Source of the DNA: Spartobacteria bacterium
Lineage (GTDB): Bacteria; Verrucomicrobiota; Verrucomicrobiia; Chthoniobacterales; Chthoniobacteraceae
DNA length: 64,000 nucleotides
Assembly (NCBI GenBank): GCA_021324825.1
Contig: JAJPII010000002.1
Location: forward strand, 1 to 64,000
Direction of reading: 5' to 3'
Shown here: one piece after another, positions 1-64,000 of the stretch
How positions within the stretch are numbered: the stretch's first letter is position 1
Layout of the letters: each line of letters begins with the position of its first letter
The notes under the pieces: generated by a model
Seen by the model: the letters and a program-made list of their open reading frames with translations, nothing else
Database searches by the model: none
What the model was told of the DNA's origin: nothing
Translations under genes and position numbers: made by a program

Positions 1-78
1 CAACTGCAAATGAAGTTGCGGCAGCTCTCCGCGCTCAACAAAGAGCGCGCCCTCGAAGCCGTTCGCATCAAAAAATAG
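1..78 (+). CDS. C-terminal end of an unidentified protein (cut by window start)
   Basis: The first 25 codons in frame 1 are open and end in TAG. The tail is basic (ends VRIKK) and looks helical (LRQLSALNKERALEAV). There is too little sequence to assign a family. It is called a real gene end only because the window begins inside an open frame with ordinary codon use, and the following 430 bases are non-coding. Confidence 0.45.
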   Translation, partial: QLQMKLRQLSALNKERALEAVRIKK

Positions 79-109
79 ACCACTTTTGCAACAGGCTTTA
101 GACTAGGAA

Positions 110-146
110 GGGGCGGCGCGCCCGCTTGCGCGGGCGCATCCGCCCC
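110..146. repeat. Strong GC-rich hairpin downstream of the truncated gene
   Basis: GGGGCGG (110-116) pairs with CCGCCCC (140-146), and GCGCCCGC (118-125) pairs with GCGGGCGC (130-137), giving about 15 base pairs around a four-base loop. No T-run follows, so it is not a classic intrinsic terminator. It may be a Rho-independent pause, an mRNA 3'-end stabiliser or a REP-like palindrome. Confidence 0.5.
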
Positions 147-169
147 GCCCTCGGCTTCCGTGGAGTCCT

Positions 170-408
170 TCATGGCAACGCCCTCCTCACCACGGCTCGT
201 CTAGCGCCGCTACGGGGCAGTCTCCGCTTTGATGGTCGTTCGCTTCCCGCCTGGAACGAACGGACGATTGCCAGAACTGCCGCCTTGAGTGGTTCAGGCA
301 GATCGGGCCAGGCAGTGGAGATTTCGCCCAATTCCGAGGCATCCCCGGAACTTTGTGGGGCTATTTGTGGGGCATCGCCCGCAAAGCCGCATGGTTGCTC
401 ACTTTGTC
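170..408 (-). pseudogene. Remnant resembling the C-terminal tail of an integrase-linked protein
   Basis: The minus frame through this stretch reads a segment with the pattern ISTAWPDLPEPLKAAVLAIV. It resembles the short tail (WP-LP---R-AI-) I associate with tyrosine recombinases and small partner proteins of planctomycete/verrucomicrobial elements. The upstream part of the frame runs antisense through the tRNA 3' end, so there is no credible start. I read it as the decayed end of an integrated element lying against its tRNA attachment site. The family link is from memory and uncertain. The rest of 79-510 shows nothing else convincing. Confidence 0.3.
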
Positions 409-436
409 GCAGGTTCGAACCCTGCATCGCGCACCA
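409..436 (+). other. tRNA 3'-end remnant (T-arm, acceptor strand and CCA), probable att site
   Basis: GCAGG (409-413), a seven-base TTCGAAC loop (414-420) and CCTGC (421-425) form a perfect T-arm. They are followed by a seven-base acceptor strand ATCGCGC, discriminator A433 and an encoded CCA (434-436). The partner acceptor strand GCGCGAT and a D-arm and anticodon arm are not found upstream. This is therefore a 3' fragment and not a tRNA gene. Such fragments are left where integrative elements insert into a tRNA 3' end. Confidence 0.6.
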
Positions 437-510
437 CCTAAAATCCTTTGACAAAGTTTTAACTTCTCCAAGTCTTTTCCGGCGCTATTCCTGCTTCATT
501 TGCAAACATT

Positions 511-768
511 ATGAAGAAACTGCTTGTCATCTGTCTTTGCATCGTTGGACTGTTCATGTCCCTGGTTTTTACTTGCACCGTCCAGGCGGAGCCCGCTTTT
601 GGTCGCGAACATCACCCCGAAATCCACGAGGCGCTCCACGCTCTTGAGAGGGCGAAGGATCACCTGCAAAAAGCAGATCACGATTTCGGCGGACATCGGG
701 AAGCTGCTCTGCAAGCGTGTGATGCCGCCATCGAGCAGCTTCGCATCGCACTGCGGTTCGAAAGGTGA
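511..768 (+). CDS. Small secreted protein, helical, unknown function
   Basis: An 85-residue protein with a clear N-terminal signal sequence (MKKLLVICLCIVGLFMSLVF, cleavage probably after VQA around residue 26). The mature part is histidine- and alanine-rich and helical (HPEIHEALHALERAKDHL, then HREAALQACDAAIEQL). The pattern resembles short exported hypothetical proteins that form a helical pair. I know no function. It stands alone, 38 bases ahead of the NERD gene and in the same direction, just downstream of the tRNA scar. No strong ribosome binding site precedes the ATG. Confidence 0.6.
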   Translation: MKKLLVICLCIVGLFMSLVFTCTVQAEPAFGREHHPEIHEALHALERAKDHLQKADHDFGGHREAALQACDAAIEQLRIALRFER

Positions 769-808
769 GCCGGGACGCGTTTGTGAAGATTCACGTTTTC
801 GGAAAGGC

Positions 809-1691
809 ATGACGCCGCTCCATTGGATTCTCGTGGGCGCGGTGGTGGCGCCCATGTTTGTTTTGACGGGCATTCTCTCGGCGTGGCGCTGGGTGCGTTC
901 GCGGCGGAAAGAGCGCGACCCGGTTTCGGATAAGCTGCTGCGACCTCCGGGAGAGAGCGTGCGCCGGCATCTCGAGAAATTGGATGAGCAGATCAATGAC
1001 GCTCTGCTGTGGTTTTTTTTCACGCCGCAGATGTTCGCGGCATTTCTTCTCATTCCGAATCCTGCGATTACAGCTCCAAGCCCCGCCAGTGCTGCCGTCA
1101 TCCTTTCCATCGCGATCGCAATCGCCCTTGCAATTCTGATGTGGCGTTTGATTTGGCTGATTGATCGGCGCCGGAACTATCGCCTTGGATTCTCCGGCGA
1201 AAGAGCCGTCGCCGAAGAATTGAATCAACTCATGCTCGATGGCTGCCGAGTGTATCACGACGTGCCGATGGAGCCTTATGGCAACATCGACCACGTCATC
1301 GTTTCTCCGACCGGCGTTTACGCCGTGGAAACCAAGGCGCGGAGAAAGCGGAAGGCGCCTGGAAAGCGCGACTATGAAGTTGTCTTTGACGGAAAGACGC
1401 TGATTTTCCCGGACGGCGCCGATACGCGCGCAATCGAGCAGGCGAAGCGTCAGGCCGATCAGTTGCGCACCTTTCTCAGCAAGGCGCTCGGCGAGCCGTT
1501 GAAGGTGGGTTCCATCCTAAACCTTTCCGGGCTGGATGGTTGCCAATCGAGCCAAAGTTGAGGTCAAGGTCCTGAATCCGAAGAATATTCGTTCCGCTCT
1601 CCAGGACAAACGTCTTCCCGAACTTCCAAAGCAATTGGTTGAGCGAGTGGCGTACCAACTCGATCAACGCTGTCGTGACGTGGAGTTTTGA
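809..1691 (+). pseudogene. NERD-domain membrane protein with a frameshift near its end
   Basis: From ATG 809 the frame gives two membrane segments (residues about 5-25 and 90-118). A nuclease-related NERD domain follows, with GERAVAEELNQL, NIDHVIVSPTGVYAVETKAR and a later AIEQAKRQADQLRTFL. The frame stops at 1561, after VGSILNLSGLDGC. From about 1525 the third frame continues the family consensus (GWMVANRAKVEVKVLNPKNI, then LERVAYQLDQRCRDVEF-like) to TGA 1689-1691. One extra base near 1525-1535 explains this. NERD proteins are thought to act on DNA or as regulators, but function is unknown here. Either a recent pseudogene or a sequencing error. Confidence 0.75.
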
Positions 1692-1751
1692 TTCATCGGC
1701 CCGTCTTTCTCCGCAAAGGCTCGCATGCTGCCGCATCCCTCGTGAGGCGCT

Positions 1752-1920
1752 TAGAGCGTTTCATGCACTTTTGCCCGCTCTTAGTTGTTCTTGGTTGTAG
1801 AGGCGGCTGTGCCAGCCGCCTAAAGAACTGGCTTGCGCTTTAGCTTTGCCTCCCGCTCCAGGCGGCTGGCACAGCCGCCTCTACAACGAAGAGCGGGCGA
1901 AAAGTGCATGATACGCTTTA
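1752..1920. repeat. Long palindromic repeat: two inverted copies of the GGCGGCTG element
   Basis: Core copy 1794-1821 and its inverted copy 1860-1887 are nearly perfect reverse complements (GTTGTAGAGGCGGCTG side against CAGCCGCCTCTACAAC side). Each core also folds on itself (GGCGGCTG, three-base loop, CAGCCGCC). The outer arms 1752-1782 and 1889-1920 match as a roughly 31-base imperfect inverted repeat (AGCGT-TCATGCACTTTT). The element looks like a MITE or double REP unit. Its right edge, CGCTTTA, overlaps the TAA stop of the minus-strand ligase gene. Further copies lie near 6.47, 8.66, 30.31 and 44.15 kb. Confidence 0.85.
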
Positions 1921-3486
1921 GGGAAGATCGCGCCATAAGGCGGGGGCTTCCGCGTCCATGGCGGCGGCGGCGCGGTCGTAGATTTCACGCGCTTCTTCGG
2001 GCGAGTTGCCGACCGCGGTCATGCCCGTGCGCCCGACTTCGCTCAATGCGGGGAGCATGTGGAAGACGACGCCGGTCTGGCCCGTCTGGCCAAAATGCAG
2101 GCCGTGACGCACGGCGAGGTCGAAGAGGTCGTCGGGCGTGAAGCCCCGGTACGCGGGTGAGGCGAGGTGGTCGGTGGCGATGAGGTATTTCCGCCGCCCG
2201 CTCGGGGCGGTGAAGATGGCGGTCTCGGGGTCGTAGACGCCTCCGGTCAGGAATTGCAGGGTCAGGAAGGGGTGGGTGGTGCCGCCTTTGCGGAGGTTGA
2301 CTTCGATGGCGTATGTCCGCCACGGTTCGTCCGGGCTGTCGCGCGTGACGACGAAATCGAGCGCGAACCGCCCGATGACTCCCGCTTCCGCCAGGAGCGC
2401 GCCGACTTTGGCCGCTTCGCGGGTGATGGCTGCCGCGTAGCCTGTGTCGGCGGGGAAGAGGCAGCCGAGGTAGCTTTGCCCGCCCGGGCCGCCGAGCATC
2501 TGGTCGTGCGTGGAGAGCAACTCGACTTTCCCCAGCGGGGTGGCGCGCAACTGCACGCTGGGGCTGCGGATTTCGTGCGCGCCGACGCCGACCCGTTCTT
2601 CCACGATGCCGCCGTGCTGGGTGAAGCGTTCCATGTATTGGTCGTAGGTCAGGTTCGCCAGTTCGAAGTGCATTCCCCGCAGGCGCTCCTCGAGCGCGGC
2701 GCGTTCCGCGGGGTCGCCGGGCGCGGGCAGTCCGTCGAGGTCGACGAGTGCGTTTCCCGAGCCGGAGACGCCTTCGTTGATCTTGACGACGGTTTGCCGC
2801 ATGTCCGGTTTTTCCGCGCGCATTCCCTCCAGGGCGTCCAGGATGTCGGTGGCGTTTGAGAGGTCTTCGCGCCCGAGCGGGTAGGAGACGCCCGCGCGTT
2901 TGAAGAGTTGGCGGCAGCCGCTTTTTGCGCCGTAAGGGAAATATTTCGGGTCGGCGCCATACATCGGGATGCCCAGGCAGAGCGCGAGATTGCGCTCGAG
3001 GAAGGTCGTGTTGTAGGCGACCAGGTGGGCGCGATCCGGGTCGCGGATGAGAGAGCGGATGCGTGCGAGCAAGGCGGGCCGCTGGAGCAGCTTGCGGCTG
3101 AGCGGCTGGGGCGAGCCGTCGCCGGGCGCGAGGAGGTGCAGCCGCTGGCGCGCGTGGCTTGGGATGACGCCCGGCAGCAGGCCGAGATAGTATTCTATGA
3201 CGCTGGGCGAAACGGCCTGGGAGGTTACGTAGATCAACTCGGCCCGCGGTTGGGCGAGCAGGAGCAGGAGGAAGAGAAAGCGTTCCTCGAACGCCTGCAG
3301 GCGCGCGCCGCCGGGCATCCTGTCGAGGGTCATCGAGGGGACGACGACGATGGTCTGGGCGTCCTGGTTGAACGATTGGATGGAATGCCACAGCGGCACG
3401 AGCTTCTTCTGAAGTTCGTCGAAGCGCGCCGCGGCTTCCTCCGCGCTCATGCCTTCCAGGCCGATGGTAGCGTGATCCGATTCCAT
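1918..3486 (-). CDS. PGM1-type ATP-grasp peptide ligase-like protein
   Basis: A 522-residue protein. The middle carries ATP-grasp features (MRQTVVKINEGVSGSGNALV, a lysine-containing ATP-binding strand, and IEVNLRKGGTTHP, the metal/ATP loop). The C-terminus (GVVFHMLPALSEVGRTGMTA) matches my memory of the PGM1 C-terminal domain, named after the pheganomycin peptide ligase. Such enzymes join a carboxylate to an amine with ATP. No peptide precursor or biosynthetic genes are adjacent, so the substrate is unknown. Start ATG 3484-3486 is chosen because upstream the frame runs antisense into the lyase gene. The TAA stop lies in the edge of a palindromic repeat. Confidence 0.75.
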   Translation of the reverse strand: MESDHATIGLEGMSAEEAAARFDELQKKLVPLWHSIQSFNQDAQTIVVVPSMTLDRMPGGARLQAFEERFLFLLLLLAQPRAELIYVTSQAVSPSVIEYYLGLLPGVIPSHARQRLHLLAPGDGSPQPLSRKLLQRPALLARIRSLIRDPDRAHLVAYNTTFLERNLALCLGIPMYGADPKYFPYGAKSGCRQLFKRAGVSYPLGREDLSNATDILDALEGMRAEKPDMRQTVVKINEGVSGSGNALVDLDGLPAPGDPAERAALEERLRGMHFELANLTYDQYMERFTQHGGIVEERVGVGAHEIRSPSVQLRATPLGKVELLSTHDQMLGGPGGQSYLGCLFPADTGYAAAITREAAKVGALLAEAGVIGRFALDFVVTRDSPDEPWRTYAIEVNLRKGGTTHPFLTLQFLTGGVYDPETAIFTAPSGRRKYLIATDHLASPAYRGFTPDDLFDLAVRHGLHFGQTGQTGVVFHMLPALSEVGRTGMTAVGNSPEEAREIYDRAAAAMDAEAPALWRDLP

Positions 3487-3537
3487 GGAATGGAAGTTTG
3501 GCTCGCGCCGGCGGTTTGCCAAGCTTGAAAACGCGCC

Positions 3538-5994
3538 TTGGTTGGGCCACCATCGGGAAAGCCATCGCGTATGCCGGCCGGCCCGCCCCCCTTTAAAATT
3601 TTGATTCCAAATTTCCGGTATCCCAGGTTTGGCAAATTTTTGTTGTTGCTTGTTCTCTTCACGGGGGGCGGATTCGGCTACGCGGAATCCGTGGAGCAAT
3701 TTACAAACCCCGCGCTTGCGCGGGCTCCGACGGTGGATGCTGGCGGTCCCTTCGTTCATCCCGGCGGTTTGCACACCAAAGAGGATCTCGACCGGATGAA
3801 GGCGAAGGTGAAGGCGCACGCCCATCCATGGATCGACGACTGGGAAGAGTTGATCAAAGATCGCATGGCGCAGGACGACTACCTCCCGACGCCGAGAGCG
3901 GATATGCCCAGCCGTCAGCGTGCCCAGGACGATGCCAGCGCGATGTATCTCAACGCGCTTCGTTGGTATATTTCCGGCGACACGAAAAACGCCGAATGCG
4001 CCGTGAGGATCGCCAATGGCTGGTCCGCGGTGGTCAATACAGGCCCGCGCGGAGATTCCTTGAGCGGGATTCCGGTGGGCAGTTTTGCGCTCGCGGGCGA
4101 AGTCCTGCGCGCCTATCCGGGCTGGGAGAAAACGGATTTCGAGAGGTTCAAAAAGATGCTGTCTGAGTATTGGTATCCGAAGTGCAGCCGTTTTCTGAAG
4201 ACTCATAACGGCGATCCTCCCAGCCAGGCGTGGGCCAACTGGGATGCGTGCAACATGGTCGCCGTGCTTGGGATCGGCGTGCTCTGCGACGATAAGGCGA
4301 AGTTCGATCAAGCGGTGGAATATTTCAAAAAAGGGGCCGGCATGGGCGCGATCGAAAACGCCGTGCCATTTCGTTATCCCGGCGGTCTCGGCCAATGGCA
4401 GGAAAGCGGGCGCGATCATGCCCACGCCATGGGCGGCATGGGATTGCTCTCAGAATTCTGCCAGGTCGCCTGGAATCAGGGCGTCGACCTCTTTGGTTAT
4501 GATGACAACCGGCTGCTGGCGGGGGCCGAATACGAGGCTCAATATAATCTCTGGAAGGGGGTTCCGTACACCTTCTACAGCAACTCGGAGCAGGCGAACC
4601 AATATTACATCTCGCCTGCCTATCGGGGCCGTCTCCAAGCGTCGCATTTCGAACTGCTCTACAACCACTATGTCGTGCGGAAAGGCCTCGACGCCCCGAA
4701 CGTCAAACTCTTCGCCGAGTTGAAGCGTCCGGAGGACAGGAACGTGGATGTCTTTGGCTACGGCACGCTCACTTACACGCTGGATGCGGCGGCTTCGCCC
4801 TACCCGGCATTCACGAAGCCGCCGGCGCCGCGGGATCTCGTAGCGAGCGCGGGAATCGACCGGGTTGAGTTGAGATGGTCGCCCTCGGGCGCTTACACCA
4901 CTCGCGGTTATGAGGTGTTGCGTTCCACCTCGGTGAGCGGCGATTTTCAGAGTGTTTTTTCCAACGAAGGCTTTACGACGCCCCTTTATACGGATCGAAA
5001 CGTCGAGAACGGCAAGACCTATTACTACGCCGTCGAGGCTATAAACCAGTTGGGGAAGAGCGAAAGGTCCGAGCCTTCCGCCGGCGCGACACCGGTGGGG
5101 GCAGGTCCGCTGCCGAAGGACTATGCCAGTGTGGACATCGGGGATTCAAAGGTCGCCAATGCCGACACTTACGCGAAGGCGGGGAACAACTCCTTCGTGG
5201 TGATGGCGGGAGGCGGAGGGGTCGGCGGCGAGGCGGACAGTTGCCATTTCGTTTACCGGACCGTCTCGGGGGATTTCACGATCACGGCGCGGTTCGCCAA
5301 CCGGAACGACGGCTGGCCGTTCAAGACCGGCGTGATGATGCGGGAAAGCACGAAGGCCGCGGCGAAGGCGCTGGCGGTGACGGTGGGCGAGATTGGCGGA
5401 CGTCAGACGCGGTTTACCTGCCGCGACTCCCAGGGGAGCCATGGCCAGCGTGGCAATGACTACACCTGGTTTCCATCATGGTTTCGTTTGCGGCGGCAGG
5501 GGGATGACTTCACCGCTTTCCAATCCTCGGACGGCATCACCTGGTTCCAGTTCGGCGAGACCAGGGCAACCCTGGCGCAGACCTGCCTGGTTGGCATGGT
5601 CGTGGCGGCTGGAGGCCCCCCGGGCAAACCTATGTCGGTCTCATTTGATAACGTGGCGATCGAAGCCGCGCCGCCGAAGCCGCCCGCGGCGCCAGACGCT
5701 TTGCAGGTGATAGCCTCCAGCAACAACACGATCGAACTGAAGTGGACCAACCCGAACAGTAACCAAACGGGCGTCAAGATCGAGGGTTCTACCGACAATA
5801 AGTTGTTTTACGAAATCGCTGACCTCGCCGCCAACGCGACCAGCTTTATTAATACCGGCGTAAATCGTTCCACCGGCCATTACTACAGGATCCGCGCCTA
5901 TAACACCGGCGGCTATTCAGCTTACTCGAACAGTGCCGGAATCGCTCCGTCTGCCGGAGCGGTTGCTTTCTTTCAGAACAGGGCGTACCGTTGA
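3538..5994 (+). CDS. Secreted alginate lyase-family protein with fibronectin III modules
   Basis: About 818 residues if ATG 3538 is used; ATG 3571 or a later TTG close to the signal peptide (FGKFLLLLVLFTGGGFGYA) is equally possible. Residues about 60-430 form an alpha/alpha-toroid lyase-type domain (LHTKEDLDRMKAKV, NWDACNMVAVLGIG, GGLGQWQESGRDHAHAMGGM). The NWD and GRDHAH stretches look like the substrate-binding and catalytic region of alginate-lyase/heparinase folds. A fibronectin III domain (about 430-520), a beta-sandwich module (about 530-715, ending VSFDNVAIEA) and a second fibronectin III domain follow. It probably cleaves an acidic polysaccharide outside the cell. The substrate cannot be read from the sequence. 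Confidence 0.8.
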   Translation: MVGPPSGKPSRMPAGPPPFKILIPNFRYPRFGKFLLLLVLFTGGGFGYAESVEQFTNPALARAPTVDAGGPFVHPGGLHTKEDLDRMKAKVKAHAHPWIDDWEELIKDRMAQDDYLPTPRADMPSRQRAQDDASAMYLNALRWYISGDTKNAECAVRIANGWSAVVNTGPRGDSLSGIPVGSFALAGEVLRAYPGWEKTDFERFKKMLSEYWYPKCSRFLKTHNGDPPSQAWANWDACNMVAVLGIGVLCDDKAKFDQAVEYFKKGAGMGAIENAVPFRYPGGLGQWQESGRDHAHAMGGMGLLSEFCQVAWNQGVDLFGYDDNRLLAGAEYEAQYNLWKGVPYTFYSNSEQANQYYISPAYRGRLQASHFELLYNHYVVRKGLDAPNVKLFAELKRPEDRNVDVFGYGTLTYTLDAAASPYPAFTKPPAPRDLVASAGIDRVELRWSPSGAYTTRGYEVLRSTSVSGDFQSVFSNEGFTTPLYTDRNVENGKTYYYAVEAINQLGKSERSEPSAGATPVGAGPLPKDYASVDIGDSKVANADTYAKAGNNSFVVMAGGGGVGGEADSCHFVYRTVSGDFTITARFANRNDGWPFKTGVMMRESTKAAAKALAVTVGEIGGRQTRFTCRDSQGSHGQRGNDYTWFPSWFRLRRQGDDFTAFQSSDGITWFQFGETRATLAQTCLVGMVVAAGGPPGKPMSVSFDNVAIEAAPPKPPAAPDALQVIASSNNTIELKWTNPNSNQTGVKIEGSTDNKLFYEIADLAANATSFINTGVNRSTGHYYRIRAYNTGGYSAYSNSAGIAPSAGAVAFFQNRAYR

Positions 5995-6026
5995 CGAGCA
6001 ATTCTGAAACCGCGAGGTGACTTTTT

Positions 6027-6446
6027 ATGAAGCTTTTGCTGCCGGTGTTTTTTGCAATGACGGGGATCGCTTTTGCGCAGAGCGGGGCTTCGCAGGGCGG
6101 CTCGGCGGATGGGACGGCGCTTGCGGAGAAGATCATCGAGACTTACAAGCAGATATTCGTGCAGGCCAAGCCGATCTTCGATGCGGCGGACGTGCAGTTG
6201 CCGAAGGAGTTGCTGGGCGCCGCGAAGGATGCGACGCCGTCGGCGGAGTCGCAGACGGAGAAGCCACGGAAAAGGGAAGGCTTGCAGACCGGCAGTTTGC
6301 AGACGGGCGGCCTGCCGCTCACTTTGCCGAATGTCGATCCCACCACGGAGCCGATCGAGCAGTACCAGATGTGGCGAAAGGCCGAGCGCGACAAGGCTTT
6401 GCGGGATCGCTACCTGGAGTTGCGCAAGATCGCCCGGGGCGATTAG
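6027..6446 (+). CDS. Small secreted protein, unknown function
   Basis: 139 residues. It has a signal peptide (MKLLLPVFFAMTGIAFAQ, cleavage after AFA), a helical stretch (LAEKIIETYKQIFVQAKPIF), a central region with duplicated TGSLQTGGL-like turns, and a charged helical C-terminus (YQMWRKAERDKALRDRYLEL). A good ribosome binding site (GAGGTG about ten bases upstream) supports the ATG. It lies 32 bases after the lyase gene on the same strand and could be cotranscribed with it. No family recognised. Confidence 0.65.
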   Translation: MKLLLPVFFAMTGIAFAQSGASQGGSADGTALAEKIIETYKQIFVQAKPIFDAADVQLPKELLGAAKDATPSAESQTEKPRKREGLQTGSLQTGGLPLTLPNVDPTTEPIEQYQMWRKAERDKALRDRYLELRKIARGD

Positions 6447-6470
6447 TCCCGCGCTTGGATGTGCCGCCCC

Positions 6471-6524
6471 AGGCGGCTGGCACCGCCGCCTCTACAACAA
6501 AGACAAAGTGCATGACACGCTTTA
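6471..6524. repeat. Single copy of the GGCGGCTG palindromic element, overlapping a stop codon
   Basis: AGGCGGCTGGCACCGCCGCC (6471-6490) matches the inverted core at 1860 with one substitution, which weakens the hairpin by one pair. It runs on through CTCTACAAC. The outer arm (AAAGTGCATGACACGCTTTA) ends at 6524. Its last bases, TTA on the plus strand, are the TAA stop of the HAD gene, as at 1918-1920. Confidence 0.8.
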
Positions 6525-7196
6525 AGCGAAGAGGGCGTCGATCCGGCTGATTTCCAGTTCGTCCAGCCGGTGGACGGCGAGTTCGGCTTTGCCCAGTTCT
6601 TCTATCGGGTTCGTCGTGGCGACGGCTACGGCTTTCATGCCTCCGCGGTGCGCGGCTTCGATGCCGACGTGGGCGTCTTCGAAGACGACGCAGCATTCCG
6701 GCAGTCTGCCGATCCGCCGGGCGGCGAGGAGGAAGATTTCAGGGTCGGGTTTGCCGTGGTTCACGTCGTCGCCGCAGACGATGTCGGCGAAGCTTGCGGA
6801 GAGGCCGAGACCATCCAGGACGACGTCGATGTTGATGCGGCTGGTGGAGGAGCCGATGACGCAGGGGATGCCCGCTTTGTTCAACGTTCGCAGCCACGTT
6901 TCGACGCCGGGCAGGGCGTGGATGCCGCGCTCTTTCAGGATCTCGCGGTAGAGCGCTTCCTTGCGGAGGGCGAGGCGCTTTATTTCCTCGATGTCTTTGC
7001 TCCAGGAAAGGATCTCGGGGATGATGTAGTGGTTCTTCCGCCCGAATCCCATTTTGAAATGGCCGGGTGGCAATTCCTTGCCGGTCTCCCGCGCGAGCCG
7101 CTCCCAGCTTTCCTCGTGGGCGGCGGAGGAATCGATCACCACGCCGTCCCAATCAAAGATGGCGCCCCAGCCGGCGTTCCCCGGCGTCGCGCTCAT
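6522..7196 (-). CDS. HAD-family hydrolase, beta-phosphoglucomutase-like
   Basis: 224 residues with the full HAD signature. Motif I is FDWDGVVIDS (nucleophile Asp15 and Asp17), motif II is VIGSSTS, a lysine follows in GKPDPEIF, and motif IV is VVFEDAHVGIEAA. The helical cap between residues 20 and 90 and the GMKAVAVATT stretch place it in the phosphatase/phosphoglucomutase subclass. It is probably a sugar-phosphate phosphatase or mutase, with substrate undetermined. The start overlaps the stop of the upstream Deg-like gene by ATGA (7193-7196), so the two are probably translationally coupled. The stop codon comes from the palindromic element. Confidence 0.85.
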   Translation of the reverse strand: MSATPGNAGWGAIFDWDGVVIDSSAAHEESWERLARETGKELPPGHFKMGFGRKNHYIIPEILSWSKDIEEIKRLALRKEALYREILKERGIHALPGVETWLRTLNKAGIPCVIGSSTSRINIDVVLDGLGLSASFADIVCGDDVNHGKPDPEIFLLAARRIGRLPECCVVFEDAHVGIEAAHRGGMKAVAVATTNPIEELGKAELAVHRLDELEISRIDALFA

Positions 7197-8677
7197 AAGC
7201 GGTTAAGGGCGGGGAGGCCGTAGCTTTTCATCAAGGCGTCGTTGCCGGCCGAGACCTGGCCGGCGTCGAGGTAAAGGACTTTCGGGTCTTGCTCGAATTC
7301 GATTTTGTGAAAACCGTTGAGCGGTTTCTCCACGGCCTTCGCGACGTCGGCGATGCTCTTGATGCTGACGCCGTTTATCTTCGAGACGATGAGGTAGGAG
7401 AGCATCTCGTAGCCGACCGTGGTGGCGGAAGGGAGCACCTGGCTGAGGATCACGAGTTTCCTGTCGTGAGCAGGGAAGAGTTCGTTCTGGTAACGGTCGT
7501 AATACACGAAACGTTCGGGGGCTTTTTTCATCCATTCGGCGCCCCATTCCTTGAGGTACTGGCGGGAGAGTTCTTGCATGACGAGCCCGCCCAGGACGAA
7601 GTATTGCGGGGCGCGGTCCAATGTGTAGGGGGCGATGACGTAGTCGTCCACGCTGCGATGGGCGAGGGTCATATCGAGTTCCGTTTCCTTGCCGCCGCGA
7701 AAGACTTTCAGCTTCAACGCGTCGCCGTCGTAGCTCGCGGTGGAGATGATGTGGATGATCGAGATTTTCCCGTATTGCGGGTCTTCGTAGTCGCCGTCCT
7801 GGTCGACCGCCTTCCCACCGATCTCCAGGATGACGTCGCCGACTTTCAGGCCGCCTTTGCCGGCCGGGCCGTCTTTCTGCACCTCGGTGACATAGACGCC
7901 CCGGGTTTCCGATTCCGCCAGCCCGGCGTAACGGCGCAACTGCGGGTCGCGCATCGGCGCGAAGAGGAGGCCCGCGCGGGGGAAGCCGAGATACTTCGCG
8001 CCGTTGGCGGCGTCCTTCAGGAAATGCTCGATGACGGCGGCGGGGATGGCGTCGAGGCTCTGGGTGCGCGAGTCGTAGCGCATCATGAGGCCGGCGAGCT
8101 TCCCGTCCTTGATGACGGGGATGGTGAAGCTGCCGTCACGGTACTGGAGGGAGGCGGTGAGGCGGTACGTGAGGTACGCGCCGTCGATCGGGTAGTGCGA
8201 GACTTCCGCGGTGGTAAGGAGCGCGCTGGTGATGAGGAGCGCGCCGGTGCTCTCGAGCTGCCATACGGAAAGCCGGTCGCCGACCGCGGCGGGTTGCAGG
8301 TCGAGCGGCTTCACGCCGTCGAGAAATTTGTCGTTTGCGGGCTTCAACAGGGCGAGGTTGGCTTCGTAGTCGACGACTTCGACGTCGGCGGCGATCTTCT
8401 CGCCGCTCCCGGCTTTCTCCAACTCGACATAGTCGGAGTTGGCCACCAGTTCCCCGGTTACGAGGACGCGCCCGTCCGCCAGGACGGCGCCGAGGCCGCG
8501 CAGCGAGTAGGGGGCTCTCTTGCTCCAGGGATGGAAGAAATCGTAACCCTGGTTCGTGGCGTTGACGCGGACCACCGACGCCTGATGATCCTTCGCCACC
8601 TCCAAGGGAGCGCCGAAGGCCGCGAGCGCGGGAGCGAGCAGCAGGACGAAAACGGGAAGAAACCTAGAGCGTGTCAT
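7193..8677 (-). CDS. Deg-like protease paralogue without a catalytic triad (probable pseudoenzyme)
   Basis: 494 residues from ATG 8675-8677, with signal peptide (FLPVFVLLLAPALAAFG). It aligns along its length with the neighbouring intact protease. The histidine position reads VLVTGELV (Glu76), the aspartate reads DYEANLALL (Asn107), and the GNSGG loop is replaced by YRDGSF near residue 183. The PDZ-like domain (GVYVTEVQKDGPAGKGGLKVGDVIL) and the C-terminal second domain are kept. It may bind peptides, serve as a partner subunit of the active protease, or be inert. The start codon lies inside the arm of a palindromic repeat, so the native start may have been replaced. Confidence 0.8.
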   Translation of the reverse strand: MTRSRFLPVFVLLLAPALAAFGAPLEVAKDHQASVVRVNATNQGYDFFHPWSKRAPYSLRGLGAVLADGRVLVTGELVANSDYVELEKAGSGEKIAADVEVVDYEANLALLKPANDKFLDGVKPLDLQPAAVGDRLSVWQLESTGALLITSALLTTAEVSHYPIDGAYLTYRLTASLQYRDGSFTIPVIKDGKLAGLMMRYDSRTQSLDAIPAAVIEHFLKDAANGAKYLGFPRAGLLFAPMRDPQLRRYAGLAESETRGVYVTEVQKDGPAGKGGLKVGDVILEIGGKAVDQDGDYEDPQYGKISIIHIISTASYDGDALKLKVFRGGKETELDMTLAHRSVDDYVIAPYTLDRAPQYFVLGGLVMQELSRQYLKEWGAEWMKKAPERFVYYDRYQNELFPAHDRKLVILSQVLPSATTVGYEMLSYLIVSKINGVSIKSIADVAKAVEKPLNGFHKIEFEQDPKVLYLDAGQVSAGNDALMKSYGLPALNRL

Positions 8678-8751
8678 GCGCTTTTCGCCCGCAGTCCCCG
8701 AGGCGGCGTCGTTGTCGTCGTGGAGGCGGCTGACACAGCCGCCTCTACAAC
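8664..8751. repeat. Palindromic element copy covering the start of the inactive Deg-like gene
   Basis: Left arm TAGAGCGTGTCATGCGCTTT begins at 8664. The core GAGGCGGCTGACACAGCCGC and the following CTCTACAAC run to 8751 (stem GGCGGCTG, loop ACA, CAGCCGCC). The CAT in the left arm is the reverse complement of the ATG start of the minus-strand gene. The element sits between two tandem Deg-like paralogues. Confidence 0.8.
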
Positions 8752-8768
8752 CAACTGAAACTTTACAT

Positions 8769-10226
<1,458 letters not shown>

Positions 10227-10271
10227 GGAGTGACGACAGAGTAGCGAATCTTCGCCGCGTGTAAACCGGAT

Positions 10272-13010
10272 TTAAGTAAGGGCGAGCTGGCCCTTGAGAA
10301 CCCAGATGAGGGCCTTGGCCGCGAGTTCCCAGGTGTTGAACGGCTTGCCAATAAAGTCGTTGCCGCCGCTCAGCATCGACTGGACGCGGTTCTGGACGGT
10401 GTCCATGCCCGTGAGGAAGACGATGGGCGTTTTTTTCTGGTGAGGCAGGTTGCGTATCTTCGTGCAGAGGTCCATGCCGTTCATCTCCGGCAGGCCGACG
10501 TCGAGGAGCACCAGGTCGAACTTCTTGTCGGAGAGAATCTTCAGCCCTTTCTTGGCCTGCTCGGCGCAGGAGACGTCGACGTCCGCCTGCTCCAGCGAGG
10601 GCACGATGGCGTCGAGTATGCCGGGGTCGTCATCGACGACGAAGATGCTGCCGCGCGGCAGGGAGTTTGCGCGGGAAACATTCCGGCCCTCTTGCAATGT
10701 GATAAGGAAATCGACGGCCTGGCTCAACGTGCGGAGCAGGGCGGGGTTTGCCAGTTCGGGGCGTTTGCTCAGGTCGCGCACCATGCCTTCCAGCACCTTC
10801 GCGAGCTTGTGGGAACACCCGGCGGCCTCGCTTTCCGCGGCGATGGCTGCGGCGTGGCGGACGAGTTCCTCCATCAGGGCGTGATCGCCCGGGTGCCGTA
10901 TGAAATAGTGCAGGCGGTTGCGCATCGCGCTCAAAAGCGCGGGAATGGAGCGGCCTTCCGCGGTCTCGCCGGGTTGGGCGCTTCCGGCCGGGAGCGGAGG
11001 AGCCTTCTCGACAGGAGCCGGCCGTTCGAGCCGCAAGCCCGGCTCCTCCGCGGGCTTCTTCATCTCGTGCTTCAAGCGGGCGATCTCTTCCTCCTTCTTG
11101 GCGATGACGGAGTGGAATTGCTCGATCGTCTTGTCCTGCGGCTGCTCTTTCAGCTTCGCCATGAGTTCCTGCACGCGCTCGCGCAAGGAATCGCGCTCCG
11201 CGTTGGCCGCTTCGAGTTGTTTGCGGCCTTCCGCCAGTTCCCGCGCGGCTTGCAGGCTGGCGTCGCGCTCGGCTTTCAGGTGCTTGAGTCTTCCTTCCGC
11301 TTCCGCGAGAGCGGCGGCGGCCTTGTCGCCCGCTTCGCGCGCCTGGTTCCGCTCGTCGGTCAGCGCGGCGTTTTGTTTGCGCGCCTGTTCCAAGCGGGCG
11401 GCCCAGTCCGCCTGCTGCTCCTTTAGCGAGTCCCGATCCATGCGGATGGATTCGATCTCCTGGCGGTTGGAGCCCCGCTGTTTGGCGAGGGTTTCAAACT
11501 GGTCGCGAGCTTCCGCCAGGCTCGCCGCGGCCCTTTCGCCCTGTTCCCGGAAAGCGTCCCGCTGGCCGGTCAAAGCCGCGATTTCCAGCCGGCTCTTTTC
11601 AAGTTGCGACGCCGTCTCCGCGCGCTGCGCAAGGCTCTCCGCCGCCAACTCCTCCCGTTGCCGCTCCAGTTTTTCCTGCAGTTCGCCGCGGTCGCGCCGG
11701 GCGGCGTCGCGCTCCTGGATTGTTCCTTCCAATTGCTTCCGCGCTTCCTCGAACTGCGCGGCGTATTGCTGGCTGTTCTGCTGCGCGGCCTCGCGGAGTT
11801 TGCCGAAAAGCTCGATCTCCGAGCACGCTTCCGCCAGTTGCCGGGCCGTCTTCTCGGAAGCGCGCCGCTGCTCGTCCCGCTCTTCCTCCAGGGAGGAAAT
11901 CCTGGCGCGCTGCTCCGCCAGCTGGGAATCCGCCTGCTTCCGGGCGGCCTGGAGCGCTTCGCGTTCCTGTTCGATCTGGCGGCGGGCGTCGTTGAGAGCT
12001 TCGGAGAGGCCTTCGTGGCCTTGTTCCGCGGCGTTCCGATCCCGGAGGAGCGCTTCGTTCCGCGCTCTCTCCTCGGCAAGTTGCGCGGAGACTTGTTCGA
12101 AATTTTCCCCCGAAGCTTTTTGCTGGTTTTCCAGGCCGGCGGCAAGTTCTTCCCGTTCCTTCCGAAAGCCGTCGATCTGCTTTCTTGCTTCCTCCAAGGC
12201 CAGGGCCATGCCTTTGTTGCCCAGTTCCGCCGCCTCGCATTCACTGCCAAGGGCCGCGGCCCTTTCGCGCAATTCCTCGCATTGCTTTTGGAGGGCGTTC
12301 CGCTCGCCGACCGTTGCCTTGTATATCTGCTTCGTTTCCTGCAACGCCCCCGCGAGACTTTCGCCTCCCTTTTGGGCCGCATCCCGCTCCTTTACCGCTT
12401 CCTCCAGCTTCCCGGACAGAACGCTCTGCTCCTGCCGGGCGGTCTCCAGTTCGCTCGCAAGCCGGCGGAGGTCTTCCAACTGCTCGGCCGACGGCGCGGT
12501 GTCGCCATTGTGACCGGACGCTTCCGCCTTGAGAGCGGCGACCTGCTTCCGCAATTCCTCGGCCTCGAAGGCGCTCTCCTCGCTCGCCCGGACGGCGGCG
12601 TCCTTTTGCTTCTGCAAGTCCTGGAGTTGCTGGTGCAGGAAGTCCCTGGCGCGGATGACGGCGTCCGTCTGGCGTTGCGACTCCGCCAGGCGCGTCACGT
12701 ATTGGTCGATGGGCGAAGAAGCGACTTCATCCTTGAACACGCATTCCACGGCGCCGAAGCGGAGGATGCACGAGACGGGAAGATCGGCCTCGCTGCTCGG
12801 CATTCCGTTGACGTAGCTTTTTACCGTGGAATTGAGGTCCTGGAGGTGGTAACGGCCATTGCGCGCGACGAGCCGCGCATGGTGCCCCGAGACGGAGGCG
12901 TGGTTTATCTGGATCATATTGTCGGGGTATCGCCCGACGGTGATCACATCCCCGGCAAGCTGGTGAGTCATCTGACCCGAATCCGCCAGGGTGATAAAAA
13001 GTTTTGCCAT
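10272..13010 (-). CDS. FHA domain / long coiled coil / response-regulator receiver protein
   Basis: 912 residues, no signal peptide. Residues 1-95 form an FHA phosphopeptide-binding domain (VITVGRYPDNMIQI, SVSGHHARL, LQDLNSTVKSYVNG). About 100-640 is a Glu/Gln/Arg/Ala-rich coiled coil with heptad-like repeats. About 690-780 is a helical bundle containing FIRHPGDHALMEELVRHAAA that may be an HPt-like histidine domain. About 800-912 is a receiver domain (FVVDDDPGILDA, Asp837 in LVLLDVGLP, Lys in FIGKPF). The architecture couples phospho-threonine recognition to a phosphorelay on a filament-like scaffold. It is cytoplasmic, and its partner kinase is not in the window. Confidence 0.85.
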   Translation of the reverse strand: MAKLFITLADSGQMTHQLAGDVITVGRYPDNMIQINHASVSGHHARLVARNGRYHLQDLNSTVKSYVNGMPSSEADLPVSCILRFGAVECVFKDEVASSPIDQYVTRLAESQRQTDAVIRARDFLHQQLQDLQKQKDAAVRASEESAFEAEELRKQVAALKAEASGHNGDTAPSAEQLEDLRRLASELETARQEQSVLSGKLEEAVKERDAAQKGGESLAGALQETKQIYKATVGERNALQKQCEELRERAAALGSECEAAELGNKGMALALEEARKQIDGFRKEREELAAGLENQQKASGENFEQVSAQLAEERARNEALLRDRNAAEQGHEGLSEALNDARRQIEQEREALQAARKQADSQLAEQRARISSLEEERDEQRRASEKTARQLAEACSEIELFGKLREAAQQNSQQYAAQFEEARKQLEGTIQERDAARRDRGELQEKLERQREELAAESLAQRAETASQLEKSRLEIAALTGQRDAFREQGERAAASLAEARDQFETLAKQRGSNRQEIESIRMDRDSLKEQQADWAARLEQARKQNAALTDERNQAREAGDKAAAALAEAEGRLKHLKAERDASLQAARELAEGRKQLEAANAERDSLRERVQELMAKLKEQPQDKTIEQFHSVIAKKEEEIARLKHEMKKPAEEPGLRLERPAPVEKAPPLPAGSAQPGETAEGRSIPALLSAMRNRLHYFIRHPGDHALMEELVRHAAAIAAESEAAGCSHKLAKVLEGMVRDLSKRPELANPALLRTLSQAVDFLITLQEGRNVSRANSLPRGSIFVVDDDPGILDAIVPSLEQADVDVSCAEQAKKGLKILSDKKFDLVLLDVGLPEMNGMDLCTKIRNLPHQKKTPIVFLTGMDTVQNRVQSMLSGGNDFIGKPFNTWELAAKALIWVLKGQLALT

Positions 13011-13088
13011 AATGCCGTTCCCTCCGCGGCATCCCGCGAGGATGAGAGAAATTTATAGCAAGAGGCGCGCCGAAAACGCGCCCAAGCC

Positions 13089-14102
13089 TCAGATATCGCG
13101 TCCTACGACGGCTGCGACGGCGCGGATGCGTTGGACGAGGTCCTCAAATTCGCCCGGAAGGAGGGCTTGGTCGCCGTCGCTTTTGGAGAATTCGGGCGCG
13201 TTATGCACCTCGATCATGAGGGCGTCGGCGCCTGCCGCGACGGCCGCGAGGGCCATGGCTGGGATGTATTGGCGCACGCCCACGCCATGGGTCGGATCGA
13301 CAACCACGGGCAGATGGGTCTCGGCCTTCAACACGGGAACGGCGTTCAGGTCCAAGGTGTTGCGCGTGGCGGTCTCAAAAGTGCGGATGCCCCGCTCGCA
13401 CAGGAGGACATTGAAGTTCCCCTCATTGAGGATGTATTCGGCGCTCATCAGCAAATCCCGCACGGTGGCGCTCATGCCGCGCTTCAACATCACGGGCAGG
13501 CGGCTCCTGCCGACCTCCTTCAAGAGGGCGAAGTTCTGCATATTGCGCGTCCCGACCTGGAGGCAATCGGCATAGCGCTCGATGACTTCGAGGTCCTTCG
13601 TATCCATGATCTCGGTGATGACGGGGAGGCCCGTTTCCTCGCGCGCCTCGGCGAGCATCTTCAGGCCTTCCGGCCCCAGCCCCTGGAAGCTGTACGGAGA
13701 GGTGCGCGGCTTGAACGCCCCGCCCCGCAATATCCGGGCGCCAGCCTTTTTCACGTCGCGGGCGATGGAGGTGATTTGCTCGCGGGATTCGACCGAGCAC
13801 GGCCCGGACATGATGACGACTTCCTTGCCGCCGACCGGGACATCACCGACATTCACCAGGGAGGGCGTGCCGCGAAATTCGTAAGCGACCAGCTTGTAGG
13901 GCTTCAGGACGGGAGTGACGGAGTCGACTCCCGGTATGGCCGCGAGCGGTTTCTCGCGGATGGCGTCCTCCGGCCCTATGACGCCGATGACCACCCGCAC
14001 CGCGCCGCGGCTTATCTCCGCCTTCAAGCCCCACTCCTTGATGCGTTTGACGATGTGCGCGATCTGTTCCTCGGTCGCGTCTGGTTTGGTGACGATGATC
14101 AC
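13089..14102 (-). CDS. aroF: 3-deoxy-7-phosphoheptulonate (DAHP) synthase, type I-beta
   Basis: 337 residues. It condenses phosphoenolpyruvate and erythrose 4-phosphate in the first step of the shikimate pathway. Residues 1-70 are the small ferredoxin-like regulatory domain of the Thermotoga/Bacillus type ([20 protein letters not shown]). The barrel follows with [45 protein letters not shown] and DPTHGVGVR. Metal ligands Cys, His, Glu and Asp are in the expected motifs. It lies 36 bases after a tiny lipoprotein gene and may end the same operon. aroD lies 12.6 kb away, so the pathway is scattered. Confidence 0.95.
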
Positions 14103-14138
14103 ACGCCGCCTTTTCGTTATCCGGCAGGAAAGAAAAAA

Positions 14139-14276
14139 TCAGGCTGCCGGCAGCGGCGCGGGCTGTGCGGCCGGGACGTAGGTCTTCTTCGCGGGCGAAT
14201 AAAGCTCCCGGCGATTCGCGAGCGTGGAGCAGGAGCAAAGGGCGGCGGCTGCGAGGAGACAAACGAGAAATTTCAC
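14139..14276 (-). CDS. Very small lipoprotein (45 residues, GTG start)
   Basis: A short frame from GTG (14274-14276) to TGA (14139-14141) encodes MKFLVCLLAAAALCSCSTLA followed by a proline- and alanine-rich tail (YSPAKKTYVPAAQPAPLP). The signal sequence ends in LCSC, a usable lipobox with Cys16 as the lipidated residue. It fills the gap between rnd and aroF on the same strand. Anchored 20-30 residue proline-rich lipoproteins of this type are common in Verrucomicrobiota and Planctomycetes, by my recollection. Function is unknown. Support is the lipobox and position; there is no strong ribosome binding site. Confidence 0.55.
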   Translation of the reverse strand: MKFLVCLLAAAALCSCSTLANRRELYSPAKKTYVPAAQPAPLPAA

Positions 14277-14307
14277 CCCGCGAGTGAAGCAGTTCCGCCC
14301 CATCGTG

Positions 14308-15372
14308 TCAATGCGGGCGAAGAAGTTCCCGCTGCCACGGCAGCAACTTTTTCATGCCCTCTTCCGGGTCCGCTGCGAGGGCTTCCAAAGCGGCCTTCGG
14401 GGCGATCAACGAAGGGTCGAGGCGGAGTTCCGTTGCCGCCTGGTCGCGCCGGGTTTTCAACCCCCGGAAGCGTTCCTCTTCCTCCGGGGTGGGACGTTGA
14501 CGGGGGCGGAAAGGCCGGATGGGCCATTCGGACTCCGGCAGCGCGAGTGCGCCCTCCGCGGCGGAGAAGAAGCGCCGTTTGCGACCGCCGGAAAGATGGC
14601 GAAATTCCACGGTCTCGCCCCGGATCAAACGGGCGGCGGCCTCGACAAGCTCCTCGCTCCGAAGGATATGGAAGGCCGGGCGATCCACGGCCTTGGCTTC
14701 CTCCTCGCGCCAATGCCACAAGGCGCGCAGGACGGCCGCGCCCCGCTGGTCGAGATCGTTGCTGCCGGCGACGCGCCAGGCGTTTTCCACGTCGCGTTCG
14801 CGGGTGACGGCGGAACCCTGCGTCACCCGTTCGCACGATTCCCGAAACCAGCCAAGCCGCCCGAGGGCCGCGAGTTCGGCCTCCAGCTTTTCGGCGATTG
14901 CGAGGAGATACTGGGTGTCGTTGACCGCGTAGTCCGCCATCTTCCCGGAAAGCGGGCGCAGGCCCCAGTTGGCCTTCTGCGAGGACTTCGCGAGAACGAC
15001 TCCGAAGAAAGCCGTGACGAGCGCCGAAAGGCTGAACTCCAGGCGGCCCGTGAGGCGGGCGGCGATCATGGTGTCGAAGACCCGCCCGACGTTTTGCAGG
15101 CCGGCGCGGCGCAGCAGCCGCAGATCGTAGTCCGCGCCGTGGATGACGAGTTCCTTCGCCCCGAGGGATTCGAACAGGGGTTGCAACGGGAGTTCGCAGA
15201 GCGGGTCGATAAGGAAATTGCGCCCGGGAACGCTGATCTGGATGAGGCACAATTTCTCGAAATACGAATGGAGGCTGTCGGCCTCCGTGTCGATGGCGAT
15301 CCTGTCGAAGGGGGCCATAACCCCGACCGCGTCGGCCAGCCCGGCGGGCGTTGTTAGAAGCGGCTCGCTCAC
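14308..15372 (-). CDS. rnd: Ribonuclease D-like 3'-5' exonuclease with HRDC domain
   Basis: 354 residues. The DEDD-type exonuclease domain (about 20-190) carries IDTEAD (Asp28, Glu30), IHGADYDLRLL and YAVNDTQYL, the Y---D form of the third motif. An HRDC-like helical domain follows (about 200-280, LRALWHWREEEAKAVDRPAF). RNase D trims tRNA and other small RNA 3' ends. Its start overlaps the rho stop by four bases (15369-15372), so it probably follows rho in one transcript. Confidence 0.9.
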   Translation of the reverse strand: MSEPLLTTPAGLADAVGVMAPFDRIAIDTEADSLHSYFEKLCLIQISVPGRNFLIDPLCELPLQPLFESLGAKELVIHGADYDLRLLRRAGLQNVGRVFDTMIAARLTGRLEFSLSALVTAFFGVVLAKSSQKANWGLRPLSGKMADYAVNDTQYLLAIAEKLEAELAALGRLGWFRESCERVTQGSAVTRERDVENAWRVAGSNDLDQRGAAVLRALWHWREEEAKAVDRPAFHILRSEELVEAAARLIRGETVEFRHLSGGRKRRFFSAAEGALALPESEWPIRPFRPRQRPTPEEEERFRGLKTRRDQAATELRLDPSLIAPKAALEALAADPEEGMKKLLPWQRELLRPH

Positions 15373-16658
15373 CGCAACCCCGCGAGAAGCAACTCGGCGT
15401 TCGTCTTGGTCGCTTCCAGGTTTTTCAGGAGGACCTCCATCGCCTCGACGGGCGGCACGGAGGCGAGTTGCTTGCGCAGGACGTGGATGCGCTGCAATTC
15501 CTCGGGATGATAGAGCGACTCCTCGCGCCGCGTGGCGGAATTGAGGATTTGCACTGCCGGATAGATGCGTTTCTCGACGATGGAGCGGTCGAGATGGAGT
15601 TCCATGTTCCCCGTCCCCTTAAATTCTTCGAAGATGACGTCGTCCATGCGGCTCTCGGTTTCCACGAGCGCCGTGGCGAGGATGGTGAGGCTGCCCCCTT
15701 CCTCGACGTTGCGGGCGGCGCCGAAGAAGCGCTTCGGCTTCAGGAGCGCCTTGGCCTCGACGCCGCCGGACATGATCCTCCCCTTGGCGGGCTGGAGGGC
15801 GTTGTAACCGCGGGCCAGGCGCGTGATGCTGTCGAGCAGGATGACGACGTGCTTCTTCATTTCCACCAGGCGCTTGGCCCGGTCGCTGACGAGTTCGGCC
15901 ACCTGGATGTGCCGCACGGGCGTTTCGTCGAAGGTGGAGCTGTAGATTTCCGCGTTGACGCAGCGCTTGAGGTCGGTGACTTCCTCGGGCCGTTCGTCGA
16001 TGAGGAGCATGATGACGTGTATCTCCGGCGAACCCGCCCGGATGGCGCGGGCGATATCCCGCAAAAGGATCGTCTTGCCCGTGCGCGGCGGCGCGACGAT
16101 GAGACCGCGCTGGCCCCTGCCCAACGGGGCGATGAGATCGACCGCCCGGGCGCTGAGGGAGTTGGCGTACCGGTTTTCCAGGATGATGCGCTCGGTGGGA
16201 AACAGCGCCGTGAGATGCTCGAAGTCCTTGGTCTCCGTCCATGTCTCCGCAGGCTGCCCCTCGATGGCCGTGACCTGGTCGAGCGCCATGAATTTCTCCT
16301 TGTCCCGAGGGCCGCGCAGTGTGCCGCCGACGCGGTTGCCGTTGCGGAGGAAGAAGCGCTTTATCTGCGCGGTGGAGAGGTACACATCCTCCGGGCCGGG
16401 CCGGAAATCGAACCGGGGCCAGCGGAGAAACCCGTGGTTCTCGGCGGAAATCTCGGCCACGCCCTCCACCGTGGTGGGAATGCCCCGTTCCACCCGCGCG
16501 CGAAGGAGATCGAAGACAAGATGGCGCCGCGAACGCTCCGGGTTGTAACGAACGCCCAAGGCCCTGGCCTGCTCGGTCAGTTCGCCCAGCGGCGCGGCGT
16601 GGAGAGTGTCGAGGCTGTTCGGGCCGTCATCCATATTCGCGAAGGAGGCAGTCACCAA
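15369..16658 (-). CDS. rho: Transcription termination factor Rho
   Basis: 429 residues, close to the usual 420. It is the RNA-dependent hexameric ATPase that releases transcripts. An N-terminal helical and cold-shock-like RNA-binding part ([20 protein letters not shown]) precedes the ATPase core. That core has Walker [10 protein letters not shown], Walker [17 protein letters not shown], the Q-loop/R-loop region [20 protein letters not shown] and the arginine-finger area [11 protein letters not shown]. It overlaps coaE by 32 bases upstream and rnd by four bases downstream. Confidence 0.97.
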
Positions 16659-17229
16659 GAAGGATCGCCTGTTCCCGCAGGCAGGGGAGTCCGGCGTCGT
16701 TCCAGACCGCGTGATTCGCTTTTTCTATCTTCCACAATAAATCGAGTTGTGCGGCGAGCATGCCCAGGGCCGTCTCTTCATCCAGGGCGCGGATTTCACG
16801 CAGCCGCCGCCGCTGCGTTTCGGCGGCACAGGCCACGACCACGATCCTGTCAAAATGGGTTTCCGCGCCTGTTTCATAAAGCAAGGGTATGTCGACAATC
16901 AGCCACCGGTTTTCCGCCCGGGCGGTCTGGGCCAAGGCGGTCCATTTCGCCCGAATCCGGGGATGGAGGATGGTTTCCAAGGCCCGCCGTTGTTTTTCCT
17001 CGCGGAAAACCGCCGCTCGCAATCCGGGGCGGTCCAGCGCGCCGTCCGGCGAGAAGATCGTTTCGCCGAAATGCCGGGCGATCTCCTCGCGCGCCCCGGC
17101 GTCGCCCGCGATGACGGCGGCCGCCTCGCGGTCCGCGTCAAACAGTCCGGCGCCCAGCCTGGGCTGCAACTCGCGCGAAAAAGCTGTCTTGCCTGTTGCT
17201 ACTCCTCCTGTGATTCCCAGGATTGGCAC
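16627..17229 (-). CDS. coaE: Dephospho-CoA kinase
   Basis: 200 residues from a GTG start (17227-17229), chosen because the protein then begins with VPILGITGGVATGKTAFS, the normal CoaE N-terminus with its P-loop. Further family marks are LFDADREAAAVI, HPRIRAKW and VDIPLLYETGAE. It phosphorylates dephospho-CoA in the last step of coenzyme A synthesis. It starts 22 bases after the secretin-like gene stop and overlaps rho. Confidence 0.93.
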   Translation of the reverse strand: MPILGITGGVATGKTAFSRELQPRLGAGLFDADREAAAVIAGDAGAREEIARHFGETIFSPDGALDRPGLRAAVFREEKQRRALETILHPRIRAKWTALAQTARAENRWLIVDIPLLYETGAETHFDRIVVVACAAETQRRRLREIRALDEETALGMLAAQLDLLWKIEKANHAVWNDAGLPCLREQAILLGDCLLREYG

Positions 17230-17251
17230 GTCATGCCCAGCCCGGTGTTGC

Positions 17252-19903
17252 CTATTTTTGGAACAAGGGCGTTTCCAGCCCAGCCGGAGCGGGGGCTGTC
17301 TCCGGCGCGAGCGGCTCGACGACTTCTTCCTTCTCCTCATCGCCAACCTGGATCGGCTCGCCGGCGGGGTTGATCAGGCGGGCCGTGACGAAGATGATGA
17401 GGTTGACTTTGATGTGCTGATCCGCCGAGGAGCGGAAGAGCCTGCCGAAAACCGGCAGGTCGCCGAAGAAAGGAACCTTGTCATCCACTTTCTGGATGTC
17501 CTCGCGCATGAGGCCGCCGAGCACGACGGTCGCGCCATCCCAGACGGTGACGCTGGTCGTGACCTTGCGTGTGCTGAAGATGGGCTGGTTGATGACGTTC
17601 TGGGTCAGCACCACCGAAGCGTTGGCGGCGCCTGTGGCCGCGGCAATCGTGCTGCCCAGGCCGAGCAGGGAGGGGTTGATGGTGGAGATGGGGCTGCCGT
17701 AGTTGATGAAGCCCTCAAACTCGACCACCTGCGGAACAAGGGTCAGGTCGATGGTGTAGCCATCCGGCCCGACGGTCGGGTCGACTTCGAGGGTGACGCC
17801 CGTGTTGCGTGTTTCGAAAGCCGTGGGGGTCGTGGGTGTGACGGGGAAGACCGCTATGGTCGCGTTGGAACCGATCCCGGACGTCGAGCCGCCGAAGTTG
17901 GTGGGAATCTTCGGCGGATCAAACTCCGTGGGGTAACGGAATTCGCGGATGATCTCGATGGTCGCGCGCTGGCCGCTCTTGGTGGTGATGCTCGGCGAGG
18001 AGAGCAGGTCCACGCCTTTCTTCTGGTTCAAGGCGCGCATGACGACCTGGAATTGCGGCTGGGTGAAGACGCCCGCCAGGCCCAGGATGGCCGGACTGAC
18101 GGAACTGATGCCGCTCGTGGGGGATAGCAGCGAATTGATCGCATCGTTGGCGATCGCGTTGCTGCCGGCGCGGTTCCCCGCCGTGAGGGGGAACTGGCCG
18201 ATGGGGGTGGAACTGCCGGGCGGGGTGAAGGGATAATCCGCCGGGTTGACGGTGGTGCCGTTGCCGACGGTGCCGCCGCCGCCGAAGACGCCCCCGCCGA
18301 GGCTGAACTGCCCGAGGAGAGTATCGAAGCTCAGTTCCTTGAGGTTGGTCTGCTGGATTTCGACGAACTTGGATTCGATGGTGACCTGGGACGGCGACTG
18401 GCTTTCAACCAGCGTATCGATCAAGTCGAGCGCTTCCTGCGTGTTGCGGACGATGAGGCGGCTGCCGCTCGGTATATAAACCGCGCTGGAGCCGGGGGGG
18501 AAGACGACGCCCTGCTGTTCCAGGAAGTCTTTGGCCTGCGTCCGCGCGCCGATGGTGTTGCCCGCGTTGGTGGCTTCCGGCGCGGACCCGGTCCGCGTGC
18601 CGCCGCCGCCCGTCGTCGGGCCGCCCGAAAGGGCGCCGGAGTTGGCGGTGTTCGCCGAGACGGGAATGAAGCTGGGAGGCACCCGGTATTCCTTGGTGAC
18701 GAGAATGTCCGTGGGCTCCGAGAGCGGCACGATGGATACCGCGTAAGGTTCGATCTTGATCTTGAGACTGGCGAGATTGGTGATGTAGCGCAGCGCTTCC
18801 ATGAGCGGGATTTCATTCAGGGAAAGCGTGATGCGCGTATCCGCCGCGGATATCGCGGGGCCGGTGGAGGCAACGGGCGCCGTCGTGCCGGTGTCCACGC
18901 CCGGGATCGCGGGAAGCGCCGGCGCCGCGGCCGCCGGCGGAGGCACAACTGCTCCGGAGGAACCTGTGTCGAGTTTCAACACGATGTTTACGCCGCGCTT
19001 GGTGGGATCCGGCTCGCTGGTGTCGAGGGTCACGCTCTTTTGCTTCAGGAAGTCGATCGCCTCGCGCACGGTGGCGTCCTTAAGCTCGACCTTCGGGATG
19101 ATGATGCGGTTGAGCTTGTTGGTGATGTAGTCGGTGCTGCGGGCGCTGGTGGTGACGGGGGGGCCGATGATCTCGTTCTTGCCGTACTTATGGATGGGCG
19201 ATTCCCATTCCTGGTCCACCTGGGCGATCATGCGCGAGCGGTGCTCGTCATAAGCATGGTGGTAATACTCGTCCTTCGCGTGGTTGACCTGTTCCTCGCC
19301 TTTGCGGGCGGCGATGTTGTACGGGTCGAGGTTCAGTATCTGCTCGTAACGCTTCATCGCGAGGTCATAGCGCCCGGTGTCGTAGAAGCCCTTGGCATCG
19401 ACGAACCATTGCTTTACCTGGTCGACGTTGGCGTGGAATTTCGGGGTGATTGTCTTGTTGTAAAAATCCGGCTCCTGGAGGCGTGCGAGCAGCCGTTTGG
19501 CTTCCATGCAATCCGGGTCGTAACGGTCGTCCAGAACGAGCTTGGCGGTGTTCTGGGCGTCGACGATTCTCCCCTCGGCGATGCGCTCTTCGGCGAGCTT
19601 GACGCTGGCGACGCAGAAGCCGTCCAGCGCGCGCTGGCGCAAGGCGTGCGTGGAAGGCGCGTCGTGCAGGAGATCGACGGCCGTCCTGTATTGGGTGACG
19701 GCGATCTCGTAATCCTTCTTCTTCATCGCCTTGTCGCCTTCCGCTATCGCCGCCTTGGCGCGCGAAGCGTATTCCTCGCGGCGGGCGATTTCGCTTTCGG
19801 CGACGCCCCTGACGGAGGTTTCCGTATAGGCGCTGACGACCGAGGAGGCGGAGGTTGCGGCCAGGCAGAGGACGCAAAGCGTGCGAAGTGGAGATTTTAT
19901 CAT
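17252..19903 (-). CDS. Amuc_1098-family type IV pilus-like outer membrane protein (secretin)
   Basis: 883 residues. Signal peptide (1-25), then a TPR-like helical region (about 40-240; AKAAIAEGDKAMKKKDYEIA, RYDLAMKRYEQILNLDPYN). Secretin N-type domains follow (about 265-420; KLNRIIIPKVELKDATVREA, a proline/alanine/threonine linker, TLSLNEIPLMEALRYI). The secretin core (about 500-860) includes VTIESKFVEIQQTNLKELSF, a glycine-rich gate region, LLSSPSITTKSGQRATIEI and VVLGGLMREDIQ. It would form the outer membrane channel of the pilus-like complex encoded upstream. Long compared with GspD (about 650-700) because of the TPR extension. Last of the five cluster genes. Confidence 0.93.
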   Translation of the reverse strand: MIKSPLRTLCVLCLAATSASSVVSAYTETSVRGVAESEIARREEYASRAKAAIAEGDKAMKKKDYEIAVTQYRTAVDLLHDAPSTHALRQRALDGFCVASVKLAEERIAEGRIVDAQNTAKLVLDDRYDPDCMEAKRLLARLQEPDFYNKTITPKFHANVDQVKQWFVDAKGFYDTGRYDLAMKRYEQILNLDPYNIAARKGEEQVNHAKDEYYHHAYDEHRSRMIAQVDQEWESPIHKYGKNEIIGPPVTTSARSTDYITNKLNRIIIPKVELKDATVREAIDFLKQKSVTLDTSEPDPTKRGVNIVLKLDTGSSGAVVPPPAAAAPALPAIPGVDTGTTAPVASTGPAISAADTRITLSLNEIPLMEALRYITNLASLKIKIEPYAVSIVPLSEPTDILVTKEYRVPPSFIPVSANTANSGALSGGPTTGGGGTRTGSAPEATNAGNTIGARTQAKDFLEQQGVVFPPGSSAVYIPSGSRLIVRNTQEALDLIDTLVESQSPSQVTIESKFVEIQQTNLKELSFDTLLGQFSLGGGVFGGGGTVGNGTTVNPADYPFTPPGSSTPIGQFPLTAGNRAGSNAIANDAINSLLSPTSGISSVSPAILGLAGVFTQPQFQVVMRALNQKKGVDLLSSPSITTKSGQRATIEIIREFRYPTEFDPPKIPTNFGGSTSGIGSNATIAVFPVTPTTPTAFETRNTGVTLEVDPTVGPDGYTIDLTLVPQVVEFEGFINYGSPISTINPSLLGLGSTIAAATGAANASVVLTQNVINQPIFSTRKVTTSVTVWDGATVVLGGLMREDIQKVDDKVPFFGDLPVFGRLFRSSADQHIKVNLIIFVTARLINPAGEPIQVGDEEKEEVVEPLAPETAPAPAGLETPLFQK

Positions 19904-19989
19904 GGTTGGCTGGGGTGTGGTATGGAGCGCAAGATCTGACCGGTAATCTAACGTAAATCTTAAGGAAGGAGGCGCCCCCGAAGCGTCCG

Positions 19990-20952
19990 CTAATGAGCTT
20001 TTTCAGCCCCGGAAGAGGTAACGTTCAGGTTTTCCCCCGTCTTCAAGTTTTGTATTAGGGCGTGTGCGGCGTCGATGTCAATCAATTTATATTGGACAGT
20101 GGGTTCGGGATTGATGGAAAAAGCTTTATCTTTCTTGACCTGGATATCGGTCGAGCCTCTCCACAGGTATTTGAAGAGACCAAAGGAGTCGGGCGAATCG
20201 ATGACTTTGTCCAAAATGAGCGTCAGATTTTGCTGGGTCTCGATGTTCTGGATCGTCAATTCGGAGTCGTCGATACCCACGCCGTTCGCGTCGGTGTGGG
20301 TCTTCTTGTCGAACTTGATGATCTTGAATTTGGTTCCGAGAATCTGGTCGCCGGCTTTCAGGAACTGGCTCGGCTGGCGGACGTCGATGGTGTTGATCTG
20401 GAAGGTGTCCGCGTCATACGCCGCGAATTTGAGCCGGAAGGGGATTTTGATGAAACGCGCCAGCCGTAGCTTGGTCCAATAAGGGGGATGCGAGTTGGGG
20501 TCGTTGGGATCGCAATTCCATTTCCATTTTTCAAGATTGGAGAATCCGTCCGAGCTCGGGTCGTCTTCCAGGGCGTTCGGGTCGAGGGGGTCGAGGTTAT
20601 GCTCGTAAAACCAGTCGTTGGGGATGGGCGGATGGAATTGGAAGGGGGTGGTCTTTGGGTTGACCAGCTTGATGGCTCCCGCTACGCGGTAGAGAATATA
20701 GGCTTGGGAAACGTAGAGGGAACTGGGATAAGTCTTCCACGCGGGCGGGTTCAGGGCTTCCTGCTTGGCGGTCTTGATCCTGGCGGCGTCGGAAGGAGGT
20801 ATCGCGCGGTTTATCTTCACCTCGCCGCCGATCCGGGCGAAGATGTCGGAGAACGCTTGGGCGCGCAGGATGAGAAAGGTCGCCACTCCGCAAAGAAGCG
20901 CGGAGAAGCATATCAGGATGAATTGCTCGTAGTTTTTTTTAAGCCACTGCAT
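19990..20952 (-). CDS. Amuc_1099-family pilus-like system protein
   Basis: 320 residues with a single N-terminal membrane anchor (FILICFSALLCGVATFLI, about residues 11-28) and a large periplasmic region without enzyme motifs. It contains the sequence NLDPLDPNALEDDPSSDGFS followed by NLEKW, a calcium-binding-like Asp-rich stretch typical of verrucomicrobial envelope proteins. Assignment rests on its place between the Amuc_1100 and Amuc_1098 family genes and on its size. It is probably a periplasmic connector of the pilus-like machine. Confidence 0.85.
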   Translation of the reverse strand: MQWLKKNYEQFILICFSALLCGVATFLILRAQAFSDIFARIGGEVKINRAIPPSDAARIKTAKQEALNPPAWKTYPSSLYVSQAYILYRVAGAIKLVNPKTTPFQFHPPIPNDWFYEHNLDPLDPNALEDDPSSDGFSNLEKWKWNCDPNDPNSHPPYWTKLRLARFIKIPFRLKFAAYDADTFQINTIDVRQPSQFLKAGDQILGTKFKIIKFDKKTHTDANGVGIDDSELTIQNIETQQNLTLILDKVIDSPDSFGLFKYLWRGSTDIQVKKDKAFSINPEPTVQYKLIDIDAAHALIQNLKTGENLNVTSSGAEKAH

Positions 20953-20982
20953 GGTTTAAACTTGGTTTAAACTGGTTCAAAC
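20952..20982. repeat. Three tandem ten-base repeats between two pilus-like genes
   Basis: TGGTTTAAAC occurs at about 20952-20961 and 20963-20972, and a variant TGGTTCAAAC follows at 20973-20982. Together they fill most of the 34-base gap upstream of the Amuc_1099-family start. On the coding strand this is GTTTAAACCA-type sequence directly before the ATG. It may reflect slippage or a small regulatory site. Confidence 0.6.
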
Positions 20983-20986
20983 TGAT

Positions 20987-21898
20987 TTAGGCGCCCGGCG
21001 CGGGGGTTGCGAATTCCACGATGTCGATGCGCATGACGACGCTGATGGATTCCTTGCCAAGAACGAATTCGATGGCGTTTTTCTCACCCTCCTGGCTGAC
21101 GCCGGCCAGGCCGTCCGGCTTGGGAGTGCCGGGCGGGCCCGCTTCGGCGGTTTCGCGAGGGGGGCCCTTGGTCTTGGAATTCGTTATCGCCAGGGTGCGG
21201 ACGACAAAAAACTGATCCTTGCTGTGAACAATGCTATTCAGGAACCGCCTGAATTGGTTCTGGCCGCCCGTGAACTGCACTTCAAACGGGTAATAGGAAA
21301 CCAGGGGCGAACCGGCCCCGGGTTTTGCCCCCTTGGCGGGAGCCGCGGGCTGCGCGCCGCTTTCCTCGACCAGCGGCGTCCTGTTCACCGAGACGATGGA
21401 GGAGACTTTGGAGTCGAGCAATTCGTTCAGGATGATCTGGACGCCCTTCAATTGCCGGTCAAGCGGCGACGCGGCGGCGTCGGAGGGCGGGGAATCCCGA
21501 TAGGCGTCGAAACCGAGGTAGAAATTCTGCGGCAGTTTCAGCCCGCCCGCGACGGCTTTGCCGACATAGTCGGCGGCTGCTTCTTTGAGTTCCTCCTGAA
21601 ACTGGGGGGGGGTCATCGGTTGCAAGCGCCGGTTCCATGCGGTGAGGCTTGCCTGGAGATCGGCGGAGTCGCGCGCATAGACGTCGCGCTGGGCTTTGTA
21701 GGCTTTCAGGTTGGCGTCGTCGGGGTAGGGAACAAGGGTTTGCAGTCTTACGAGTTCGGTCGCCTGTTTTTCATAGTCGTCGGAGGTGTCGGAGTAGGCC
21801 GACCAGGAGGTATAGAGCAGATACCCCAGCCCGATGACCGCAACGGCCATGAAAGCGAAGAAGCCCGCCAGGAATTTGTTATTTCGCGCCCAGGTCAT
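20987..21898 (-). CDS. Amuc_1100-family pilus-like protein
   Basis: 303 residues (Akkermansia Amuc_1100 is about 317). One N-terminal membrane segment (FLAGFFAFMAVAVIGLGYLL, residues 8-30) is followed by a coiled stretch (DTSDDYEKQATELVRLQ) and a periplasmic PilO-like alpha/beta domain (YYPFEVQFTGGQNQFRRFLN). In Akkermansia the corresponding protein is an outer-surface pilus-associated protein that signals through TLR2. No host role can be inferred here. Its start overlaps the stop of the Amuc_1101-family gene by 20 bases. Confidence 0.9.
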   Translation of the reverse strand: MTWARNNKFLAGFFAFMAVAVIGLGYLLYTSWSAYSDTSDDYEKQATELVRLQTLVPYPDDANLKAYKAQRDVYARDSADLQASLTAWNRRLQPMTPPQFQEELKEAAADYVGKAVAGGLKLPQNFYLGFDAYRDSPPSDAAASPLDRQLKGVQIILNELLDSKVSSIVSVNRTPLVEESGAQPAAPAKGAKPGAGSPLVSYYPFEVQFTGGQNQFRRFLNSIVHSKDQFFVVRTLAITNSKTKGPPRETAEAGPPGTPKPDGLAGVSQEGEKNAIEFVLGKESISVVMRIDIVEFATPAPGA

Positions 21899-23609
21899 TC
21901 CAGTTGATCGCTTTTTTCAGTTTCAGGTCGAATTCGTAGGGAAAAGCCCAGTCCGACTTCGTCGGCTCGACGCGGACGGGGTTTACCTCCACGAGTTTCG
22001 TCAGGTCGATTGTGAAATAAGGGGATGCGGCCAGATTCGTAAGGTATTCGTGGACGATCTCCAGGCCCTTTGGATTATCCGGGTCCTCGATGTATAAACC
22101 GCGAAGGCGCAGGCCGGGAACGCCCTTCCCGTTGATGGGGTTCGCCACGCCCTTGCCGTCGCCGCCGACGGATATCATGGCCGGCTCCATCTGGGTGACC
22201 CAGATGAATTTCTTTGGCAGCCGCAAATTCAAGTCGTCGATGATCCGCACCCAGAATTCCCGTTCCTCGACCGCCTGCTGGAAGGGCGCGGTCTGTTGCT
22301 TGATGCCCTGGATTTCCTTCGTCACGGCGTCGAGACGGGTCTGGAAGCTCGTCAAAGTGGCGACCTTCGGCTTGAGGGGATTTTCCAGCACGGCCTTTTC
22401 CACCTGGGCGGCGCGGTCGTAGTAGAGCCAGAGGCCGAGAAGGCAGAGCAGGCCGCAGACGCCCGCGAGGACGATGAAGGGGCGGCGCTCGGCAAGCTGC
22501 TGGTTTCGGATGACGCTGGCCGGGAGCAGGTTCAGCTCCATCGGGCATTCGCTGATGGAGTGCAGGGCGAGGCCGACGAGTTCGCCCATGAAGTGGGCGC
22601 TCTTGGCGAGTTCCTCCGGCGGGACGGAGCCGGCCATGGAGACGTTGCTGAAGGGGGTGAAGAACTCGACTGGAAGCTGGAGTTTTTCCTGGAAGAATTC
22701 CCGCATGTATGGGAGGCTTGTCGAGCCGCCGCAGAGGAAGACCTGGGAGGGCTGGTCGCCGTGCTGCTGGGCGCGGTAGAAGGTGATGGAGCGGGAGATT
22801 TCCCCGTGGAGCCGGGTCATCGTGTTGCGGATGACCTTGGAGACGCGGGCGACATCCGGGTCCGACGGCTCGGCGTACGAGCCGCCCAGGCTCACGAAGC
22901 CGGAGGTCTTCTTCCGCGCCTCGGCGGCGCTGAACGGCTCGTTGAAATCCTTGGCGATGGCCGCGGTGATGGTCGTGCCGCCGATCTGGATGCTGCGGGT
23001 GAAGACCTTGGGCGCATCGACGAAGATGAGGTTCGTGGTGCGCGCGCCGATGTCGATCAAGAGCGAACAGCCGGTGCGGTCGCTGCAATTGTAGCGAAAG
23101 GAGTTGTAGAGAGCCATCGGCGCCACGTCGACGACGGCGGTGGCGAGGCCGGAACTCTCGACGCTGGCGTTGATGTCGTCGAGCAGATCGGCCTTGATGG
23201 CGACGAGGACGACTTCCAGTTTGTTGTCGTGGCTGGGGCCTTCCACGAGCTGGTAATCCCACACGACTTCATTGATCGGGAAGGGGACGTTTTGCTGCGC
23301 CTCAAACGTGATGATCTGCTCGACCTGGCTCTCCTCGACCGGGGGGAGCTTCACGAAACGGGTGAAGACCGATTGCCCGGCGATGGCGTAGTTCACCTTG
23401 CCGCTCTTCAGGTTCAGGGATGCCATCATCTCCTGGATGGCGATCCTCGACTGCGGGATGCGGGAGGCTTCGGCCGCCGGGTCGGCCAGCAACTCTGTTA
23501 TTCGGAAGCCTTGAAGAACGAGGCCGCCCTTTTCGCCCGTCTTGAACTCAGCCAGACTAATTGTCTGCGTGCCGAGGTTCAGTGCCAGGATGCGGGTCGG
23601 CGCGGGCAT
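21879..23609 (-). CDS. Amuc_1101-family PilM-like ATPase fused to a PilN-like anchor
   Basis: 576 residues. The N-terminal 350 form an actin/FtsA-like PilM fold, with phosphate-1 strand LNLGTQTISLAEF, LLIDIGARTTNLIFVD as phosphate-2 and VFLCGGSTSLPYM as the adenosine motif. A membrane segment (PFIVLAGVCGLLCLLGLWLYY, about 376-397) and a periplasmic PilN-like region with a coiled start follow. Proteobacterial systems use separate PilM and PilN, so this is a natural fusion. It would sit under the inner membrane and hold the Amuc_1099/1100 proteins. It begins 33 bases after the Amuc_1102-family stop. Confidence 0.9.
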   Translation of the reverse strand: MPAPTRILALNLGTQTISLAEFKTGEKGGLVLQGFRITELLADPAAEASRIPQSRIAIQEMMASLNLKSGKVNYAIAGQSVFTRFVKLPPVEESQVEQIITFEAQQNVPFPINEVVWDYQLVEGPSHDNKLEVVLVAIKADLLDDINASVESSGLATAVVDVAPMALYNSFRYNCSDRTGCSLLIDIGARTTNLIFVDAPKVFTRSIQIGGTTITAAIAKDFNEPFSAAEARKKTSGFVSLGGSYAEPSDPDVARVSKVIRNTMTRLHGEISRSITFYRAQQHGDQPSQVFLCGGSTSLPYMREFFQEKLQLPVEFFTPFSNVSMAGSVPPEELAKSAHFMGELVGLALHSISECPMELNLLPASVIRNQQLAERRPFIVLAGVCGLLCLLGLWLYYDRAAQVEKAVLENPLKPKVATLTSFQTRLDAVTKEIQGIKQQTAPFQQAVEEREFWVRIIDDLNLRLPKKFIWVTQMEPAMISVGGDGKGVANPINGKGVPGLRLRGLYIEDPDNPKGLEIVHEYLTNLAASPYFTIDLTKLVEVNPVRVEPTKSDWAFPYEFDLKLKKAINWNDLGAK

Positions 23610-23642
23610 GAAGGAGGATATAGGAGGATATGCGAGCGGTGC

Positions 23643-24206
23643 TTAGTGGGCGGGTTTGAGCGCCTCGTATCGATCCCAATAAAGCGGGGCGAAAGGCGTC
23701 TCGCTCTTGTTAAGAACCATCCCGGTGGTCTGCTGCATGGTCTGCCACCATTCGCGATTCTGCGCAAACTTGAAACTCTTCTCCGCCACGACCTGGCCCT
23801 TGTTCAGAATCTGTACGCCGACGTTCTGGACCTCGGCGCCGGTGAGCGGGCGGTTGTCGAGCAGCCGCATGATTGTCCGCGGCGAGACGTAGACCACCGA
23901 ATAGAGTTCGCGGCCGGCGGGGACGTCGACGTGGGTCACATCGCCGGCCAGCAGTTTCCCGGCGAAGAGGATGTAATACTTGAACTGGAGTTCATCCGTG
24001 GATACCGGACGCGCCTGGAACTGGACTTCGACCTCGAGCCAGCGCCCGGGATCGGGGGTGCGTTTATCCGACATGCCGAAGTCGGGCGTGCGGACGACCT
24101 CGGGCGAGATCCTCGTTATCGAGTAGTCGCCGCGTTGCGCGAGGGCCGCGCCGGTCGAACCCAGGAAAAGAAGGAGGAGAAGGAGGGAAGCTCTGGTTGA
24201 TCTCAT
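23643..24206 (-). CDS. Amuc_1102-family pilus-like protein
   Basis: About 187 residues from ATG 24206, giving MRSTRAS and a signal sequence LLLLLFLGSTGAALAQ. An upstream in-frame ATG at 24236 adds ten serine-rich residues and is less likely. The mature part is beta-rich with no enzyme motif (YSITRISPEVVRTPDF, RWLEVEVQFQARP, REWWQTMQQTTGMVLNKSETP). It is the first gene of the five-gene pilus-like cluster. A periplasmic or surface role is likely, but the precise one is unknown. Confidence 0.87.
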   Translation of the reverse strand: MRSTRASLLLLLLFLGSTGAALAQRGDYSITRISPEVVRTPDFGMSDKRTPDPGRWLEVEVQFQARPVSTDELQFKYYILFAGKLLAGDVTHVDVPAGRELYSVVYVSPRTIMRLLDNRPLTGAEVQNVGVQILNKGQVVAEKSFKFAQNREWWQTMQQTTGMVLNKSETPFAPLYWDRYEALKPAH

Positions 24207-24305
24207 AGGGAGGGGGGAGGAGGAGGATGAACTCATCCAGATAGGGGTTTAAGACACTCTCGCGCCGTCCGCTAGCCTAAAATGCGCGCCGAAGGAAAAA
24301 AGTCC

Positions 24306-25256
24306 TTATCCCAAGCGGGACCGGAAGTAGTCGATGGTGAGCCTGATGCCTTCCTCGAACTCGATCTTCGGCTCCCAGCCAAGGACCTTCTTGGCGCGCG
24401 AAATGTCCGGCTGGCGAACCTTGGGATCGTCGACAGGAAGCGATTTGTGCTCGAGCGAGAGGTTCACCCCCATGATGCGGATGATCTCCTCGGCAAATTG
24501 TTTGATCGTCATCTCGCGCGGGTTGCCGATGTTGACGGGCTCGTGGAATTTGCTCATGGCGAGTTTGTAGATGCCGTCGATCAAATCGGAGACGTAACAG
24601 AAGCTGCGCGTCTGGCTGCCGTCGCCAAAGATGGTGAGCGGCACGCCGTTGAGCGCCTGCCCTATGAATGCGGGCACCACGCGGCCATCCGCCAGGCGCA
24701 TGCGAGGGCCGTACGTGTTGAAGATGCGGACGATCTTCGTATCGACGTGGTGGTAGCGGTGGTAAGCCATCGTCATCGCCTCGGCGAAACGCTTCGCCTC
24801 GTCATAAACGCCGCGCGGCCCTATCGGATTCACGTTGCCCCAGTAGTTCTCGTTCTGCGGATGCTCCAGCGGGTCGCCGTAGGTTTCCGAAGTGGAGGCC
24901 AGGAGGAAGGTGGCCCGCTTGTCCTTCGCGAGGCCGAGGGCGTTGTGCGTGCCGAGCGCGCCGACCTTCAAGGTGGGAATCGGCAGTTCCAGATAATCAA
25001 TGGGGCTGGCCGGCGAGGCGAAGTGGAAGACGAAGTTGATGTCATCGGGCACGAAGAGGTACTGGGTCACGTCCTGGCGGATGAAGCGGTAATTCTCGTT
25101 GCCCGCCAGGTGCTCGATGTTCGCGGGATCGCCGGTGATGAAGTTGTCGATGGCGATGACGCGGTGCCCTTCCTTCAACAGGCGATCCGTCAGGTGCGAG
25201 CCGAGAAAACCGGCGCCGCCGGTGACGAGTGAGGTGAGCTGCCGGGAGAATTTCAT
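24306..25256 (-). CDS. UDP-glucuronate decarboxylase-type NAD-dependent sugar epimerase
   Basis: 316 residues, an extended short-chain dehydrogenase. The Rossmann motif is [12 protein letters not shown], Asp binds the ribose in [11 protein letters not shown], and Ser/Tyr/Lys lie in [12 protein letters not shown] and [11 protein letters not shown]. The motifs [12 protein letters not shown] and [10 protein letters not shown] are typical of UXS, which converts UDP-glucuronate to UDP-xylose. It precedes nothing cotranscribed downstream. The sugar transferase gene lies 32 bases upstream in the same direction, suggesting an exopolysaccharide pair. Confidence 0.9.
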
Positions 25257-25288
25257 TGGTTGTTCTTTCTAAGTTGGATGCGCGAAAG

Positions 25289-26677
25289 TCATCTCGCGCC
25301 AAGGCCGAGGATTACCACAGGAATCGTTTTGAGCAAGATTTTCAGATCGAGCCAGATCGACCAATTATCAATGTATTTCAAATCGAGCCGCACCCATTCC
25401 TTGAAGTCATTCACCTCGTTGCGTCCGCTTACCTGCCACAGGCAGGTCAACCCGGGCTTCACGCTCAGCCTGCGGCGTTGCGCGGCGCTCTCGAATTTCT
25501 CGACTTCATAGACGGGCAGCGGGCGCGGCCCCACGAGGCTCATGTGGCCCTGGAGGACGTTGATGAGCTGGGGCAGCTCGTCGATGCTCGTCATCCGCAG
25601 CCACCGCCCGAAACGGGTTACGCGCGGGTCGCCGTCCACCTTGAACACCGGGCCGGACATCTCGTTGTGCGGTTCCAGTTCGGAGCGCCGCGACTCGGCG
25701 TTCGTGTGCATGGAGCGAAATTTATACATGAGGAAGGGTTTGCCGTGCTTGCCCGCGCGCCATTGGCGGAAAACAACCGCCCCCGGAGAGGTGAGCAGGA
25801 TGCCTGCCGCCGCCACGGTGAAGACGGGCGAAAGCAGCACGAGCGCGGCCAGCGCGCCCGCGAAGTCCATCGCGTTCTTCAAGAGGAGCGCCCATGACAT
25901 GACGGGCGTGGTGCGGAAGACGATCATGGGACGCGTCCCGAGGAGTTCGAAGTCCGGCCGGGCGATGGATGTCTTGACGAAATCGGCCACGAGCCACGCC
26001 TCGACCCCCTCTATCTCGCATGCTGCTATCGCTTCCTGCAGCCGGTCGAGATGCCCGTGCCCGCCCGCGAAGAAAACGCGGCTCACGGCGTGGTTGTGCA
26101 GCGCCTCGACCAGCGCGCCGGTCGGCTGCGTCTCGATATCGAACTCGGCGATGATCTCGATGTTCATCCGCGGATCGTCCGCGAAGGTCCGGCGCAGTTG
26201 CCGCATATCCGCGGGCACGCCCGCCAGCAGGACGTTCTCGCGGAAGCGCCCCCTCTTCGCCCAGTGCTTGACATAGTGGTTCGTGACGCGTTCCCGGGCG
26301 AAAAGGAAGGTTGCGCCGAGGCCGAAAAACGTGAGCACGACCGCCCGGCTGGGAAAATCCAGGCGCAGAAACACCACGCAACCGGCGACGAGCAGGCAGA
26401 ACCAGAATGCCGCCATCGCCATCTGGGAAAAGGATTTCCAGGCGGTCTTTTGCAGCGGGTGGCTGTAGAAACCCTGAAGCTCGAGGATGATGGGGCCGAA
26501 CGGCACGATGATGAAGAGGAGCCACCTGAACTCCGAAAAGGGAAGGATGGGCCGGTTGCGGAACCACGTTATCTCGTGATAGCGGAGCGTGTGCGCGGCC
26601 CAGAAGGCCAGCACGAGGAGCGCGCCGTCCAGGATTTGCTGGAACTGCACGTTGAGGTCTTGTTTTCGCCCGAGCAT
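25289..26677 (-). CDS. Exopolysaccharide polyprenyl-phosphate sugar transferase
   Basis: 462 residues. Four N-terminal membrane segments (about 15-120), a CoA-binding-like Rossmann region (ENVLLAGVPADMRQLRR), a fifth membrane segment (about 265-290) and the C-terminal bacterial sugar transferase domain. That domain has VVFRQWRAGKHGKPFLMYKF, a PRVTRFGRWLRMTSIDELPQ core and VKPGLTCLWQVSGRN. It transfers the first sugar phosphate to undecaprenyl phosphate for extracellular polysaccharide assembly. Its start lies only 18 bases from the divergent aroD start, so promoters must overlap or reach into coding sequence. Confidence 0.92.
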   Translation of the reverse strand: MLGRKQDLNVQFQQILDGALLVLAFWAAHTLRYHEITWFRNRPILPFSEFRWLLFIIVPFGPIILELQGFYSHPLQKTAWKSFSQMAMAAFWFCLLVAGCVVFLRLDFPSRAVVLTFFGLGATFLFARERVTNHYVKHWAKRGRFRENVLLAGVPADMRQLRRTFADDPRMNIEIIAEFDIETQPTGALVEALHNHAVSRVFFAGGHGHLDRLQEAIAACEIEGVEAWLVADFVKTSIARPDFELLGTRPMIVFRTTPVMSWALLLKNAMDFAGALAALVLLSPVFTVAAAGILLTSPGAVVFRQWRAGKHGKPFLMYKFRSMHTNAESRRSELEPHNEMSGPVFKVDGDPRVTRFGRWLRMTSIDELPQLINVLQGHMSLVGPRPLPVYEVEKFESAAQRRRLSVKPGLTCLWQVSGRNEVNDFKEWVRLDLKYIDNWSIWLDLKILLKTIPVVILGLGAR

Positions 26678-26695
26678 TGAACGTAGGTATATCGC

Positions 26696-27427
26696 ATGCC
26701 TTCGGTGGAAATAGCCAATGTTTTGTCATGCGGCGGCTGCGTTGTGGGCGCGGTGCATACGCCGGCGGGCCTCCGCGAGGCCTTGCGGCTGCGGCGCGGC
26801 GCCGTCGATTTCCTGGAGATCCGCGCGGACGCTTTCGCCGGCCAGGAGGCGCGGTTGCTCGCAAAACTGCCCGCTCTCGCCGCTCCTCTTATAGTGACCG
26901 CCCGCCATCCCCTGGAAGGAGGGGGTGGCGCCCTGTCCGCCGCGCGCCGGGTCGGGCTTCAGGAGACATTCCTCCCGCACGCGGCGTTGATCGACGTGGA
27001 ACTTCGTTCGCTTGGGCCGATGCAAGGAGTCATCCGGCAGGCCCGGGCCGCCGGGGTAGGCGTCATCCTTTCCCATCACGACTTTAAAAAAACGCCGTCC
27101 GCCGCCGTTCTCCGCAAACTGGCTCTCCGCGCCGCCGAAGCCGGGGCGGATGTCTTCAAGGTCGCCGCCTTCACCGGCGCCGTCCGGGACTTGCGGGTGC
27201 TGCTCGACTTTCTGGATGGGGAAAAAAGAGTTCCTCTCAGCGTCATGGGGATGGGGCCGTTCGGCAAAATCTCCCGGCTGCTTTTCGCCCGGGCGGGTTC
27301 CGTTTTGAATTACGGATTTTTGGATCAAAGCCAGGTTGCCGGGCAATGGCCCGCGGGGTTGTTGAAGGAGCGGATCGCCGAGATTACGTCTGGCTGTGCG
27401 TCTGCGCGGGATGCAGCACCCGCATGA
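26696..27427 (+). CDS. aroD: Type I 3-dehydroquinate dehydratase
   Basis: 243 residues, class I barrel enzyme of the shikimate pathway using a Schiff-base lysine. Family marks are VDFLEIRADAF, LIVTARHPLEGG, catalytic His in ILSHHDFKKTP, Schiff-base Lys in ADVFKVAAFTG and SVMGMGPFGKISR. The N-terminus before VVGAVHTP is longer than needed, so a GTG nearer to that motif could be the true start and would ease the 18-base gap to the divergent gene. Its 3' end overlaps the convergent receiver gene by 44 bases. Confidence 0.92.
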   Translation: MPSVEIANVLSCGGCVVGAVHTPAGLREALRLRRGAVDFLEIRADAFAGQEARLLAKLPALAAPLIVTARHPLEGGGGALSAARRVGLQETFLPHAALIDVELRSLGPMQGVIRQARAAGVGVILSHHDFKKTPSAAVLRKLALRAAEAGADVFKVAAFTGAVRDLRVLLDFLDGEKRVPLSVMGMGPFGKISRLLFARAGSVLNYGFLDQSQVAGQWPAGLLKERIAEITSGCASARDAAPA

Positions 27428-27764
27428 CCGCCGAATAGATTTCGCTGGGTCCCAGCCCCTTGCTGACGTAGCCGTTCGCGCCCGCGAAGCGCGCCGTCTG
27501 CATCATCTCCTCGTCGTAGCCCATGCCGGTGAAGATGATGATGGGAAGTTCCGCGTAACGCGAACGCAGGATGGAAATGAGGGTGAGCCCGTCGATCTTG
27601 GGCATGCCGATGTCGAGAATGACCGCGTCGCACGGGTTCAGGTCGAGCCACGACTCGACCTTGGAACTGTCGGTCAGCGCGGCGCAGACGTGGCCCTTGT
27701 TGCGGAGATACGATACGAGAAAACGGTTGAGAAGGCGGTTGTCATCTACGACGAGGAAGTTCAT
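27384..27764 (-). CDS. Stand-alone response regulator receiver (CheY-like)
   Basis: 126 residues from ATG 27762-27764, consisting of a receiver domain only. It has acidic pair MNFLVVDDNRLLNRF, phosphoacceptor Asp in AVILDIGMPKIDG, Thr in IIIFTGMG and Lys in GYVSKGLGP. Such single-domain regulators act by phospho-dependent protein binding or as phosphorelay shuttles. No kinase is adjacent. It overlaps the end of aroD on the opposite strand and lies 47 bases beyond the ureD stop. Confidence 0.88.
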   Translation of the reverse strand: MNFLVVDDNRLLNRFLVSYLRNKGHVCAALTDSSKVESWLDLNPCDAVILDIGMPKIDGLTLISILRSRYAELPIIIFTGMGYDEEMMQTARFAGANGYVSKGLGPSEIYSAVMRVLHPAQTHSQT

Positions 27765-27811
27765 GGCGTTCCTGCCTTTGGGAGCAGTAACTGTACCATT
27801 TTGCCCACCTC

Positions 27812-28645
27812 TCAAACCCGCCTGAAAGCCGGCTCCCGCCGTCCCGCCGCCGCATGGAACAGGCTCCGCGCGGAACGCAAGGCCTTGCGCAAATCCGGCC
27901 CCGTCCGCGCAAGGACCTTGACCACGCAGCCTCCACGGGAAAGCCGGCTGCAACCGAGCGTTGCGTCCGGCGTATTCAACGCCGCCGTTGTTTCCTGGAG
28001 CGTCTCGTCCTCGAAAAACGCGCGGCCAATCGCGAAGCAGCTCCCGTAATAGGCGGCGGGATAGAGCGCCCGCAAGGCATGGAGGCTCCCGTCCCCCGGG
28101 CTGAGGGAGAATTTCTCGCGGGCCGCGCGTTCTCCTCCATGGAAAATGTCCATCTCCCAATCGAGCGATTCAAAGAGGAAAACCTCTCCCGAAGCGACGC
28201 GCCCCGGCGCCAGCATCTCGAAATAGAGAAGCTCGCCGCCGGCGTCCGCCTCGATCCGCGTCCGCTGGCGGCAGCGCGAGCCGCCCTGCGGTATGAAGAG
28301 TTCGGGCCACACCTCGAGCCAGCCGCCGTCCTGCACTCGGAAATGTTGCTCCAGGAGCGCCTCGCCCTCCGGCATGCGGTGCGCCCGCTGGGCGGATGGC
28401 GCGGTGAGCAAAAGCCCGGCCCCCGTCTCCACCGTCACCGTGCAGCGGATCGCATCGCCCGAAAACAGGCCCGCCGTCGGGTTGACTGCGTTGACGACGA
28501 GGAGGTCGCCTTCCCAATGCGGCTTGCTGATGTGCATCGGCGCGCGGAAGGATTGCTCCCGCGGATAGCTTCGCCCATCCGCGCCGCGCGCGCACACCAG
28601 GTGGAGGTGGCCGTTCAGACGAAAAGCGCCTGTTCCCGCAGCCAC
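27812..28645 (-). CDS. ureD: Urease accessory protein UreD
   Basis: About 277 residues. It forms the UreDFG scaffold that delivers nickel to apo-urease. Conserved parts are [42 protein letters not shown] and [14 protein letters not shown]. The start is uncertain: no ATG fits, and GTG 28643-28645, overlapping ureG by 31 bases, keeps the family's N-terminal strand. ATG 28687 would overlap by 73 bases. Last gene of the urease cluster. Confidence 0.88.
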
Positions 28646-29220
28646 GCGAGGATGTCGGCTTTCCCTTTCTCCGACCTCAGGTCGCAAAAAAGGAACGGCC
28701 GGCCTTCGCGCATGCGCCGCGCGTCCCTCTCCATCACGCCAAGGTCCGCGCCGACGTAAGGCGCGAGGTCGGTTTTATTGATGAGCAGAAGGTCGCTGTG
28801 GCGTATGGCCGGGCCGCCCTTGCGCGGTATCTTGTCGCCCTCCGCCACGTCGATGACGTAGATGAACGCCTCGACCAGTTCGGGCGAAAACGTCGCGGAA
28901 AGATTGTCGCCGCCGCTCTCGATGAAGATGACATCCAGGTCCGCGTGCCGCCGCCGCAGTTCCGCGACCGCCTCCAGGTTCATGCTCGTGTCGTCCCGGA
29001 TCGCGGTATGCGGGCAGCCGCCCGTCTCGACGCCGATCACCCGCTCCTTGGGAAGCGCCTCGTTCCGCACGAGGAACTCCGCGTCCTCCCGCGTGTAGAT
29101 GTCGTTTGTCACCACCGCCAGCGAGAACTCCCCCCGCAGCCACTGGCAAAGCCGCAATGCCAGCATCGTCTTGCCCGAGCCGACCGGCCCGCCGATTCCT
29201 ATCCGCACCGGTTTGCTCAT
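28615..29220 (-). CDS. ureG: Urease accessory GTPase UreG
   Basis: 201 residues, the SIMIBI-class GTPase that powers nickel insertion into urease. P-loop GGPVGSGKT lies at residues 9-17. Other marks are [14 protein letters not shown], the metal-binding VETGGCPH (Cys-Pro-His), [20 protein letters not shown] and the base-specificity motif [13 protein letters not shown]. It overlaps ureF by four bases (29217-29220) and ureD at its end. Confidence 0.97.
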
Positions 29221-29852
29221 GAGATGAAAAGCCTTTCGCCCGCGCGCTCGTGTTGCATGGAAGCGATCTCCGCCAGCGGATTGAACCAACCGGCCTCCCC
29301 GCGCGTGACGAGGAGCGAAGCCCGCACCGCCGCCGGGGCCTCTCGCAGGCATTCGCGCAACACGCGCTGGCATCCTTCCTGGCCTATGCGGATCAGCTTC
29401 AACGCCGCGCCGCAAGCTCCCGCGAGCGTTTGGTACAGGTAAGCTGTGAGGGCCGTTCCCAGCGGCACGCCGCCGAGCGCCATCTGCCTCCCATAGACGG
29501 TGAGGTGGTGCCGCCCAAACGCTCCCGGGTATATCGCCTGGAGCGCCTTCAACCGCCGTGCGCCGAGTTGCAGGCTCGCTTCGCGCAATTCGCGGCAGAG
29601 CTTCCATGCGTCGATCTCCTCGTCCAATGTTTCGCAATCCTCCTGCGATTCGTAAGCGAACCGCAGGTAAGGCAATTCCAGGTTCCGCAGCGCGGGGATG
29701 GCTTGCCGCCTCAAAAACTCCAGCAGCGAAGCCTCATCGCGCACGATCCCCATCCGCGCGATCTGCTCCAGCCCCAGCGAGTGCGCGTACGCCCCGGTCG
29801 GGAAAAGCGCATCCGTCGTTTGCAAAAGAAACGGGAGCCATTCAGTGTCCAT
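29217..29852 (-). CDS. ureF: Urease accessory protein UreF
   Basis: 211 residues from ATG 29852, giving [20 protein letters not shown]; an in-frame ATG at 29867 adds five residues. Helical protein with the conserved [15 protein letters not shown] and [13 protein letters not shown]. It bridges UreD and UreG and gates GTP hydrolysis. The start region overlaps the ureE end. Confidence 0.93.
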
Positions 29853-30264
29853 GCGTCGATGCGGCAAGCGGGTGGAAGACCTTGCTCACGCTTGTAAAGG
29901 AAACCGCCTCGCGCTGGAACAACTTGCGCGCCGACGGGTCATCCAGGGTAAACGCCGCGCCCTCTCCCGGCTCGATGGGGAGATGGAGGTTTCCAATCAT
30001 CCATCCCAGCCGCGCGCCCTCCCGTCCATCGCGGATGGCAATCTCAAGAAGCGGCTCGGGTCTTTGTGCAATGGCATAGAGGCTATCCCCGTCGCGAAAG
30101 AAAACCGCGCCGTCCGGCAGCGGTTCCTCAAGGTCAAACCCGAAGTCGCGCCCATCCTCCGCCATGCCGCGCCAGCGCCGCCGGGAAAGAGTGAGGCGAT
30201 CCGCCACGAGGACAATGCGCCGCGTCCCGTTTTCTCCAATGATTTTGTCTCGGATGATTTCCAT
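29842..30264 (-). CDS. ureE: Urease accessory nickel chaperone UreE
   Basis: 140 residues. N-terminal peptide-binding domain (RRIVLVADRLTLSRRRWRG) and C-terminal metal-binding domain (WMIGNLHLPIEPGEGAAFTL). The usual C-terminal histidine tail is very short (ends THGH), so it probably binds fewer nickel ions than long-tailed UreE proteins. A palindromic element lies in the 164-base gap between ureC and ureE. Confidence 0.93.
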   Translation of the reverse strand: MEIIRDKIIGENGTRRIVLVADRLTLSRRRWRGMAEDGRDFGFDLEEPLPDGAVFFRDGDSLYAIAQRPEPLLEIAIRDGREGARLGWMIGNLHLPIEPGEGAAFTLDDPSARKLFQREAVSFTSVSKVFHPLAASTHGH

Positions 30265-30313
30265 GATGGGTGCGGGCTGGTCCTAATCCGCCGCGCCGGG
30301 GCGGTTGCGTAAA

Positions 30314-30340
30314 TGGTAGAGGCGGCTGTGCCAGCCGCCT
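30314..30340. repeat. Palindromic element core between ureC and ureE
   Basis: TGGTAGAGGCGGCTGTGCCA and the following GCCGCCT form the same GGCGGCTG-TGC-CAGCCGCC hairpin seen at 1794 and 44146. It is followed by TGGAGCGGAAGG, a flank shared with the 44146 copy (TGGAACGGGAG). The long outer arm is absent. As RNA the hairpin would lie between the two urease gene blocks and could affect differential expression or mRNA decay. Confidence 0.8.
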
Positions 30341-30428
30341 GGAGCGGAAGGCAACCGTGTGTTTAGGCGGCCGGTACGGATCAAGCAAGCGATGACGGCG
30401 CGCTCCACACTCCGTTGGTTGCGGGCAA

Positions 30429-32177
<1,749 letters not shown>

Positions 32178-32178
32178 T

Positions 32179-32490
32179 CTAGAGTTTCCCGTTTATCCTG
32201 TTGTTAAGGCCGTGGACTTCGCGGGCGCCTGCGAGCGCCACCAGTTCCACTTCCCGCGTGTCGCCCGGCTCGAAGCGGACGGCCGTCCCCGCCGGGATGT
32301 TCAGCCGGAAACCCCTCGCCGCCTCGCGGTCGAATCGCAGCGCGGCATTGACCTCGTAAAAATGGAAGTGGCTGCCGATCTGTATCGGGCGGTCGCCGGT
32401 GTTCGCGACGGTGAGCGGCTTCGTTTCCAGGCCCGTGTTGGCTTCGAGCGGGCCGGCGCCTTCCTTCACGATGATTTCCCCGGGTGTCAT
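32179..32490 (-). CDS. ureB: Urease beta subunit
   Basis: 103 residues, beta-rich structural subunit. Conserved [52 protein letters not shown] and the ending [11 protein letters not shown]. It overlaps ureA by four bases (ATGA, 32487-32490) and abuts ureC. Confidence 0.97.
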
Positions 32491-32789
32491 CGGATGGGAT
32501 GATGGACGGTGACGAGCTTCGTCCCGTCCGGAAAGGTGGCTTCGACCTGCACCTCGTGGATCATCTCCGGCACGCCTTCCATGACGTCGCCTCTCTTCAG
32601 GATGGTCGTGCCGTGGCTCATCAACTCGGAGACCGATTTTCCGTCGCGGGCGCCTTCCATTATCTCGTAGGTGACGATTGCCATCGCCTCGGGATAGTTC
32701 AGCTTCAAACCCCGGGCTTGCCGCCTACGGGCCAGGTCCGCCGCCGTTACGACCATGAGCTTTTCCTGCTCGCGTGGTGTCAGGTGCAT
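32487..32789 (-). CDS. ureA: Urease gamma subunit
   Basis: 100 residues from ATG 32787-32789, chosen because it gives the standard [14 protein letters not shown] start. Conserved [23 protein letters not shown] and [23 protein letters not shown]. First gene of ureABC-EFGD. Divergent from the tail-specific protease gene with 75 bases between starts. No urea or nickel transporter genes are adjacent. Confidence 0.97.
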
Positions 32790-32820
32790 CGCAGCCGGAA
32801 CTTGTAACATCCGGGCGTTT

Positions 32821-32849
32821 TTGTGGACAGCGATTTTTTGTGATAGATT
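32821..32849 (+). promoter_or_regulatory. Possible sigma-70-type promoter for the tail-specific protease gene
   Basis: TTGTGG (32821-32826) and TAGATT (32844-32849) are separated by 17 bases, in the 75-base divergent gap between ureA and the protease gene. Only part of each consensus matches, and transcription would start about ten bases before the ATG. Suggestive, not established. Confidence 0.3.
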
Positions 32850-32864
32850 CCCGGCCTCGCACGC

Positions 32865-34976
32865 ATGAAACGGCTTGTTTTTATCTTCCTCCTGTTCGCC
32901 GCGCCGGCCTTCGCCCGGGATGTCGATCCCTCCCAGCTCGCCAGCACGGTGGGGCATCTTTTGAAGGAGGATCACTACAGCGGGCGGGCGTTCGACGAAG
33001 AACTGTCGCGCCGCGTGCTGCGGAATTACATGGATGATCTCGATTACGACCATCTTTACTTCACGCAGAAGGACATGACGGCGGTGGAAAACGCCTATGC
33101 GCCGGGCTTGGGCAACGAAGTTCTCGCCGGGAAGCTGGAGCCGGCCTGGAAAATCTTCGATGTGTACCGGCGGCGCGTCGAGGAACGGGTGGCGAAGGTG
33201 CGGGCGGTGCTGAAGGAGACGTTCGACTTTCACGGAAACGGCACGGTGGAAACCAGCCGGGAGCGTTCCCCCTGGCCGAAGGACGACGCGGAGGCCGACG
33301 CCGTCTGGCATGCCCGCATAGAGGGCGAACTCCTGGATGAGAAGCTGAGCGGCCACACCCTGGCGGCGGGCGAAGCGGTTCTCGAAAGGAATTGCGGCGA
33401 GACGTTGCGCGATCTCCACGAGGAGACCCGCAAGGAAATGACCGCCGCCTTCCTCTCCTCGCTGGCGCGCAGCTACGACCCGCACTCCGAGTATCTGACA
33501 AAGGAGGATCTGGATGACCTCGACAGCGACATGCGCCTTTCCATGGTCGGCATCGGCGCGGTGCTCACCGCCGAGGATGGCTTTGTAAAAGTGGTCGACC
33601 TGATCCCGGGCAGCCCGGCCAAGGCGGAAGGCCATCTTAAAGTAGGCGACCGCATCACGGGCGTCGCGCAAGCCCAGGGGGCGTTCATCGACGTAAGCGG
33701 CATGCGGCTCGACAAGGTGCTCGACAAGATACGGGGCAAGGCCGGGACCAGCGTGCGGTTGGAAGTCATGCCCCTGCACTCCACCGATCCTTCGCAGAAG
33801 CGGGTCGTGGAGATCGTCCGCCGGGAGATACGGCTGAAGGATGAGGAGGCGCGCGCCGAGATTATCGAGCCGTCCGGCGACGGCGGCAAGGCGCGGCGCC
33901 TGGGGTGGATAACCATTCCGTCCTTCTATGGGGAGGACCAGGCCGGGATTTCCAAACATCCCAAAAGCCTCACCCGCGACGTGCGCAAGCTCCTCAAGCG
34001 GCTGGAGGCCGAGAATATCCGCGGTCTCGTTCTCGACCTGCGGGGAGACGGCGGCGGTTTGCTGGCGGAAGCGGTGAGCCTCTCCGGCCTTTTCCTGGGC
34101 AAAGGCCCCGTCGTGCAGGTGAAGAACGGCGACGGCAGCATCGAAGTCGCCAGGTCGAACGCTTCCGCGGCTTACAACGGGCCGCTCGTCGTCCTGACAG
34201 ACCGCCTCACGGCTTCGGCGGCGGAGCTTTTCTCCGGCGCGCTCCAGGATTACGGGCGGGCGGTTATCCTCGGCGGCGAGCGCACGTTTGGCAAAGGGAC
34301 GGTGCAGGCGATTCTCGAACTGGGCGATTACCTCCGCGGCAGGGGCCGCAACAAGGATCAGGCCGGCGCGCTTCAACTGACCATCGCGAAATTCTACCGG
34401 GTGGCCGGCGGTTCAAACCAGTTGCAGGGCATCATCCCGGACATCCAGCTTCCTTCGCCCGAGGACCTCCCCTATTCCGGCGAGAGCGCGGTGAAAGACC
34501 CGCTGCCGTACGACCAGATAACGCCCGCCCCCTTCAAGAAGGAGGAGACGCGGCTTTTCCTGCCGGAGTTGCGGTCGCGCTCCGCGGCGCGCGTTGCGGC
34601 GAGCCCGGAGTTCGCCTATCTGGAGGAGGACTTGCAACGCGACCGGAAGAACCTTTCCCTGAACCAGACCTCCTTGAACGAAACAGCGCGCCGCGCCGTC
34701 ATGGCGGAGGAACACGCCCGCGCGGAGGAGCGGACCGCCGAGCGCTTGAAGCGTGGCGCTCCCCCGTTCAAGACCTATCTCCTGACGCTGGACAATATCC
34801 GCAAGCCCGGTCTGCAAGTCATGCCGGAGGACGAACGCAAGCCGGGCGAGGAGGAGGAAGGCAAAGTCGACGTGGTGCGCGAAGAATCTTTCCAGGTGCT
34901 TTCAGACCTGGTAACCCTCTCCCAGGCGGCCAAAACGGCGAGCATTACAAATATTCAAATAAACACCCGGCGGTAA
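32865..34976 (+). CDS. prc: Carboxy-terminal processing (tail-specific) protease, S41A family
   Basis: 703 residues, the long Prc-type form. Signal peptide ([16 protein letters not shown]), N-terminal helical domain (about 25-210), PDZ domain (about 215-320; [32 protein letters not shown]) and protease core. Ser451 lies in [15 protein letters not shown] and Lys477 in [14 protein letters not shown]-terminal helical region with [18 protein letters not shown] follows. It is a periplasmic serine/lysine protease that cleaves from C-termini. Followed by 305 bases without a gene. Confidence 0.95.
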
Positions 34977-35029
34977 CGAATCCGTAACATACGCCCGCTA
35001 CATTTTCGTCATAGGAACGAGTGGTTGGG

Positions 35030-35250
35030 TAAGTGGATAAATGGGTTTGGACGCGGCTTAACCGCCGGGGAGAAAACAAGCGATTCGCCGTCACAGCCGG
35101 GCACGCCCGGCAGAGGCAGCCAACGCTTCGGAGATAACATGCGCGACAGACCCCCTTTCCCGGAGAAAGGGGAGATGAACTCGATTTTAACGAAACGGCA
35201 TTCGAGAAGACCGCATGGCGACTCCGTCCATTTGTCCATTTATCCATCCG
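35030..35250. repeat. Gene-free stretch with imperfect terminal inverted repeats and internal hairpins
   Basis: AAGTGGATAAATGGGTTTGG near 35031 is mirrored by CCATTTGTCCATTTATCCAT near 35228-35247 as an imperfect inverted repeat. Inside are GCCGGGC/GCCCGGC (about 35096-35111) and CCCCTTTC/GAAAGGGG (about 35152-35172). The layout resembles a non-autonomous mobile palindrome of about 220 bases. No second copy lies in this window, so this is unproven. No gene is seen between 34977 and 35281. Confidence 0.4.
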
Positions 35251-35281
35251 CTCCTTCCGCGGAGCTGAACCTGGCAAGGCC

Positions 35282-36844
35282 GTGAGCGTCTCCGAACTAA
35301 AGCCGCCCCAGATACGGGCTTTGCTGCTGTTGCTCGTCCTGCTCCCGTTCATCCCGACTGTGCTCATGCTGCGCCTCATGGTCGGCGCCGTGCAGACGGA
35401 ACACGAGATAGCCCAGGAAAGAATCGCCGATCTCTACCAGCGTTCGCTGGCCACCGTCGGCTCCTACCTGCCGAACCGCCTCAAGGCCGCCTCCTCGCTC
35501 GACCCGGGCGAGACGCCCCGGGAGCAATTCGAACAGCTCATCCTCGAGCACTCCATGGACGGCGCCTTGTTCTTCGACGAAAAAAGGCGGCTCGTCTTTC
35601 CAACGTCCGCGCCGAAACCGGGCGAAGAGCCCGTCCCGCCCAAGGTGTCGCAGGCCGAGGACTTCTCGCGCTCGATGGCCGCCCGGAGTCCCGACAAACT
35701 TGCCCACGCCTCCCTTCTTTCGTGGACGCCGCTCCCGGGCGCGCCGGACGGTCTTTATGTCATCCGAACCCGCATCCAGGGGGAAAACGTCGTCTTTCTC
35801 CGGCGGGGCAAGACCCTTTCCTCCCTGGTGCAGGCGTTCTATTCGCAGACGTTCGACCCCATCGTCTCCATCCGGATCCAGAATGAACGCGGCGAGTTCT
35901 TCCCGCGCATCCCAGCCCGGGGGGACGGCCCGTTCGTCCAGACAGCCATCGGCGATTGCCTTCCCGGCTGGCAGGTGCAGCTCTTCCTCAACAAATCGAA
36001 GGTCCTGGTGGAGGGCGGCGCGCAGGATCAACTCAAGGCCTACATTTGGATAGCCGCCGTCGCCATCGCGGGAGACCTTTTCATAGCCGGGGTAGCGGCG
36101 TTCGCGGTCAGCAGGCAGTTGAGATTGAATGAACTGCGGAACAGCTCGCTCGCCACGGTGTCGCATGAATTGAAGACCCCCATCGCCTCCGTGCGCATGT
36201 TGATAGACACCATACTCGAAGGCCGTTGCGAACGTCCCGGGCAGGCGCGCGAATACATCGAACTCATCTCCGGCGAGAACCACCGGCTCGGGCGCGTGGT
36301 CGAGAACTTCCTGGCCGCTTCCCGCATCGAGAGCGGCTCCTACTCCTTCAACAAGGTCGAGACGCCGCCCTCGGAAATCGTCGACGCCACACTGGAAGTC
36401 ATGGGCGCCCGCCTGAAAGCCGAGGGCTGCCGGCTCGATCTGAATGTGGACCCCGATCTCCCGCCCGTCCGCGTCGAGCGCGACGCGCTGGTCGTCGTCC
36501 TGGTCAACCTGCTCGAAAACGCCCTTAAATATTCGCCCGGGGAGAAGCGGATAAGCCTCGACGCCTATTCGAAAAACGGCGCCATCGTCTTCGAAGTGGG
36601 CGACAACGGCGCCGGCATCCCGTGGAAACACCGCAAGAAAATCTTCGAGCGCTTCTACCAGATCGACCAGAAACTTTCCCGCCGCCAGGAAGGAACTGGA
36701 CTTGGCTTGAGCATCGTCAAGTATATCGTGGAAGCGCATGGCGGCTCCGTCGCGGTCCGGAGCGGGCGCGAGGAAGGGAGCGTCTTCAGCATCAGCCTCC
36801 CTTCCGTGGCCGCGGCAACTGCCCTGACATGGAAACAGTCCTGA
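35282..36844 (+). CDS. Membrane sensor histidine kinase
   Basis: 520 residues from a GTG start. Membrane segments at about 12-34 and 254-275 flank a 220-residue extracytoplasmic sensor. A HisKA domain follows directly, with no HAMP linker visible (His295 in TVSHELKTPIASVR). The ATPase domain has N-box VLVNLLENALKYSP, G1 VGDNGAGIP, F-box FERFYQIDQ and G2 GTGLGLSIVKYIVEAHGG. It overlaps the response regulator by 16 bases, so the two are a pair. The stimulus is unknown. A TonB receptor gene follows the pair. Confidence 0.95.
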   Translation: MSVSELKPPQIRALLLLLVLLPFIPTVLMLRLMVGAVQTEHEIAQERIADLYQRSLATVGSYLPNRLKAASSLDPGETPREQFEQLILEHSMDGALFFDEKRRLVFPTSAPKPGEEPVPPKVSQAEDFSRSMAARSPDKLAHASLLSWTPLPGAPDGLYVIRTRIQGENVVFLRRGKTLSSLVQAFYSQTFDPIVSIRIQNERGEFFPRIPARGDGPFVQTAIGDCLPGWQVQLFLNKSKVLVEGGAQDQLKAYIWIAAVAIAGDLFIAGVAAFAVSRQLRLNELRNSSLATVSHELKTPIASVRMLIDTILEGRCERPGQAREYIELISGENHRLGRVVENFLAASRIESGSYSFNKVETPPSEIVDATLEVMGARLKAEGCRLDLNVDPDLPPVRVERDALVVVLVNLLENALKYSPGEKRISLDAYSKNGAIVFEVGDNGAGIPWKHRKKIFERFYQIDQKLSRRQEGTGLGLSIVKYIVEAHGGSVAVRSGREEGSVFSISLPSVAAATALTWKQS

Positions 36845-37515
36845 TCATCGAGGATGACGCCGCCATGATGCGGGGCCTGAAGGACAATTTCCAGTTCCAA
36901 GGCTACCGGGTAAAAACCGCGATCGACGGCGAACAAGGGCTTCAGGAAGCCCTGAAAGGCTCGCCCGACCTCATCATCCTCGACATCATGCTGCCCAAGG
37001 TAAACGGCTACGAAATCTGCCGTTACCTGCGCGAGGAAAAGAAAGAGATGCCGATCATCATGCTCACCGCGAAGGGGAACGAGGCCGACATCGTCCTGGG
37101 CCTCAAACTGGGCGCCGATGACTACGTCACCAAGCCCTTCAGCATAAAGGAACTGCTCGCCCGCAGCGAAGCCTTCCTCCGCCGCCGCCGCGAGAAGGAG
37201 TCGCCCCTCCACGCCTTTGGCGATTGCCTCCTTAACCTCACGGCCCGCAGGCTCACCCGCGCCGGGGAAGAGGTGAAACTCTCGCCGAAGGAATTCGAGC
37301 TCCTGAGCTTCCTCCTGAAGAAAACCGGGCACGCCGTCAGCCGGGACGAGATACTCAATACCGTGTGGGGTTACGATTGCCTCGTCACCCCCCGGAGCAT
37401 CGACCGTTTTGTGAACGCCCTGAGGCAAAAAATCGAACCCGACCCGCAGCGGCCCGTCTATATCCAGACCGTGCGGGAGTTCGGCTACAAATTTATCGTC
37501 GAGCAACCGGCTTGA
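36829..37515 (+). CDS. OmpR-family response regulator
   Basis: 228 residues. Receiver domain with METVLIIEDDAAM, phosphoacceptor Asp52 in LIILDIMLPKVNG, LTAKGNEAD and Lys in YVTKPFS. A winged-helix DNA-binding domain follows (about 130-225; VKLSPKEFELLSFLLK, SRDEILNTVWGYD, VNALRQKIEPDPQRPVYIQT). Cognate partner of the overlapping histidine kinase. The TonB-dependent receptor gene begins 36 bases downstream and may be cotranscribed. Confidence 0.95.
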   Translation: METVLIIEDDAAMMRGLKDNFQFQGYRVKTAIDGEQGLQEALKGSPDLIILDIMLPKVNGYEICRYLREEKKEMPIIMLTAKGNEADIVLGLKLGADDYVTKPFSIKELLARSEAFLRRRREKESPLHAFGDCLLNLTARRLTRAGEEVKLSPKEFELLSFLLKKTGHAVSRDEILNTVWGYDCLVTPRSIDRFVNALRQKIEPDPQRPVYIQTVREFGYKFIVEQPA

Positions 37516-37551
37516 CCTCTTCGGGCAAGATCGCTACAAACCAACGCAGAA

Positions 37552-39615
37552 ATGAACGCCGCACCTTCCCCAGGCTGCCGGAATATATTCCTGCGGGCGG
37601 CTTTTTATCTGGCGTTGACGGCCTGCGCGCTCGCTGAAAACGACCCCGGCGCGACGGAGCAAACCCAGGCGTCCGCGCCGGGAGTTTCGGGCCTAAGCCT
37701 CGAGCAGTTGATGGATGTGCAGGTGACAACCGTCGCCCGCGAGGAGAGCACCGTCGGCGAATCGCCCGCGGCGGTCTTCGTCATCACGCAGGAGATGATT
37801 CACCGCTCCGGCGCGACCACCATCGCCGAACTGCTGAGGATGGTTCCGGGCATGGACGTCGCCCGCGTCAACGGGCATACGTGGGACATCAGCGCCCGGG
37901 GTTTTAATAATTCCATCGCGGGCAAAATGCTTGTGCAGATCGACGGGCGGACCCTCTACACCCCCGTCTATTCCATCGTTTACTGGGATACCGTGGACTA
38001 CCCGCTCGAAGACATCGAGCGCATCGAAGTCATCCGCGGGCCCGGCGGGAGCGTCTGGGGGGCCAACGCCGTCAACGGCATCATCAACATCATCACCAAA
38101 TCCGCCAAGGACACCCAGGGCGGGCTTGCCAGCGTCGGCGGCGGAACCTCCCCGCAGAGTTTCGGCGAATTCCGTTTCGGCGGAAAATTGAGCGATAACC
38201 TTTACTACCGCGCCTACGGCAAATGGTCCGACTTCCCGGATGAGTTCAACGCCCTCGCCAGTTCGCACGACCGGTGGTACGAAGGGCGCCTCGGCATGCG
38301 CATCGACTGGACGCCGAACACCGAGGATTCCTTTACGCTGCAAGGCGATTGGTTCGACAGCGTCGCCGACCAGGAGACCTTCGTCGCGCAACCCGCGCCG
38401 CCGTTTTCTATGCCGTATTTCCACCCGGAAATCACGGACGGCGCAAACGTGCTCGGGCGCTGGAAACGCTCGCTCGGCAAGGATTCAAATCTTGAGGTCC
38501 AGGCGTATTGGGATCGTTTCGACCAGGACCTTGGCCGCGAAGCCCGCTTCGTCATCAACACGTACGATCTCGACTTTCACCACGAATTCCCGCTCGGCTC
38601 CAGGCAGAAGATCGTTTACGGCGCCGGCTATCGCCTGACCGAATTCAGCTTCCGGTCGAGCATCGGGGATAATGGATTCGCCCTGAACGGCAGTCCCGAC
38701 AGCCGGAACAGCCAGCTCTTCAGCGCCTTCATTCAGGATCAGATCACGATCATCCCCGAACGGTTTTCGCTGACGGTCGGCTCCAAGTTCGAACACAACG
38801 ACTTCACCGGGTTCGAAGCGCAGCCCACGGGCCGGATTCTCTGGACGCCCACCAAACGGCAGACGGTATGGTTCTCGGTCTCGCGGGCCGTGCGGACGCC
38901 GGGTTTCATCGAGGATAGCGTCCAGATCACCACCCCGCCCGCGTCACCCGCGGCGCCCGTCTTCCCTCAACTCGTCGGCAACACCGGGCTGGCGTCGGAG
39001 AAAGTCGTGGCGTACGAACTCGGGTATCGCGCCGCGGTCACGGACAAACTCTCCCTGGACATCGCCTCGTTTTACAATGTTTACGACGACCTGACCGTCT
39101 TCGTGCCGGGCAAGATTTCCACCCTCCAGGGGCTGCCCGTACTGCCTCTCTACCCCGCCAACCGGATGACAGGGGACACCTACGGAGTCGAGGTTTCGAC
39201 GACCTGGCAGGCGGAGCCCTGGTGGCAGCTTTACGGAAGCTACAGCTACCTGAAGATGGAAATGACCGGCCAGACCGGCGGCCTCGGCGCCGTCGGCAGA
39301 AGCCTTGTGACGGAGCAGGTCGTCGCGACGGAGAACGGAAGTCCGCAGAACATGGTGTACATCCGCTCCTCGTGGGACCTTCCTGCCCACTTCCAATTCG
39401 ACCTCATCGGCCGGTATGTCGATTGGCTCCTGCTGACCCCGAACGTGCCGGGCTACATCACCCTCGACGCGCGCCTGGCCTGGAAACCATGCAAGAATAT
39501 CGAGCTATCCGTGGTCGGCCAGAATCTGTTGGACAACCATCATCCGGAAGTCAGCGCGGCGTCCCCGGTCGAGATCGAACGGAGCGTCTTCGCCAAGGCC
39601 GCCTACTTCTGGTAG
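37552..39615 (+). CDS. TonB-dependent outer membrane receptor
   Basis: 687 residues. Signal sequence (NIFLRAAFYLALTACALAE), then a start of the plug typical of one receptor class: LEQLMDVQVTTVAREESTVG. The plug reads AAVFVITQEMIHRSGATTIA through IEVIRGPGGSVWGANAVNGI, and a beta-barrel ends in aromatic YFW. It imports a ligand (siderophore, vitamin or glycan) using TonB energy, and the ligand is not readable. No cobalamin riboswitch or Fur-box-like site was seen in the 36 bases upstream. Confidence 0.93.
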   Translation: MNAAPSPGCRNIFLRAAFYLALTACALAENDPGATEQTQASAPGVSGLSLEQLMDVQVTTVAREESTVGESPAAVFVITQEMIHRSGATTIAELLRMVPGMDVARVNGHTWDISARGFNNSIAGKMLVQIDGRTLYTPVYSIVYWDTVDYPLEDIERIEVIRGPGGSVWGANAVNGIINIITKSAKDTQGGLASVGGGTSPQSFGEFRFGGKLSDNLYYRAYGKWSDFPDEFNALASSHDRWYEGRLGMRIDWTPNTEDSFTLQGDWFDSVADQETFVAQPAPPFSMPYFHPEITDGANVLGRWKRSLGKDSNLEVQAYWDRFDQDLGREARFVINTYDLDFHHEFPLGSRQKIVYGAGYRLTEFSFRSSIGDNGFALNGSPDSRNSQLFSAFIQDQITIIPERFSLTVGSKFEHNDFTGFEAQPTGRILWTPTKRQTVWFSVSRAVRTPGFIEDSVQITTPPASPAAPVFPQLVGNTGLASEKVVAYELGYRAAVTDKLSLDIASFYNVYDDLTVFVPGKISTLQGLPVLPLYPANRMTGDTYGVEVSTTWQAEPWWQLYGSYSYLKMEMTGQTGGLGAVGRSLVTEQVVATENGSPQNMVYIRSSWDLPAHFQFDLIGRYVDWLLLTPNVPGYITLDARLAWKPCKNIELSVVGQNLLDNHHPEVSAASPVEIERSVFAKAAYFW

Positions 39616-39617
39616 CC

Positions 39618-40043
39618 TTACTTCTTCGGCGAAGGCGAGGGCGCAGGGGAAGCGCCGCCTTTGACCGGCTTCGGGCCGAATCGCACGGAGAGGGCCGTCA
39701 GCTTGCCGGTCGCGTCCTTCGTCACCTTTCCACCGCAATCATCGCCCACCACCGCGTCCTTGAGCGTCGCCACGGCGCCGTTCTTCATGATCTTCGTGGT
39801 CGCGGTGACATTGAAGACGCGGGGCGTCTTGCCTTCCAGGGTGAAGGTGCTCGCCTTCACATCCACGGCGCTCACCTTGCCGTGAAAGGGATAAGTGCTT
39901 TCCTTCGCCACGGATGCGGAGGCGGAAGGGGCGGCGGATGGAGCCGCGCTGGGTTGGGCTTTTGCCTTCGCGTGAAGCGTGGCGGGCGTCAAGGCGAGGC
40001 AGAGGAGAGCCGCAATGGCGGCGGGGATCGCTATTCTTTTCAC
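39618..40043 (-). CDS. Small secreted protein with a DUF5666-like beta domain
   Basis: 141 residues. Signal peptide (AIPAAIAALLCLALTPATLHA), low-complexity linker of Pro-Ser-Ala repeats (PSAAPSAAPSASAS), then a beta-barrel-like domain (FHGKVSAVDVKASTFTLEG, ATTKIMKNGAVATLKDAVVG). This resembles small OB-like DUF5666 domains. Lysine-rich ends. The stop lies two bases from the convergent TonB receptor stop. Function unknown. Confidence 0.65.
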   Translation of the reverse strand: MKRIAIPAAIAALLCLALTPATLHAKAKAQPSAAPSAAPSASASVAKESTYPFHGKVSAVDVKASTFTLEGKTPRVFNVTATTKIMKNGAVATLKDAVVGDDCGGKVTKDATGKLTALSVRFGPKPVKGGASPAPSPSPKK

Positions 40044-40155
40044 GTAGGGGATCTCTTTCTAGGCTGGGGGTTTTGGAAAAGCGCGCGCGGGCGTCGCGAC
40101 GGCTTAACCCCTCCTTTGTAACGGAGGCCGCGACCCGTGTCCATCCTCTTTTTTA

Positions 40156-40599
40156 TCAGTCGAGATCGAGCGAACCAAGCAGGCCGTTGTTTATCCTGCC
40201 GGTAACCGCCAAGCCGTTATCCCGCTGGTAATCGCGGATCGCCTGCCGGGCCATCGGGCCAATAACCCCGTCAATGTCCCCGTGGTAATACCCCTTTTTC
40301 GCCAGGGCTTGTTCGACAGCCGCCTCCAGGGATTCATGGGAATCGTCCACCACGCGGCCCTGGTAGGTTCCGTAGTAAGGCGGCGGGTAATCATAAGGAT
40401 ACGGGTAACCATAAGGCCCCCAATACCCCGGGTAGAACCCCACGCCAAACAAAACTCCGCCATGGTAATAACCCCTGCCGTAATATGCTCCGTGCCCCCA
40501 ATAACGGCCATGCCCGTGATCGTGATCGTGGGCTGAAGCGGCTCCGGTCAATGCGAGGGCGGCGCCCAGACTCAACGCGAACTTGAATAGAGATTTCAT
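40156..40599 (-). CDS. Secreted peptidoglycan-binding domain protein with His/Gly/Tyr-rich region
   Basis: 147 residues from ATG 40597-40599. Signal peptide (FKFALSLGAALALTGAASA), a histidine cluster HDHDHGHGRYWGHG, a Gly/Tyr/Pro-rich stretch (about 35-85) and a C-terminal PG_binding_1 domain (LAKKGYYHGDIDGVIGPMAR, then AIRDYQRDNGLAVTG). The histidine cluster could bind metal. It probably attaches to the cell wall. A longer antisense frame overlapping the STAND gene is a shadow. Confidence 0.85.
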   Translation of the reverse strand: MKSLFKFALSLGAALALTGAASAHDHDHGHGRYWGHGAYYGRGYYHGGVLFGVGFYPGYWGPYGYPYPYDYPPPYYGTYQGRVVDDSHESLEAAVEQALAKKGYYHGDIDGVIGPMARQAIRDYQRDNGLAVTGRINNGLLGSLDLD

Positions 40600-40743
40600 A
40601 AAATTGGTTTCCCGGTGAAAATACGCCTCCCCCGGCGATCTTTCAACCATCCAGGTTATTGGAAACGCCGGAATCGCCTGAATATGCCGCTCGCGTCGGC
40701 ATTGCACCGTGCGGGGCGCTTCTGATACGCTTGCATTCCCCCT

Positions 40744-43700
40744 GTGAAAACGCTGCGGATTTTCATCTCCTCGACCGGGGATGTCGTGACCGAACGCCTG
40801 CGGGCTTATGACGTCGTCGCCCGCTTGCAGGCGAAGTTCCGCGCCAATGTAAAACTCGAACCGATTCGCTGGGAACACGACGCCGTCGCGGCGGAGCGCG
40901 TGCCGCACCCGCATCCTTCGAAGGCGGATGTCGTGGTCTGGATTCTCTGGGGCCGCGTGGGGATGCGCCTGCCGGGGGATTGTAAAAACCCCGAACCCTC
41001 CGGCACGGAATGGGAGTTCGCCGACGCCGGGGCGGTCCAGCAAAGCGGGGAGGCCCCGGAGCTTCTCGTGTATCGCAAGAAGGCGCTGCCGGAGGGGCTG
41101 GACGAGGAGGAACTCGCGGAATGGAACCGCGGGAAGGAACCCCTGGATCAACTGCTGGAGAAGTGGTTCGAAGGGGGGGAGAGCGCGATCTCGATATTCG
41201 GGACGGACGAGGAATTCGAGGCGATGCTCTCGCGCCAGCTCGAAAAAATCATACTCGAACAACCCGGGTTCGACGGCCCGCCCGATGTCGCGTGGGCGGA
41301 AGGGTCGCCCTTTCGCGGCCTCGCGGCCTTCCACGCCGAGCACGCGCCCGTCTTTTTCGGACGCAGCCTTGAGACCGGCGAAGCGCTCTCCCGGCTCCTC
41401 GCGCAGGCGGCGGAGGGCGGCGGCGTTTTCCTCATGATCTTTGGCAGGAGCGGTTGCGGGAAGTCCTCCCTGGCGCGCGCGGGCGTGCTGGCGGAATTGA
41501 TGCGCCCCGATTCGACGCTCTTCAACGCGCCGGTCTGCTGGCGGTGCGTCATCATGCAGCCGGATGAATGCCCCGCGGGCCTCGTGGAAGGTCTCGTCGC
41601 GGGGTTGTTCGCCCGCCTGCCGGAAATCGAATCGCCCGGTTTCAATCCCGGCAAGCTGGCCGCGCTGCTGCGCGCCGCGCCTGCGCACGCCATCCCCGTG
41701 TTGCAGGCCGCGCTGGAGAAAGTCGCGCGCGCCGAGGCGGCGGCGGGGACCGCGCGGCTTGTTCTGTTCATCGACCAGTTCGAGGAGATATTTGCTTCGG
41801 ACCGCTTCAACCCCGCCGAACGCACCGCCTTTGTCTCGGCTCTCTCGGCGCTTAGCCGCGCCGGGCTCGTGTGGGTGCTCGCCACCATGCGGAACGATCT
41901 CTACGCCCGCTGCGCCGAGGTTCCCGAACTTATTTCCCTGAAAAGCAGGGACGGCCACTACGATCTCGCCCCGCCCAACGCCTCCGAGATGGGCCAGATG
42001 GTGCGCGGCCCGGCCAAAGCGGCGGGCCTCCGGTTCGAGATGCACCCCACCAGCGGCAAGATGCTCGACGACGCCCTTCTTGAAGAGGGATGCAAGCGCC
42101 CGGAAGCCCTGCCGTTGCTGGAGTTCCTGCTGGAGGAACTCCATGCGGGCAAGACCGCGGACGGCGTGCTGACGTGGGAAGCGTATGGGAACATCGGCGG
42201 ACTGGATTACGCCATCGCCCGCCGCGGCGAGGTGACCCACGACGCGCTGCCGCTGTCCGCCAGGGAATTGATGCGGCCCATCCTCGAAGAACTCGTTTCC
42301 GTCTCGGAGAACGGCATGGATGTCCGCCGCCCCGCGCGCTTGCTCGACCTGCCCACGGGTTCGGAGCCGGTGGTGGAAGCCTTCACGCGGGCGGGACTCT
42401 TCGTCACAAGCGCCGATGCCGCGAATGAGCAGGTCGTCTCCCTGGCGCACGACGAACTGCTGACGCAATGGCCGCGGTTGAAGGATTTGCTGGATCAAAA
42501 CCGCGAGTTCCTGCGGGTAAAGGCCCGCATAGCGGAAGCCGCGGCCCGCTGGCGCGATTCGAAGCGCGCTCCCGGCTTGTTGTTGGGGCCGGGGCCGCGG
42601 CTGGCCGAGGCGGCCGCGGCGTTGCGGGAACGCCGGGCCGACCTCAACCCCAGGGAAGCCGAGTTCGTCCAGATGTCGCTCGGCGCCGCCTCGGAACCCG
42701 GGAAGCGGCCGTCCGGCGTCAATTGGGTGCGCGTGGCCCTGGGAAGCATAGTCTGCGCGGCGCTCTGCGGCTACATCGCCTACCGGGAGATCGTCTCCGC
42801 GAACGCCGCCCGGCGGGATGCCGAATCCGCCCGGCAGATGACGAGCGACGCGACCGGCAACGCCCGCTTCGCCTCGGAACGGGAGCAGCAGATTCGCCAG
42901 GAGACGGACAAGCTCATCGATTTCATGGTCGTTGACTTGCCCGCGAAGCTCCAGCCCCTGGGGCAGGTCGGCTTGCTTGACGCCGTGCTCGGGAAAGTCC
43001 GCGAGTACCGCGAGAGGATCCCCGCGCCGCTGCCCGCCGGGGCGACCCTTCGGAGGCAATTCGCGTTATTGAGCGGCGAAGGCGGCATCCTCATCTCGCG
43101 CGGCAAACTGTCGCAGGCGCTGGGCGACTTTCAGCAATGCCTGACCCTCGCAAACAAAATGGCCGCCGAAAATCCCGGCGGCGCGGAATCACAAAACGCG
43201 CTCTTCACTTCCCAGGAGAAGATCGGCGAAATCCTGAGATCGCAGGGCAACCTGGCCGACGCCTCCGACGCATATCGGCAGGCGCTCGCCATAGCCAAAA
43301 AAGCCGCCGCCGCCAATCCGCGATCCCTCACATGGCAGGCGGCCCTGGCGGAAAGCTTGAACGACACGGGCGACCTCCTCAGTTCGCAAGGCAGCCTGGA
43401 CGAAGCGCTGACAACCTGCCGGCAGGCGCTGGACGTGGCGGACAAGCTGGCAAAGCGCGATCCCGCCAAAGCCGCGTGGCAGCGCGCTCTTTCCGTCATC
43501 CACGGCAACCTAGCCGACATCCTGAACTCCCAGGGGACCCTGGACGACGCCCTCAAGGAAGCCGGGCAGAGCCTCGCCATCGCGAAAACCCTGGCGGACC
43601 GCGACCCCGGCAACACGGCCTTGCAGCGCGACCTCTCCGTCAGCTACGAAAAGAACGGCGACGTGCTCGCCTCGCGTCGGAAGGCGGAAGACGCGTTGAA

Positions 43701-44115
43701 GGCCTATCAGCAAAGCCTCGCCATCCGGCAGAAACTTGTCGGCGCGGACCCGGCCAACGTCGTCTGGCAGCACGACCTCTCCACAAGCCAGGAAAAAATC
43801 GGCGATGTCCTGAGTTCGCAGGACAAGCAGGAGGAAGCGTTTAAGCGGTACCAGGAGAGCCTGGCCGCCCGCGAGAAACTGGCCGCGCTGGACGCCGGCA
43901 ACGCCGCCTGGCGGAGCGACTTTGCGCTCATGCAATTCAAAACGGGCAGCGCCATGGCGCACACCAAAGACGCCGCCCGCCTCGCGCAAGCGCGCGCTCT
44001 CATCGGCAAAGCCTATCAATCCCTCGTAAACCTGAACGAGAAATCCCTCCTCACAAACAAAGAGCAAGGCTGGATAAAAGTGGTGGAAGCCGAGATGGCG
44101 AAGCTTGGCAAGTGA
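40744..44115 (+). CDS. DUF4062 / nSTAND NTPase / TPR repeat protein, candidate conflict-system sensor
   Basis: 1123 residues from a GTG start. Residues 1-100 match DUF4062 (LRIFISSTGDVVTERLRA), a domain found at the N-terminus of STAND proteins. About 186-560 is an nSTAND1-type NTPase introduced by SPFRGLAAFHAEHAPVFFGR, with Walker A GRSGCGKSSLA (Lys240), Walker B LVLFIDQFEEIF (Asp344) and a winged-helix region (SLAHDELLTQWPRL). One membrane segment lies at about 664-680. From about 785 six TPR-like units of roughly 50 residues run to the end (IGDVLSSQDKQEEAFKRYQE). STAND proteins sense a trigger through C-terminal repeats and activate an N-terminal effector. It is a lone gene with a palindromic element 31 bases after its stop. 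Confidence 0.88.
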   Translation: MKTLRIFISSTGDVVTERLRAYDVVARLQAKFRANVKLEPIRWEHDAVAAERVPHPHPSKADVVVWILWGRVGMRLPGDCKNPEPSGTEWEFADAGAVQQSGEAPELLVYRKKALPEGLDEEELAEWNRGKEPLDQLLEKWFEGGESAISIFGTDEEFEAMLSRQLEKIILEQPGFDGPPDVAWAEGSPFRGLAAFHAEHAPVFFGRSLETGEALSRLLAQAAEGGGVFLMIFGRSGCGKSSLARAGVLAELMRPDSTLFNAPVCWRCVIMQPDECPAGLVEGLVAGLFARLPEIESPGFNPGKLAALLRAAPAHAIPVLQAALEKVARAEAAAGTARLVLFIDQFEEIFASDRFNPAERTAFVSALSALSRAGLVWVLATMRNDLYARCAEVPELISLKSRDGHYDLAPPNASEMGQMVRGPAKAAGLRFEMHPTSGKMLDDALLEEGCKRPEALPLLEFLLEELHAGKTADGVLTWEAYGNIGGLDYAIARRGEVTHDALPLSARELMRPILEELVSVSENGMDVRRPARLLDLPTGSEPVVEAFTRAGLFVTSADAANEQVVSLAHDELLTQWPRLKDLLDQNREFLRVKARIAEAAARWRDSKRAPGLLLGPGPRLAEAAAALRERRADLNPREAEFVQMSLGAASEPGKRPSGVNWVRVALGSIVCAALCGYIAYREIVSANAARRDAESARQMTSDATGNARFASEREQQIRQETDKLIDFMVVDLPAKLQPLGQVGLLDAVLGKVREYRERIPAPLPAGATLRRQFALLSGEGGILISRGKLSQALGDFQQCLTLANKMAAENPGGAESQNALFTSQEKIGEILRSQGNLADASDAYRQALAIAKKAAAANPRSLTWQAALAESLNDTGDLLSSQGSLDEALTTCRQALDVADKLAKRDPAKAAWQRALSVIHGNLADILNSQGTLDDALKEAGQSLAIAKTLADRDPGNTALQRDLSVSYEKNGDVLASRRKAEDALKAYQQSLAIRQKLVGADPANVVWQHDLSTSQEKIGDVLSSQDKQEEAFKRYQESLAAREKLAALDAGNAAWRSDFALMQFKTGSAMAHTKDAARLAQARALIGKAYQSLVNLNEKSLLTNKEQGWIKVVEAEMAKLGK

Positions 44116-44145
44116 TTACCGTTGGTTTTTGAGCGGCGTCGTTTT

Positions 44146-44173
44146 GTTGTAGAGGCGGCTGTGCCAGCCGCCT
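44146..44173. repeat. Palindromic element core downstream of the STAND gene
   Basis: GTTGTAGAGGCGGCTGTGCC and the following AGCCGCCT are identical to the 1794 copy and form the GGCGGCTG-TGC-CAGCCGCC hairpin. The flank TGGAACGGGAGAG resembles that at 30314. It lies between the stops of convergent genes. Confidence 0.85.
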
Positions 44174-44238
44174 GGAACGGGAGAGCGACGCCAAAGCGCC
44201 AGGCCGTTCCTGATCTTTAGGGCAACAAAAAACGTTTT

Positions 44239-44859
44239 TTAATCCATGTCCGTGAGGAACGGATTCGACTTGCGTTCGCGGCCGATCGTCGTCGGAGGAC
44301 CGTGACCGGAAAGGACGGTTACATCGTCGCCCAGCGGCAGGATTTTGTTCTTGATCCCGGAGAAGAGCAAGTCGCGATCGCCGCCCGGCAGGTCCCAGCG
44401 GCCAACCGCTCCCGCGAAGAGAACGTCTCCGCCAAAAAGGACGCGATCCGCATTGGAAAAAAAACAGACGCTTCCAGGACAATGTCCTGGCACTTCGAGC
44501 ACCTGGAACGGAATGCCTTCGAATTCCTGCGAACGGGTTTCCATGACGAGGAAATCCGCCGCGACGGGATCGACATCGAATTCGAATCCGAAATTCCGGA
44601 GGAAGTTTTTCTCGGTCAGCATCCGCGTTCCGTCCGGGTGATAGCCGACCGCGCATTGGTGGTCGCGCTTGACCCGGGCGGCGTCGGTGATGTGGTCGAT
44701 GTGCCCGTGGGTCAGCAGCAGCAGCGCCACGGAAAGACCTTCCTCCTTGAGCCAGTCGGCGCTGCCCTGCGGCGCGTCGATGAGAATCGAACGCCTTCCG
44801 TTCTCGATATAATAGCAGTTCGTATCGAAGATGCCGCCGGTGTAGGTTTTGATCTCCAT
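44239..44859 (-). CDS. Metallo-beta-lactamase-fold hydrolase (glyoxalase II-like)
   Basis: 206 residues. Zinc-binding motif LLTHGHIDHI, further ligands VPGHCPGSVCFF and LFGGDVLFAGAVGR, and the final His in VLSGHGPPTTIG. The short GDVLFAGAVGRWDLPGGD pattern is that of the YcbL-like glyoxalase II-related group acting on thioesters. Cytoplasmic. Divergent from the membrane protein gene. Confidence 0.9.
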   Translation of the reverse strand: MEIKTYTGGIFDTNCYYIENGRRSILIDAPQGSADWLKEEGLSVALLLLTHGHIDHITDAARVKRDHQCAVGYHPDGTRMLTEKNFLRNFGFEFDVDPVAADFLVMETRSQEFEGIPFQVLEVPGHCPGSVCFFSNADRVLFGGDVLFAGAVGRWDLPGGDRDLLFSGIKNKILPLGDDVTVLSGHGPPTTIGRERKSNPFLTDMD

Positions 44860-46077
44860 CGCCGCAGGTTACTCTCTTTTCTGCGTGCGCGCCAAGCGGT
44901 TCCCTGTTGATATGGCGGCCTTGCACAGGTCTCTCCTCCGCTTCGCCGACGGCGCCACCCGCGCGCTGCTTCCCCTGGCGGCCTTTGCCATGGCCGTGGC
45001 GTTCCTCGATCTCGCGGACTGGCACATGGGGATGCTCCGCGCCGCGGGCCTCGCGACGATTGCGTGGGCGTTCTATGCGCTCCGGCGCCGGCCGCCGCCG
45101 CCGGTCGCGCAAAGCCGCGCGTGGGCCGCCGTCATCCTGGCGCTCGCGCTGTTCCGGGCGGGCGAGGGGCTTCATAAGATCGGCCATTTCGGCGGCGCGC
45201 CGAATGATATCGGCTACACTACGGCGTTCGCCGTCATGGCGCTCGATGACGGAGCTTCGATCTACGCCACCGCGCTCGATCAACAGGAGGATGTCGAAAG
45301 CGCGGCCAGCGGGTTCGCCTTTTACTCCGGTTACAAATACGGCCCCGTCACGCCGCGTTATTACGCGCCCTTCCTGCACGCGTTCCATTATCCGCTCGGG
45401 CTATATTACGGGAACGCCGTGTTGCTTCTCCTGGTCGCTCCGCTGGCGGCGGCGTTCGCGGCGAATGCATTCGGCGGAGTTGCAACCGCTCCGCTGGCGG
45501 CGGCGGCGGCGTTCTTCTGCACGGCTTTTCCGCGCTTCATCTACCTCGAGCTTTTCTCCAAAGGCGTAAATGATTTCCTGCCCACGGTTCTCATCCTGTC
45601 GGCTCTGTATCTCGCCTCGCGCAAGAACGCCTTCTTTTGCGGGATGGCCGCCGGGCTTTCGCTCGCGTGCAAGCCGCTTCCCGCCGGGCTTTATATCCTG
45701 CTGCTGCCGGCATCGGTGCGCCTCCTGCCGCTGCTCGCGGGCGGGGCCGTCGGCCTCTGCGCTTTCCTGCCGGACTTCCTGCGCGCGCCGCGCGAGATGA
45801 TCGCCAATCTCATTCTCTTCAACGTTCACCGCCATGGGGACAGCACCGGGCTGGGCTATTTCCTGCCCGCGTCCTTGCAGCCTGCCGTGACGGTTATCGC
45901 GCTCATCCTCATCGCGCTTGTGCTTTACGCCCATTACACCGGCCCGCGCGACGGCGCCTCCCTGGCGGCTTCCGCCGCGCTGCTCGCCGCGGTGTTCCTT
46001 GCCGCGGGCAAGGTGGATCACCGCAACTACCTGCTCTGGCTGCTCCCGCTCGCGGGCGCTTTCCTCGCCGTCTCCTG

Positions 46078-47205
<1,128 letters not shown>

Positions 47206-47295
47206 GGGCGGCCGATCATGCGGAGAAAACGGAGCTTGCGCTAGAAATCATCGGCGCGAAAGAAGCCGCTTCTTGACTTGGCCCGGCGGCGAACG

Positions 47296-47526
47296 ATGTT
47301 TTCTTCAAGCTCCATAATTGGGAAGATACGGGAAGAGCTTGCGAACTTGAGTGACAGCGACCGGGCGCAACCCGCTCATTTCCTCATTCAATCCCTTGAT
47401 CCGGGAGTGGACGAAGAGGCCCAAGCTGGATGGAACGCCGAGCTGGTTTCTCGCGGCGAGGATATCAAGGCGGGAAGGGCCGTCGGTGAACCCGCCGAGA
47501 GGCTGCGCAAAGGGATTGGCGCGTGA
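47296..47526 (+). CDS. Addiction module antitoxin-like protein
   Basis: 76 residues from ATG 47296; a TTG 18 bases earlier is also open. The helical LSDSDRAQPAHFLIQSLDPGVDEE, then WNAELVSRGEDIKAG, fits the putative addiction module component family (TIGR02574-like), the antitoxin partner of ParE/RelE toxins. Its stop meets the remains of a toxin gene immediately downstream. Confidence 0.75.
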   Translation: MFSSSSIIGKIREELANLSDSDRAQPAHFLIQSLDPGVDEEAQAGWNAELVSRGEDIKAGRAVGEPAERLRKGIGA

Positions 47527-47791
47527 TCTTCAAGCGCAGGTCGAGCGCGCCGTCGCCAGGATTCAAAGAAATCCGGAAGCGTGGCCGCCGCACAGGATTA
47601 CTGGAGTCCAAAAGCATTTCGTTGAACGGTTTCCATTCACGATTTTCTACATGGACACACCCGGCTGTATCTTGGATCGCGGCGCCGCCTGCCTCTTCGC
47701 GGGCGTATTCGGCGTCATTCACGACCAGATCACCTACACCCAGCGCATTCCTGCCGAAGCGCATTTAATGCAACTTCCTTTCTGGATTTGA
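47527..47791 (+). pseudogene. Truncated RelE/ParE-type toxin remnant
   Basis: Frame 3 continues from the antitoxin end with LARDLQAQVERAVARIQRNP, then EAWPPHRITGVQKHFVERFP and FTIFYMD. This is the middle of a ParE-type toxin. The usual first 30-35 residues (start to the YYE helix) are absent, and no start codon lies in front. After FYMD the expected basic C-terminal motif (H--RDP) is missing. I read it as a toxin that lost its 5' end and decayed at its 3' end. Confidence 0.65.
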
Positions 47792-47844
47792 CAGGGGCTT
47801 TCGTTTTGGCGGCGGAGTTCGTTTGTTTTTGGTATTGAGTCGTG

Positions 47845-48101
47845 CTAGTGGAAAAAAAACACGGTTGCGGCCCAGAGAACACCCGTAAGCAACGCTACCA
47901 GGAGGCTGTAGTTCGCTCCGGGATGCTTTGAAACAGCGATAACTACCGCCCAGATCGCGTTCAATCCATTTGGATTCGCCAGTATATGCAGGAGCGGGGA
48001 ATTGCCATGTTGTAAGAGCGTAATAAGCGACGCCGATCAAGTTAACCGCCACCCAGGCGCGTTCTCGCCGAAGAGCCCTTTCGCATGCGGTCTTTTATCA
48101 T
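47845..48101 (-). pseudogene. Frameshifted copy of a small membrane protein
   Basis: Three frames together spell one protein: MIKDRMRKGSSARTRLGG (from ATG 48101), then VNLIGVAYYALTTW, then LHILANPNGLNAIWAVVIAV and SLLVALLTGVLWAATVFFFH to TAG 47845-47847. The last part parallels the intact neighbour (FLLNAIWMIVNAVLRRK; VALVMGILWMTTF). At least two frame changes separate the parts, so this is a decayed tandem paralogue starting seven bases after the neighbour's stop. Confidence 0.6.
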
Positions 48102-48108
48102 TATTGAA

Positions 48109-48312
48109 TTATTGCTCTGCCTCCTTGACGGCGCAGCTTATCCGGTAGCGGACCGATAAAAAGGTTGTCATCCAGAGGATCCCCATAACCAATGCCACAA
48201 CGCGGTACGTTGTTTTGCGCCTTAAAACGGCGTTAACTATCATCCAGATCGCGTTCAACAAAAAATATCCCCCCAATATTGGCAGCGCAGTTCGGGCCCG
48301 CTTCTGCGTCAT
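48109..48312 (-). CDS. Small two-helix membrane protein, possible immunity protein
   Basis: 67 residues with two membrane segments (LPILGGYFLLNAIWMIVNAV and VVALVMGILWMTTFL) joined by a basic loop LRRKTTYR. It overlaps the end of the toxin-like frame by 80 bases and is followed by a decayed paralogue. Small membrane proteins directly after toxin-tail cassettes are often immunity proteins. That role is inference from position only. Confidence 0.5.
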   Translation of the reverse strand: MTQKRARTALPILGGYFLLNAIWMIVNAVLRRKTTYRVVALVMGILWMTTFLSVRYRISCAVKEAEQ

Positions 48313-48712
48313 TCCATCCTTTCAGCCACATGCTTACTTGCCCCTGGGTGCCGGCGTTCTTTGAATGGCGCAAGGCATAAATTAGGCCGCTGGCCAGCAT
48401 GAAGTCGAGGCTTTGCCCCAACCCATGCGTGTATACCCCCACGGCATAGTTTGAGGCGTCTGTATATGCATCATAAAAGTAATTTTCATTTTGCTTCCGT
48501 CGCCCTGAATTTCTTTGGAAGTCGAACATTCCGTACTGTCCTATTGCGTCGGATGTTTCGAGTCGTAATTCAGATTGTGCCAAATCGTGAATAGCTTGGA
48601 AGTCGGTTTCCGCTGGCGCATAAAAGTCCTGGCCCGATTCAGTAACAAATTTAACGGCGTTCTTTGGTATCCTGTAAACCTTTATTAGGCCATGAGGGAA
48701 CCGTTTCGACAT
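48233..48712 (-). CDS. Toxin-tail-like protein of unknown activity
   Basis: 159 residues from ATG 48712. No signal peptide. The stretch ASNYAVGVYTHGLGQSLDFM, then LASGLIYALRHSKNAGTQGQ and WLKGWNDAEAG, is like C-terminal tails I recall from RHS-type polymorphic toxins (toxin-44-like). I cannot confirm the family. It overlaps the preceding frame (48651-49022) by 62 bases and may once have been continuous with it. The local base composition is more AT-rich than the flanks, fitting transfer. Confidence 0.45.
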   Translation of the reverse strand: MSKRFPHGLIKVYRIPKNAVKFVTESGQDFYAPAETDFQAIHDLAQSELRLETSDAIGQYGMFDFQRNSGRRKQNENYFYDAYTDASNYAVGVYTHGLGQSLDFMLASGLIYALRHSKNAGTQGQVSMWLKGWNDAEAGPNCAANIGGIFFVERDLDDS

Positions 48713-49022
48713 GCTTCCATCCCCAAGCGTACAGCGGCCATCTTATCAGAGACAGGTCCACCCCCGAAAGCCCCTCAATTCCTGATGTTATCGGAACAGA
48801 AGGACCGATCTGCGAGGATTCCCAAGGAACCGCGTCCGCGGTGGTCCATTGGCCGCCGCCCGGTTGTCCGGCGGGGAGGCGAGGTTCATTAGGATCATGG
48901 AGTCCATTGGCCAAAGGCTTGCCGGCATCTTCCGTATCTATAATTGTGAGGGCGGCCGCCGCCGGCGCGAAGATCAGCTCATTCGTATTCGCGCCCGCGT
49001 TCGCACATTTCGTATTGGGCAC
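48651..49022 (-). pseudogene. Fragment of an RHS/polymorphic-toxin junction region
   Basis: 123 residues in an open frame. LIFAPAAAALTIIDTEDAGK, then HDPNEPRLPAGQPGGGQWTT, resembles the spacer that precedes the variable tail in RHS-like and phage-head-linked toxins. The main body of such a protein is absent upstream. The frame ends shortly after entering the next frame, whose sequence would continue it at VETVP / HGLIKVYR, so a frameshift near 48690-48710 is likely. Probably an orphan cassette. Confidence 0.5.
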
Positions 49023-49153
49023 GTTGATGTTATGCGAGGGGCATTATCGCAGGGGAAGCCGCCTTACCTAAGGTTCCATTGGCTGGATTGGCTCCATTAG
49101 GTAGGTTTCGTAGCGACGTTGTCATTCGGCGTAAACCTGTGCAACCTTGGCCG

Positions 49154-49681
49154 ATGACCGGGAGGCAATTCTACGATTGGCAGACTGCCGGGGGCGGCGG
49201 CGACGTTTTGCTGCTGATCGAGACTTTGGAGCGCCAAGAGATCCCCTGGTGCATGATCGGAGGTCTTGCCGTGAACCACTGGGCGGAAGAGCCGATGGCC
49301 ACCGCCGATGTTGATTTGGTTATCGCAACCGGCAAGATGGACCAAGCCGTTCAAGCGCTGGAGGACGCTGGTTTCCGCGCCAAACGATTTGAGTGGTCCA
49401 TCAATCTCCGGGGACGCTCGAAAGTCAGCGTCCAGATCAGCACGGAATCCGTTTACCAAGGTTTTCCCGAACGCGCGATTCCGGCGGACGTGCACGGCAT
49501 TCTCATGCGCGTCGCGAGCCTGGAGGATACGCTGCAAGGCAAGGTGCTGGCGTGGCGCGACTCGCGACGGAGGCCGAGCAAGAGACAAAAAGATTTGCTG
49601 GACATCGCCCGCCTGGTGGAAGCGCATCCCGGACTCGCCTCTTTCTTGCCGGCGGATGTGACGGATCGCTTGCGGGAATAG
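49154..49681 (+). CDS. Orphan nucleotidyltransferase-fold protein (AbiEii/DUF6036-like)
   Basis: 175 residues from ATG 49154, giving MTGRQFYDWQTAGGGGDVLL. Nucleotidyltransferase motif WCMIGGLAVNHW followed by ATADVDLVIA (GG...DVDL), then a C-terminal helical part LEDTLQGKVLAWRDSRRRPSK, typical of AbiEii/MNT-like toxins or antitoxins. No HEPN or AbiEi partner is next to it. Lies at the edge of the accessory patch, just before the ribosomal operon. Confidence 0.75.
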   Translation: MTGRQFYDWQTAGGGGDVLLLIETLERQEIPWCMIGGLAVNHWAEEPMATADVDLVIATGKMDQAVQALEDAGFRAKRFEWSINLRGRSKVSVQISTESVYQGFPERAIPADVHGILMRVASLEDTLQGKVLAWRDSRRRPSKRQKDLLDIARLVEAHPGLASFLPADVTDRLRE

Positions 49682-49774
49682 TTGCGCCCCGGCCACTCCG
49701 GTCTTGCGCGGCGGGGGTTTTGGGCGTAAAAGAACGATTCCGGCGCCGCAGGGGCGTTTCGGTGAAAAATAAAC

Positions 49775-49802
49775 TTGCGCGGGCTGCGGTTGTCCTTATA
49801 GT
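49775..49802 (+). promoter_or_regulatory. Candidate promoter of the ribosomal operon
   Basis: TTGCGC (49775-49780), 16 bases, TATAGT (49797-49802), in the gap before rpsL. The -10 element is good and the -35 partial. If used, transcription would begin within the left arm of the hairpin described next, so promoter and hairpin may not belong to the same transcript. Confidence 0.4.
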
Positions 49803-49803
49803 T

Positions 49804-49852
49804 CGCCTCCCCGCATCCCGATGGGCTGATGCCACCGGGAGGCGTTTTTTTT
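49804..49852 (+). terminator. Intrinsic terminator-like hairpin in front of rpsL
   Basis: CGCCTCCC (49804-49811) pairs with GGGAGGCG (49837-49844). Inside, GCATC (49813-49817) pairs with GATGC (49828-49832). Eight T residues follow (49845-49852). This is a textbook Rho-independent terminator, 25 bases before the rpsL start. It either stops read-through from the upstream gene or acts as an attenuator in a longer leader from a promoter further upstream. Confidence 0.7.
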
Positions 49853-49876
49853 AGTCTCCCGCCAAATTTTTTAAGA

Positions 49877-50284
49877 ATGCCGACAATCAACCAGCTCGTC
49901 CGAAAAGGACGCAAGAAGGCGACGGTGAAATCGAAATCACCGGCGCTCGCGAATTGCCCGCAGCGCCGGGGCGTCTGCGTGCAGGTGATGACGCGTACGC
50001 CAAAGAAGCCGAATTCCGCGTTGCGCAAGGTCGCCAAGGTGCGCCTGACGAACGGGCAGGAGGTCATCGCCTACATTCCGGGCGAAGGGCATAATCTCCA
50101 GGAGCACTCGATCGTTCTCGTCCGCGGCGGACGCGTGAAGGATTTGCCCGGCGTCCGGTACCATATAGTAAGGGGCACGCTGGACAGCCTGGGGGTGGAC
50201 GGCAGGCGCCGGAGCCGCTCCAAATACGGGGCGAAACGCCCGAAGGCGGGCGGCGACGCGGCCGCGGAGAAGAAGAAGAAATAA
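49877..50284 (+). CDS. rpsL: 30S ribosomal protein S12
   Basis: 135 residues from ATG 49877, giving the normal [14 protein letters not shown]. Decoding-centre protein with conserved [17 protein letters not shown] and the Lys/Pro loop [20 protein letters not shown], the site of streptomycin resistance changes. The C-terminus has an added basic tail ending in AAAEKKKK. First gene of the str part of the operon. Confidence 0.97.
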
Positions 50285-50290
50285 CAGCAT

Positions 50291-50764
50291 ATGTCCCGGC
50301 GCAGAAAAGTTTACAAGAAGATCGCGAAGGTGGATGGGCGCTATGGCAGCCCGGTGGTGGCGCAGTTGATCAGCACCGTCATGCAGGACGGGAAGAAATC
50401 GCTGGCGGAGCGGATTGTTTACACCGCCATCGAGAAATCACGCCAGGGGACGGATGTCGTCGATCCGCTGGAAACGCTCCACAAGGCGCTCGACAACGTC
50501 AAGCCCCGCCTGGAGGTCAAGTCCCGCCGCGTCGGCGGCGCCACGTACCAGGTGCCGATGGAGGTCCCCGCCTCCCGCCAGGTTTCCCTCGCCATGCGCT
50601 GGATCGTCAACTACGCGCACGCCCGCAAGAACGTGCCGATGATGGACGCGCTGGCGGGCGAATTGAAGGACGCCGCGTCCGGCCAGGGGAGCGCGATCAA
50701 GAAACGCGACGACACGCACAAGATGGCGCAAGCCAACCGCGCGTTCGCCCATTTCAGGTGGTAA
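50291..50764 (+). CDS. rpsG: 30S ribosomal protein S7
   Basis: 157 residues. Head-domain assembly protein contacting 16S rRNA and the E site. Conserved [36 protein letters not shown] and NRAFAHFRW. Follows rpsL by six bases. Confidence 0.97.
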
Positions 50765-50770
50765 CCAGCC

Positions 50771-52942
50771 ATGCCCGCGACCCTCGAACCTAAATCCGCC
50801 GCCGTGAACCCCAATTCGCCCGACCGCGCGTTCCCGCTGGAACGCACCCGCAACATCGGCATCGCCGCGCATATCGACGCGGGCAAGACGACGCTCACCG
50901 AGCGCATCCTTTTCTACACCGGCATGATCCACAAGATCGGCGAGGTGCATGAAGGCACCACCGTCACCGACTGGATGGAGCAGGAGCGGGAGCGGGGCAT
51001 CACCATCACCTCCGCGGCCACGACCTGTTCATGGATGCAGCGCAAGGAAGCAGGCGTCTACAAGACGTTCGAGGGGATCAAGATGCGGATCAACATCATC
51101 GACACCCCCGGCCACGTCGATTTCACGGCGGAGGTCGAGCGTTCCCTCCGCGTGCTCGACGGCGCCATCGCGGTCTTTGACGCCGTCGCGGGCGTGCAGC
51201 CGCAGTCCGAGACCGTCTGGCGGCAGGCGAACAAATACAAAGTCCCGCGCATCGCCTTCGTCAACAAGATGGACCGCGTCGGCGCGAACTTCGCCAACGC
51301 CATCAATGACATGCGCAAGAAGCTGGGCGCCAACGCCTGGCCCGTCCTCCTCCCGTACGGCAAGGAAGACACTTTCAAGGGGCAGATCGACATTATCAAT
51401 CGCAAGGCGGTCATCTATTCCGAGGACGACCAGATGGGTTCGACCTACAAGGTCGAGGAAGTGCCCGAGTCCGAGAAGGAAGCGGTTGAGACGGCTTACA
51501 GCGATCTCGTCACCGCCATTTCCGATCTCGACGAGGAAGTCGGCATGCTCTTCCTGGAGGAGAAGCCGATAACGCCCGAAGCCCTCAAGGCCGGCATCCG
51601 CCGCCAGACCATCGCGAACAAATTCGTCCCGGTCGTCGCCGGCACCGCGCTCAAGAACAAGGGCGTCCAGTATCTCGTCGATGCGGTTGTCGATTATCTT
51701 CCCGGCCCGCTCGACATCCCGCCCGCGCACGGCCAGAACCCGGACACCCACGAAGAAATCCTGGCCGTCACCGACGACAACGCCAAATTCTGTTCGCTCG
51801 CCTTCAAGCTCTGGAGCGATCCCTTCGTTGGCAAGCTCGTCTTCTTCCGCGTCTATTCCGGCACGCTTTCCAAGGGCGACACGGTCTATAATCCGCGCAC
51901 CAACAAGCGGGAGCGCATCAGCCGCCTCATCCAGATCCAGGCCGACAAGCGCGAGGACATCGACACCTGTTATTCCGGCGACATTGCGGCCATCGTCGGC
52001 ATCAAGAACATCACCACCGGCGACACCCTTTGCGACGAGGATTACGGCATCCTCCTCGAACCGCCCTCTTTCCCCGACCCCGTCATCTCCATGGCCATCG
52101 AGCCGAAGACCAAGCTCGACCAGGAGAAGATGTCCAACGCCCTCCAGCGCCTCGCGGAAGAAGACCCCACCTTCCGCGTCTATACCAACGAGGACACCGG
52201 CCAGACCATCATCGCCGGCATGGGCGAACTCCACCTCGAAATCATCCGCGACCGCATGGCGCGGGAGTTCAAGGTGGACGCCAACTCCGGCAAACCGCAG
52301 ATCGCCTATCGTGAGACCATCACCGCGGCGGCCACGGGCGAGGGCAAGCTCATCAAGCAATCCGGCGGGCGCGGCCAGTACGGCCACGTCATCGTCAACG
52401 TCCAGCCGAACGAACGCGGCAAGGGCCTCACCATCGAGAACAAGGTCGTCGGCGGCAACATCCCGAAGGAATACATCCCCGCGTGCAAAAAGGGGATCGA
52501 GGAAGCCATTCTCAACGGCATCGTCGGCGGCTATCCGGTCATCGACGTCAACGTCGACATCATCGACGGCTCGTATCACGATGTCGATTCCAACGAACTC
52601 GCGTTCAAGCTGGCCGCCATCTTCGCGGTCAAGGACGGGTTCAAGAAAGCCAAGGCCATCCTGCTCGAACCGATCATGAAGGTCGAGGCGCTCACCCCCG
52701 ACGAGTACCAGGGCGACATTTTGGGCGATCTCAACCGCCGCCGCGGCAAGATCATGAGCATCGAATCCAAGGACGTCTCGACCGTCGTCAACGCGGAAGT
52801 GCCGCTCGCCGAGATGTTCGGCTACGCCACGGCCATCCGCTCGCTCTCCAAGGGGCGCGCCGCCTACTCGATGGAGCCCTCGCATTTCGAACAAGTCCCC
52901 GCGCAAGTCCTGGCGGCCGTCCTCGACCAAAAGAAGTCCTGA
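50771..52942 (+). CDS. fusA: Elongation factor G
   Basis: 723 residues. Translocase GTPase with G1 [16 protein letters not shown], switch [21 protein letters not shown]3 [16 protein letters not shown] and G4 [10 protein letters not shown]. Domains II-V follow, including [11 protein letters not shown] and the domain IV loop [12 protein letters not shown]. Unlike many operons, no tuf gene follows: rpsJ begins four bases later. Confidence 0.98.
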
Positions 52943-52945
52943 TTT

Positions 52946-53257
52946 ATGACCACCGGCCAGCGCATTCGCATACGACTCAAAGCCTTCGACTTCCGGATGC
53001 TTGACCAATCCTCGGCGGAGATCGTCGAGACCGCCAAGCGCACGGGCGCGAAAGTGGCCGGCCCCATCCCGCTGCCCACGCGCATCGAAAAATTCACCGT
53101 GAACCGCTCCCCGCACGTCGACAAGAAGTCGATGGAGCAGTTCGAAATCCGCACCCACAAACGGCTTTTGGACATCATCGAGCCGACCGCCAAGACCGTG
53201 GATGAACTGAAGAAGCTCAACCTCCCGGCGGGCGTGGACATCACGATCAAGATATGA
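52946..53257 (+). CDS. rpsJ: 30S ribosomal protein S10
   Basis: 103 residues with conserved [17 protein letters not shown] and the loop [26 protein letters not shown]. Also the NusG/NusB-linked antitermination partner NusE. First gene of the S10 part. Its stop overlaps the rplC start (ATGA at 53254). Confidence 0.97.
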
Positions 53258-53901
53258 GCGCGCCAGGTCTCTTAGGAAAAAAAGTCGGCATGACCCGCGT
53301 CTATGATGACAAGGGGAAGGCGATGCCCGTCACCGTCATCGAGGCGGGCGGCAACACGCTGCTTCAAATCAAGACCAAGGAAAAGGACGGCTACTCCGGC
53401 ATCCAGGTCGGGTTCGACAAGCAGAAGGAATCGCGCATCGGCAAGGCGATGCTCGGCCATTTCGGCAAGGCCGGTTCCGAGCCGAAGAAACGCGTCGCCG
53501 AGTTCCGTTTGAAGGAAGACGCCGGCGCCGATTCCATCGACCTGAAGCTCACCGGCTTCCAGGCGGGCCAGTTCGTCGACGTCGTCGGCCATTCGAAAGG
53601 CAAAGGTTTCCAGGGCGTCATAAAGAAACACAATTTCGACGGGCAGGGGGCGTCCCATGGCTCCATGATGCACCGCCGCAACGGCGCGATCGGCAACCGT
53701 TCGACCCCTGGCCGGGTTTGGAAAAACATGGGCATGCCTGGCCACATGGGCGACCGGAACGTCACCGTCCAGAACCTGAAGGTTCTGCAAGTGCGCGAGG
53801 CCGACAACGTCCTGCTCATCACCGGCGCGGTTCCAGGCCCGAACGGCGGCTACGTCGTCATCCGGCCCGCCAAGAAGCGTCCCGCGCCCGCCGCCGCCTG
53901 A
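53254..53901 (+). CDS. rplC: 50S ribosomal protein L3
   Basis: 215 residues. [20 protein letters not shown] at the start, and the peptidyl-transferase-centre loop [20 protein letters not shown] followed by [15 protein letters not shown]. Early assembly protein of the large subunit. Confidence 0.97.
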
Positions 53902-53908
53902 TTTTTTT

Positions 53909-54517
53909 ATGAGCGCACAGGTTCTTACAATCGAAGCCGCGAAGGGGAAAAAGATCGCGCTGGTGGAGGGCGGCAAAGGGACGCAAGCCGTCCACGATGT
54001 CGTCGTCGCCCTGCAAGCCGCGCGCCGCAGCGGCACCGCCTGCACCAAGACGAAAGCCACCGTCAATCTCTCGGGCCGCAAACCGTGGCGCCAGAAGGGC
54101 ACGGGCCGCGCCCGCGCCGGCTACGCCTCCTCACCCGTCTGGGTGGGCGGCGGCGTCGCCTTCGGGCCGAAGCCGCGCGATTACTCGAAGAAAGTCGGCA
54201 AAACCACGCGCCGTCTCGCGCTCAGGAAGGCGCTCACCGAGCGGATCAAGGCGGGCGATGTTCTCGTCGTCCCCGGGTTCGCCGTCAAGGAAGCCAAGAC
54301 CAAGGCATTTATCTCGTTGTTGAAGGAGCAGACCCCGGAGGAAAAAGTTCTCGTCGTCTCCGACGCTTTCGAGGAGAACACGTACCGCGCAGCCCGCAAC
54401 GTCCAGCCCGCGCTCCTCATGACCGCGCGCGAGGTGAACACCGAGCACCTGCTGGCGTTCAGGAAAGTTGTCATCACCGACCAGGGCCTCGCGCAACTGG
54501 CGGAAAGGATCGCATGA
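53909..54517 (+). CDS. rplD: 50S ribosomal protein L4
   Basis: 202 residues. The extended exit-tunnel loop is clear: NLSGRKPWRQKGTGRARAGY, then SPVWVGGGVAFGPKPRDYSK. In enteric bacteria L4 represses this operon. No such leader site was identified here. It overlaps rplW by four bases. Confidence 0.96.
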   Translation: MSAQVLTIEAAKGKKIALVEGGKGTQAVHDVVVALQAARRSGTACTKTKATVNLSGRKPWRQKGTGRARAGYASSPVWVGGGVAFGPKPRDYSKKVGKTTRRLALRKALTERIKAGDVLVVPGFAVKEAKTKAFISLLKEQTPEEKVLVVSDAFEENTYRAARNVQPALLMTAREVNTEHLLAFRKVVITDQGLAQLAERIA

Positions 54518-54804
54518 ACGAACCGTTCGACCTCATCCAGACCGCGCGGCTCACCGAGAAGAGCACGCTTCTCTCCGAGAAGCACAACCAATACGTCTTC
54601 CGGGTAAGCCCGCGCGCCAACAAGATGCAGATCAAGCATGCCATCGAGACGCTTTTCAAGAAAACGGTTCTAACCGTCAACACCTGCAACTACGCCGGCA
54701 AGAAGAAGCGCGACAAGCGCCACGCGGGCGGCTATGGGCGCAGGGCGCATTGGAAGAAGGCCATTGTCACCCTCAAGGAAGGCGACAAGATCGAATTCGC
54801 GTAA
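54514..54804 (+). CDS. rplW: 50S ribosomal protein L23
   Basis: 96 residues from ATG 54514. [20 protein letters not shown] and [12 protein letters not shown]-type helix ([20 protein letters not shown]). Sits at the tunnel exit, where trigger factor and SRP dock. Confidence 0.95.
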
Positions 54805-54808
54805 CGCC

Positions 54809-55651
54809 ATGGCTCTCAAGACATTCAGACCATTGACCCCGGTGCTGCGCTTCAAGGCGCTGCCGAAGTTCGACGAGATCACCAAGTCGAAGCCGGAGAA
54901 AAAGCTCGTCCAGACCATCAAAAAAACCGGCGGGCGGAACAACCAGGGGCGGCTGACCTCGCGCCACATCGGCGGCGGGCACAAGCAGAAGTACCGCATC
55001 ATCGACTTCAAGCGCAAGAAGCGCGGCGTGGAGGCCGAAGTGCTCGCCATCGAGTACGATCCCAACCGCACCGCGCGCATCGCCCTCCTCCGTTACGCGG
55101 ACGGCGAGAAGAGCTACATCATCGCGCCCACCGGCCTGGCCGTCGGCGCGAAAGTCACGGCGGGCGAAGACGCGCCGCCGGAGATTGGCAACGCGCTTCC
55201 GCTGAGCGCCATCCCGCTCGGCGCTTCCATTCATAATGTCGAACTGATTCCCGGGCGCGGCGCGCAGATCGCCCGCGGCGCGGGCCAGCAATGCATCCTC
55301 AACAACCGCGAAGGCGGGTACGCCCTCGTGCGGCTCCCCTCGGGGGAAATCCGCAAGATCAACGAAACGGCTTACGCCACCGTCGGCCAGGTCGGCAACA
55401 TCGACCATATGAACGTCTCCAGCGGCAAGGCGGGCCGGACGCGCTGGCTCGGACGGCGCCCCCACGTCCGCGGCATGGCCATGAACCCAATCGATCACCC
55501 GATGGGCGGCGGCCAGGGCAAGAGCAAGGGCGGCGGCGGGCGGCATCACCCGGTCAGTCCGTGGGGCCAGCTTGCGAAGGGATTCAAGACGCGCAGAAAG
55601 CACAAGCCGAGCAACCGCTTCATCGTCGCCCGGCGCAAAGCGAAAGGCTAA
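54809..55651 (+). CDS. rplB: 50S ribosomal protein L2
   Basis: 280 residues from ATG 54809. Conserved [20 protein letters not shown], the RNA-binding core [20 protein letters not shown] and the peptidyl-transferase region [20 protein letters not shown] with the conserved histidine. Essential for subunit association. Confidence 0.97.
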
Positions 55652-55663
55652 CCGGAGACAACC

Positions 55664-55942
55664 ATGGGCAGATCACTAAAAAAGGGGCCGTTCGTCGACA
55701 TGCATTTGCTCGAGAAAATCGACAAGCAGACGGAATCCGGAGCCAAGAAACCGATCAAGACCTGGTCGCGGCGTTCGACCGTCACGCCCGATTTCGTCGG
55801 GCACACGTTCCTGGTTCACAACGGCAAGATTTTCAACTCGGTGTTCGTCACGGAAAACATGGTCGGGCACAAGCTCGGCGAGTTCTCCCCGACGCGCGTC
55901 TTCAAGAAACACGGCTCCCACACGGCGAAGGTCACCAAGTAA
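55664..55942 (+). CDS. rpsS: 30S ribosomal protein S19
   Basis: 92 residues, [20 protein letters not shown] start and [20 protein letters not shown] end. Forms the S13/S19 pair in the head. Directly followed, after seven bases, by a non-ribosomal gene. Confidence 0.96.
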
Positions 55943-55949
55943 CGACACC

Positions 55950-56732
55950 ATGCGCATCAAGGCCGGACTTGCAGTCGTTGTTCGGCTTTTCCTCATCATG
56001 ACCGGCTTATCGACAACGCTTTTTGCGGCGGACACTGGCGACCTGGACATCGAGTACAGCGAAGCCAAGATGACGCTTGACGCCGTGACGCAGGAAAACG
56101 TCGCGCTCAGGAAGCAGCTTGCCGACTCGCGCCAGTCGATCAAGACGCTCACCGACAGCCTGGCCATTTCCAACAGCGAGGCCGAAGTCTTCCGGCGCGA
56201 ATGCGGGGCCTTGAAGCTGCGGATGGAAGCGCTGGGCCTGGATGCGGGCGGCGACCGGAGCAAGCTCGAGGAGCGCCTCTTGAAAGCCGTCAGCGACATG
56301 CGCGTCGTGGAGGAGGAAAAGGCGAAGCTGAAGGAACAGGTCGTCGCGCTCACGGAAGCCATCCTGCGTTTCGTCAAGACCGCCGTCACGACCGACGCCG
56401 ACGCGCGGATGGCCGTGGAGCAGCAGGTCCGCGCCGCCAACGAATTGCTCGGCGTCAAGATGCGCGCCGTGGAAGCCCCCGAACCCGCCGGCACGCTCAT
56501 GGACGGCAGGGTCATCAGCGTGAAGGAAGAGTTCGCGCTCGTGGTCGCCAATCTCGGCGCGAACCAGGGCGTCCGCCTCGGCATGCCGTTCCAGGTCTGG
56601 CGCGGCGAGGATCGCATCGGCCTGGTCAGGGTCGTCGATGTCCGCGAAAAGATCGCGGGCGCGGTCATCCAGGACCTCGTTTCCAAGGAAAAAATTCAAG
56701 TCGGCGATCGCCTGAAGGTGGATGCCCGGTAG
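55950..56732 (+). CDS. Secreted coiled-coil protein inserted in the S10 operon
   Basis: 260 residues. Signal peptide (VVVRLFLIMTGLSTTLFAAD), a coiled coil (about 40-145; VTQENVALRKQLADSRQSIK, then RVVEEEKAKLKEQVVALTEA), and a C-terminal beta domain (about 170-260; GRVISVKEEFALVVANLGAN, QGVRLGMPFQVWRGED, IQVGDRLKV). That domain is like the C-terminal module of FlgT-type or similar envelope proteins. It lies between rpsS and rplV with seven- and eight-base gaps and the same GC-rich codon use, so it is expressed with the ribosome genes. Function unknown. Confidence 0.8.
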   Translation: MRIKAGLAVVVRLFLIMTGLSTTLFAADTGDLDIEYSEAKMTLDAVTQENVALRKQLADSRQSIKTLTDSLAISNSEAEVFRRECGALKLRMEALGLDAGGDRSKLEERLLKAVSDMRVVEEEKAKLKEQVVALTEAILRFVKTAVTTDADARMAVEQQVRAANELLGVKMRAVEAPEPAGTLMDGRVISVKEEFALVVANLGANQGVRLGMPFQVWRGEDRIGLVRVVDVREKIAGAVIQDLVSKEKIQVGDRLKVDAR

Positions 56733-56740
56733 AGCAGCTT

Positions 56741-57205
56741 ATGCAGATAACATCCACCTACAAATACGCGCGCATGTCGGCCTTCAAGGCGAGGGATGTC
56801 ACCCGCGCCATCCAGGGGCTGCCCGTCGCTTCCGCCCTGGACATCGTCCGTTTCAGCCCGAAGAAAGCCGCCGCCCTCGTCGAGAAGACATTGAAGAGCG
56901 CCATCGCCAACGCGGAGAACAACAATGACATCCGCGCCGACGTTCTCGTCGTGAAGGAAGCGACCGTCGGCGAAGGCCCCACTTTGAAGCGTTCGCAGCC
57001 CAAGGCGCGCGGCAGCGCCGGGCCGATCCGCAAACGGACGAGCCACATACGCATCGTCCTGACGGACGAGATCAAGATCGAGACGCGCGAAACCAGGAGG
57101 CAGGCCGCAAAGTCAGCCGGGAAGCCCGGGAAGCCGGCGAAATCCGCCGGGAAAGCGCGCCGCCCGGCAGCGACGAAGAGCGAAGAACACACCACGGAAG
57201 AATAA
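56741..57205 (+). CDS. rplV: 50S ribosomal protein L22 with basic C-terminal extension
   Basis: 154 residues against the usual 110-120. The core has YARMSAFKARDVTRAIQGLP and the tunnel hairpin GPTLKRSQPKARGSAGPIRK, ending SHIRIVLTDEI. Residues about 120-154 are an added Lys/Ala/Pro/Gly tail (KSAGKPGKPAKSAGKARRP) likely to bind rRNA or stay disordered. Start ATG 56741 eight bases after the secreted coiled-coil gene. Confidence 0.95.
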   Translation: MQITSTYKYARMSAFKARDVTRAIQGLPVASALDIVRFSPKKAAALVEKTLKSAIANAENNNDIRADVLVVKEATVGEGPTLKRSQPKARGSAGPIRKRTSHIRIVLTDEIKIETRETRRQAAKSAGKPGKPAKSAGKARRPAATKSEEHTTEE

Positions 57206-57211
57206 GAGATC

Positions 57212-57901
57212 ATGGGTCAAAAAGTTAATCCTATCGGGTTCCGTCTGGCGCTGAGCCGCGACTGGCGTTCGCGCTGGTTCGCCTCCGCCAAGGAATTGCC
57301 CGAGTTCCTCCACGCGGACCTCAAAATTCGCCGTTACGTGAAGAAAAAGCTCCAGCTCGCCGCGGTGTCGAAGATCGTCATCGAGCGCGCGTGGAACAGC
57401 ATCCGCGTCACCATCTTCACCGCCCGGCCCGGCATCGTCATCGGGCGCAAGGGCGCGGAGATCGAGAAGATGACCGAGGAGATCGGCAAGATGTCCTCCG
57501 GCAAGCAGGTCAAGATCGACATCCAGGAAATCAAGACCCCGGAACTCGACGCCCAGCTCGTCGCCGAGAATGTTTCCCTCCAGATCGAGCGCCGCATCTC
57601 CTTCCGCCGCGCCATGAAGAAGGCCATCCAGACCACGATGGATTTCGGCGCGCAGGGCATCAAGATACGTTGCGCGGGCCGTCTCGGCGGCGCGGAAATC
57701 TCGCGCGCGGAAGGGTATCGCGAGGGGAAAGTCCCGCTGCACACCTTGCGCATCCCCATAGACTACGGCTTCGCCGAGGCGAACACCGTGTATGGAAAGA
57801 TCGGGGTGAAATGCTGGGTCTGTAAACCCGAGGAAGCGCTTCCGGAGGAGAAGAGAGAGAAACCCGCCCCGCCCGCCCCGCCCGCCGAAGCCGCCGCCTA
57901 G
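57212..57901 (+). CDS. rpsC: 30S ribosomal protein S3
   Basis: 229 residues. [20 protein letters not shown] start, KH domain with [18 protein letters not shown], and the mRNA-entry part [20 protein letters not shown]. Ends in a proline/alanine tail ([11 protein letters not shown]). Confidence 0.97.
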
Positions 57902-57917
57902 CCAAGGAGACATTGCC

Positions 57918-58340
57918 ATGCCGTTAATGCCCAAGAGAGTCAAGTATAGGAAGTCGCAGCGCGGCAGCCGTTCCGGGTTCGCCTCGCGCAACATCCGGAT
58001 CGATTTCGGCGAGTTCGGCCTGCAGACCCTCGAGCGCGCATGGATCACCAACACGCAGATCGAAGCCGCGCGCGTCGCCCTCACCCGCAACATGAAGCGC
58101 AAGGGCAAGCTCTGGATCCGCATCTTCCCGGATAAGTCCGTCACCTCCCGCCCGCCGGAAACCCGTATGGGCAAGGGCAAGGGCGCGCCGGAGTATTGGG
58201 TCGCCACCGTGCGCCCCGGCAACATTTTGTTCGAACTCGACGGCGTGCCGGAATCCGTCGCCCGCGAATCGTTGCGGCTCGCCGCGACCAAGCTCCCCGT
58301 CCGCACCAAATTTCTCACGAGGCATCGCCTCGCAGCCTAG
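57918..58340 (+). CDS. rplP: 50S ribosomal protein L16
   Basis: 140 residues. [20 protein letters not shown] start, [20 protein letters not shown] and [20 protein letters not shown]. Contacts the A-site tRNA elbow. Confidence 0.97.
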
Positions 58341-58342
58341 CC

Positions 58343-58540
58343 ATGAAAATGAAAGAGATAAAGGAAGCCACCGTGGATGAGCTGAACGCTCACAAGCGGG
58401 ATTTGCGGCAGGAAAGTTTTCATCTCCGCCTGCAACAGCAGAGCGGGCAGTTGGAGCGCCCGAGCCGGTTCAAGGAAATCCGCCGCGAAGTCGCCCGCAT
58501 CGAGACGGTTTTAACCCAGCGGACCAAGGGGGCCAAATGA
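58343..58540 (+). CDS. rpmC: 50S ribosomal protein L29
   Basis: 65 residues from ATG 58343, helical hairpin (MKMKEIKEATVDELNAHKRD, LRQESFHLRLQQQSGQLERP, KEIRREVARIETVL). Near the tunnel exit. Overlaps rpsQ by four bases. Confidence 0.93.
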   Translation: MKMKEIKEATVDELNAHKRDLRQESFHLRLQQQSGQLERPSRFKEIRREVARIETVLTQRTKGAK

Positions 58541-58806
58541 GCGACACAGAGACCGAAGCAGCGCGCAATCTGCGTAAAACGCGGGTCGGCCAGGTCGTCG
58601 CCCACGCGATGAAGAAGACCGCCACCGTGGAATCCGTCACCCGCGTCCCGCATCCCCGGTTTGGCAAGATCGTCAAGCAGGTGAAGAAGTATTACGCCCA
58701 CGACGAGGAAGAGACCGCCAAGGTCGGCGACACCGTCCGCATCATGGAAACCCGGCCGTTGAGCAAATTAAAACGCTGGCGGGTGGTTGAAATCATCAAG
58801 CATTAG
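58537..58806 (+). CDS. rpsQ: 30S ribosomal protein S17
   Basis: 89 residues. OB-fold with LRKTRVGQVVAHAMKKTATV, HPRFGKIVKQVKKYYAHDEE and VGDTVRIMETRPLSKLKRWR. A short acidic N-terminal lead (MSDTETEAARN) precedes the core. Confidence 0.96.
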   Translation: MSDTETEAARNLRKTRVGQVVAHAMKKTATVESVTRVPHPRFGKIVKQVKKYYAHDEEETAKVGDTVRIMETRPLSKLKRWRVVEIIKH

Positions 58807-58830
58807 GTCTAAACTAACCGCCCCAAATTT

Positions 58831-59196
58831 ATGCTCCAGATCCGCTCCAGATGTGACGTAGCCGACAATTCCGGCGCCCGCATGGCCACCATGATCGGCG
58901 TCATCGGCAAGGCAACCCGTTCGGCGGCCATCGGGGACGTCATCACCGCCAACGTCAAGGAAGCGGCCACCGGCGGCACGGTCAAGAAGGGCGAAGTCGT
59001 CCGCGCCGTCGTCGTCCGCACGCGCAAACCGATCAAGCGCAACGACGGCTCGTACCTCCGGTTCGACAACAACGCCATCGTCATCATCGACAAGGATTTG
59101 AACCCGCGGGGCACGCGCATCTTCGGCCCCGTCGCCCGCGAATTGCGCGAGCGCAACTTCATGAAGATCGTCTCCCTCGCCCCGGAAGTCCTATGA
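58831..59196 (+). CDS. rplN: 50S ribosomal protein L14
   Basis: 121 residues. [20 protein letters not shown] start, [20 protein letters not shown] and ends [19 protein letters not shown]. Overlaps rplX by four bases. Confidence 0.97.
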
Positions 59197-59462
59197 ACCG
59201 GATCAAGACCCACGTCAAGAAGGGCGACGAAGTCGTCGTCATCACGGGCAACCACCGGGGGGCGACCGGCAAGGTGCTGCACGTCCTCGCGGCCAAGAAC
59301 CAGGTGTTGATCGAAGGCGTGCGGATGATCAAGAAGCACCAGAAGAAGACGCAGGACGACGCCGGCGGCATCGTGCAGAGGGAAGGCCCCGTCCACATCT
59401 CCAACGTCAAGGTCGTCGAGAAGACGAACGAGAAAGCGGACAAGAAAAAGAAGGCGGCGTAG
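59193..59462 (+). CDS. rplX: 50S ribosomal protein L24
   Basis: 89 residues, KOW domain ([40 protein letters not shown]) and the loop [18 protein letters not shown]. Assembly initiator of the large subunit. Confidence 0.95.
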
Positions 59463-59465
59463 CAT

Positions 59466-60029
59466 ATGGTTGAACTTCTCCAGGAATACAAAGGGCGCGT
59501 CATCCCGGCGTTGCAGCAGCGGCATGGATACAAGAACGTCCACCAGGTTCCGCGCGTCGAGAAAGTGGTCATCAACGCGTGCATCGGCTCCAGCCAGGAC
59601 GTGAAGCAGGCGCTCGAGGACGCGAAACAGGAAATCGGCATGATAACGGGCCAGAAACCCGCCGAGACCCGCGCGAAGAAGAGCATCTCGAATTTCAAAC
59701 TCCGCAAAGACCAGGCCATCGGCGCCAAGGTCACCCTGCGCGGCGCGCGCATGTATGAATTCCTGGAGCGGCTCATCAAGGCCGGCCTGCCGCGCATCCG
59801 CGACTTCCGCGGCGTCTCCCCGAAAGCGTTCGACGGCAACGGGAACTACACCCTGGGCGTGTCGGATCAATCCATCTTCCCGGAAGTCGAGTTGGACAAG
59901 ATCAAGCGCAACATCGGTTTCGACGTGACCATCGTCACCTCCGCCCGGACGAACGACGAAGCCAAATCCCTGCTGAGCGAACTCGGCATGCCCTTCAGCG
60001 ACAAAAAAGCCCCAGTTAAAACTTCATGA
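59466..60029 (+). CDS. rplE: 50S ribosomal protein L5
   Basis: 187 residues. NVHQVPRVEKVVINACIGSS, ITGQKPAETRAKKSISNFKL, GAKVTLRGARMYEFLERLIK and GNYTLGVSDQSIFPEVELDK. Binds 5S rRNA. Its stop overlaps the rpsH start: the usual rpsN is absent between them. Confidence 0.97.
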   Translation: MVELLQEYKGRVIPALQQRHGYKNVHQVPRVEKVVINACIGSSQDVKQALEDAKQEIGMITGQKPAETRAKKSISNFKLRKDQAIGAKVTLRGARMYEFLERLIKAGLPRIRDFRGVSPKAFDGNGNYTLGVSDQSIFPEVELDKIKRNIGFDVTIVTSARTNDEAKSLLSELGMPFSDKKAPVKTS

Positions 60030-60424
60030 GCAGCCTCACCGATCCCATCGCGGACCTTCTTACCCGTATTCGCAACGCCAGCCGCGCCGCGAAGGTGGAC
60101 ATCCGCGTCCCGTATTCGCGCATCAAGGCCGACATCGTCCGCATCCTCCAGGATGAAGGCTACATCGCCTCGTACGAACTCGACACCACCGGCGTCGTTC
60201 CCCATCTCAAGATCAAGAACAAGATCGTCAACAACGCCCCGGTCATCGCGGGATTGAAGCGCGTCAGCCGGCCCGGCCTCCGCCGTTATGTCGGCGCCAC
60301 GGAAGTCCCGCGCGTCCTCGGCGGCATGGGCATCTCCATTCTCTCGACCCCAAAAGGGTTGCTAACCGGCCGCCAGGCCAGGAAACAGAACGTGGGCGGC
60401 GAACTGCTCGCCTTCGTCTGGTAA
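60026..60424 (+). CDS. rpsH: 30S ribosomal protein S8
   Basis: 132 residues. DPIADLLTRIRNASRAAKVD start, LKRVSRPGLRRYVGATEVPR and GMGISILSTPKGLLTGRQAR. In enteric bacteria it represses the spc operon. Confidence 0.97.
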   Translation: MSSLTDPIADLLTRIRNASRAAKVDIRVPYSRIKADIVRILQDEGYIASYELDTTGVVPHLKIKNKIVNNAPVIAGLKRVSRPGLRRYVGATEVPRVLGGMGISILSTPKGLLTGRQARKQNVGGELLAFVW

Positions 60425-60429
60425 GCGTT

Positions 60430-60969
60430 ATGTCCAGGATAGGAAACAAAATCATCGACCTGCCGCCGAAGGTGAAGCTCACCGTCACGGGCGAGGGGGA
60501 AGTCAACGTCGAAGGGCCGAAGGGGAAACTGAGTTGGACCTTGCCGAAGCGGATAAAGGCCAGCGTCAACGACAACCAGGTCAAGATCGAGCGCGAGGAC
60601 GAAGTCCGGCAGGTGAAAGCCTTGCACGGCCTCGCCCGCAGCCTCATCGCGAACATGATCAGCGGCGTCTCCAACGGTTTCACCAAGGATTTGGAAATCC
60701 AGGGCGTCGGTTTCAAGGCCGCCGTGCAGGGAAAGAACCTTAACCTGAGCCTCGGCTTCTCGCACCCCATCCTTTTCCCCATCCCGGCGGACATCAAGAT
60801 AACCGTCGCGGAAAACACGAAGATCAAGATCGAAGGGATCGACAAGAAAGTCGTCGGCCAGGTCGCGGCGGACATCCGCGGCTACTACCCGCCCGAGCCA
60901 TACAAGGGCAAGGGCATTCGTTACGCGGGCGAACAGATCATCCGCAAGGAAGGTAAAACCGTTCAATAA
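60430..60969 (+). CDS. rplF: 50S ribosomal protein L6
   Basis: 179 residues. [20 protein letters not shown] start, [20 protein letters not shown] and the C-terminal [20 protein letters not shown]. Two tandem L6 folds near the factor-binding site. Confidence 0.97.
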
Positions 60970-60970
60970 T

Positions 60971-61327
60971 ATGGCTTCCGCAAGTGCTGTAAAACTCCGC
61001 CACCAGCGCATCCGGAAACGGGTGCGGGGAACCTCCGAGCGCCCCCGGCTGGCCGTCCATTTCTCGGGGAAGAACATCTACGCCCAGGTGGTGGACGACG
61101 CCGCGGGCAAGACCCTCGCCTCGGCGAGCACCACGGAGAAAGCCTTCCGCGCCGACAAGGCGACCCGCGCGAACAAAGTCACCGCGGAGAAGATCGGTTC
61201 GCTTGTGGCCGAGCGCAGCAAGGCGAAGAAGATCGCAAAGGTCGTGTTTGATCGCGGCGGCTTCCAGTATCACGGCAAGGTCAAGGCGCTCGCCGACGCC
61301 GCGCGCGGCTCCGGTTTGGATTTTTAG
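60971..61327 (+). CDS. rplR: 50S ribosomal protein L18
   Basis: 118 residues. [40 protein letters not shown] and [20 protein letters not shown]. 5S rRNA-binding protein. Starts two bases after rplF. Confidence 0.96.
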
Positions 61328-61339
61328 ACACAAATTATT

Positions 61340-61861
61340 ATGGCAGAACCCCGTCACCGGCGCGATTCCCACGACAAACCGAAATCCGATCTCTCGGAGA
61401 AGGTCGTTTTCATCAACCGTTGCGCGAAAGTCGTGAAGGGCGGTCGCCGCTTCAGCTTCAGCGCGCTCATCGTCACGGGCAACCGGGCGGGCAGCGTCGG
61501 CTGCGGCTTCGGCAAGGCGAACGAAGTCTCCGAGGCGATTCGCAAAGCGTCGGAGTCCGCGAAGAAGGCGATGAAGAAAGTCGCCGTCCACCAGGCCACC
61601 ATCCCACACGAAGTCATCGGCGAGTTCGGCGGCGGGCGCGTCCTGTTGCGGCCCGCTTCGCCGGGCACGGGCGTCATCGCGGGCGGAGGCGTCCGCGCGG
61701 TCGTCGAGGCGGCGGGCATCCGGGACGTCCTCGCGAAATCGCTCGGCTCCAGCAACCACGCCAACGTCGTCAAGGCAACCATCGAGGCGCTCCGCGCGCT
61801 TCGGAACCGGGATGAAATCTACAAACTGCGCGGCTTCTCCACCGCCGTGAAAGCCCAATGA
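61340..61861 (+). CDS. rpsE: 30S ribosomal protein S5
   Basis: 173 residues. [40 protein letters not shown] and [20 protein letters not shown]. Accuracy of decoding. It overlaps rplO by four bases, so rpmD (L30), normally between them, is absent. Confidence 0.97.
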
Positions 61862-62301
61862 ATCTCCATACCTTAAAACCGCGCCCCGGCGCGAAACACC
61901 GGGTCAAGCGTCTCGGCTGCGGAGAGAGCTCCGGCCACGGCAAGACGAGCGGCAAGGGACACAAAGGCCAGAAAGCCCGTTCCGGCGGCAGCATCCGCCT
62001 CGGGTTCGAAGGCGGCCAGATGCCCCTCATCCGCCGCCTGCCCAAGCGCGGCTTCAACAATGCCGCGTTCAAGACGCGCTACGCGCTGGTGAATCTCGGC
62101 TCGCTCGCCCAGTTCGACGAGGGCGCCACGGTGGATGAAAAGAGTCTTCGCGAGAAGAACCTCGTTCGCGGACGCTTCGACGGCGTCAAGATTCTCGGCA
62201 ACGGCGAAATCGCCAAGCGCCTTGCCATCACCGCGGACAAAGTCAGCGCTTCCGCCCGCGAGAAGATCGAAAAGGCGGGGGGATCGGTCATCCTGAAATA
62301 G
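61858..62301 (+). CDS. rplO: 50S ribosomal protein L15
   Basis: 147 residues. [40 protein letters not shown] and [19 protein letters not shown]. Late assembly protein. Followed after four bases by secY. Confidence 0.96.
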
Positions 62302-62305
62302 CTTC

Positions 62306-63811
62306 GTGATTTCCGCGTTCACGAATACCTTCAAGATTCCCGAACTGCGGAATCGCGTCCTCTTCACGCTCGCGGTGCTCGTGGTGGTGAGGATCGGGGC
62401 CGCCATTTCCTGCCCGGGCATCAACGCGGCGGTCATTCACGCCTGGTTCAACGCCGCGGTCAACCGCGAGTCCGGCGGCAGCGTCGCGGCGCTCTTCAAT
62501 ATATTCAGCGGCGGCGCGCTGGAGAATTGCGCGGTCTTTTCGCTCGGCATCATGCCGTATATCAGCGCGTCCATCATGCTCCAGTTGCTCACCGCGGTCA
62601 TCCCGCAACTGGCGAAGATGGCCAAGGAAGACGGCGGGCGGCAGAAGATCATGCAGTACACGCGCTACGCCACCCTGCTCCTCTGCGTCTTCCAGGGCGG
62701 GCTGCTCGCGGCCTCTTTTGAGAACCCGGCGAAGAATCCCTTCCTGCCCGGCATCACGGACACCATAGCGCACATGGGCGTCCCGCTCGTCGCGAACCCG
62801 GGCTTCGCCTTCCGCATCACCGCCGTTCTTACGCTGACCGCCGGCACCATGTTCCTCATGTGGCTTGGCGACCAGATCACCGACCGCGGCGTCGGCGACG
62901 GCATCTCCCTCATCATCACCGTCGGCATCGTCGCGCGCCTGCCCGCCGCGCTGGTCCAGGCGTGGCGGACGTTCGTCCCCTCCGGCGCGCAGCCGAACGC
63001 CGTCAGCCCCATCGTGCTTGTCTTCATGGTGGCCTTCCTCGTGTTCGTCATCGCGGCCGTCATCTGCGTCACGCAGGCGCAGCGGAAGATCACCGTGCAG
63101 TACGCGAAGCGCGTCGTGGGGCGCAAGGTTTACGGCGGCCAGACCCAGTACATGCCCTTGAAGGTCAACTACGCGGGCGTCATGCCGATCATCTTCGCGC
63201 AGGCGCTGCTCATCTTCCCCTCCACCATCGCGAGCATGGCGTTCAAAAACTACGCCCCCGCGCAAAAGCTCGCCGCGATGCTCGCCCAGGGCTGGCTGCA
63301 TTATCTCCTGTACGGCGGCATGATTTTCTTCTTCAGCTATTTCTGGGTCGCCACGCAGTTCCAGCCCGGCCAGATCGCCGAGGACCTCAAGAAATACGGC
63401 GGCTACATCCCCGGCTGCCGCCCCGGCAAGCCGACGGCGGACTTTCTCGACAACTCCATGACCCGGCTCACGTTCGCGGGCGCCATTTTTTTGACGGGCA
63501 TCGCCATCCTGCCGCAGATGCTCTCGCAGAAGATGGGCATCCCGTACATCACCGCCCAATTCTTCGGCGGCACCAGCCTTCTCATCATCGTGGGCGTCAT
63601 GCTCGACACCATGCGCCAGGTGGAAACCTATTTGATCCAGCGGCACTACGACGGCTTCCTGCGCAAGGGCCGTCTTCGCGGGCGTTTTGACCGCACGCCG
63701 GCGGGCCGGGGCGAAGCGGTGCAGCAGCGGGCGCTTCTCTGGCTTTACGTCGGCATCGCCCTGCTCGTGGTCGCCGGCATGGCCGTTTACGTCGCCAGCC
63801 GTCTGCATTAA
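62306..63811 (+). CDS. secY: Preprotein translocase subunit SecY
   Basis: 501 residues from GTG 62306. Ten membrane segments. Recognisable parts are the start [20 protein letters not shown], the plug region [40 protein letters not shown], the C5 loop [19 protein letters not shown] and [18 protein letters not shown]. Inner membrane channel for Sec export. The second-loop insertion and 501-residue length are longer than E. coli SecY (443). Confidence 0.97.
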
Positions 63812-63821
63812 AGTAAGTCGT

Positions 63822-64000
63822 GTGAAAACGCGGATAGTGCTGCTAGGCCCTCCCGCCGCCGGGAAAGGCACCCAGGCCGGCTTGATACGGGAGCGGTACG
63901 GCATCGAATCGGCGTCGCCCGGCGCCATGCTGCGTGAACAGAAACTCGCGGGCACGAAACTCGGTTTGAAAGCCGATGCGTATACGAGGGCGGGACGTCT
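63822..64000 (+). CDS. adk: Adenylate kinase, N-terminal part (cut by window end)
   Basis: From GTG 63822, ten bases after secY. Begins [20 protein letters not shown] (P-loop [10 protein letters not shown]) and continues to the AMP-binding region. There the usual STGDMLR reads [20 protein letters not shown], lacking the Thr and Asp of the consensus. The position after secY is the usual place for adk. The rest lies outside the window. Confidence 0.88.

What the first reader, a model, noticed from the sequence alone, without database searches (positions are those of the whole stretch)
1752..44173. Interspersed palindromic element at five loci whose outer arm supplies stop and start codons
The core GGCGGCTG-NNN-CAGCCGCC with flanking GTTGTAGA occurs at 1794 and 1860 (inverted pair), 6471, 8722, 30314 and 44146. 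Three loci also carry an outer arm (AGCGT-TCATGC-CTTTT). The arm's terminal TAA is exactly the stop codon of two unrelated minus-strand genes (1918-1920 and 6522-6524). At 8675-8677 the arm's CAT gives the ATG of another gene. This suggests a mobile palindrome that prefers or tolerates gene edges and has remodelled gene ends, like REP/RAYT or MITE families. No transposase is present in the window.
Basis: partly seen in the sequence, partly recalled or inferred. Interest (0 to 1): 0.75.

Follow-up and report, generated by a model that had tools for sequence, protein, structure and literature searches.

The report
Jumping palindrome that punctuates genes
A short jumping DNA element, made of one kind of mobile repeat carried inside another, has spread through this bacterium's genome by landing in the stop codons of genes, where its ends put the stop codon back and can supply a new start codon for the next gene.

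Summary
The repeat is real and common: about 198 core motifs and 110 outer arms in the 3.3-Mb genome, with controls of 0-1. It is a composite. The outer arm, TA-GAGCGTGTCATGCACTTT, is the terminal inverted repeat of a MITE with a TA target duplication. In relatives the same arm bounds an insertion sequence with an IS4/IS5-type (DUF4096) transposase. The core is a GTAG-tagged REP. Its cognate RAYT lies elsewhere in the genome, flanked by the same REPs. REPINs of other sequence sit inside MITEs with this terminus in several other genomes.

The stop-codon observation holds genome-wide: 36 of 93 elements have an edge that is exactly the stop codon of a gene, against 19% of comparable YTAR sites. 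These genes are full length, so stops are restored, not remodelled. Seven genes start at an ATG inside the terminus (MTRS...), including kdsB and a cobA-hemD fusion. In four elements one edge stops the upstream gene and the other starts the downstream gene.

Embedded REP dimers and start-donating MITEs each have a published precedent. The dual punctuation and recurrent REPIN capture appear new. No autonomous partner was found in this genome.

The parts
1752..1920 (.). Complete composite element, 165 bp (1754-1918) with TA target duplications at 1752-1753 and 1919-1920
1754..1772 (+). Left terminal inverted repeat (outer arm) of the MITE
1797..1821 (+). REP1: GTAG-tagged palindrome GTAGAGGCGGCTG-TGC-CAGCCGCC
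   Evidence: same REP flanks the RAYT
1860..1884 (-). REP2, inverted copy; with REP1 it forms a REPIN (positions 1750-1899 fold at -93 kcal/mol, z -10.9)
1900..1918 (-). Right terminal inverted repeat of the MITE
1918..1920 (-). TAA stop codon of the ATP-grasp-like gene 1918-3486, formed by the duplicated TA plus the first base of the element
6472..6495 (-). REP of a one-ended element
6504..6522 (-). Terminal inverted repeat
6522..6524 (-). TAA stop codon of the HAD hydrolase gene 6522-7196; 11 of 12 orthologues without the element end within 0-5 residues of the same place
8665..8685 (+). Terminal inverted repeat with its TA
8675..8677 (-). ATG start codon of gene 7193-8677 (PDZ-domain protein, signal-peptide-like N-terminus MTRSRFLPVFVLLLAPALAAF), supplied by the terminus
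8725..8748 (-). REP of the same element
30316..30339 (+). REP with flanking MITE interior, arms not recognisable
44149..44172 (+). REP plus MITE interior of the single-REP subfamily, arms not recognisable

Best explanation
The repeat is a MITE of roughly 150-175 bp when complete. Its ~20-bp ends are the termini of an insertion sequence with an IS4/IS5-type (DUF4096) transposase, and it inserts at TA with TA duplication. Its interior carries one or two REP palindromes (a REPIN) of a RAYT system that also resides in the genome. The copies were most likely spread as units by the DDE transposase acting in trans on the ends, with the REPs riding along. Because TA is duplicated and the end begins with G or A, insertion into the TA of a TAA or TAG stop codon re-creates a stop and leaves the gene full length. 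Because the end read outward is ATG ACA CGC TCT A.., a gene whose native start is cut off can restart in frame with MTRS. Insertions into junctions of overlapping genes can therefore keep both genes open. Shown: anatomy, TA duplication, stop coincidence, full-length genes, in-frame ATGs, RAYT-REP locus, an insertion sequence with these ends in a relative. Inferred: trans-mobilisation by that transposase, actual translation from the terminus ATG, and REP gain or loss by RAYT.
For: Arms lie outermost and converge where elements are complete, with cores inside. Nine pairs have TA intact at both edges; they agree over four bases in only 2, and the outer base is C or T in 104 of 116 arms. G096:C17:2-892 is an insertion sequence with the arm at both ends and a decayed transposase matching PF13340 at 4.5e-19. 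The RAYT at C44:29225-29677 matches NCBIfam NF047646 at 86.1 bits (cut-off 80) and is flanked on both sides by the same REP pair. 36 of 93 elements have a stop-codon edge against 99 of 530 non-coding YTAR sites (Fisher p 5.6e-5). In other genomes 24 of 61 arm edges close an ORF of at least 100 codons against 134 of 901 YTAR sites (p 7.4e-6). Genes at edges are full length: aspartate kinase profile 1-405/407, PhoU 211/212, YifB 499/499, XerD 289/290. KdsB similarity begins at residue 5 of MTRSK..., and in the cobA-hemD fusion and the flavoprotein at residues 5-9. Empty-site joins show overlapping genes with a native start 3-9 codons upstream in three of four dual elements. 80 of 115 REP clusters have an arm within 110 bp against 1 of 115 control flanks.
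Against: No DUF4096 transposase in this genome; the only DDE_Tnp_1 match has no such ends. The partner may be extinct or lost in assembly of this incomplete, 47-contig genome. The stop-edge count relies on a home-made gene finder. The stop excess may reflect selection as well as target choice. The fourth dual element (L065) has no recognisable native start in the empty site. The regions studied were chosen around motif hits, so the REP-arm association may be biased upward. No Shine-Dalgarno-like sequence is evident before the terminus ATG.
Confidence: 0.83

Rival explanations
1. It is purely a REP/RAYT family: RAYT moves the whole unit and the outer arms are just extended REP flanks.
For: A RAYT with matching REPs exists in the genome, and REPs without recognisable arms occur.
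Against: REPs next to the RAYT lack the arms. Arms occur without REPs (52-bp element in L065), in Lysobacter and Comamonadaceae elements with no GTAG hairpin, and at the ends of a DDE-type insertion sequence. TA duplication is typical of DDE elements, not of Y1 transposition (own knowledge).
Confidence: 0.07
2. Insertions fell at random in gene 3' ends and truncated the genes, the arm providing a premature stop.
For: The arm edge contains TAG/TAA.
Against: Genes are full length by profile ends and, for the HAD gene, by orthologues. Random insertion would leave genes reading into the element in the other two frames, and almost none do.
Confidence: 0.03
3. The composite is as described, but the REPINs were not inserted by RAYT: the MITEs took them up as ordinary intergenic DNA when they formed, and selection on transcript 3' ends (hairpins as terminators or stabilisers) keeps them downstream of genes.
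For: Strong hairpin in the interior of the 1752-1920 element, location at gene ends, and no RAYT activity being shown.
Against: Several different REP families occur inside elements with the same ends, and REP-filled and REP-empty versions of the same interior coexist, which points to gain or loss of the REP as a unit. Direction is not resolved. This rival concerns one step and does not exclude the main explanation.
Confidence: 0.3

Closest known systems
GTAG-tagged REPs, REPINs and RAYTs (PMC3733652; PMC3116915)
   Same: Core has the GTAG tag, an imperfect palindrome and inverted pairs, and a RAYT gene is flanked by the same REPs. REP termini supplying TAG stops are reported in PMC3733652.
   Different: Here most REPs studied sit inside a DDE-type MITE, and the stop codon comes from the MITE edge, not from the REP.
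REP dimers inside long palindromes in A. variabilis (GTAG-15 in TATAGGA...TCCTATA, PMC3733652)
   Same: REP dimer embedded in a TA-ended palindrome; closest published precedent for the composite.
   Different: There the palindrome was not assigned to a transposon and was not found without REPs. Here the ends are traced to an insertion sequence, several REP families share them, and REP-free versions exist.
MITEAba12 (PMC6382973)
   Same: Terminus read outward supplies the first four residues (MQQS) of neighbouring genes.
   Different: Unrelated sequence; a few cases, and no dual stop/start role was found in the passages read.
Enterobacterial RU elements (PMC2759123)
   Same: TA-ended, TA-duplicating MITE-like repeats at gene ends.
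   Different: They extend or fuse with proteins; here stops are restored at the native end.

Membership tests
Bacterial MITE of an IS4/IS5-type insertion sequence | Short, non-coding, terminal inverted repeats | tested here: met
   Convergent ~20-bp termini, elements of about 50-220 bp
Bacterial MITE of an IS4/IS5-type insertion sequence | Target-site duplication | tested here: met
   TA at both edges in 9 of 23 pairs; the other pairs have a decayed edge, mostly CTGG or CCAG
Bacterial MITE of an IS4/IS5-type insertion sequence | Termini shared with an autonomous element | tested here: met
   G096:C17:2-892 carries both ends and a decayed DUF4096 transposase; similar gene starts follow the terminus in L164 and L211
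Bacterial MITE of an IS4/IS5-type insertion sequence | Autonomous partner in the same genome (usual, not required) | tested here: not met
   No PF13340 match; only DDE_Tnp_1 match lacks the ends; genome incomplete
GTAG REP / REPIN | GTAG tag plus imperfect palindrome, often in inverted pairs | tested here: met
   148 copies in the 685 kb scanned, 30 clusters in +- arrangement
GTAG REP / REPIN | Cognate RAYT flanked by the same REPs | tested here: met
GTAG REP / REPIN | Mobilisation by RAYT | not testable with these tools
   Needs experiment

The most novel reading that the evidence does not exclude
The terminus works as two-way translational punctuation: inward reading closes the upstream gene (TA+R) and outward reading opens the next one (ATG ACA CGC TCT). 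This makes insertion at overlapping gene junctions nearly neutral and explains high copy number in a compact genome, while REPINs repeatedly colonise such MITEs and gain a second mode of spread.
Probability: 0.3. Interest if true: 0.72.

Novelty: new variant of a known kind. Interest (0 to 1): 0.55.

Why it matters
It shows how a transposon can tolerate life in a gene-dense genome: target choice plus terminus sequence together keep both neighbouring reading frames intact, even when genes overlap. It also offers a natural case of two unrelated transposition systems (a DDE-type MITE and RAYT-linked REPINs) combined in one element, seen with several REP families in several genomes, which makes REPIN gain and loss open to direct tests.

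Tried and rejected
A transposase of the DUF4096 type was sought in the home genome and not found; the one DDE_Tnp_1 gene has no such ends. A four-base YTAR duplication was considered and rejected in favour of TA: only 2 of 9 intact pairs match over four bases. Orthologues of the 1918 gene were sought in 39 other genomes of the family and none found, so that gene end could only be judged by its complete C-terminal domain. Rfam shows no family over the elements. RAYT loci in other composite-bearing genomes were scanned for GTAG hairpins: several carry REPs (L262, L266, L267, L272), many do not. The strict GTAG-hairpin test misses some visible REPINs (L202, L208), so 9 of 25 is a lower bound. Two profile searches failed on wrong coordinates and were repeated.

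Full report
Observation. In the home genome (3.3 Mb, 47 contigs, 94.6% complete, the only member of its genus among the genomes searched) there are 198 core motifs and 110 arms, with reversed-pattern controls of 1 and 0. A scan of 147 genomes (home plus 146 relatives) for a 15-base core stretch found it in 13 relatives, at 1-4 copies each, so the high copy number is particular to this genome.

Anatomy. I read about 667 kb of this genome: the window plus stretches around the hits, and later an 18-kb stretch around the RAYT. Where an element is complete, the arms lie outermost and point towards each other, with the cores inside. The consensus is Y-TA-GAGCGTGTCATGCACTTT ... AAAGTGCATGACACGCTC-TA-R. 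Among 23 paired elements, 9 have TA intact at both edges; four-base flanks agree in only 2 of these, so the duplication is TA. The window element at 1752-1920 is one complete copy with two inverted cores. Edges that are not stop codons have often decayed (CTGG, CCAG): TA is kept at 36 of 37 stop edges but at 33 of 79 others; the first figure is largely so by definition.

Two nested systems. The core is GTAG plus an imperfect palindrome, the hallmark of GTAG REPs (PMC3733652). The genome has one Y1 transposase, at C44:29225-29677, which passes the NCBIfam cut-off for REP-associated tyrosine transposase and is flanked on both sides by the same REP pair, without arms. The arm is a different thing. 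The same terminus is found in Chthoniobacterales, Lysobacter, Comamonadaceae and a few other records, often as MITE-like elements with unrelated interiors. In G096 it bounds an 890-bp insertion sequence whose broken gene matches DUF4096; the beginnings of similar genes follow the terminus at contig ends in L164 and L211. The home genome itself has no such transposase, so the mobiliser is inferred.

Recurrent REPIN capture. In G459 the terminus encloses three different GTAG repeat pairs, in G458 one of those, and in G463 and an Acidobacteria record others. By a strict test 9 of 25 foreign elements outside Proteobacteria carry a GTAG hairpin against 54 of 2000 control segments; 0 of 5 from Proteobacteria do. 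Some of these REPs, or close variants of them, flank RAYT genes (L266 in G460, L262 in G459). In the home genome the inner REP1 is present in some copies and absent in others at the same site, GTTG|CCTAAAGACC; a script count gave 19 and 19, but at least two of the 'absent' copies hold a degenerate REP. In G459 a 99-bp element resembles the 180-bp one without its REPIN. Gain and loss cannot be told apart here.

Stop codons. With a simple codon-usage gene finder, 37 of 116 arm edges coincide exactly with the stop codon of a gene (36 of 93 elements), against 99 of 530 non-coding YTAR sites in the same DNA (odds ratio 2.7, p 5.6e-5). In 61 arms from other genomes, 24 edges close an ORF of at least 100 codons against 134 of 901 YTAR sites (p 7.4e-6). 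The genes are not truncated: aspartate kinase, GspF, PhoU, YifB, XerD, an aspartate-semialdehyde-dehydrogenase-like protein and a HemN-like protein reach the ends of their profiles. The HAD gene at 6522 has 12 good orthologues in the family without the element, 11 of which end within 0-5 residues of the same position. The mechanism follows from the sequence: TA duplication plus a terminal G or A turns an interrupted TAA/TAG into a stop again.

Start codons. Read outward, the terminus gives ATG ACA CGC TCT A... In seven cases a gene begins there (MTRS, MARS, MKRS, MTHS, MIRF, MTRA), including kdsB, a cobA-hemD fusion, a geranylgeranyl-reductase-like flavoprotein and a glycosyltransferase family 2 protein; in these four, conserved domains begin at residues 5-9, and three of the seven genes have no other start codon within 50 codons. 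Four elements stop the upstream gene with one edge and start the downstream gene with the other. Joining the flanks at the TA shows, in three of the four, overlapping genes: the native start (ATG or TTG) lies 3-9 codons before the TA, inside the end of the upstream gene, and is now cut off from its gene. In the fourth no native start is visible. The window case at 8675-8677 uses the terminus ATG but has only one recognisable arm.

Comparison and verdict. Published work reports GTAG REPs giving TAG stops, REP dimers embedded in TA-ended palindromes in A. variabilis (PMC3733652), and a MITE terminus supplying MQQS to neighbours (PMC6382973). I found no report in the library searched of one element that restores a stop on one side and supplies a start on the other, nor of a shared DDE-type terminus around several REPIN families; the library lacks most subscription journals. 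I therefore call it a new variant of known kinds. What remains inferred is the mobiliser, the use of the start codons in the cell, and how the REPs enter or leave. That the genome belongs to or near Chthoniobacterales (Verrucomicrobiota) is a guess from the relatives' genome sizes and was not tested.

Noticed in passing
window 31700-32013 (+): Rfam 5_ureB_sRNA hit (77.8 bits) lies antisense to the gene at 30429-32177 (582 aa, probably the large urease subunit). Probably reflects conserved coding sequence rather than an sRNA.
   Followed up: no
L143 7029-7087: A minimal element of about 60 bp in Allofranklinella schreckenbergeri: two termini almost back to back, just upstream of an open reading frame.
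   Followed up: no
L168 1300-1364 and 1886-1985: REP pairs flanking the RAYT combine two variants (GGCGCTTG and GGCGGCTG stems), one on each side of a T-rich spacer.
   Followed up: partly
L149 5054 and L162 5267: The same terminus with the same flank sits at the same place upstream of the same gene in two Comamonadaceae-type genomes, a possible shared old insertion.
   Followed up: no
window about 50290-63811: Long run of plus-strand genes that looks like the ribosomal-protein operon, with no element inside it.
   Followed up: no

Follow-up and report, generated by a model that had tools for sequence, protein, structure and literature searches.

The closest described counterpart of the cluster analysed here is Amuc_1098-1102 of the gut species Akkermansia muciniphila, termed the MUL2 locus. 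This locus is described as acting in mucin uptake, and a role in glycan uptake or attachment has been described for A. muciniphila and its aquatic relatives (PMC13174399). Amuc_1100 and its neighbours are under study as host-acting pili-like proteins; Amuc_1100 was placed outside the cell by immunofluorescence in a paper that also cites pili-like structures on A. muciniphila (PMC5332112). The available portions of the published accounts name no motor or pilin for these proteins, and a literature search on an A. muciniphila motor (PilB, PilC, pilin) or on PilB and secretins of Verrucomicrobia, with subscription journals mostly outside its coverage, returned nothing related as judged by title or abstract. 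Two better-known systems invite comparison, the type IVa pilMNOPQ operon of Pseudomonas, Thermus and Myxococcus and the GspL-GspM-GspC-GspD set of type II secretion. In the latter, a single protein, GspL, covers both the PilM-like and the PilN-like part.

A cluster of this kind lies in the window, a 64,000-nucleotide stretch of a Spartobacteria bacterium contig (JAJPII010000002.1). All five proteins score above their own NCBIfam cut-offs for the Amuc_1098-1102 families and are encoded in the expected order on the minus strand. NCBIfam and Pfam profile searches bear out the first-pass annotation, which had read five such families followed by coaE, rho and rnd:

23643..24236, minus strand: Amuc_1102-family protein, 197 aa (NF042424, 117 bits, cut-off 55)
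21879..23609, minus strand: Amuc_1101, whole gene (NF045709, 663, cut-off 650)
22554..23609, minus strand: PilM part of Amuc_1101, residues 1-352 (PilM_2, 133.5 bits; predicted model; PDB 5eoy, 5eou, 2ych)
21879..22553, minus strand: PilN-like part of Amuc_1101, residues 353-576 (ELNLLP stretch, transmembrane helix, long helix, small alpha/beta domain)
20987..21898, minus strand: Amuc_1100, in the PilO position (NF038287, 258 bits, cut-off 180; weak GspM match)
19990..20952, minus strand: Amuc_1099, in the PilP position (NF042425, 190 bits, cut-off 50; model pLDDT 90.3)
20527..20562, minus strand: loop within Amuc_1099 resembling thrombospondin type 3 (residues 131-142, DPSSDGFSNLEK); the alignment shows the window copy to be degenerate
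17252..19903, minus strand: Amuc_1098 secretin, in the PilQ position, with an N-terminal TPR region (NF042912, 911, cut-off 750)
16627..17229, minus strand: coaE, dephospho-CoA kinase, housekeeping neighbour (Pfam CoaE, 132 bits; likely GTG start at 17229)
15369..16658, minus strand: rho, housekeeping neighbour (NF006886, 559 bits; Pfam match)
14308..15372, minus strand: rnd-like 3'-5' exonuclease gene, housekeeping neighbour (Pfam DNA_pol_A_exo1, 110 bits, and HRDC; TIGR01388, 184 bits, under the NCBIfam cut-off of 299)

The 5' end given to the Amuc_1102 gene by the first-pass annotation, 24206, is an inner ATG. The closest named relatives of the secretin belong to Spartobacteria/Chthoniobacterales.

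Alongside type IVa pili, the locus shares the M-N-O-P-Q order, the PilM fold and the secretin. The PilM fold of Amuc_1101 is evident from its predicted model and from the three PDB matches. The PilN assignment of the remainder draws on the model and on homologues: Pfam PilN was matched in 6 of 47 (best E 1.1e-4), and a PilN-type NLLP stretch at the PilM/PilN join recurs in similar form in 32 of the 47. The earlier description of a PilM-like ATPase fused to a PilN-like membrane part is upheld by these results, as is that of a secretin with a TPR extension, since Amuc_1098 has Pfam matches to Secretin (111 bits) and TPR_11 besides its NCBIfam match; against the PilQ model TIGR02515 it scores 96 bits, under the model cut-off of 284. 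The locus differs from the classical operon in the fusion of PilM with PilN, the TPR region on the secretin, the additional Amuc_1102 protein and a motor encoded in trans. Moreover, the PilO model of Pfam does not recognise Amuc_1100, nor does the PilP model recognise Amuc_1099, although position and build fit. Amuc_1100 has a single N-terminal transmembrane helix, seen as a hydrophobic segment, with the remainder periplasmic, and matches PDB 6kny (E 6e-15); the Amuc_1099 model consists of a transmembrane helix, the calcium-type loop and two beta domains. Against the PDB, the latter model gave nothing at E 0.001 with Foldseek (best 0.04) and no Z of at least 5 with VIA-align; PilP and GspC are absent among the matches listed, which says nothing on the presence or absence of a PilP fold. 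The structure alignments A2, A3 and A4 covered 48, 46 and 46 of 57, 54 and 55 usable homologues, respectively. We infer a PilO role for Amuc_1100 and a PilP role for Amuc_1099. The Amuc_1102-family protein has a Sec-type N-terminus and matches PDB 7dsz (E 5.5e-14); its sequence lacks a prepilin motif and drew no match in a Pfam search. It is a putative accessory part of the machine, and we know of no counterpart in classical pili.

Searches of the contig that holds the window (C17) with PilB/PilT, PilC and N-methyl prepilin profiles returned no match. The first-pass annotation had noted the absence of pilin, PilB and PilC, which holds for this contig and fails for the genome: contig C34 carries a pilB-pilT-pilB-pilC-prepilin row without alignment genes of its own, and a prepilin peptidase is encoded on contig C15. 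The type IVa parts PilB, PilT, PilC, prepilin and prepilin peptidase are all present in the same genome. Contig C22 encodes a further PilM next to a GspM-like gene, and the C34 motor might work with that pair instead.

The same division is found in A. muciniphila, whose genome was recognised by a protein identical to the sequence in the Amuc_1102 crystal structure and which, by kinship assignment, shares the class but not the order of the window's genome. Its pilus-base genes lie near 1.31 Mb, pilB-pilB-pilC-prepilin at 1.904-1.909 Mb and two PilT genes near 0.203 Mb; it has one PilC in the genome, and its secretins are of the Amuc_1098 type only. The two clusters have in common the five families, the gene order and coaE and rho behind the secretin. 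They differ in that the window's proteins are shorter, its genome belongs to another order and its Amuc_1099 loop is degenerate; additionally, rnd follows rho in the window, whereas a search of the stretch examined in A. muciniphila (L177) did not find it.

Across 145 Verrucomicrobiota genomes, Amuc_1101 and a C34-type PilC were both present in 122 and both absent from 18, with five discordant genomes (21 scored without Amuc_1101 and 20 without PilC; kinship was ignored in this count). Both halves are joined in one same-strand cluster in two lineages (L173 and L174) and are convergent in a third locus (L148). The halves lie within about 20 kb of each other in 2 of the 145 genomes, close to the chance expectation, and such proximity was not relied on as proof. 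In a survey of 80 named loci, 56 had at least 5.5 kb upstream, and in 50 of these all four partners lie upstream of the secretin; this count leaves aside an additional secretin far away in L116. What looked like a fused double secretin in another genome (G078) proved to be a pair of genes that share a frame and are separated by a stop. The phylum-wide survey agrees with the earlier view that the system extends well outside the gut species. This spread indicates a machine that predates life in the gut; the ancestral, non-host role that had been proposed is plausible and is largely in print already for aquatic Akkermansiaceae (PMC13174399). The present analysis adds the motor encoded in trans, the distribution across the phylum and the conserved calcium-type loop of Amuc_1099, which has degenerated in the window copy.

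The five genes probably encode pilMN-O-P-Q, the envelope-spanning base of a type IVa pilus and not its fibre, with the motor half supplied in trans. Amuc_1101 would be a fused PilM-PilN, Amuc_1100 PilO-like, Amuc_1099 the protein in the PilP position, Amuc_1098 the PilQ secretin and Amuc_1102 an accessory. The C34 row would supply the motor half and C15 the prepilin peptidase. In the assembled machine, a fibre would grow as PilB-type ATPases, together with PilC, insert pilins, PilT would withdraw it, the PilM-N/O/P cage would keep motor and gate aligned, and the TPR-secretin would form the exit for the fibre, which may serve adhesion, uptake or movement. Counting against this reading are the five discordant genomes in a count that ignores kinship, the near-chance proximity of the halves, the second PilM on C22 as a competing partner, the failure of Pfam to recognise PilO and PilP, the lack of a PDB fold match for Amuc_1099 and the Amuc_1102 protein, for which we know of no classical counterpart. 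Moreover, the location of Amuc_1100 outside the cell (PMC5332112) is left unexplained by a PilO-like inner-membrane protein.

An unlikely alternative, near to the published MUL2 view, is a machine for glycan or protein uptake or secretion, with the motor and the prepilins powering a short pseudopilus in place of a long pilus. The mucin-uptake role described for the locus (PMC13174399) fits it, as do the prepilin behind pilC, which also matches T2SSG, and the GspL-like layout of Amuc_1101, which spans both parts, with weak GspM and GspL matches in the locus. The GspL match is far under its cut-off, however (T2SSL, 13.3 bits against 25.5), and the cytoplasmic part of Amuc_1101 is clearly of PilM type. 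The C34 row includes PilT, as do L148, L173 and L174, which favours a pilus over type II secretion, and the pili-like structures cited for A. muciniphila (PMC5332112) point the same way. The window's genome also has separate clusters resembling type II secretion. The first-pass annotation had held that the machine may not make classical pili; in the corresponding reading, the Amuc_1098-1102 proteins themselves would form a motorless, pilus-like envelope complex. Although C17 has neither motor nor pilin gene, profile scans of the window's genome and of the phylum led us to reject this idea, and we regard it as highly improbable: motor and pilins are encoded in trans here and in A. muciniphila, the halves are joined in two lineages and present or absent together, and the PilM and secretin homology is clear. 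That annotation had named, as the case against itself, a pilus operon at another site making use of the proteins; this is what the genomes indicate, by genome inference and not experiment.

The base might instead form a single regulated transcript with coaE, rho and rnd and share a function with them, for example by tying pilus amount to growth. Intergenic gaps from the Amuc_1102 gene through 1101, 1100, 1099, 1098, coaE and rho to rnd are 33, -20, 34, 86, 22, -32 and -4 bases, all overlaps or under 90 bases (the 22 is measured to the coaE GTG start); rnd is followed by 205 bases and a DAHP synthase gene. A sigma-70-like site is absent and terminator-like sites are not in excess. Judged from this spacing, one transcript is plausible. 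Among 57 testable named loci (at least 2.5 kb downstream, with a partner gene or contig start just upstream), coaE and rho lie within 1.1 kb in 30, but rho lies at 1.1-6 kb in 10 and is lacking nearby in 17. In L160, the one such locus inspected, an exonuclease and a membrane protein intervene while coaE still overlaps rho, and coaE-rho is a unit also without pilus genes. The linkage seen earlier is real, but it is an old neighbourhood that shows no function; its functional meaning was downgraded after the survey, and a shared function is improbable.

A more specific, speculative role for the base centres on the loop of Amuc_1099. DxDxDG[FYW] is present in 44 of 49 Amuc_1099 homologues (39 by a differently drawn second pattern), and TSP3_bac matches 23 of the 49, the window copy not among them. 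Tentatively, and with the odds against it, Amuc_1098-1102 across Verrucomicrobiota may be a divergent, calcium-tuned pilus base in which this loop couples calcium to assembly, the prepilin behind pilC being the major pilin of a host-contacting fibre, also in A. muciniphila. If so, Amuc_1098-1102, including the probiotic protein Amuc_1100, would be this calcium-tuned base and not the pilus itself. The A. muciniphila parts list makes the choice between pilus and base decidable by a simple knockout.

The Amuc_1098-1102 cluster most likely encodes the base of a type IVa pilus that is split into two loci. All five genes are present in the window, as the first-pass annotation had claimed. They lie on the minus strand (24236-17252), and each product scores at or above the curated cut-off for its own family in NCBIfam:

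Amuc_1102, minus strand, accessory protein, own NCBIfam model at 117 bits
Amuc_1101, minus strand, PilM-PilN fusion, own NCBIfam model at 663 bits
Amuc_1100, minus strand, proposed PilO, own NCBIfam model at 258 bits
Amuc_1099, minus strand, proposed PilP, own NCBIfam model at 190 bits
Amuc_1098, minus strand, secretin in the PilQ position, own NCBIfam model at 911 bits

The coaE, rho and rnd genes described behind them are also borne out. Neighboring genes overlap or lie fewer than 90 bases apart all the way from the 1102 gene to rnd, and a DAHP synthase gene follows rnd after 205 bases. Consensus scans of 12800-25400 detected no sigma-70-like site, and the 12 terminator-like sites they gave do not exceed the 14.7 expected. 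Based on these scans and the tight junctions, a single transcript from the 1102 gene to rnd is possible. A type I 3-dehydroquinase gene lies near the cluster (26696-27424). Directly upstream of the cluster and on the same strand are genes for an NAD-dependent epimerase/dehydratase and a bacterial sugar transferase (24309-26677, minus strand); the epimerase-like gene has a match in 17 loci, the window counted. Elsewhere in the window, positions 31700-32013 of the plus strand match Rfam 5_ureB_sRNA (RF02514) at 77.8 bits (gathering score 40), perhaps no more than a reflection of conserved coding sequence for urease.

Contig C17, whose first 64 kb make up the window, belongs to a 3.30 Mb genome of 47 contigs that is 94.6% complete. 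The nearest named relatives of its secretin carry Spartobacteria and Chthoniobacterales titles (60% and 53% identity, respectively). Among the sampled genomes, G113 is identified as A. muciniphila by its Amuc_1102, which matches crystal sequence 7dsz with zero mismatches over residues 32-246. The two genomes share a class and differ in order, and the earlier label "Akkermansia order" is therefore wrong for the window's genome.

The proposed fusion of PilM to PilN in Amuc_1101 is upheld by its fold and PilN-type features. In the predicted model (pLDDT 88.7), residues 1-352 form a PilM fold, with Pseudomonas PilM (5eoy and 5eou) as best PDB matches and Thermus 2ych also matched. In the window's copy, CPMELNLLP comes right after this part and leads into a transmembrane helix; a second, long helix and a small domain of alpha/beta type complete the protein. 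An N-terminal stretch of the NLLP kind in PilN binds PilM, and the title of PDB 5eou is that of a PilM:PilN1-12 complex. By a loose pattern, an NLLP-like stretch occurs in 32 of 47 Amuc_1101 homologues; Pfam PilN is matched by 6 of the 47. Amuc_1100 and Amuc_1099 each start with an N-terminal hydrophobic helix and occupy the O and P places in the M-N-O-P-Q order; Pfam recognizes neither as PilO or PilP, so these names rest on position and build. A published account also names Amuc_1100 PilO (PMC11573778). Amuc_1098 is a secretin with TPR matches near residues 173-199. Tandem Amuc_1098-type secretin genes follow 1099 in 8 of 80 named loci and occur in three other stretches (L173, L176 and L182), perhaps giving mixed or alternative secretin rings; in A. 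muciniphila, a second copy lies elsewhere in the genome (L178).

PilB, PilC and pilins had been reported absent, but the same genome has them: contig C34 carries pilB, pilT, pilB, pilC and a prepilin gene in a row, with no M, N, O, P or Q gene beside it within the stretch read. Genome-wide, 12 PilB/PilT family ATPase matches exceed the cut-off (the thirteenth falls below), accompanied by ten PilC-domain matches across five frames, 18 prepilin motifs, four secretins, two PilM proteins and a prepilin peptidase gene on C15. Two clusters, on C3 and C16, each have their own secretin plus GspE- and GspF-like genes and, by gene content, look like type II secretion systems. The second PilM-family protein, encoded on C22 with a weak GspM-like gene (L023, 8817-11187), is a possible partner of the motor half; no secretin was found near it in the 18 kb read. 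Six PilT-size ATPases are encoded on C34 (L015), C15 (L020), C25 (L021) and C47 (L022), including head-to-tail pairs on C15 and C25.

Whether the cluster and the C34-type motor belong together was approached along three lines: co-occurrence, joined loci and the gene inventory of A. muciniphila. Co-occurrence was scored in 145 Verrucomicrobiota genomes, with presence set at E <1e-20 for Amuc_1101 and at least 354 bits for C34-type PilC (next best matches at most 303). Both are present in 122 genomes and neither in 18; the five split cases comprise two with Amuc_1101 only (G040, G060) and three with PilC only (G108, G121, G133) (Fisher p = 6e-18, kinship ignored). Joint absences are spread over seven families, and within family f8 alone nine genomes have both, four neither and one is split. 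In L173, 1102-1101-1100-1099-1098-1098-pilB-pilB-pilT-pilC run on one strand; L174 likewise has both halves on a single strand, with 1102-1098 placed behind pilB-pilT-pilB-pilC and prepilins; in L148, the halves converge with 2.2 kb between them. Halves this close occur in just 2 of 145 genomes, about the chance expectation, so the joined loci count for their operon-like order, not their number. Five genomes of family f16, in which profile searches found neither Amuc_1101 nor C34-type PilC, have 4 to 14 Amuc_1098-profile matches and PilT at E <=4.4e-130; these genomes may rely mainly on a different type of pilus or secretion system.

In A. muciniphila, this search found exactly one PilC, inside pilB-pilB-pilC-prepilin, together with four ATPases above the cut-off (two PilB-type, two PilT-type), seven prepilin motifs and a pair of secretins, each belonging to the Amuc_1098 family. 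Within the searched families, the base had no second motor and the motor no second base.

The coaE-rho neighborhood was surveyed in 80 named loci, 56 with upstream and 57 with downstream room. All of 1102, 1101, 1100 and 1099 are present in 50 of the 56, including all seven testable loci with Chthoniobacterales-type titles. Downstream, coaE and rho lie within 1.1 kb in 30 of 57 loci, rho lies at 1.1-6 kb in 10 (Kiritimatiellia, Kiritimatiellae and Lentisphaerae among the titles) and no rho is nearby in 17; rnd is nearby in 26. In L160, one of the loci with rho at 1.1-6 kb, genes for a 5ʹ-3ʹ exonuclease and a membrane protein precede coaE, which overlaps rho here too. The placement looks like an old gene order retained by descent.

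Amuc_1099 is predicted (pLDDT 90.3) to consist of one transmembrane helix, a loop and beta domains, the last without a PDB match by structure search. In 23 of 49 homologues this loop is recognized by the Pfam model for the bacterial thrombospondin type 3 repeat (TSP3_bac), and DxDxDG[FYW] occurs in 44 of 49. Thrombospondin type 3 repeats bind calcium. The window's loop, DPSSDGFSNLEK, has S and K at two usually acidic places, and this copy has no Pfam match; putative calcium use by Amuc_1099 is least certain in the window's genome of all places.

For gut and aquatic Akkermansiaceae, PMC13174399 describes an amuc_1099-1102 locus that also encodes a secretion-channel protein, dephospho-CoA kinase, rho and 3-dehydroquinate dehydratase, and proposes particle attachment as its role. 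According to that study, conservation of the locus is lower in Chthoniobacterales, and Methylacidiphilales showed no sign of it. By comparison, the window holds a complete cluster in a genome that is probably of Chthoniobacterales, likewise with a 3-dehydroquinase gene nearby. PMC10688800 uses the label type IV pili gene cluster and locates Amuc_1100 on pili on the basis of a cited personal communication. The passages of PMC6828834 and PMC9415379 considered here describe the cluster with no motor mentioned, and none of the passages considered names a PilB, PilC or pilin of A. muciniphila. The present analysis adds to this published picture a trans-located row of motor and pilin genes, the phylum-wide co-occurrence and the calcium-type loop of Amuc_1099. 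The reading of the cluster as a type IVa base is well supported, ordinary in kind and useful.

Follow-up and report, generated by a model that had tools for sequence, protein, structure and literature searches.

Few gene orders in bacteria are as stable as that of the S10 ribosomal operon, and so a gene lodged inside it that does not encode a ribosomal protein (r-protein) raises the question of what it encodes, how it came to be there and whether its position ties its product to ribosome synthesis. Such a gene lies in the stretch of DNA analyzed here (hereafter, the window), which comprises 64,000 nucleotides of a Spartobacteria bacterium contig (GCA_021324825.1, JAJPII010000002.1, positions 1 to 64,000). 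The original prediction, made from the sequence of the window, placed a 260-residue open reading frame (ORF) between rpsS and rplV with seven- and eight-base spacings, and this was confirmed: the ORF, which we call gene X, runs from an ATG to a TAG over 260 codons, between the rpsS stop at 55942 and the rplV ATG at 56741 (Table 1). Its codon use had likewise been said to match that of its neighbors, and indeed, measured against the r-protein set, gene X had a codon adaptation of 0.66, which falls within the r-protein range (0.60-0.80, with a single outlier of 0.49) and at about the 95th percentile of the window's other long ORFs, some of them possibly spurious. A search of positions 55600-56900 turned up nothing resembling a promoter or a terminator. 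That gene X is a member of the S10 operon is thus well supported by its 7- and 8-nt spacers, the lack of a promoter or terminator match in this region and its r-protein-like codon use. An assembly join at this point was excluded, as the window's contig spans 104 kb and the same gene order is found in dozens of independent assemblies.

Table 1. Features of the rpsS-rplV region, in coordinates of the window.
Feature	Position	Strand	Size	Basis or remark
rpsS (S19), upstream neighbor	55664..55942	+	92 aa	79-91% identity in most same-order relatives; gene order kept
rpsS-to-X spacer	55943..55949	+	7 nt	From sequence
Gene X, predicted exported protein with FlgT_C-like C-terminal barrel	55950..56732	+	260 aa	Same-site homologues throughout; dN/dS 0.08-0.34
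Predicted N-terminal signal peptide	55950..56030	+	Residues 1 to about 27	Hydrophobicity/AxA heuristic; low pLDDT at residues 19-28
Predicted helical/coiled-coil region	56043..56447	+	Residues 32-94, 103-144, 150-166	AlphaFold2; length varies, absent in some lineages
Predicted C-terminal FlgT_C-like beta-barrel	56496..56726	+	Residues 183-259	Pfam PF16538, FlgT fold matches, iterated HMM
X-to-rplV spacer	56733..56740	+	8 nt	From sequence
rplV (L22), downstream neighbor	56741..57205	+	154 aa	PF00237, E=1.5e-36

Elsewhere in the window, positions 31700-32013 of the plus strand matched the Rfam family 5_ureB_sRNA (77.8 bits; gathering threshold 40). This match is antisense to a 582-aa ORF (30429-32177, minus strand) and may merely reflect conservation of the urease gene.

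We then examined the rpsS-rplV interval across Verrucomicrobiota. A search of relatives gave matches in 68 of 97, and when the 50 stronger matches were fetched, every one of them adjoined r-protein genes of the S10 operon, 48 showing the full rpsS-X-rplV order; a weak match (L053) adjoined such genes as well. In a scan of the genomes of ~85,000 species, X was found beside S10 r-protein genes in all of the best 80 loci, which include those of the cultured Chthoniobacter flavus Ellin428 (L086), of Spartobacteria bacterium LR76 (L131) and of an Akkermansiaceae genome (L141). Named genomes closest to the window were Spartobacteria/Chthoniobacterales, in keeping with its placement in Verrucomicrobiota. 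The spacer between rpsS and X had a median of 14 nt over 143 unique loci, and an iterated HMM recognized the C-terminal barrel domain in the ORF immediately 3' of rpsS in 128 of 128 relative loci that include rpsS. A further sample of the class and the phylum was drawn via rpsS, blind to the presence of X. Where rplV followed in this sample, the rpsS-rplV interval either measured 1-122 nt or held a barrel-domain homologue, with three degenerate exceptions; all intervals above 350 nt but one (L154) contained a barrel-domain ORF. Among the 54 family-level groups whose interval could be read, a hand tally of family codes counted X in 34, five of these families lying outside the class; about 20 (~one third) lacked X, with rpsS and rplV adjacent; in five further families of other classes, no recognizable rplV lay within reach of the loci. 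The site of gene X is therefore conserved, and the gene is far from absent in all relatives, the outcome that had been named as fatal to the original prediction.

One of the three degenerate intervals (L154, 552 nt, with no recognizable homologue) belongs to genus g12, in which X is otherwise present, possibly representing fresh decay or replacement. The other two occur in single-contig genomes of 0.9 Mb (G054, L158, 313 nt; and G045, L159, 148 nt), and a domain profile search detected the barrel domain nowhere in either genome. Larger relatives from the same genus, namely G061 and G069, have X matches. Judged from their 0.9 Mb, G045 and G054 are probably obligate symbionts. With some 20 of 54 families lacking X, and with the interval degenerate in these two 0.9-Mb genomes, the gene is not essential across the phylum. 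A metagenome-assembled genome labeled Proteobacteria (L106, RFPR01000056.1) carried a spartobacterial S10 operon including X, and is probably misnamed.

In 13 close pairs, the dN/dS of X ranged from 0.08 to 0.34, mostly above that of rpsS or rplB, a range that, together with conservation, ruled out a chance ORF and by which X is clearly under purifying selection. We compared the distribution and phylogeny of X with a ribosomal tree built from rplB, rpsS, rplV and rpsC of 132 loci. The presence and absence of X required 9 changes on this tree, the tree of X itself needed 15 changes to recover 15 family groups, one more than the minimum of 14, and the distances of X correlated with the ribosomal distances (rho 0.49, 0/500 permutations). 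The simplest reading, on a tree whose root is not fixed and on which gain and loss are not formally separable, is that a single insertion, at an early stage of verrucomicrobial evolution, placed X between rpsS and rplV, after which it would have been inherited vertically within the S10 operon and repeatedly lost.

Such a history bears on the main rival to the explanation that we favor below, namely that X is an ordinary periplasmic protein, an ancestral copy of which landed in the S10 operon, where the site would confer high constitutive expression with no specific functional link to the ribosome. The repeated clean absences, which leave rpsS and rplV adjacent, fit this possibility; yet one would expect a passenger of this kind to have moved or disappeared more often than X has, the exact junction being kept in about two thirds of families and the best 80 matches all lying beside r-protein genes. 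We regard it as rather unlikely, and return to it where the protein itself bears on it.

Turning to the protein, the original prediction described a signal peptide, a coiled coil and a C-terminal beta domain. An N-terminal hydrophobic segment, a coiled coil and a C-terminal beta domain are all present in the window's protein, but the coiled coil is not its core, since several lineages do without it. Export is supported by sequence criteria: among 143 unique X homologues, 88% harbor a strongly hydrophobic 10-mer (KD above 1.9) within the first 45 residues, compared to 6% of r-proteins, with a positive residue ahead of it in 85% and an AxA-like site behind it in 97%, these statistics being heuristic and not those of a trained predictor such as SignalP. 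The lipobox pattern was matched by 8 of the 143. An AlphaFold2 model, built with 63 homologues, predicted the helices listed in Table 1 and six strands over residues 186-257, the beta part having a pLDDT of 92-98; the overall pTM was 0.42, leaving the relative arrangement of the parts unsure.

The homologues fall into three size classes, full (205-321 aa), medium (160-194 aa, as in genus g5, which belongs to the same family as the window) and short (111-123 aa), the last consisting of signal and barrel only (L208, L232, L234, L235, L237 and L238). As whole groups keep only the signal and the barrel, the coiled coil is optional, and the free drift of its length is a further point in favor of an ordinary protein carried along in the operon. 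The conserved functional part of X is thus the C-terminal FlgT_C-like barrel of ~77 residues, the constant parts being this barrel and the N-terminal signal. The most conserved positions are mostly glycines (G203, G207, G211, G237 and G252), along with residues such as R218, R232 and D253.

Profile and structure searches with the C-terminal domain, which the original prediction had proposed as a check, returned FlgT_C, FlgT, TsaP and MreC. The isolated barrel scored 29.3 bits against Pfam FlgT_C (PF16538; gathering cut-off 27) and the whole protein 23.8 bits, and only 9 of 34 domain members matched this family at E 0.05. Foldseek matches included the LPHT ring (8z5n, E=1.1e-4), FlgT (3w1e, E=3.5e-4) and MreC (2j5u, E=6.4e-4; 9a5z, E=1.4e-3), and also many N-terminal barrels of F1-ATPase, so that the fold does not specify a function. 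In a barrel profile search, the best match among solved structures was TsaP (3jc8, E=8.6e-4).

The resemblance to FlgT, the flagellar H-ring protein of Vibrio, lies in predicted export and in a C-terminal barrel of the FlgT_C type. X differs in lacking the N and M domains of FlgT, the rest of the protein being coiled coil or absent, and in being encoded in a ribosomal operon. Pfam and fold matches to FlgT would be expected if X were its orthologue in the flagellar H-ring, but unlike FlgT systems most X carriers have no flagella: FlgH, taken as the marker, is absent in the window's genome (G000) and in 25 of the 29 genomes that carry X. Of the 13 genomes that do have FlgH, 9 are without X. Orthology with FlgT is therefore extremely improbable.

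TsaP, a secretin-associated protein of type IV pili, is periplasmic, as X is predicted to be, and its standing as the best solved-structure profile match raises the possibility that X is an accessory of outer-membrane secretins (of type IV pili or type II secretion) whose barrel packs around the secretin channels. All 11 of the X-bearing genomes that were tested indeed contain secretins. However, most X-less genomes keep them too, among them the free-living G043, G052, G134, G177, G155 and G173 with 2-6 matches each, X has no match to the peptidoglycan-binding LysM domain of TsaP, and its gene is linked to no pilus or secretion gene. The idea that X is an essential partner of secretins was not supported, as these persist without it; a TsaP-like role is possible and not obligatory, secretins being present with and without X, and we consider it distinctly unlikely.

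In MreC, as in the window's X, a helical stalk is followed by a beta-barrel, which together with the two Foldseek matches would suit a scaffold acting at the cell-wall elongation complex. The Pfam MreC barrel core was matched weakly by three domain members, and not by the window protein. X differs from MreC in consisting of a single barrel with an optional stalk, and in coexisting with true MreC, which we found in 51 of 52 genomes (in the window's genome at G000:C19:5280-5726); a replacement of MreC by X was rejected on this ground. With true MreC beside X almost everywhere, a coiled coil that is dispensable and a signal of the cleavable type with no clear membrane anchor, an MreC-like role for X is quite improbable. 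The one genome of the 52 with no MreC match was G120, a complete 2.7-Mb genome of genus g37; this genus carries M60 peptidases and is, by inference, Akkermansia-like.

A domain profile search of 18 larger genomes further identified, in 17 of them, a barrel-domain protein encoded away from the S10 operon, whether X was present or not. This second Verrucomicrobiota protein (G000:C45:91113-91340, L051; also L052 and L054-L062) is similar to X in its ~260 aa, its coiled coil, its N-terminal hydrophobic segment and the same C-terminal FlgT_C-like domain, and differs in being encoded outside the S10 operon and in occurring in free-living genomes both with and without X. It may share the task of X, which would make X partly redundant, and the existence of a related protein elsewhere in nearly all of the larger genomes searched again speaks for an ordinary periplasmic protein that happened to settle between rpsS and rplV.

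Weighing the position, conservation, selection, losses and domain of X, all of which can be read from sequence, we tentatively favor, at somewhat less than an even chance, the explanation that X is a periplasmic barrel protein of the scaffold or ring type, made in a dose that tracks ribosome synthesis. According to this proposal, the predicted N-terminal signal would direct X to the Sec pathway for release into the periplasm, where the FlgT_C-type barrel would serve as a docking or ring-forming module and the helical stalk, where present, would oligomerize or space this module, as suggested by the comparable domains of FlgT, TsaP and MreC. X would be translated from the r-protein transcript, using codons much as r-proteins do; its amount should thus follow ribosome synthesis, supplying envelope scaffold in proportion to growth. 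That growth rate and envelope building might be linked through this locus, as had been suggested, is a reasonable proposal that follows only from operon membership; as X is absent in ~one third of families, any such link would be dispensable.

A bolder version, which we deem unlikely, is that the S10 operon of Verrucomicrobiota couples ribosome synthesis to envelope growth, either because X serves as an envelope scaffold that acts according to its dose or because X, exported before it has left the r-protein transcript, anchors this transcript to the membrane, keeping ribosome production and surface expansion proportionate. If this were so, loss of X would uncouple the two.

We found no description of gene X in the open literature searched on the S10 operon of Verrucomicrobia, ribosomal operon insertions, FlgT and TsaP, or under Akkermansia locus tags. 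The gene is directly testable, as Chthoniobacter flavus Ellin428 is a cultured carrier, and transposon and deletion tools are available for the related Verrucomicrobiota species Verrucomicrobium spinosum (PMC12283558). A nonribosomal, predicted exported protein at one S10 junction in most sampled families would naturally connect ribosome production with the cell envelope, which is unusual, and in much of Verrucomicrobiota the synthesis of an envelope protein probably keeps pace with that of ribosomes.
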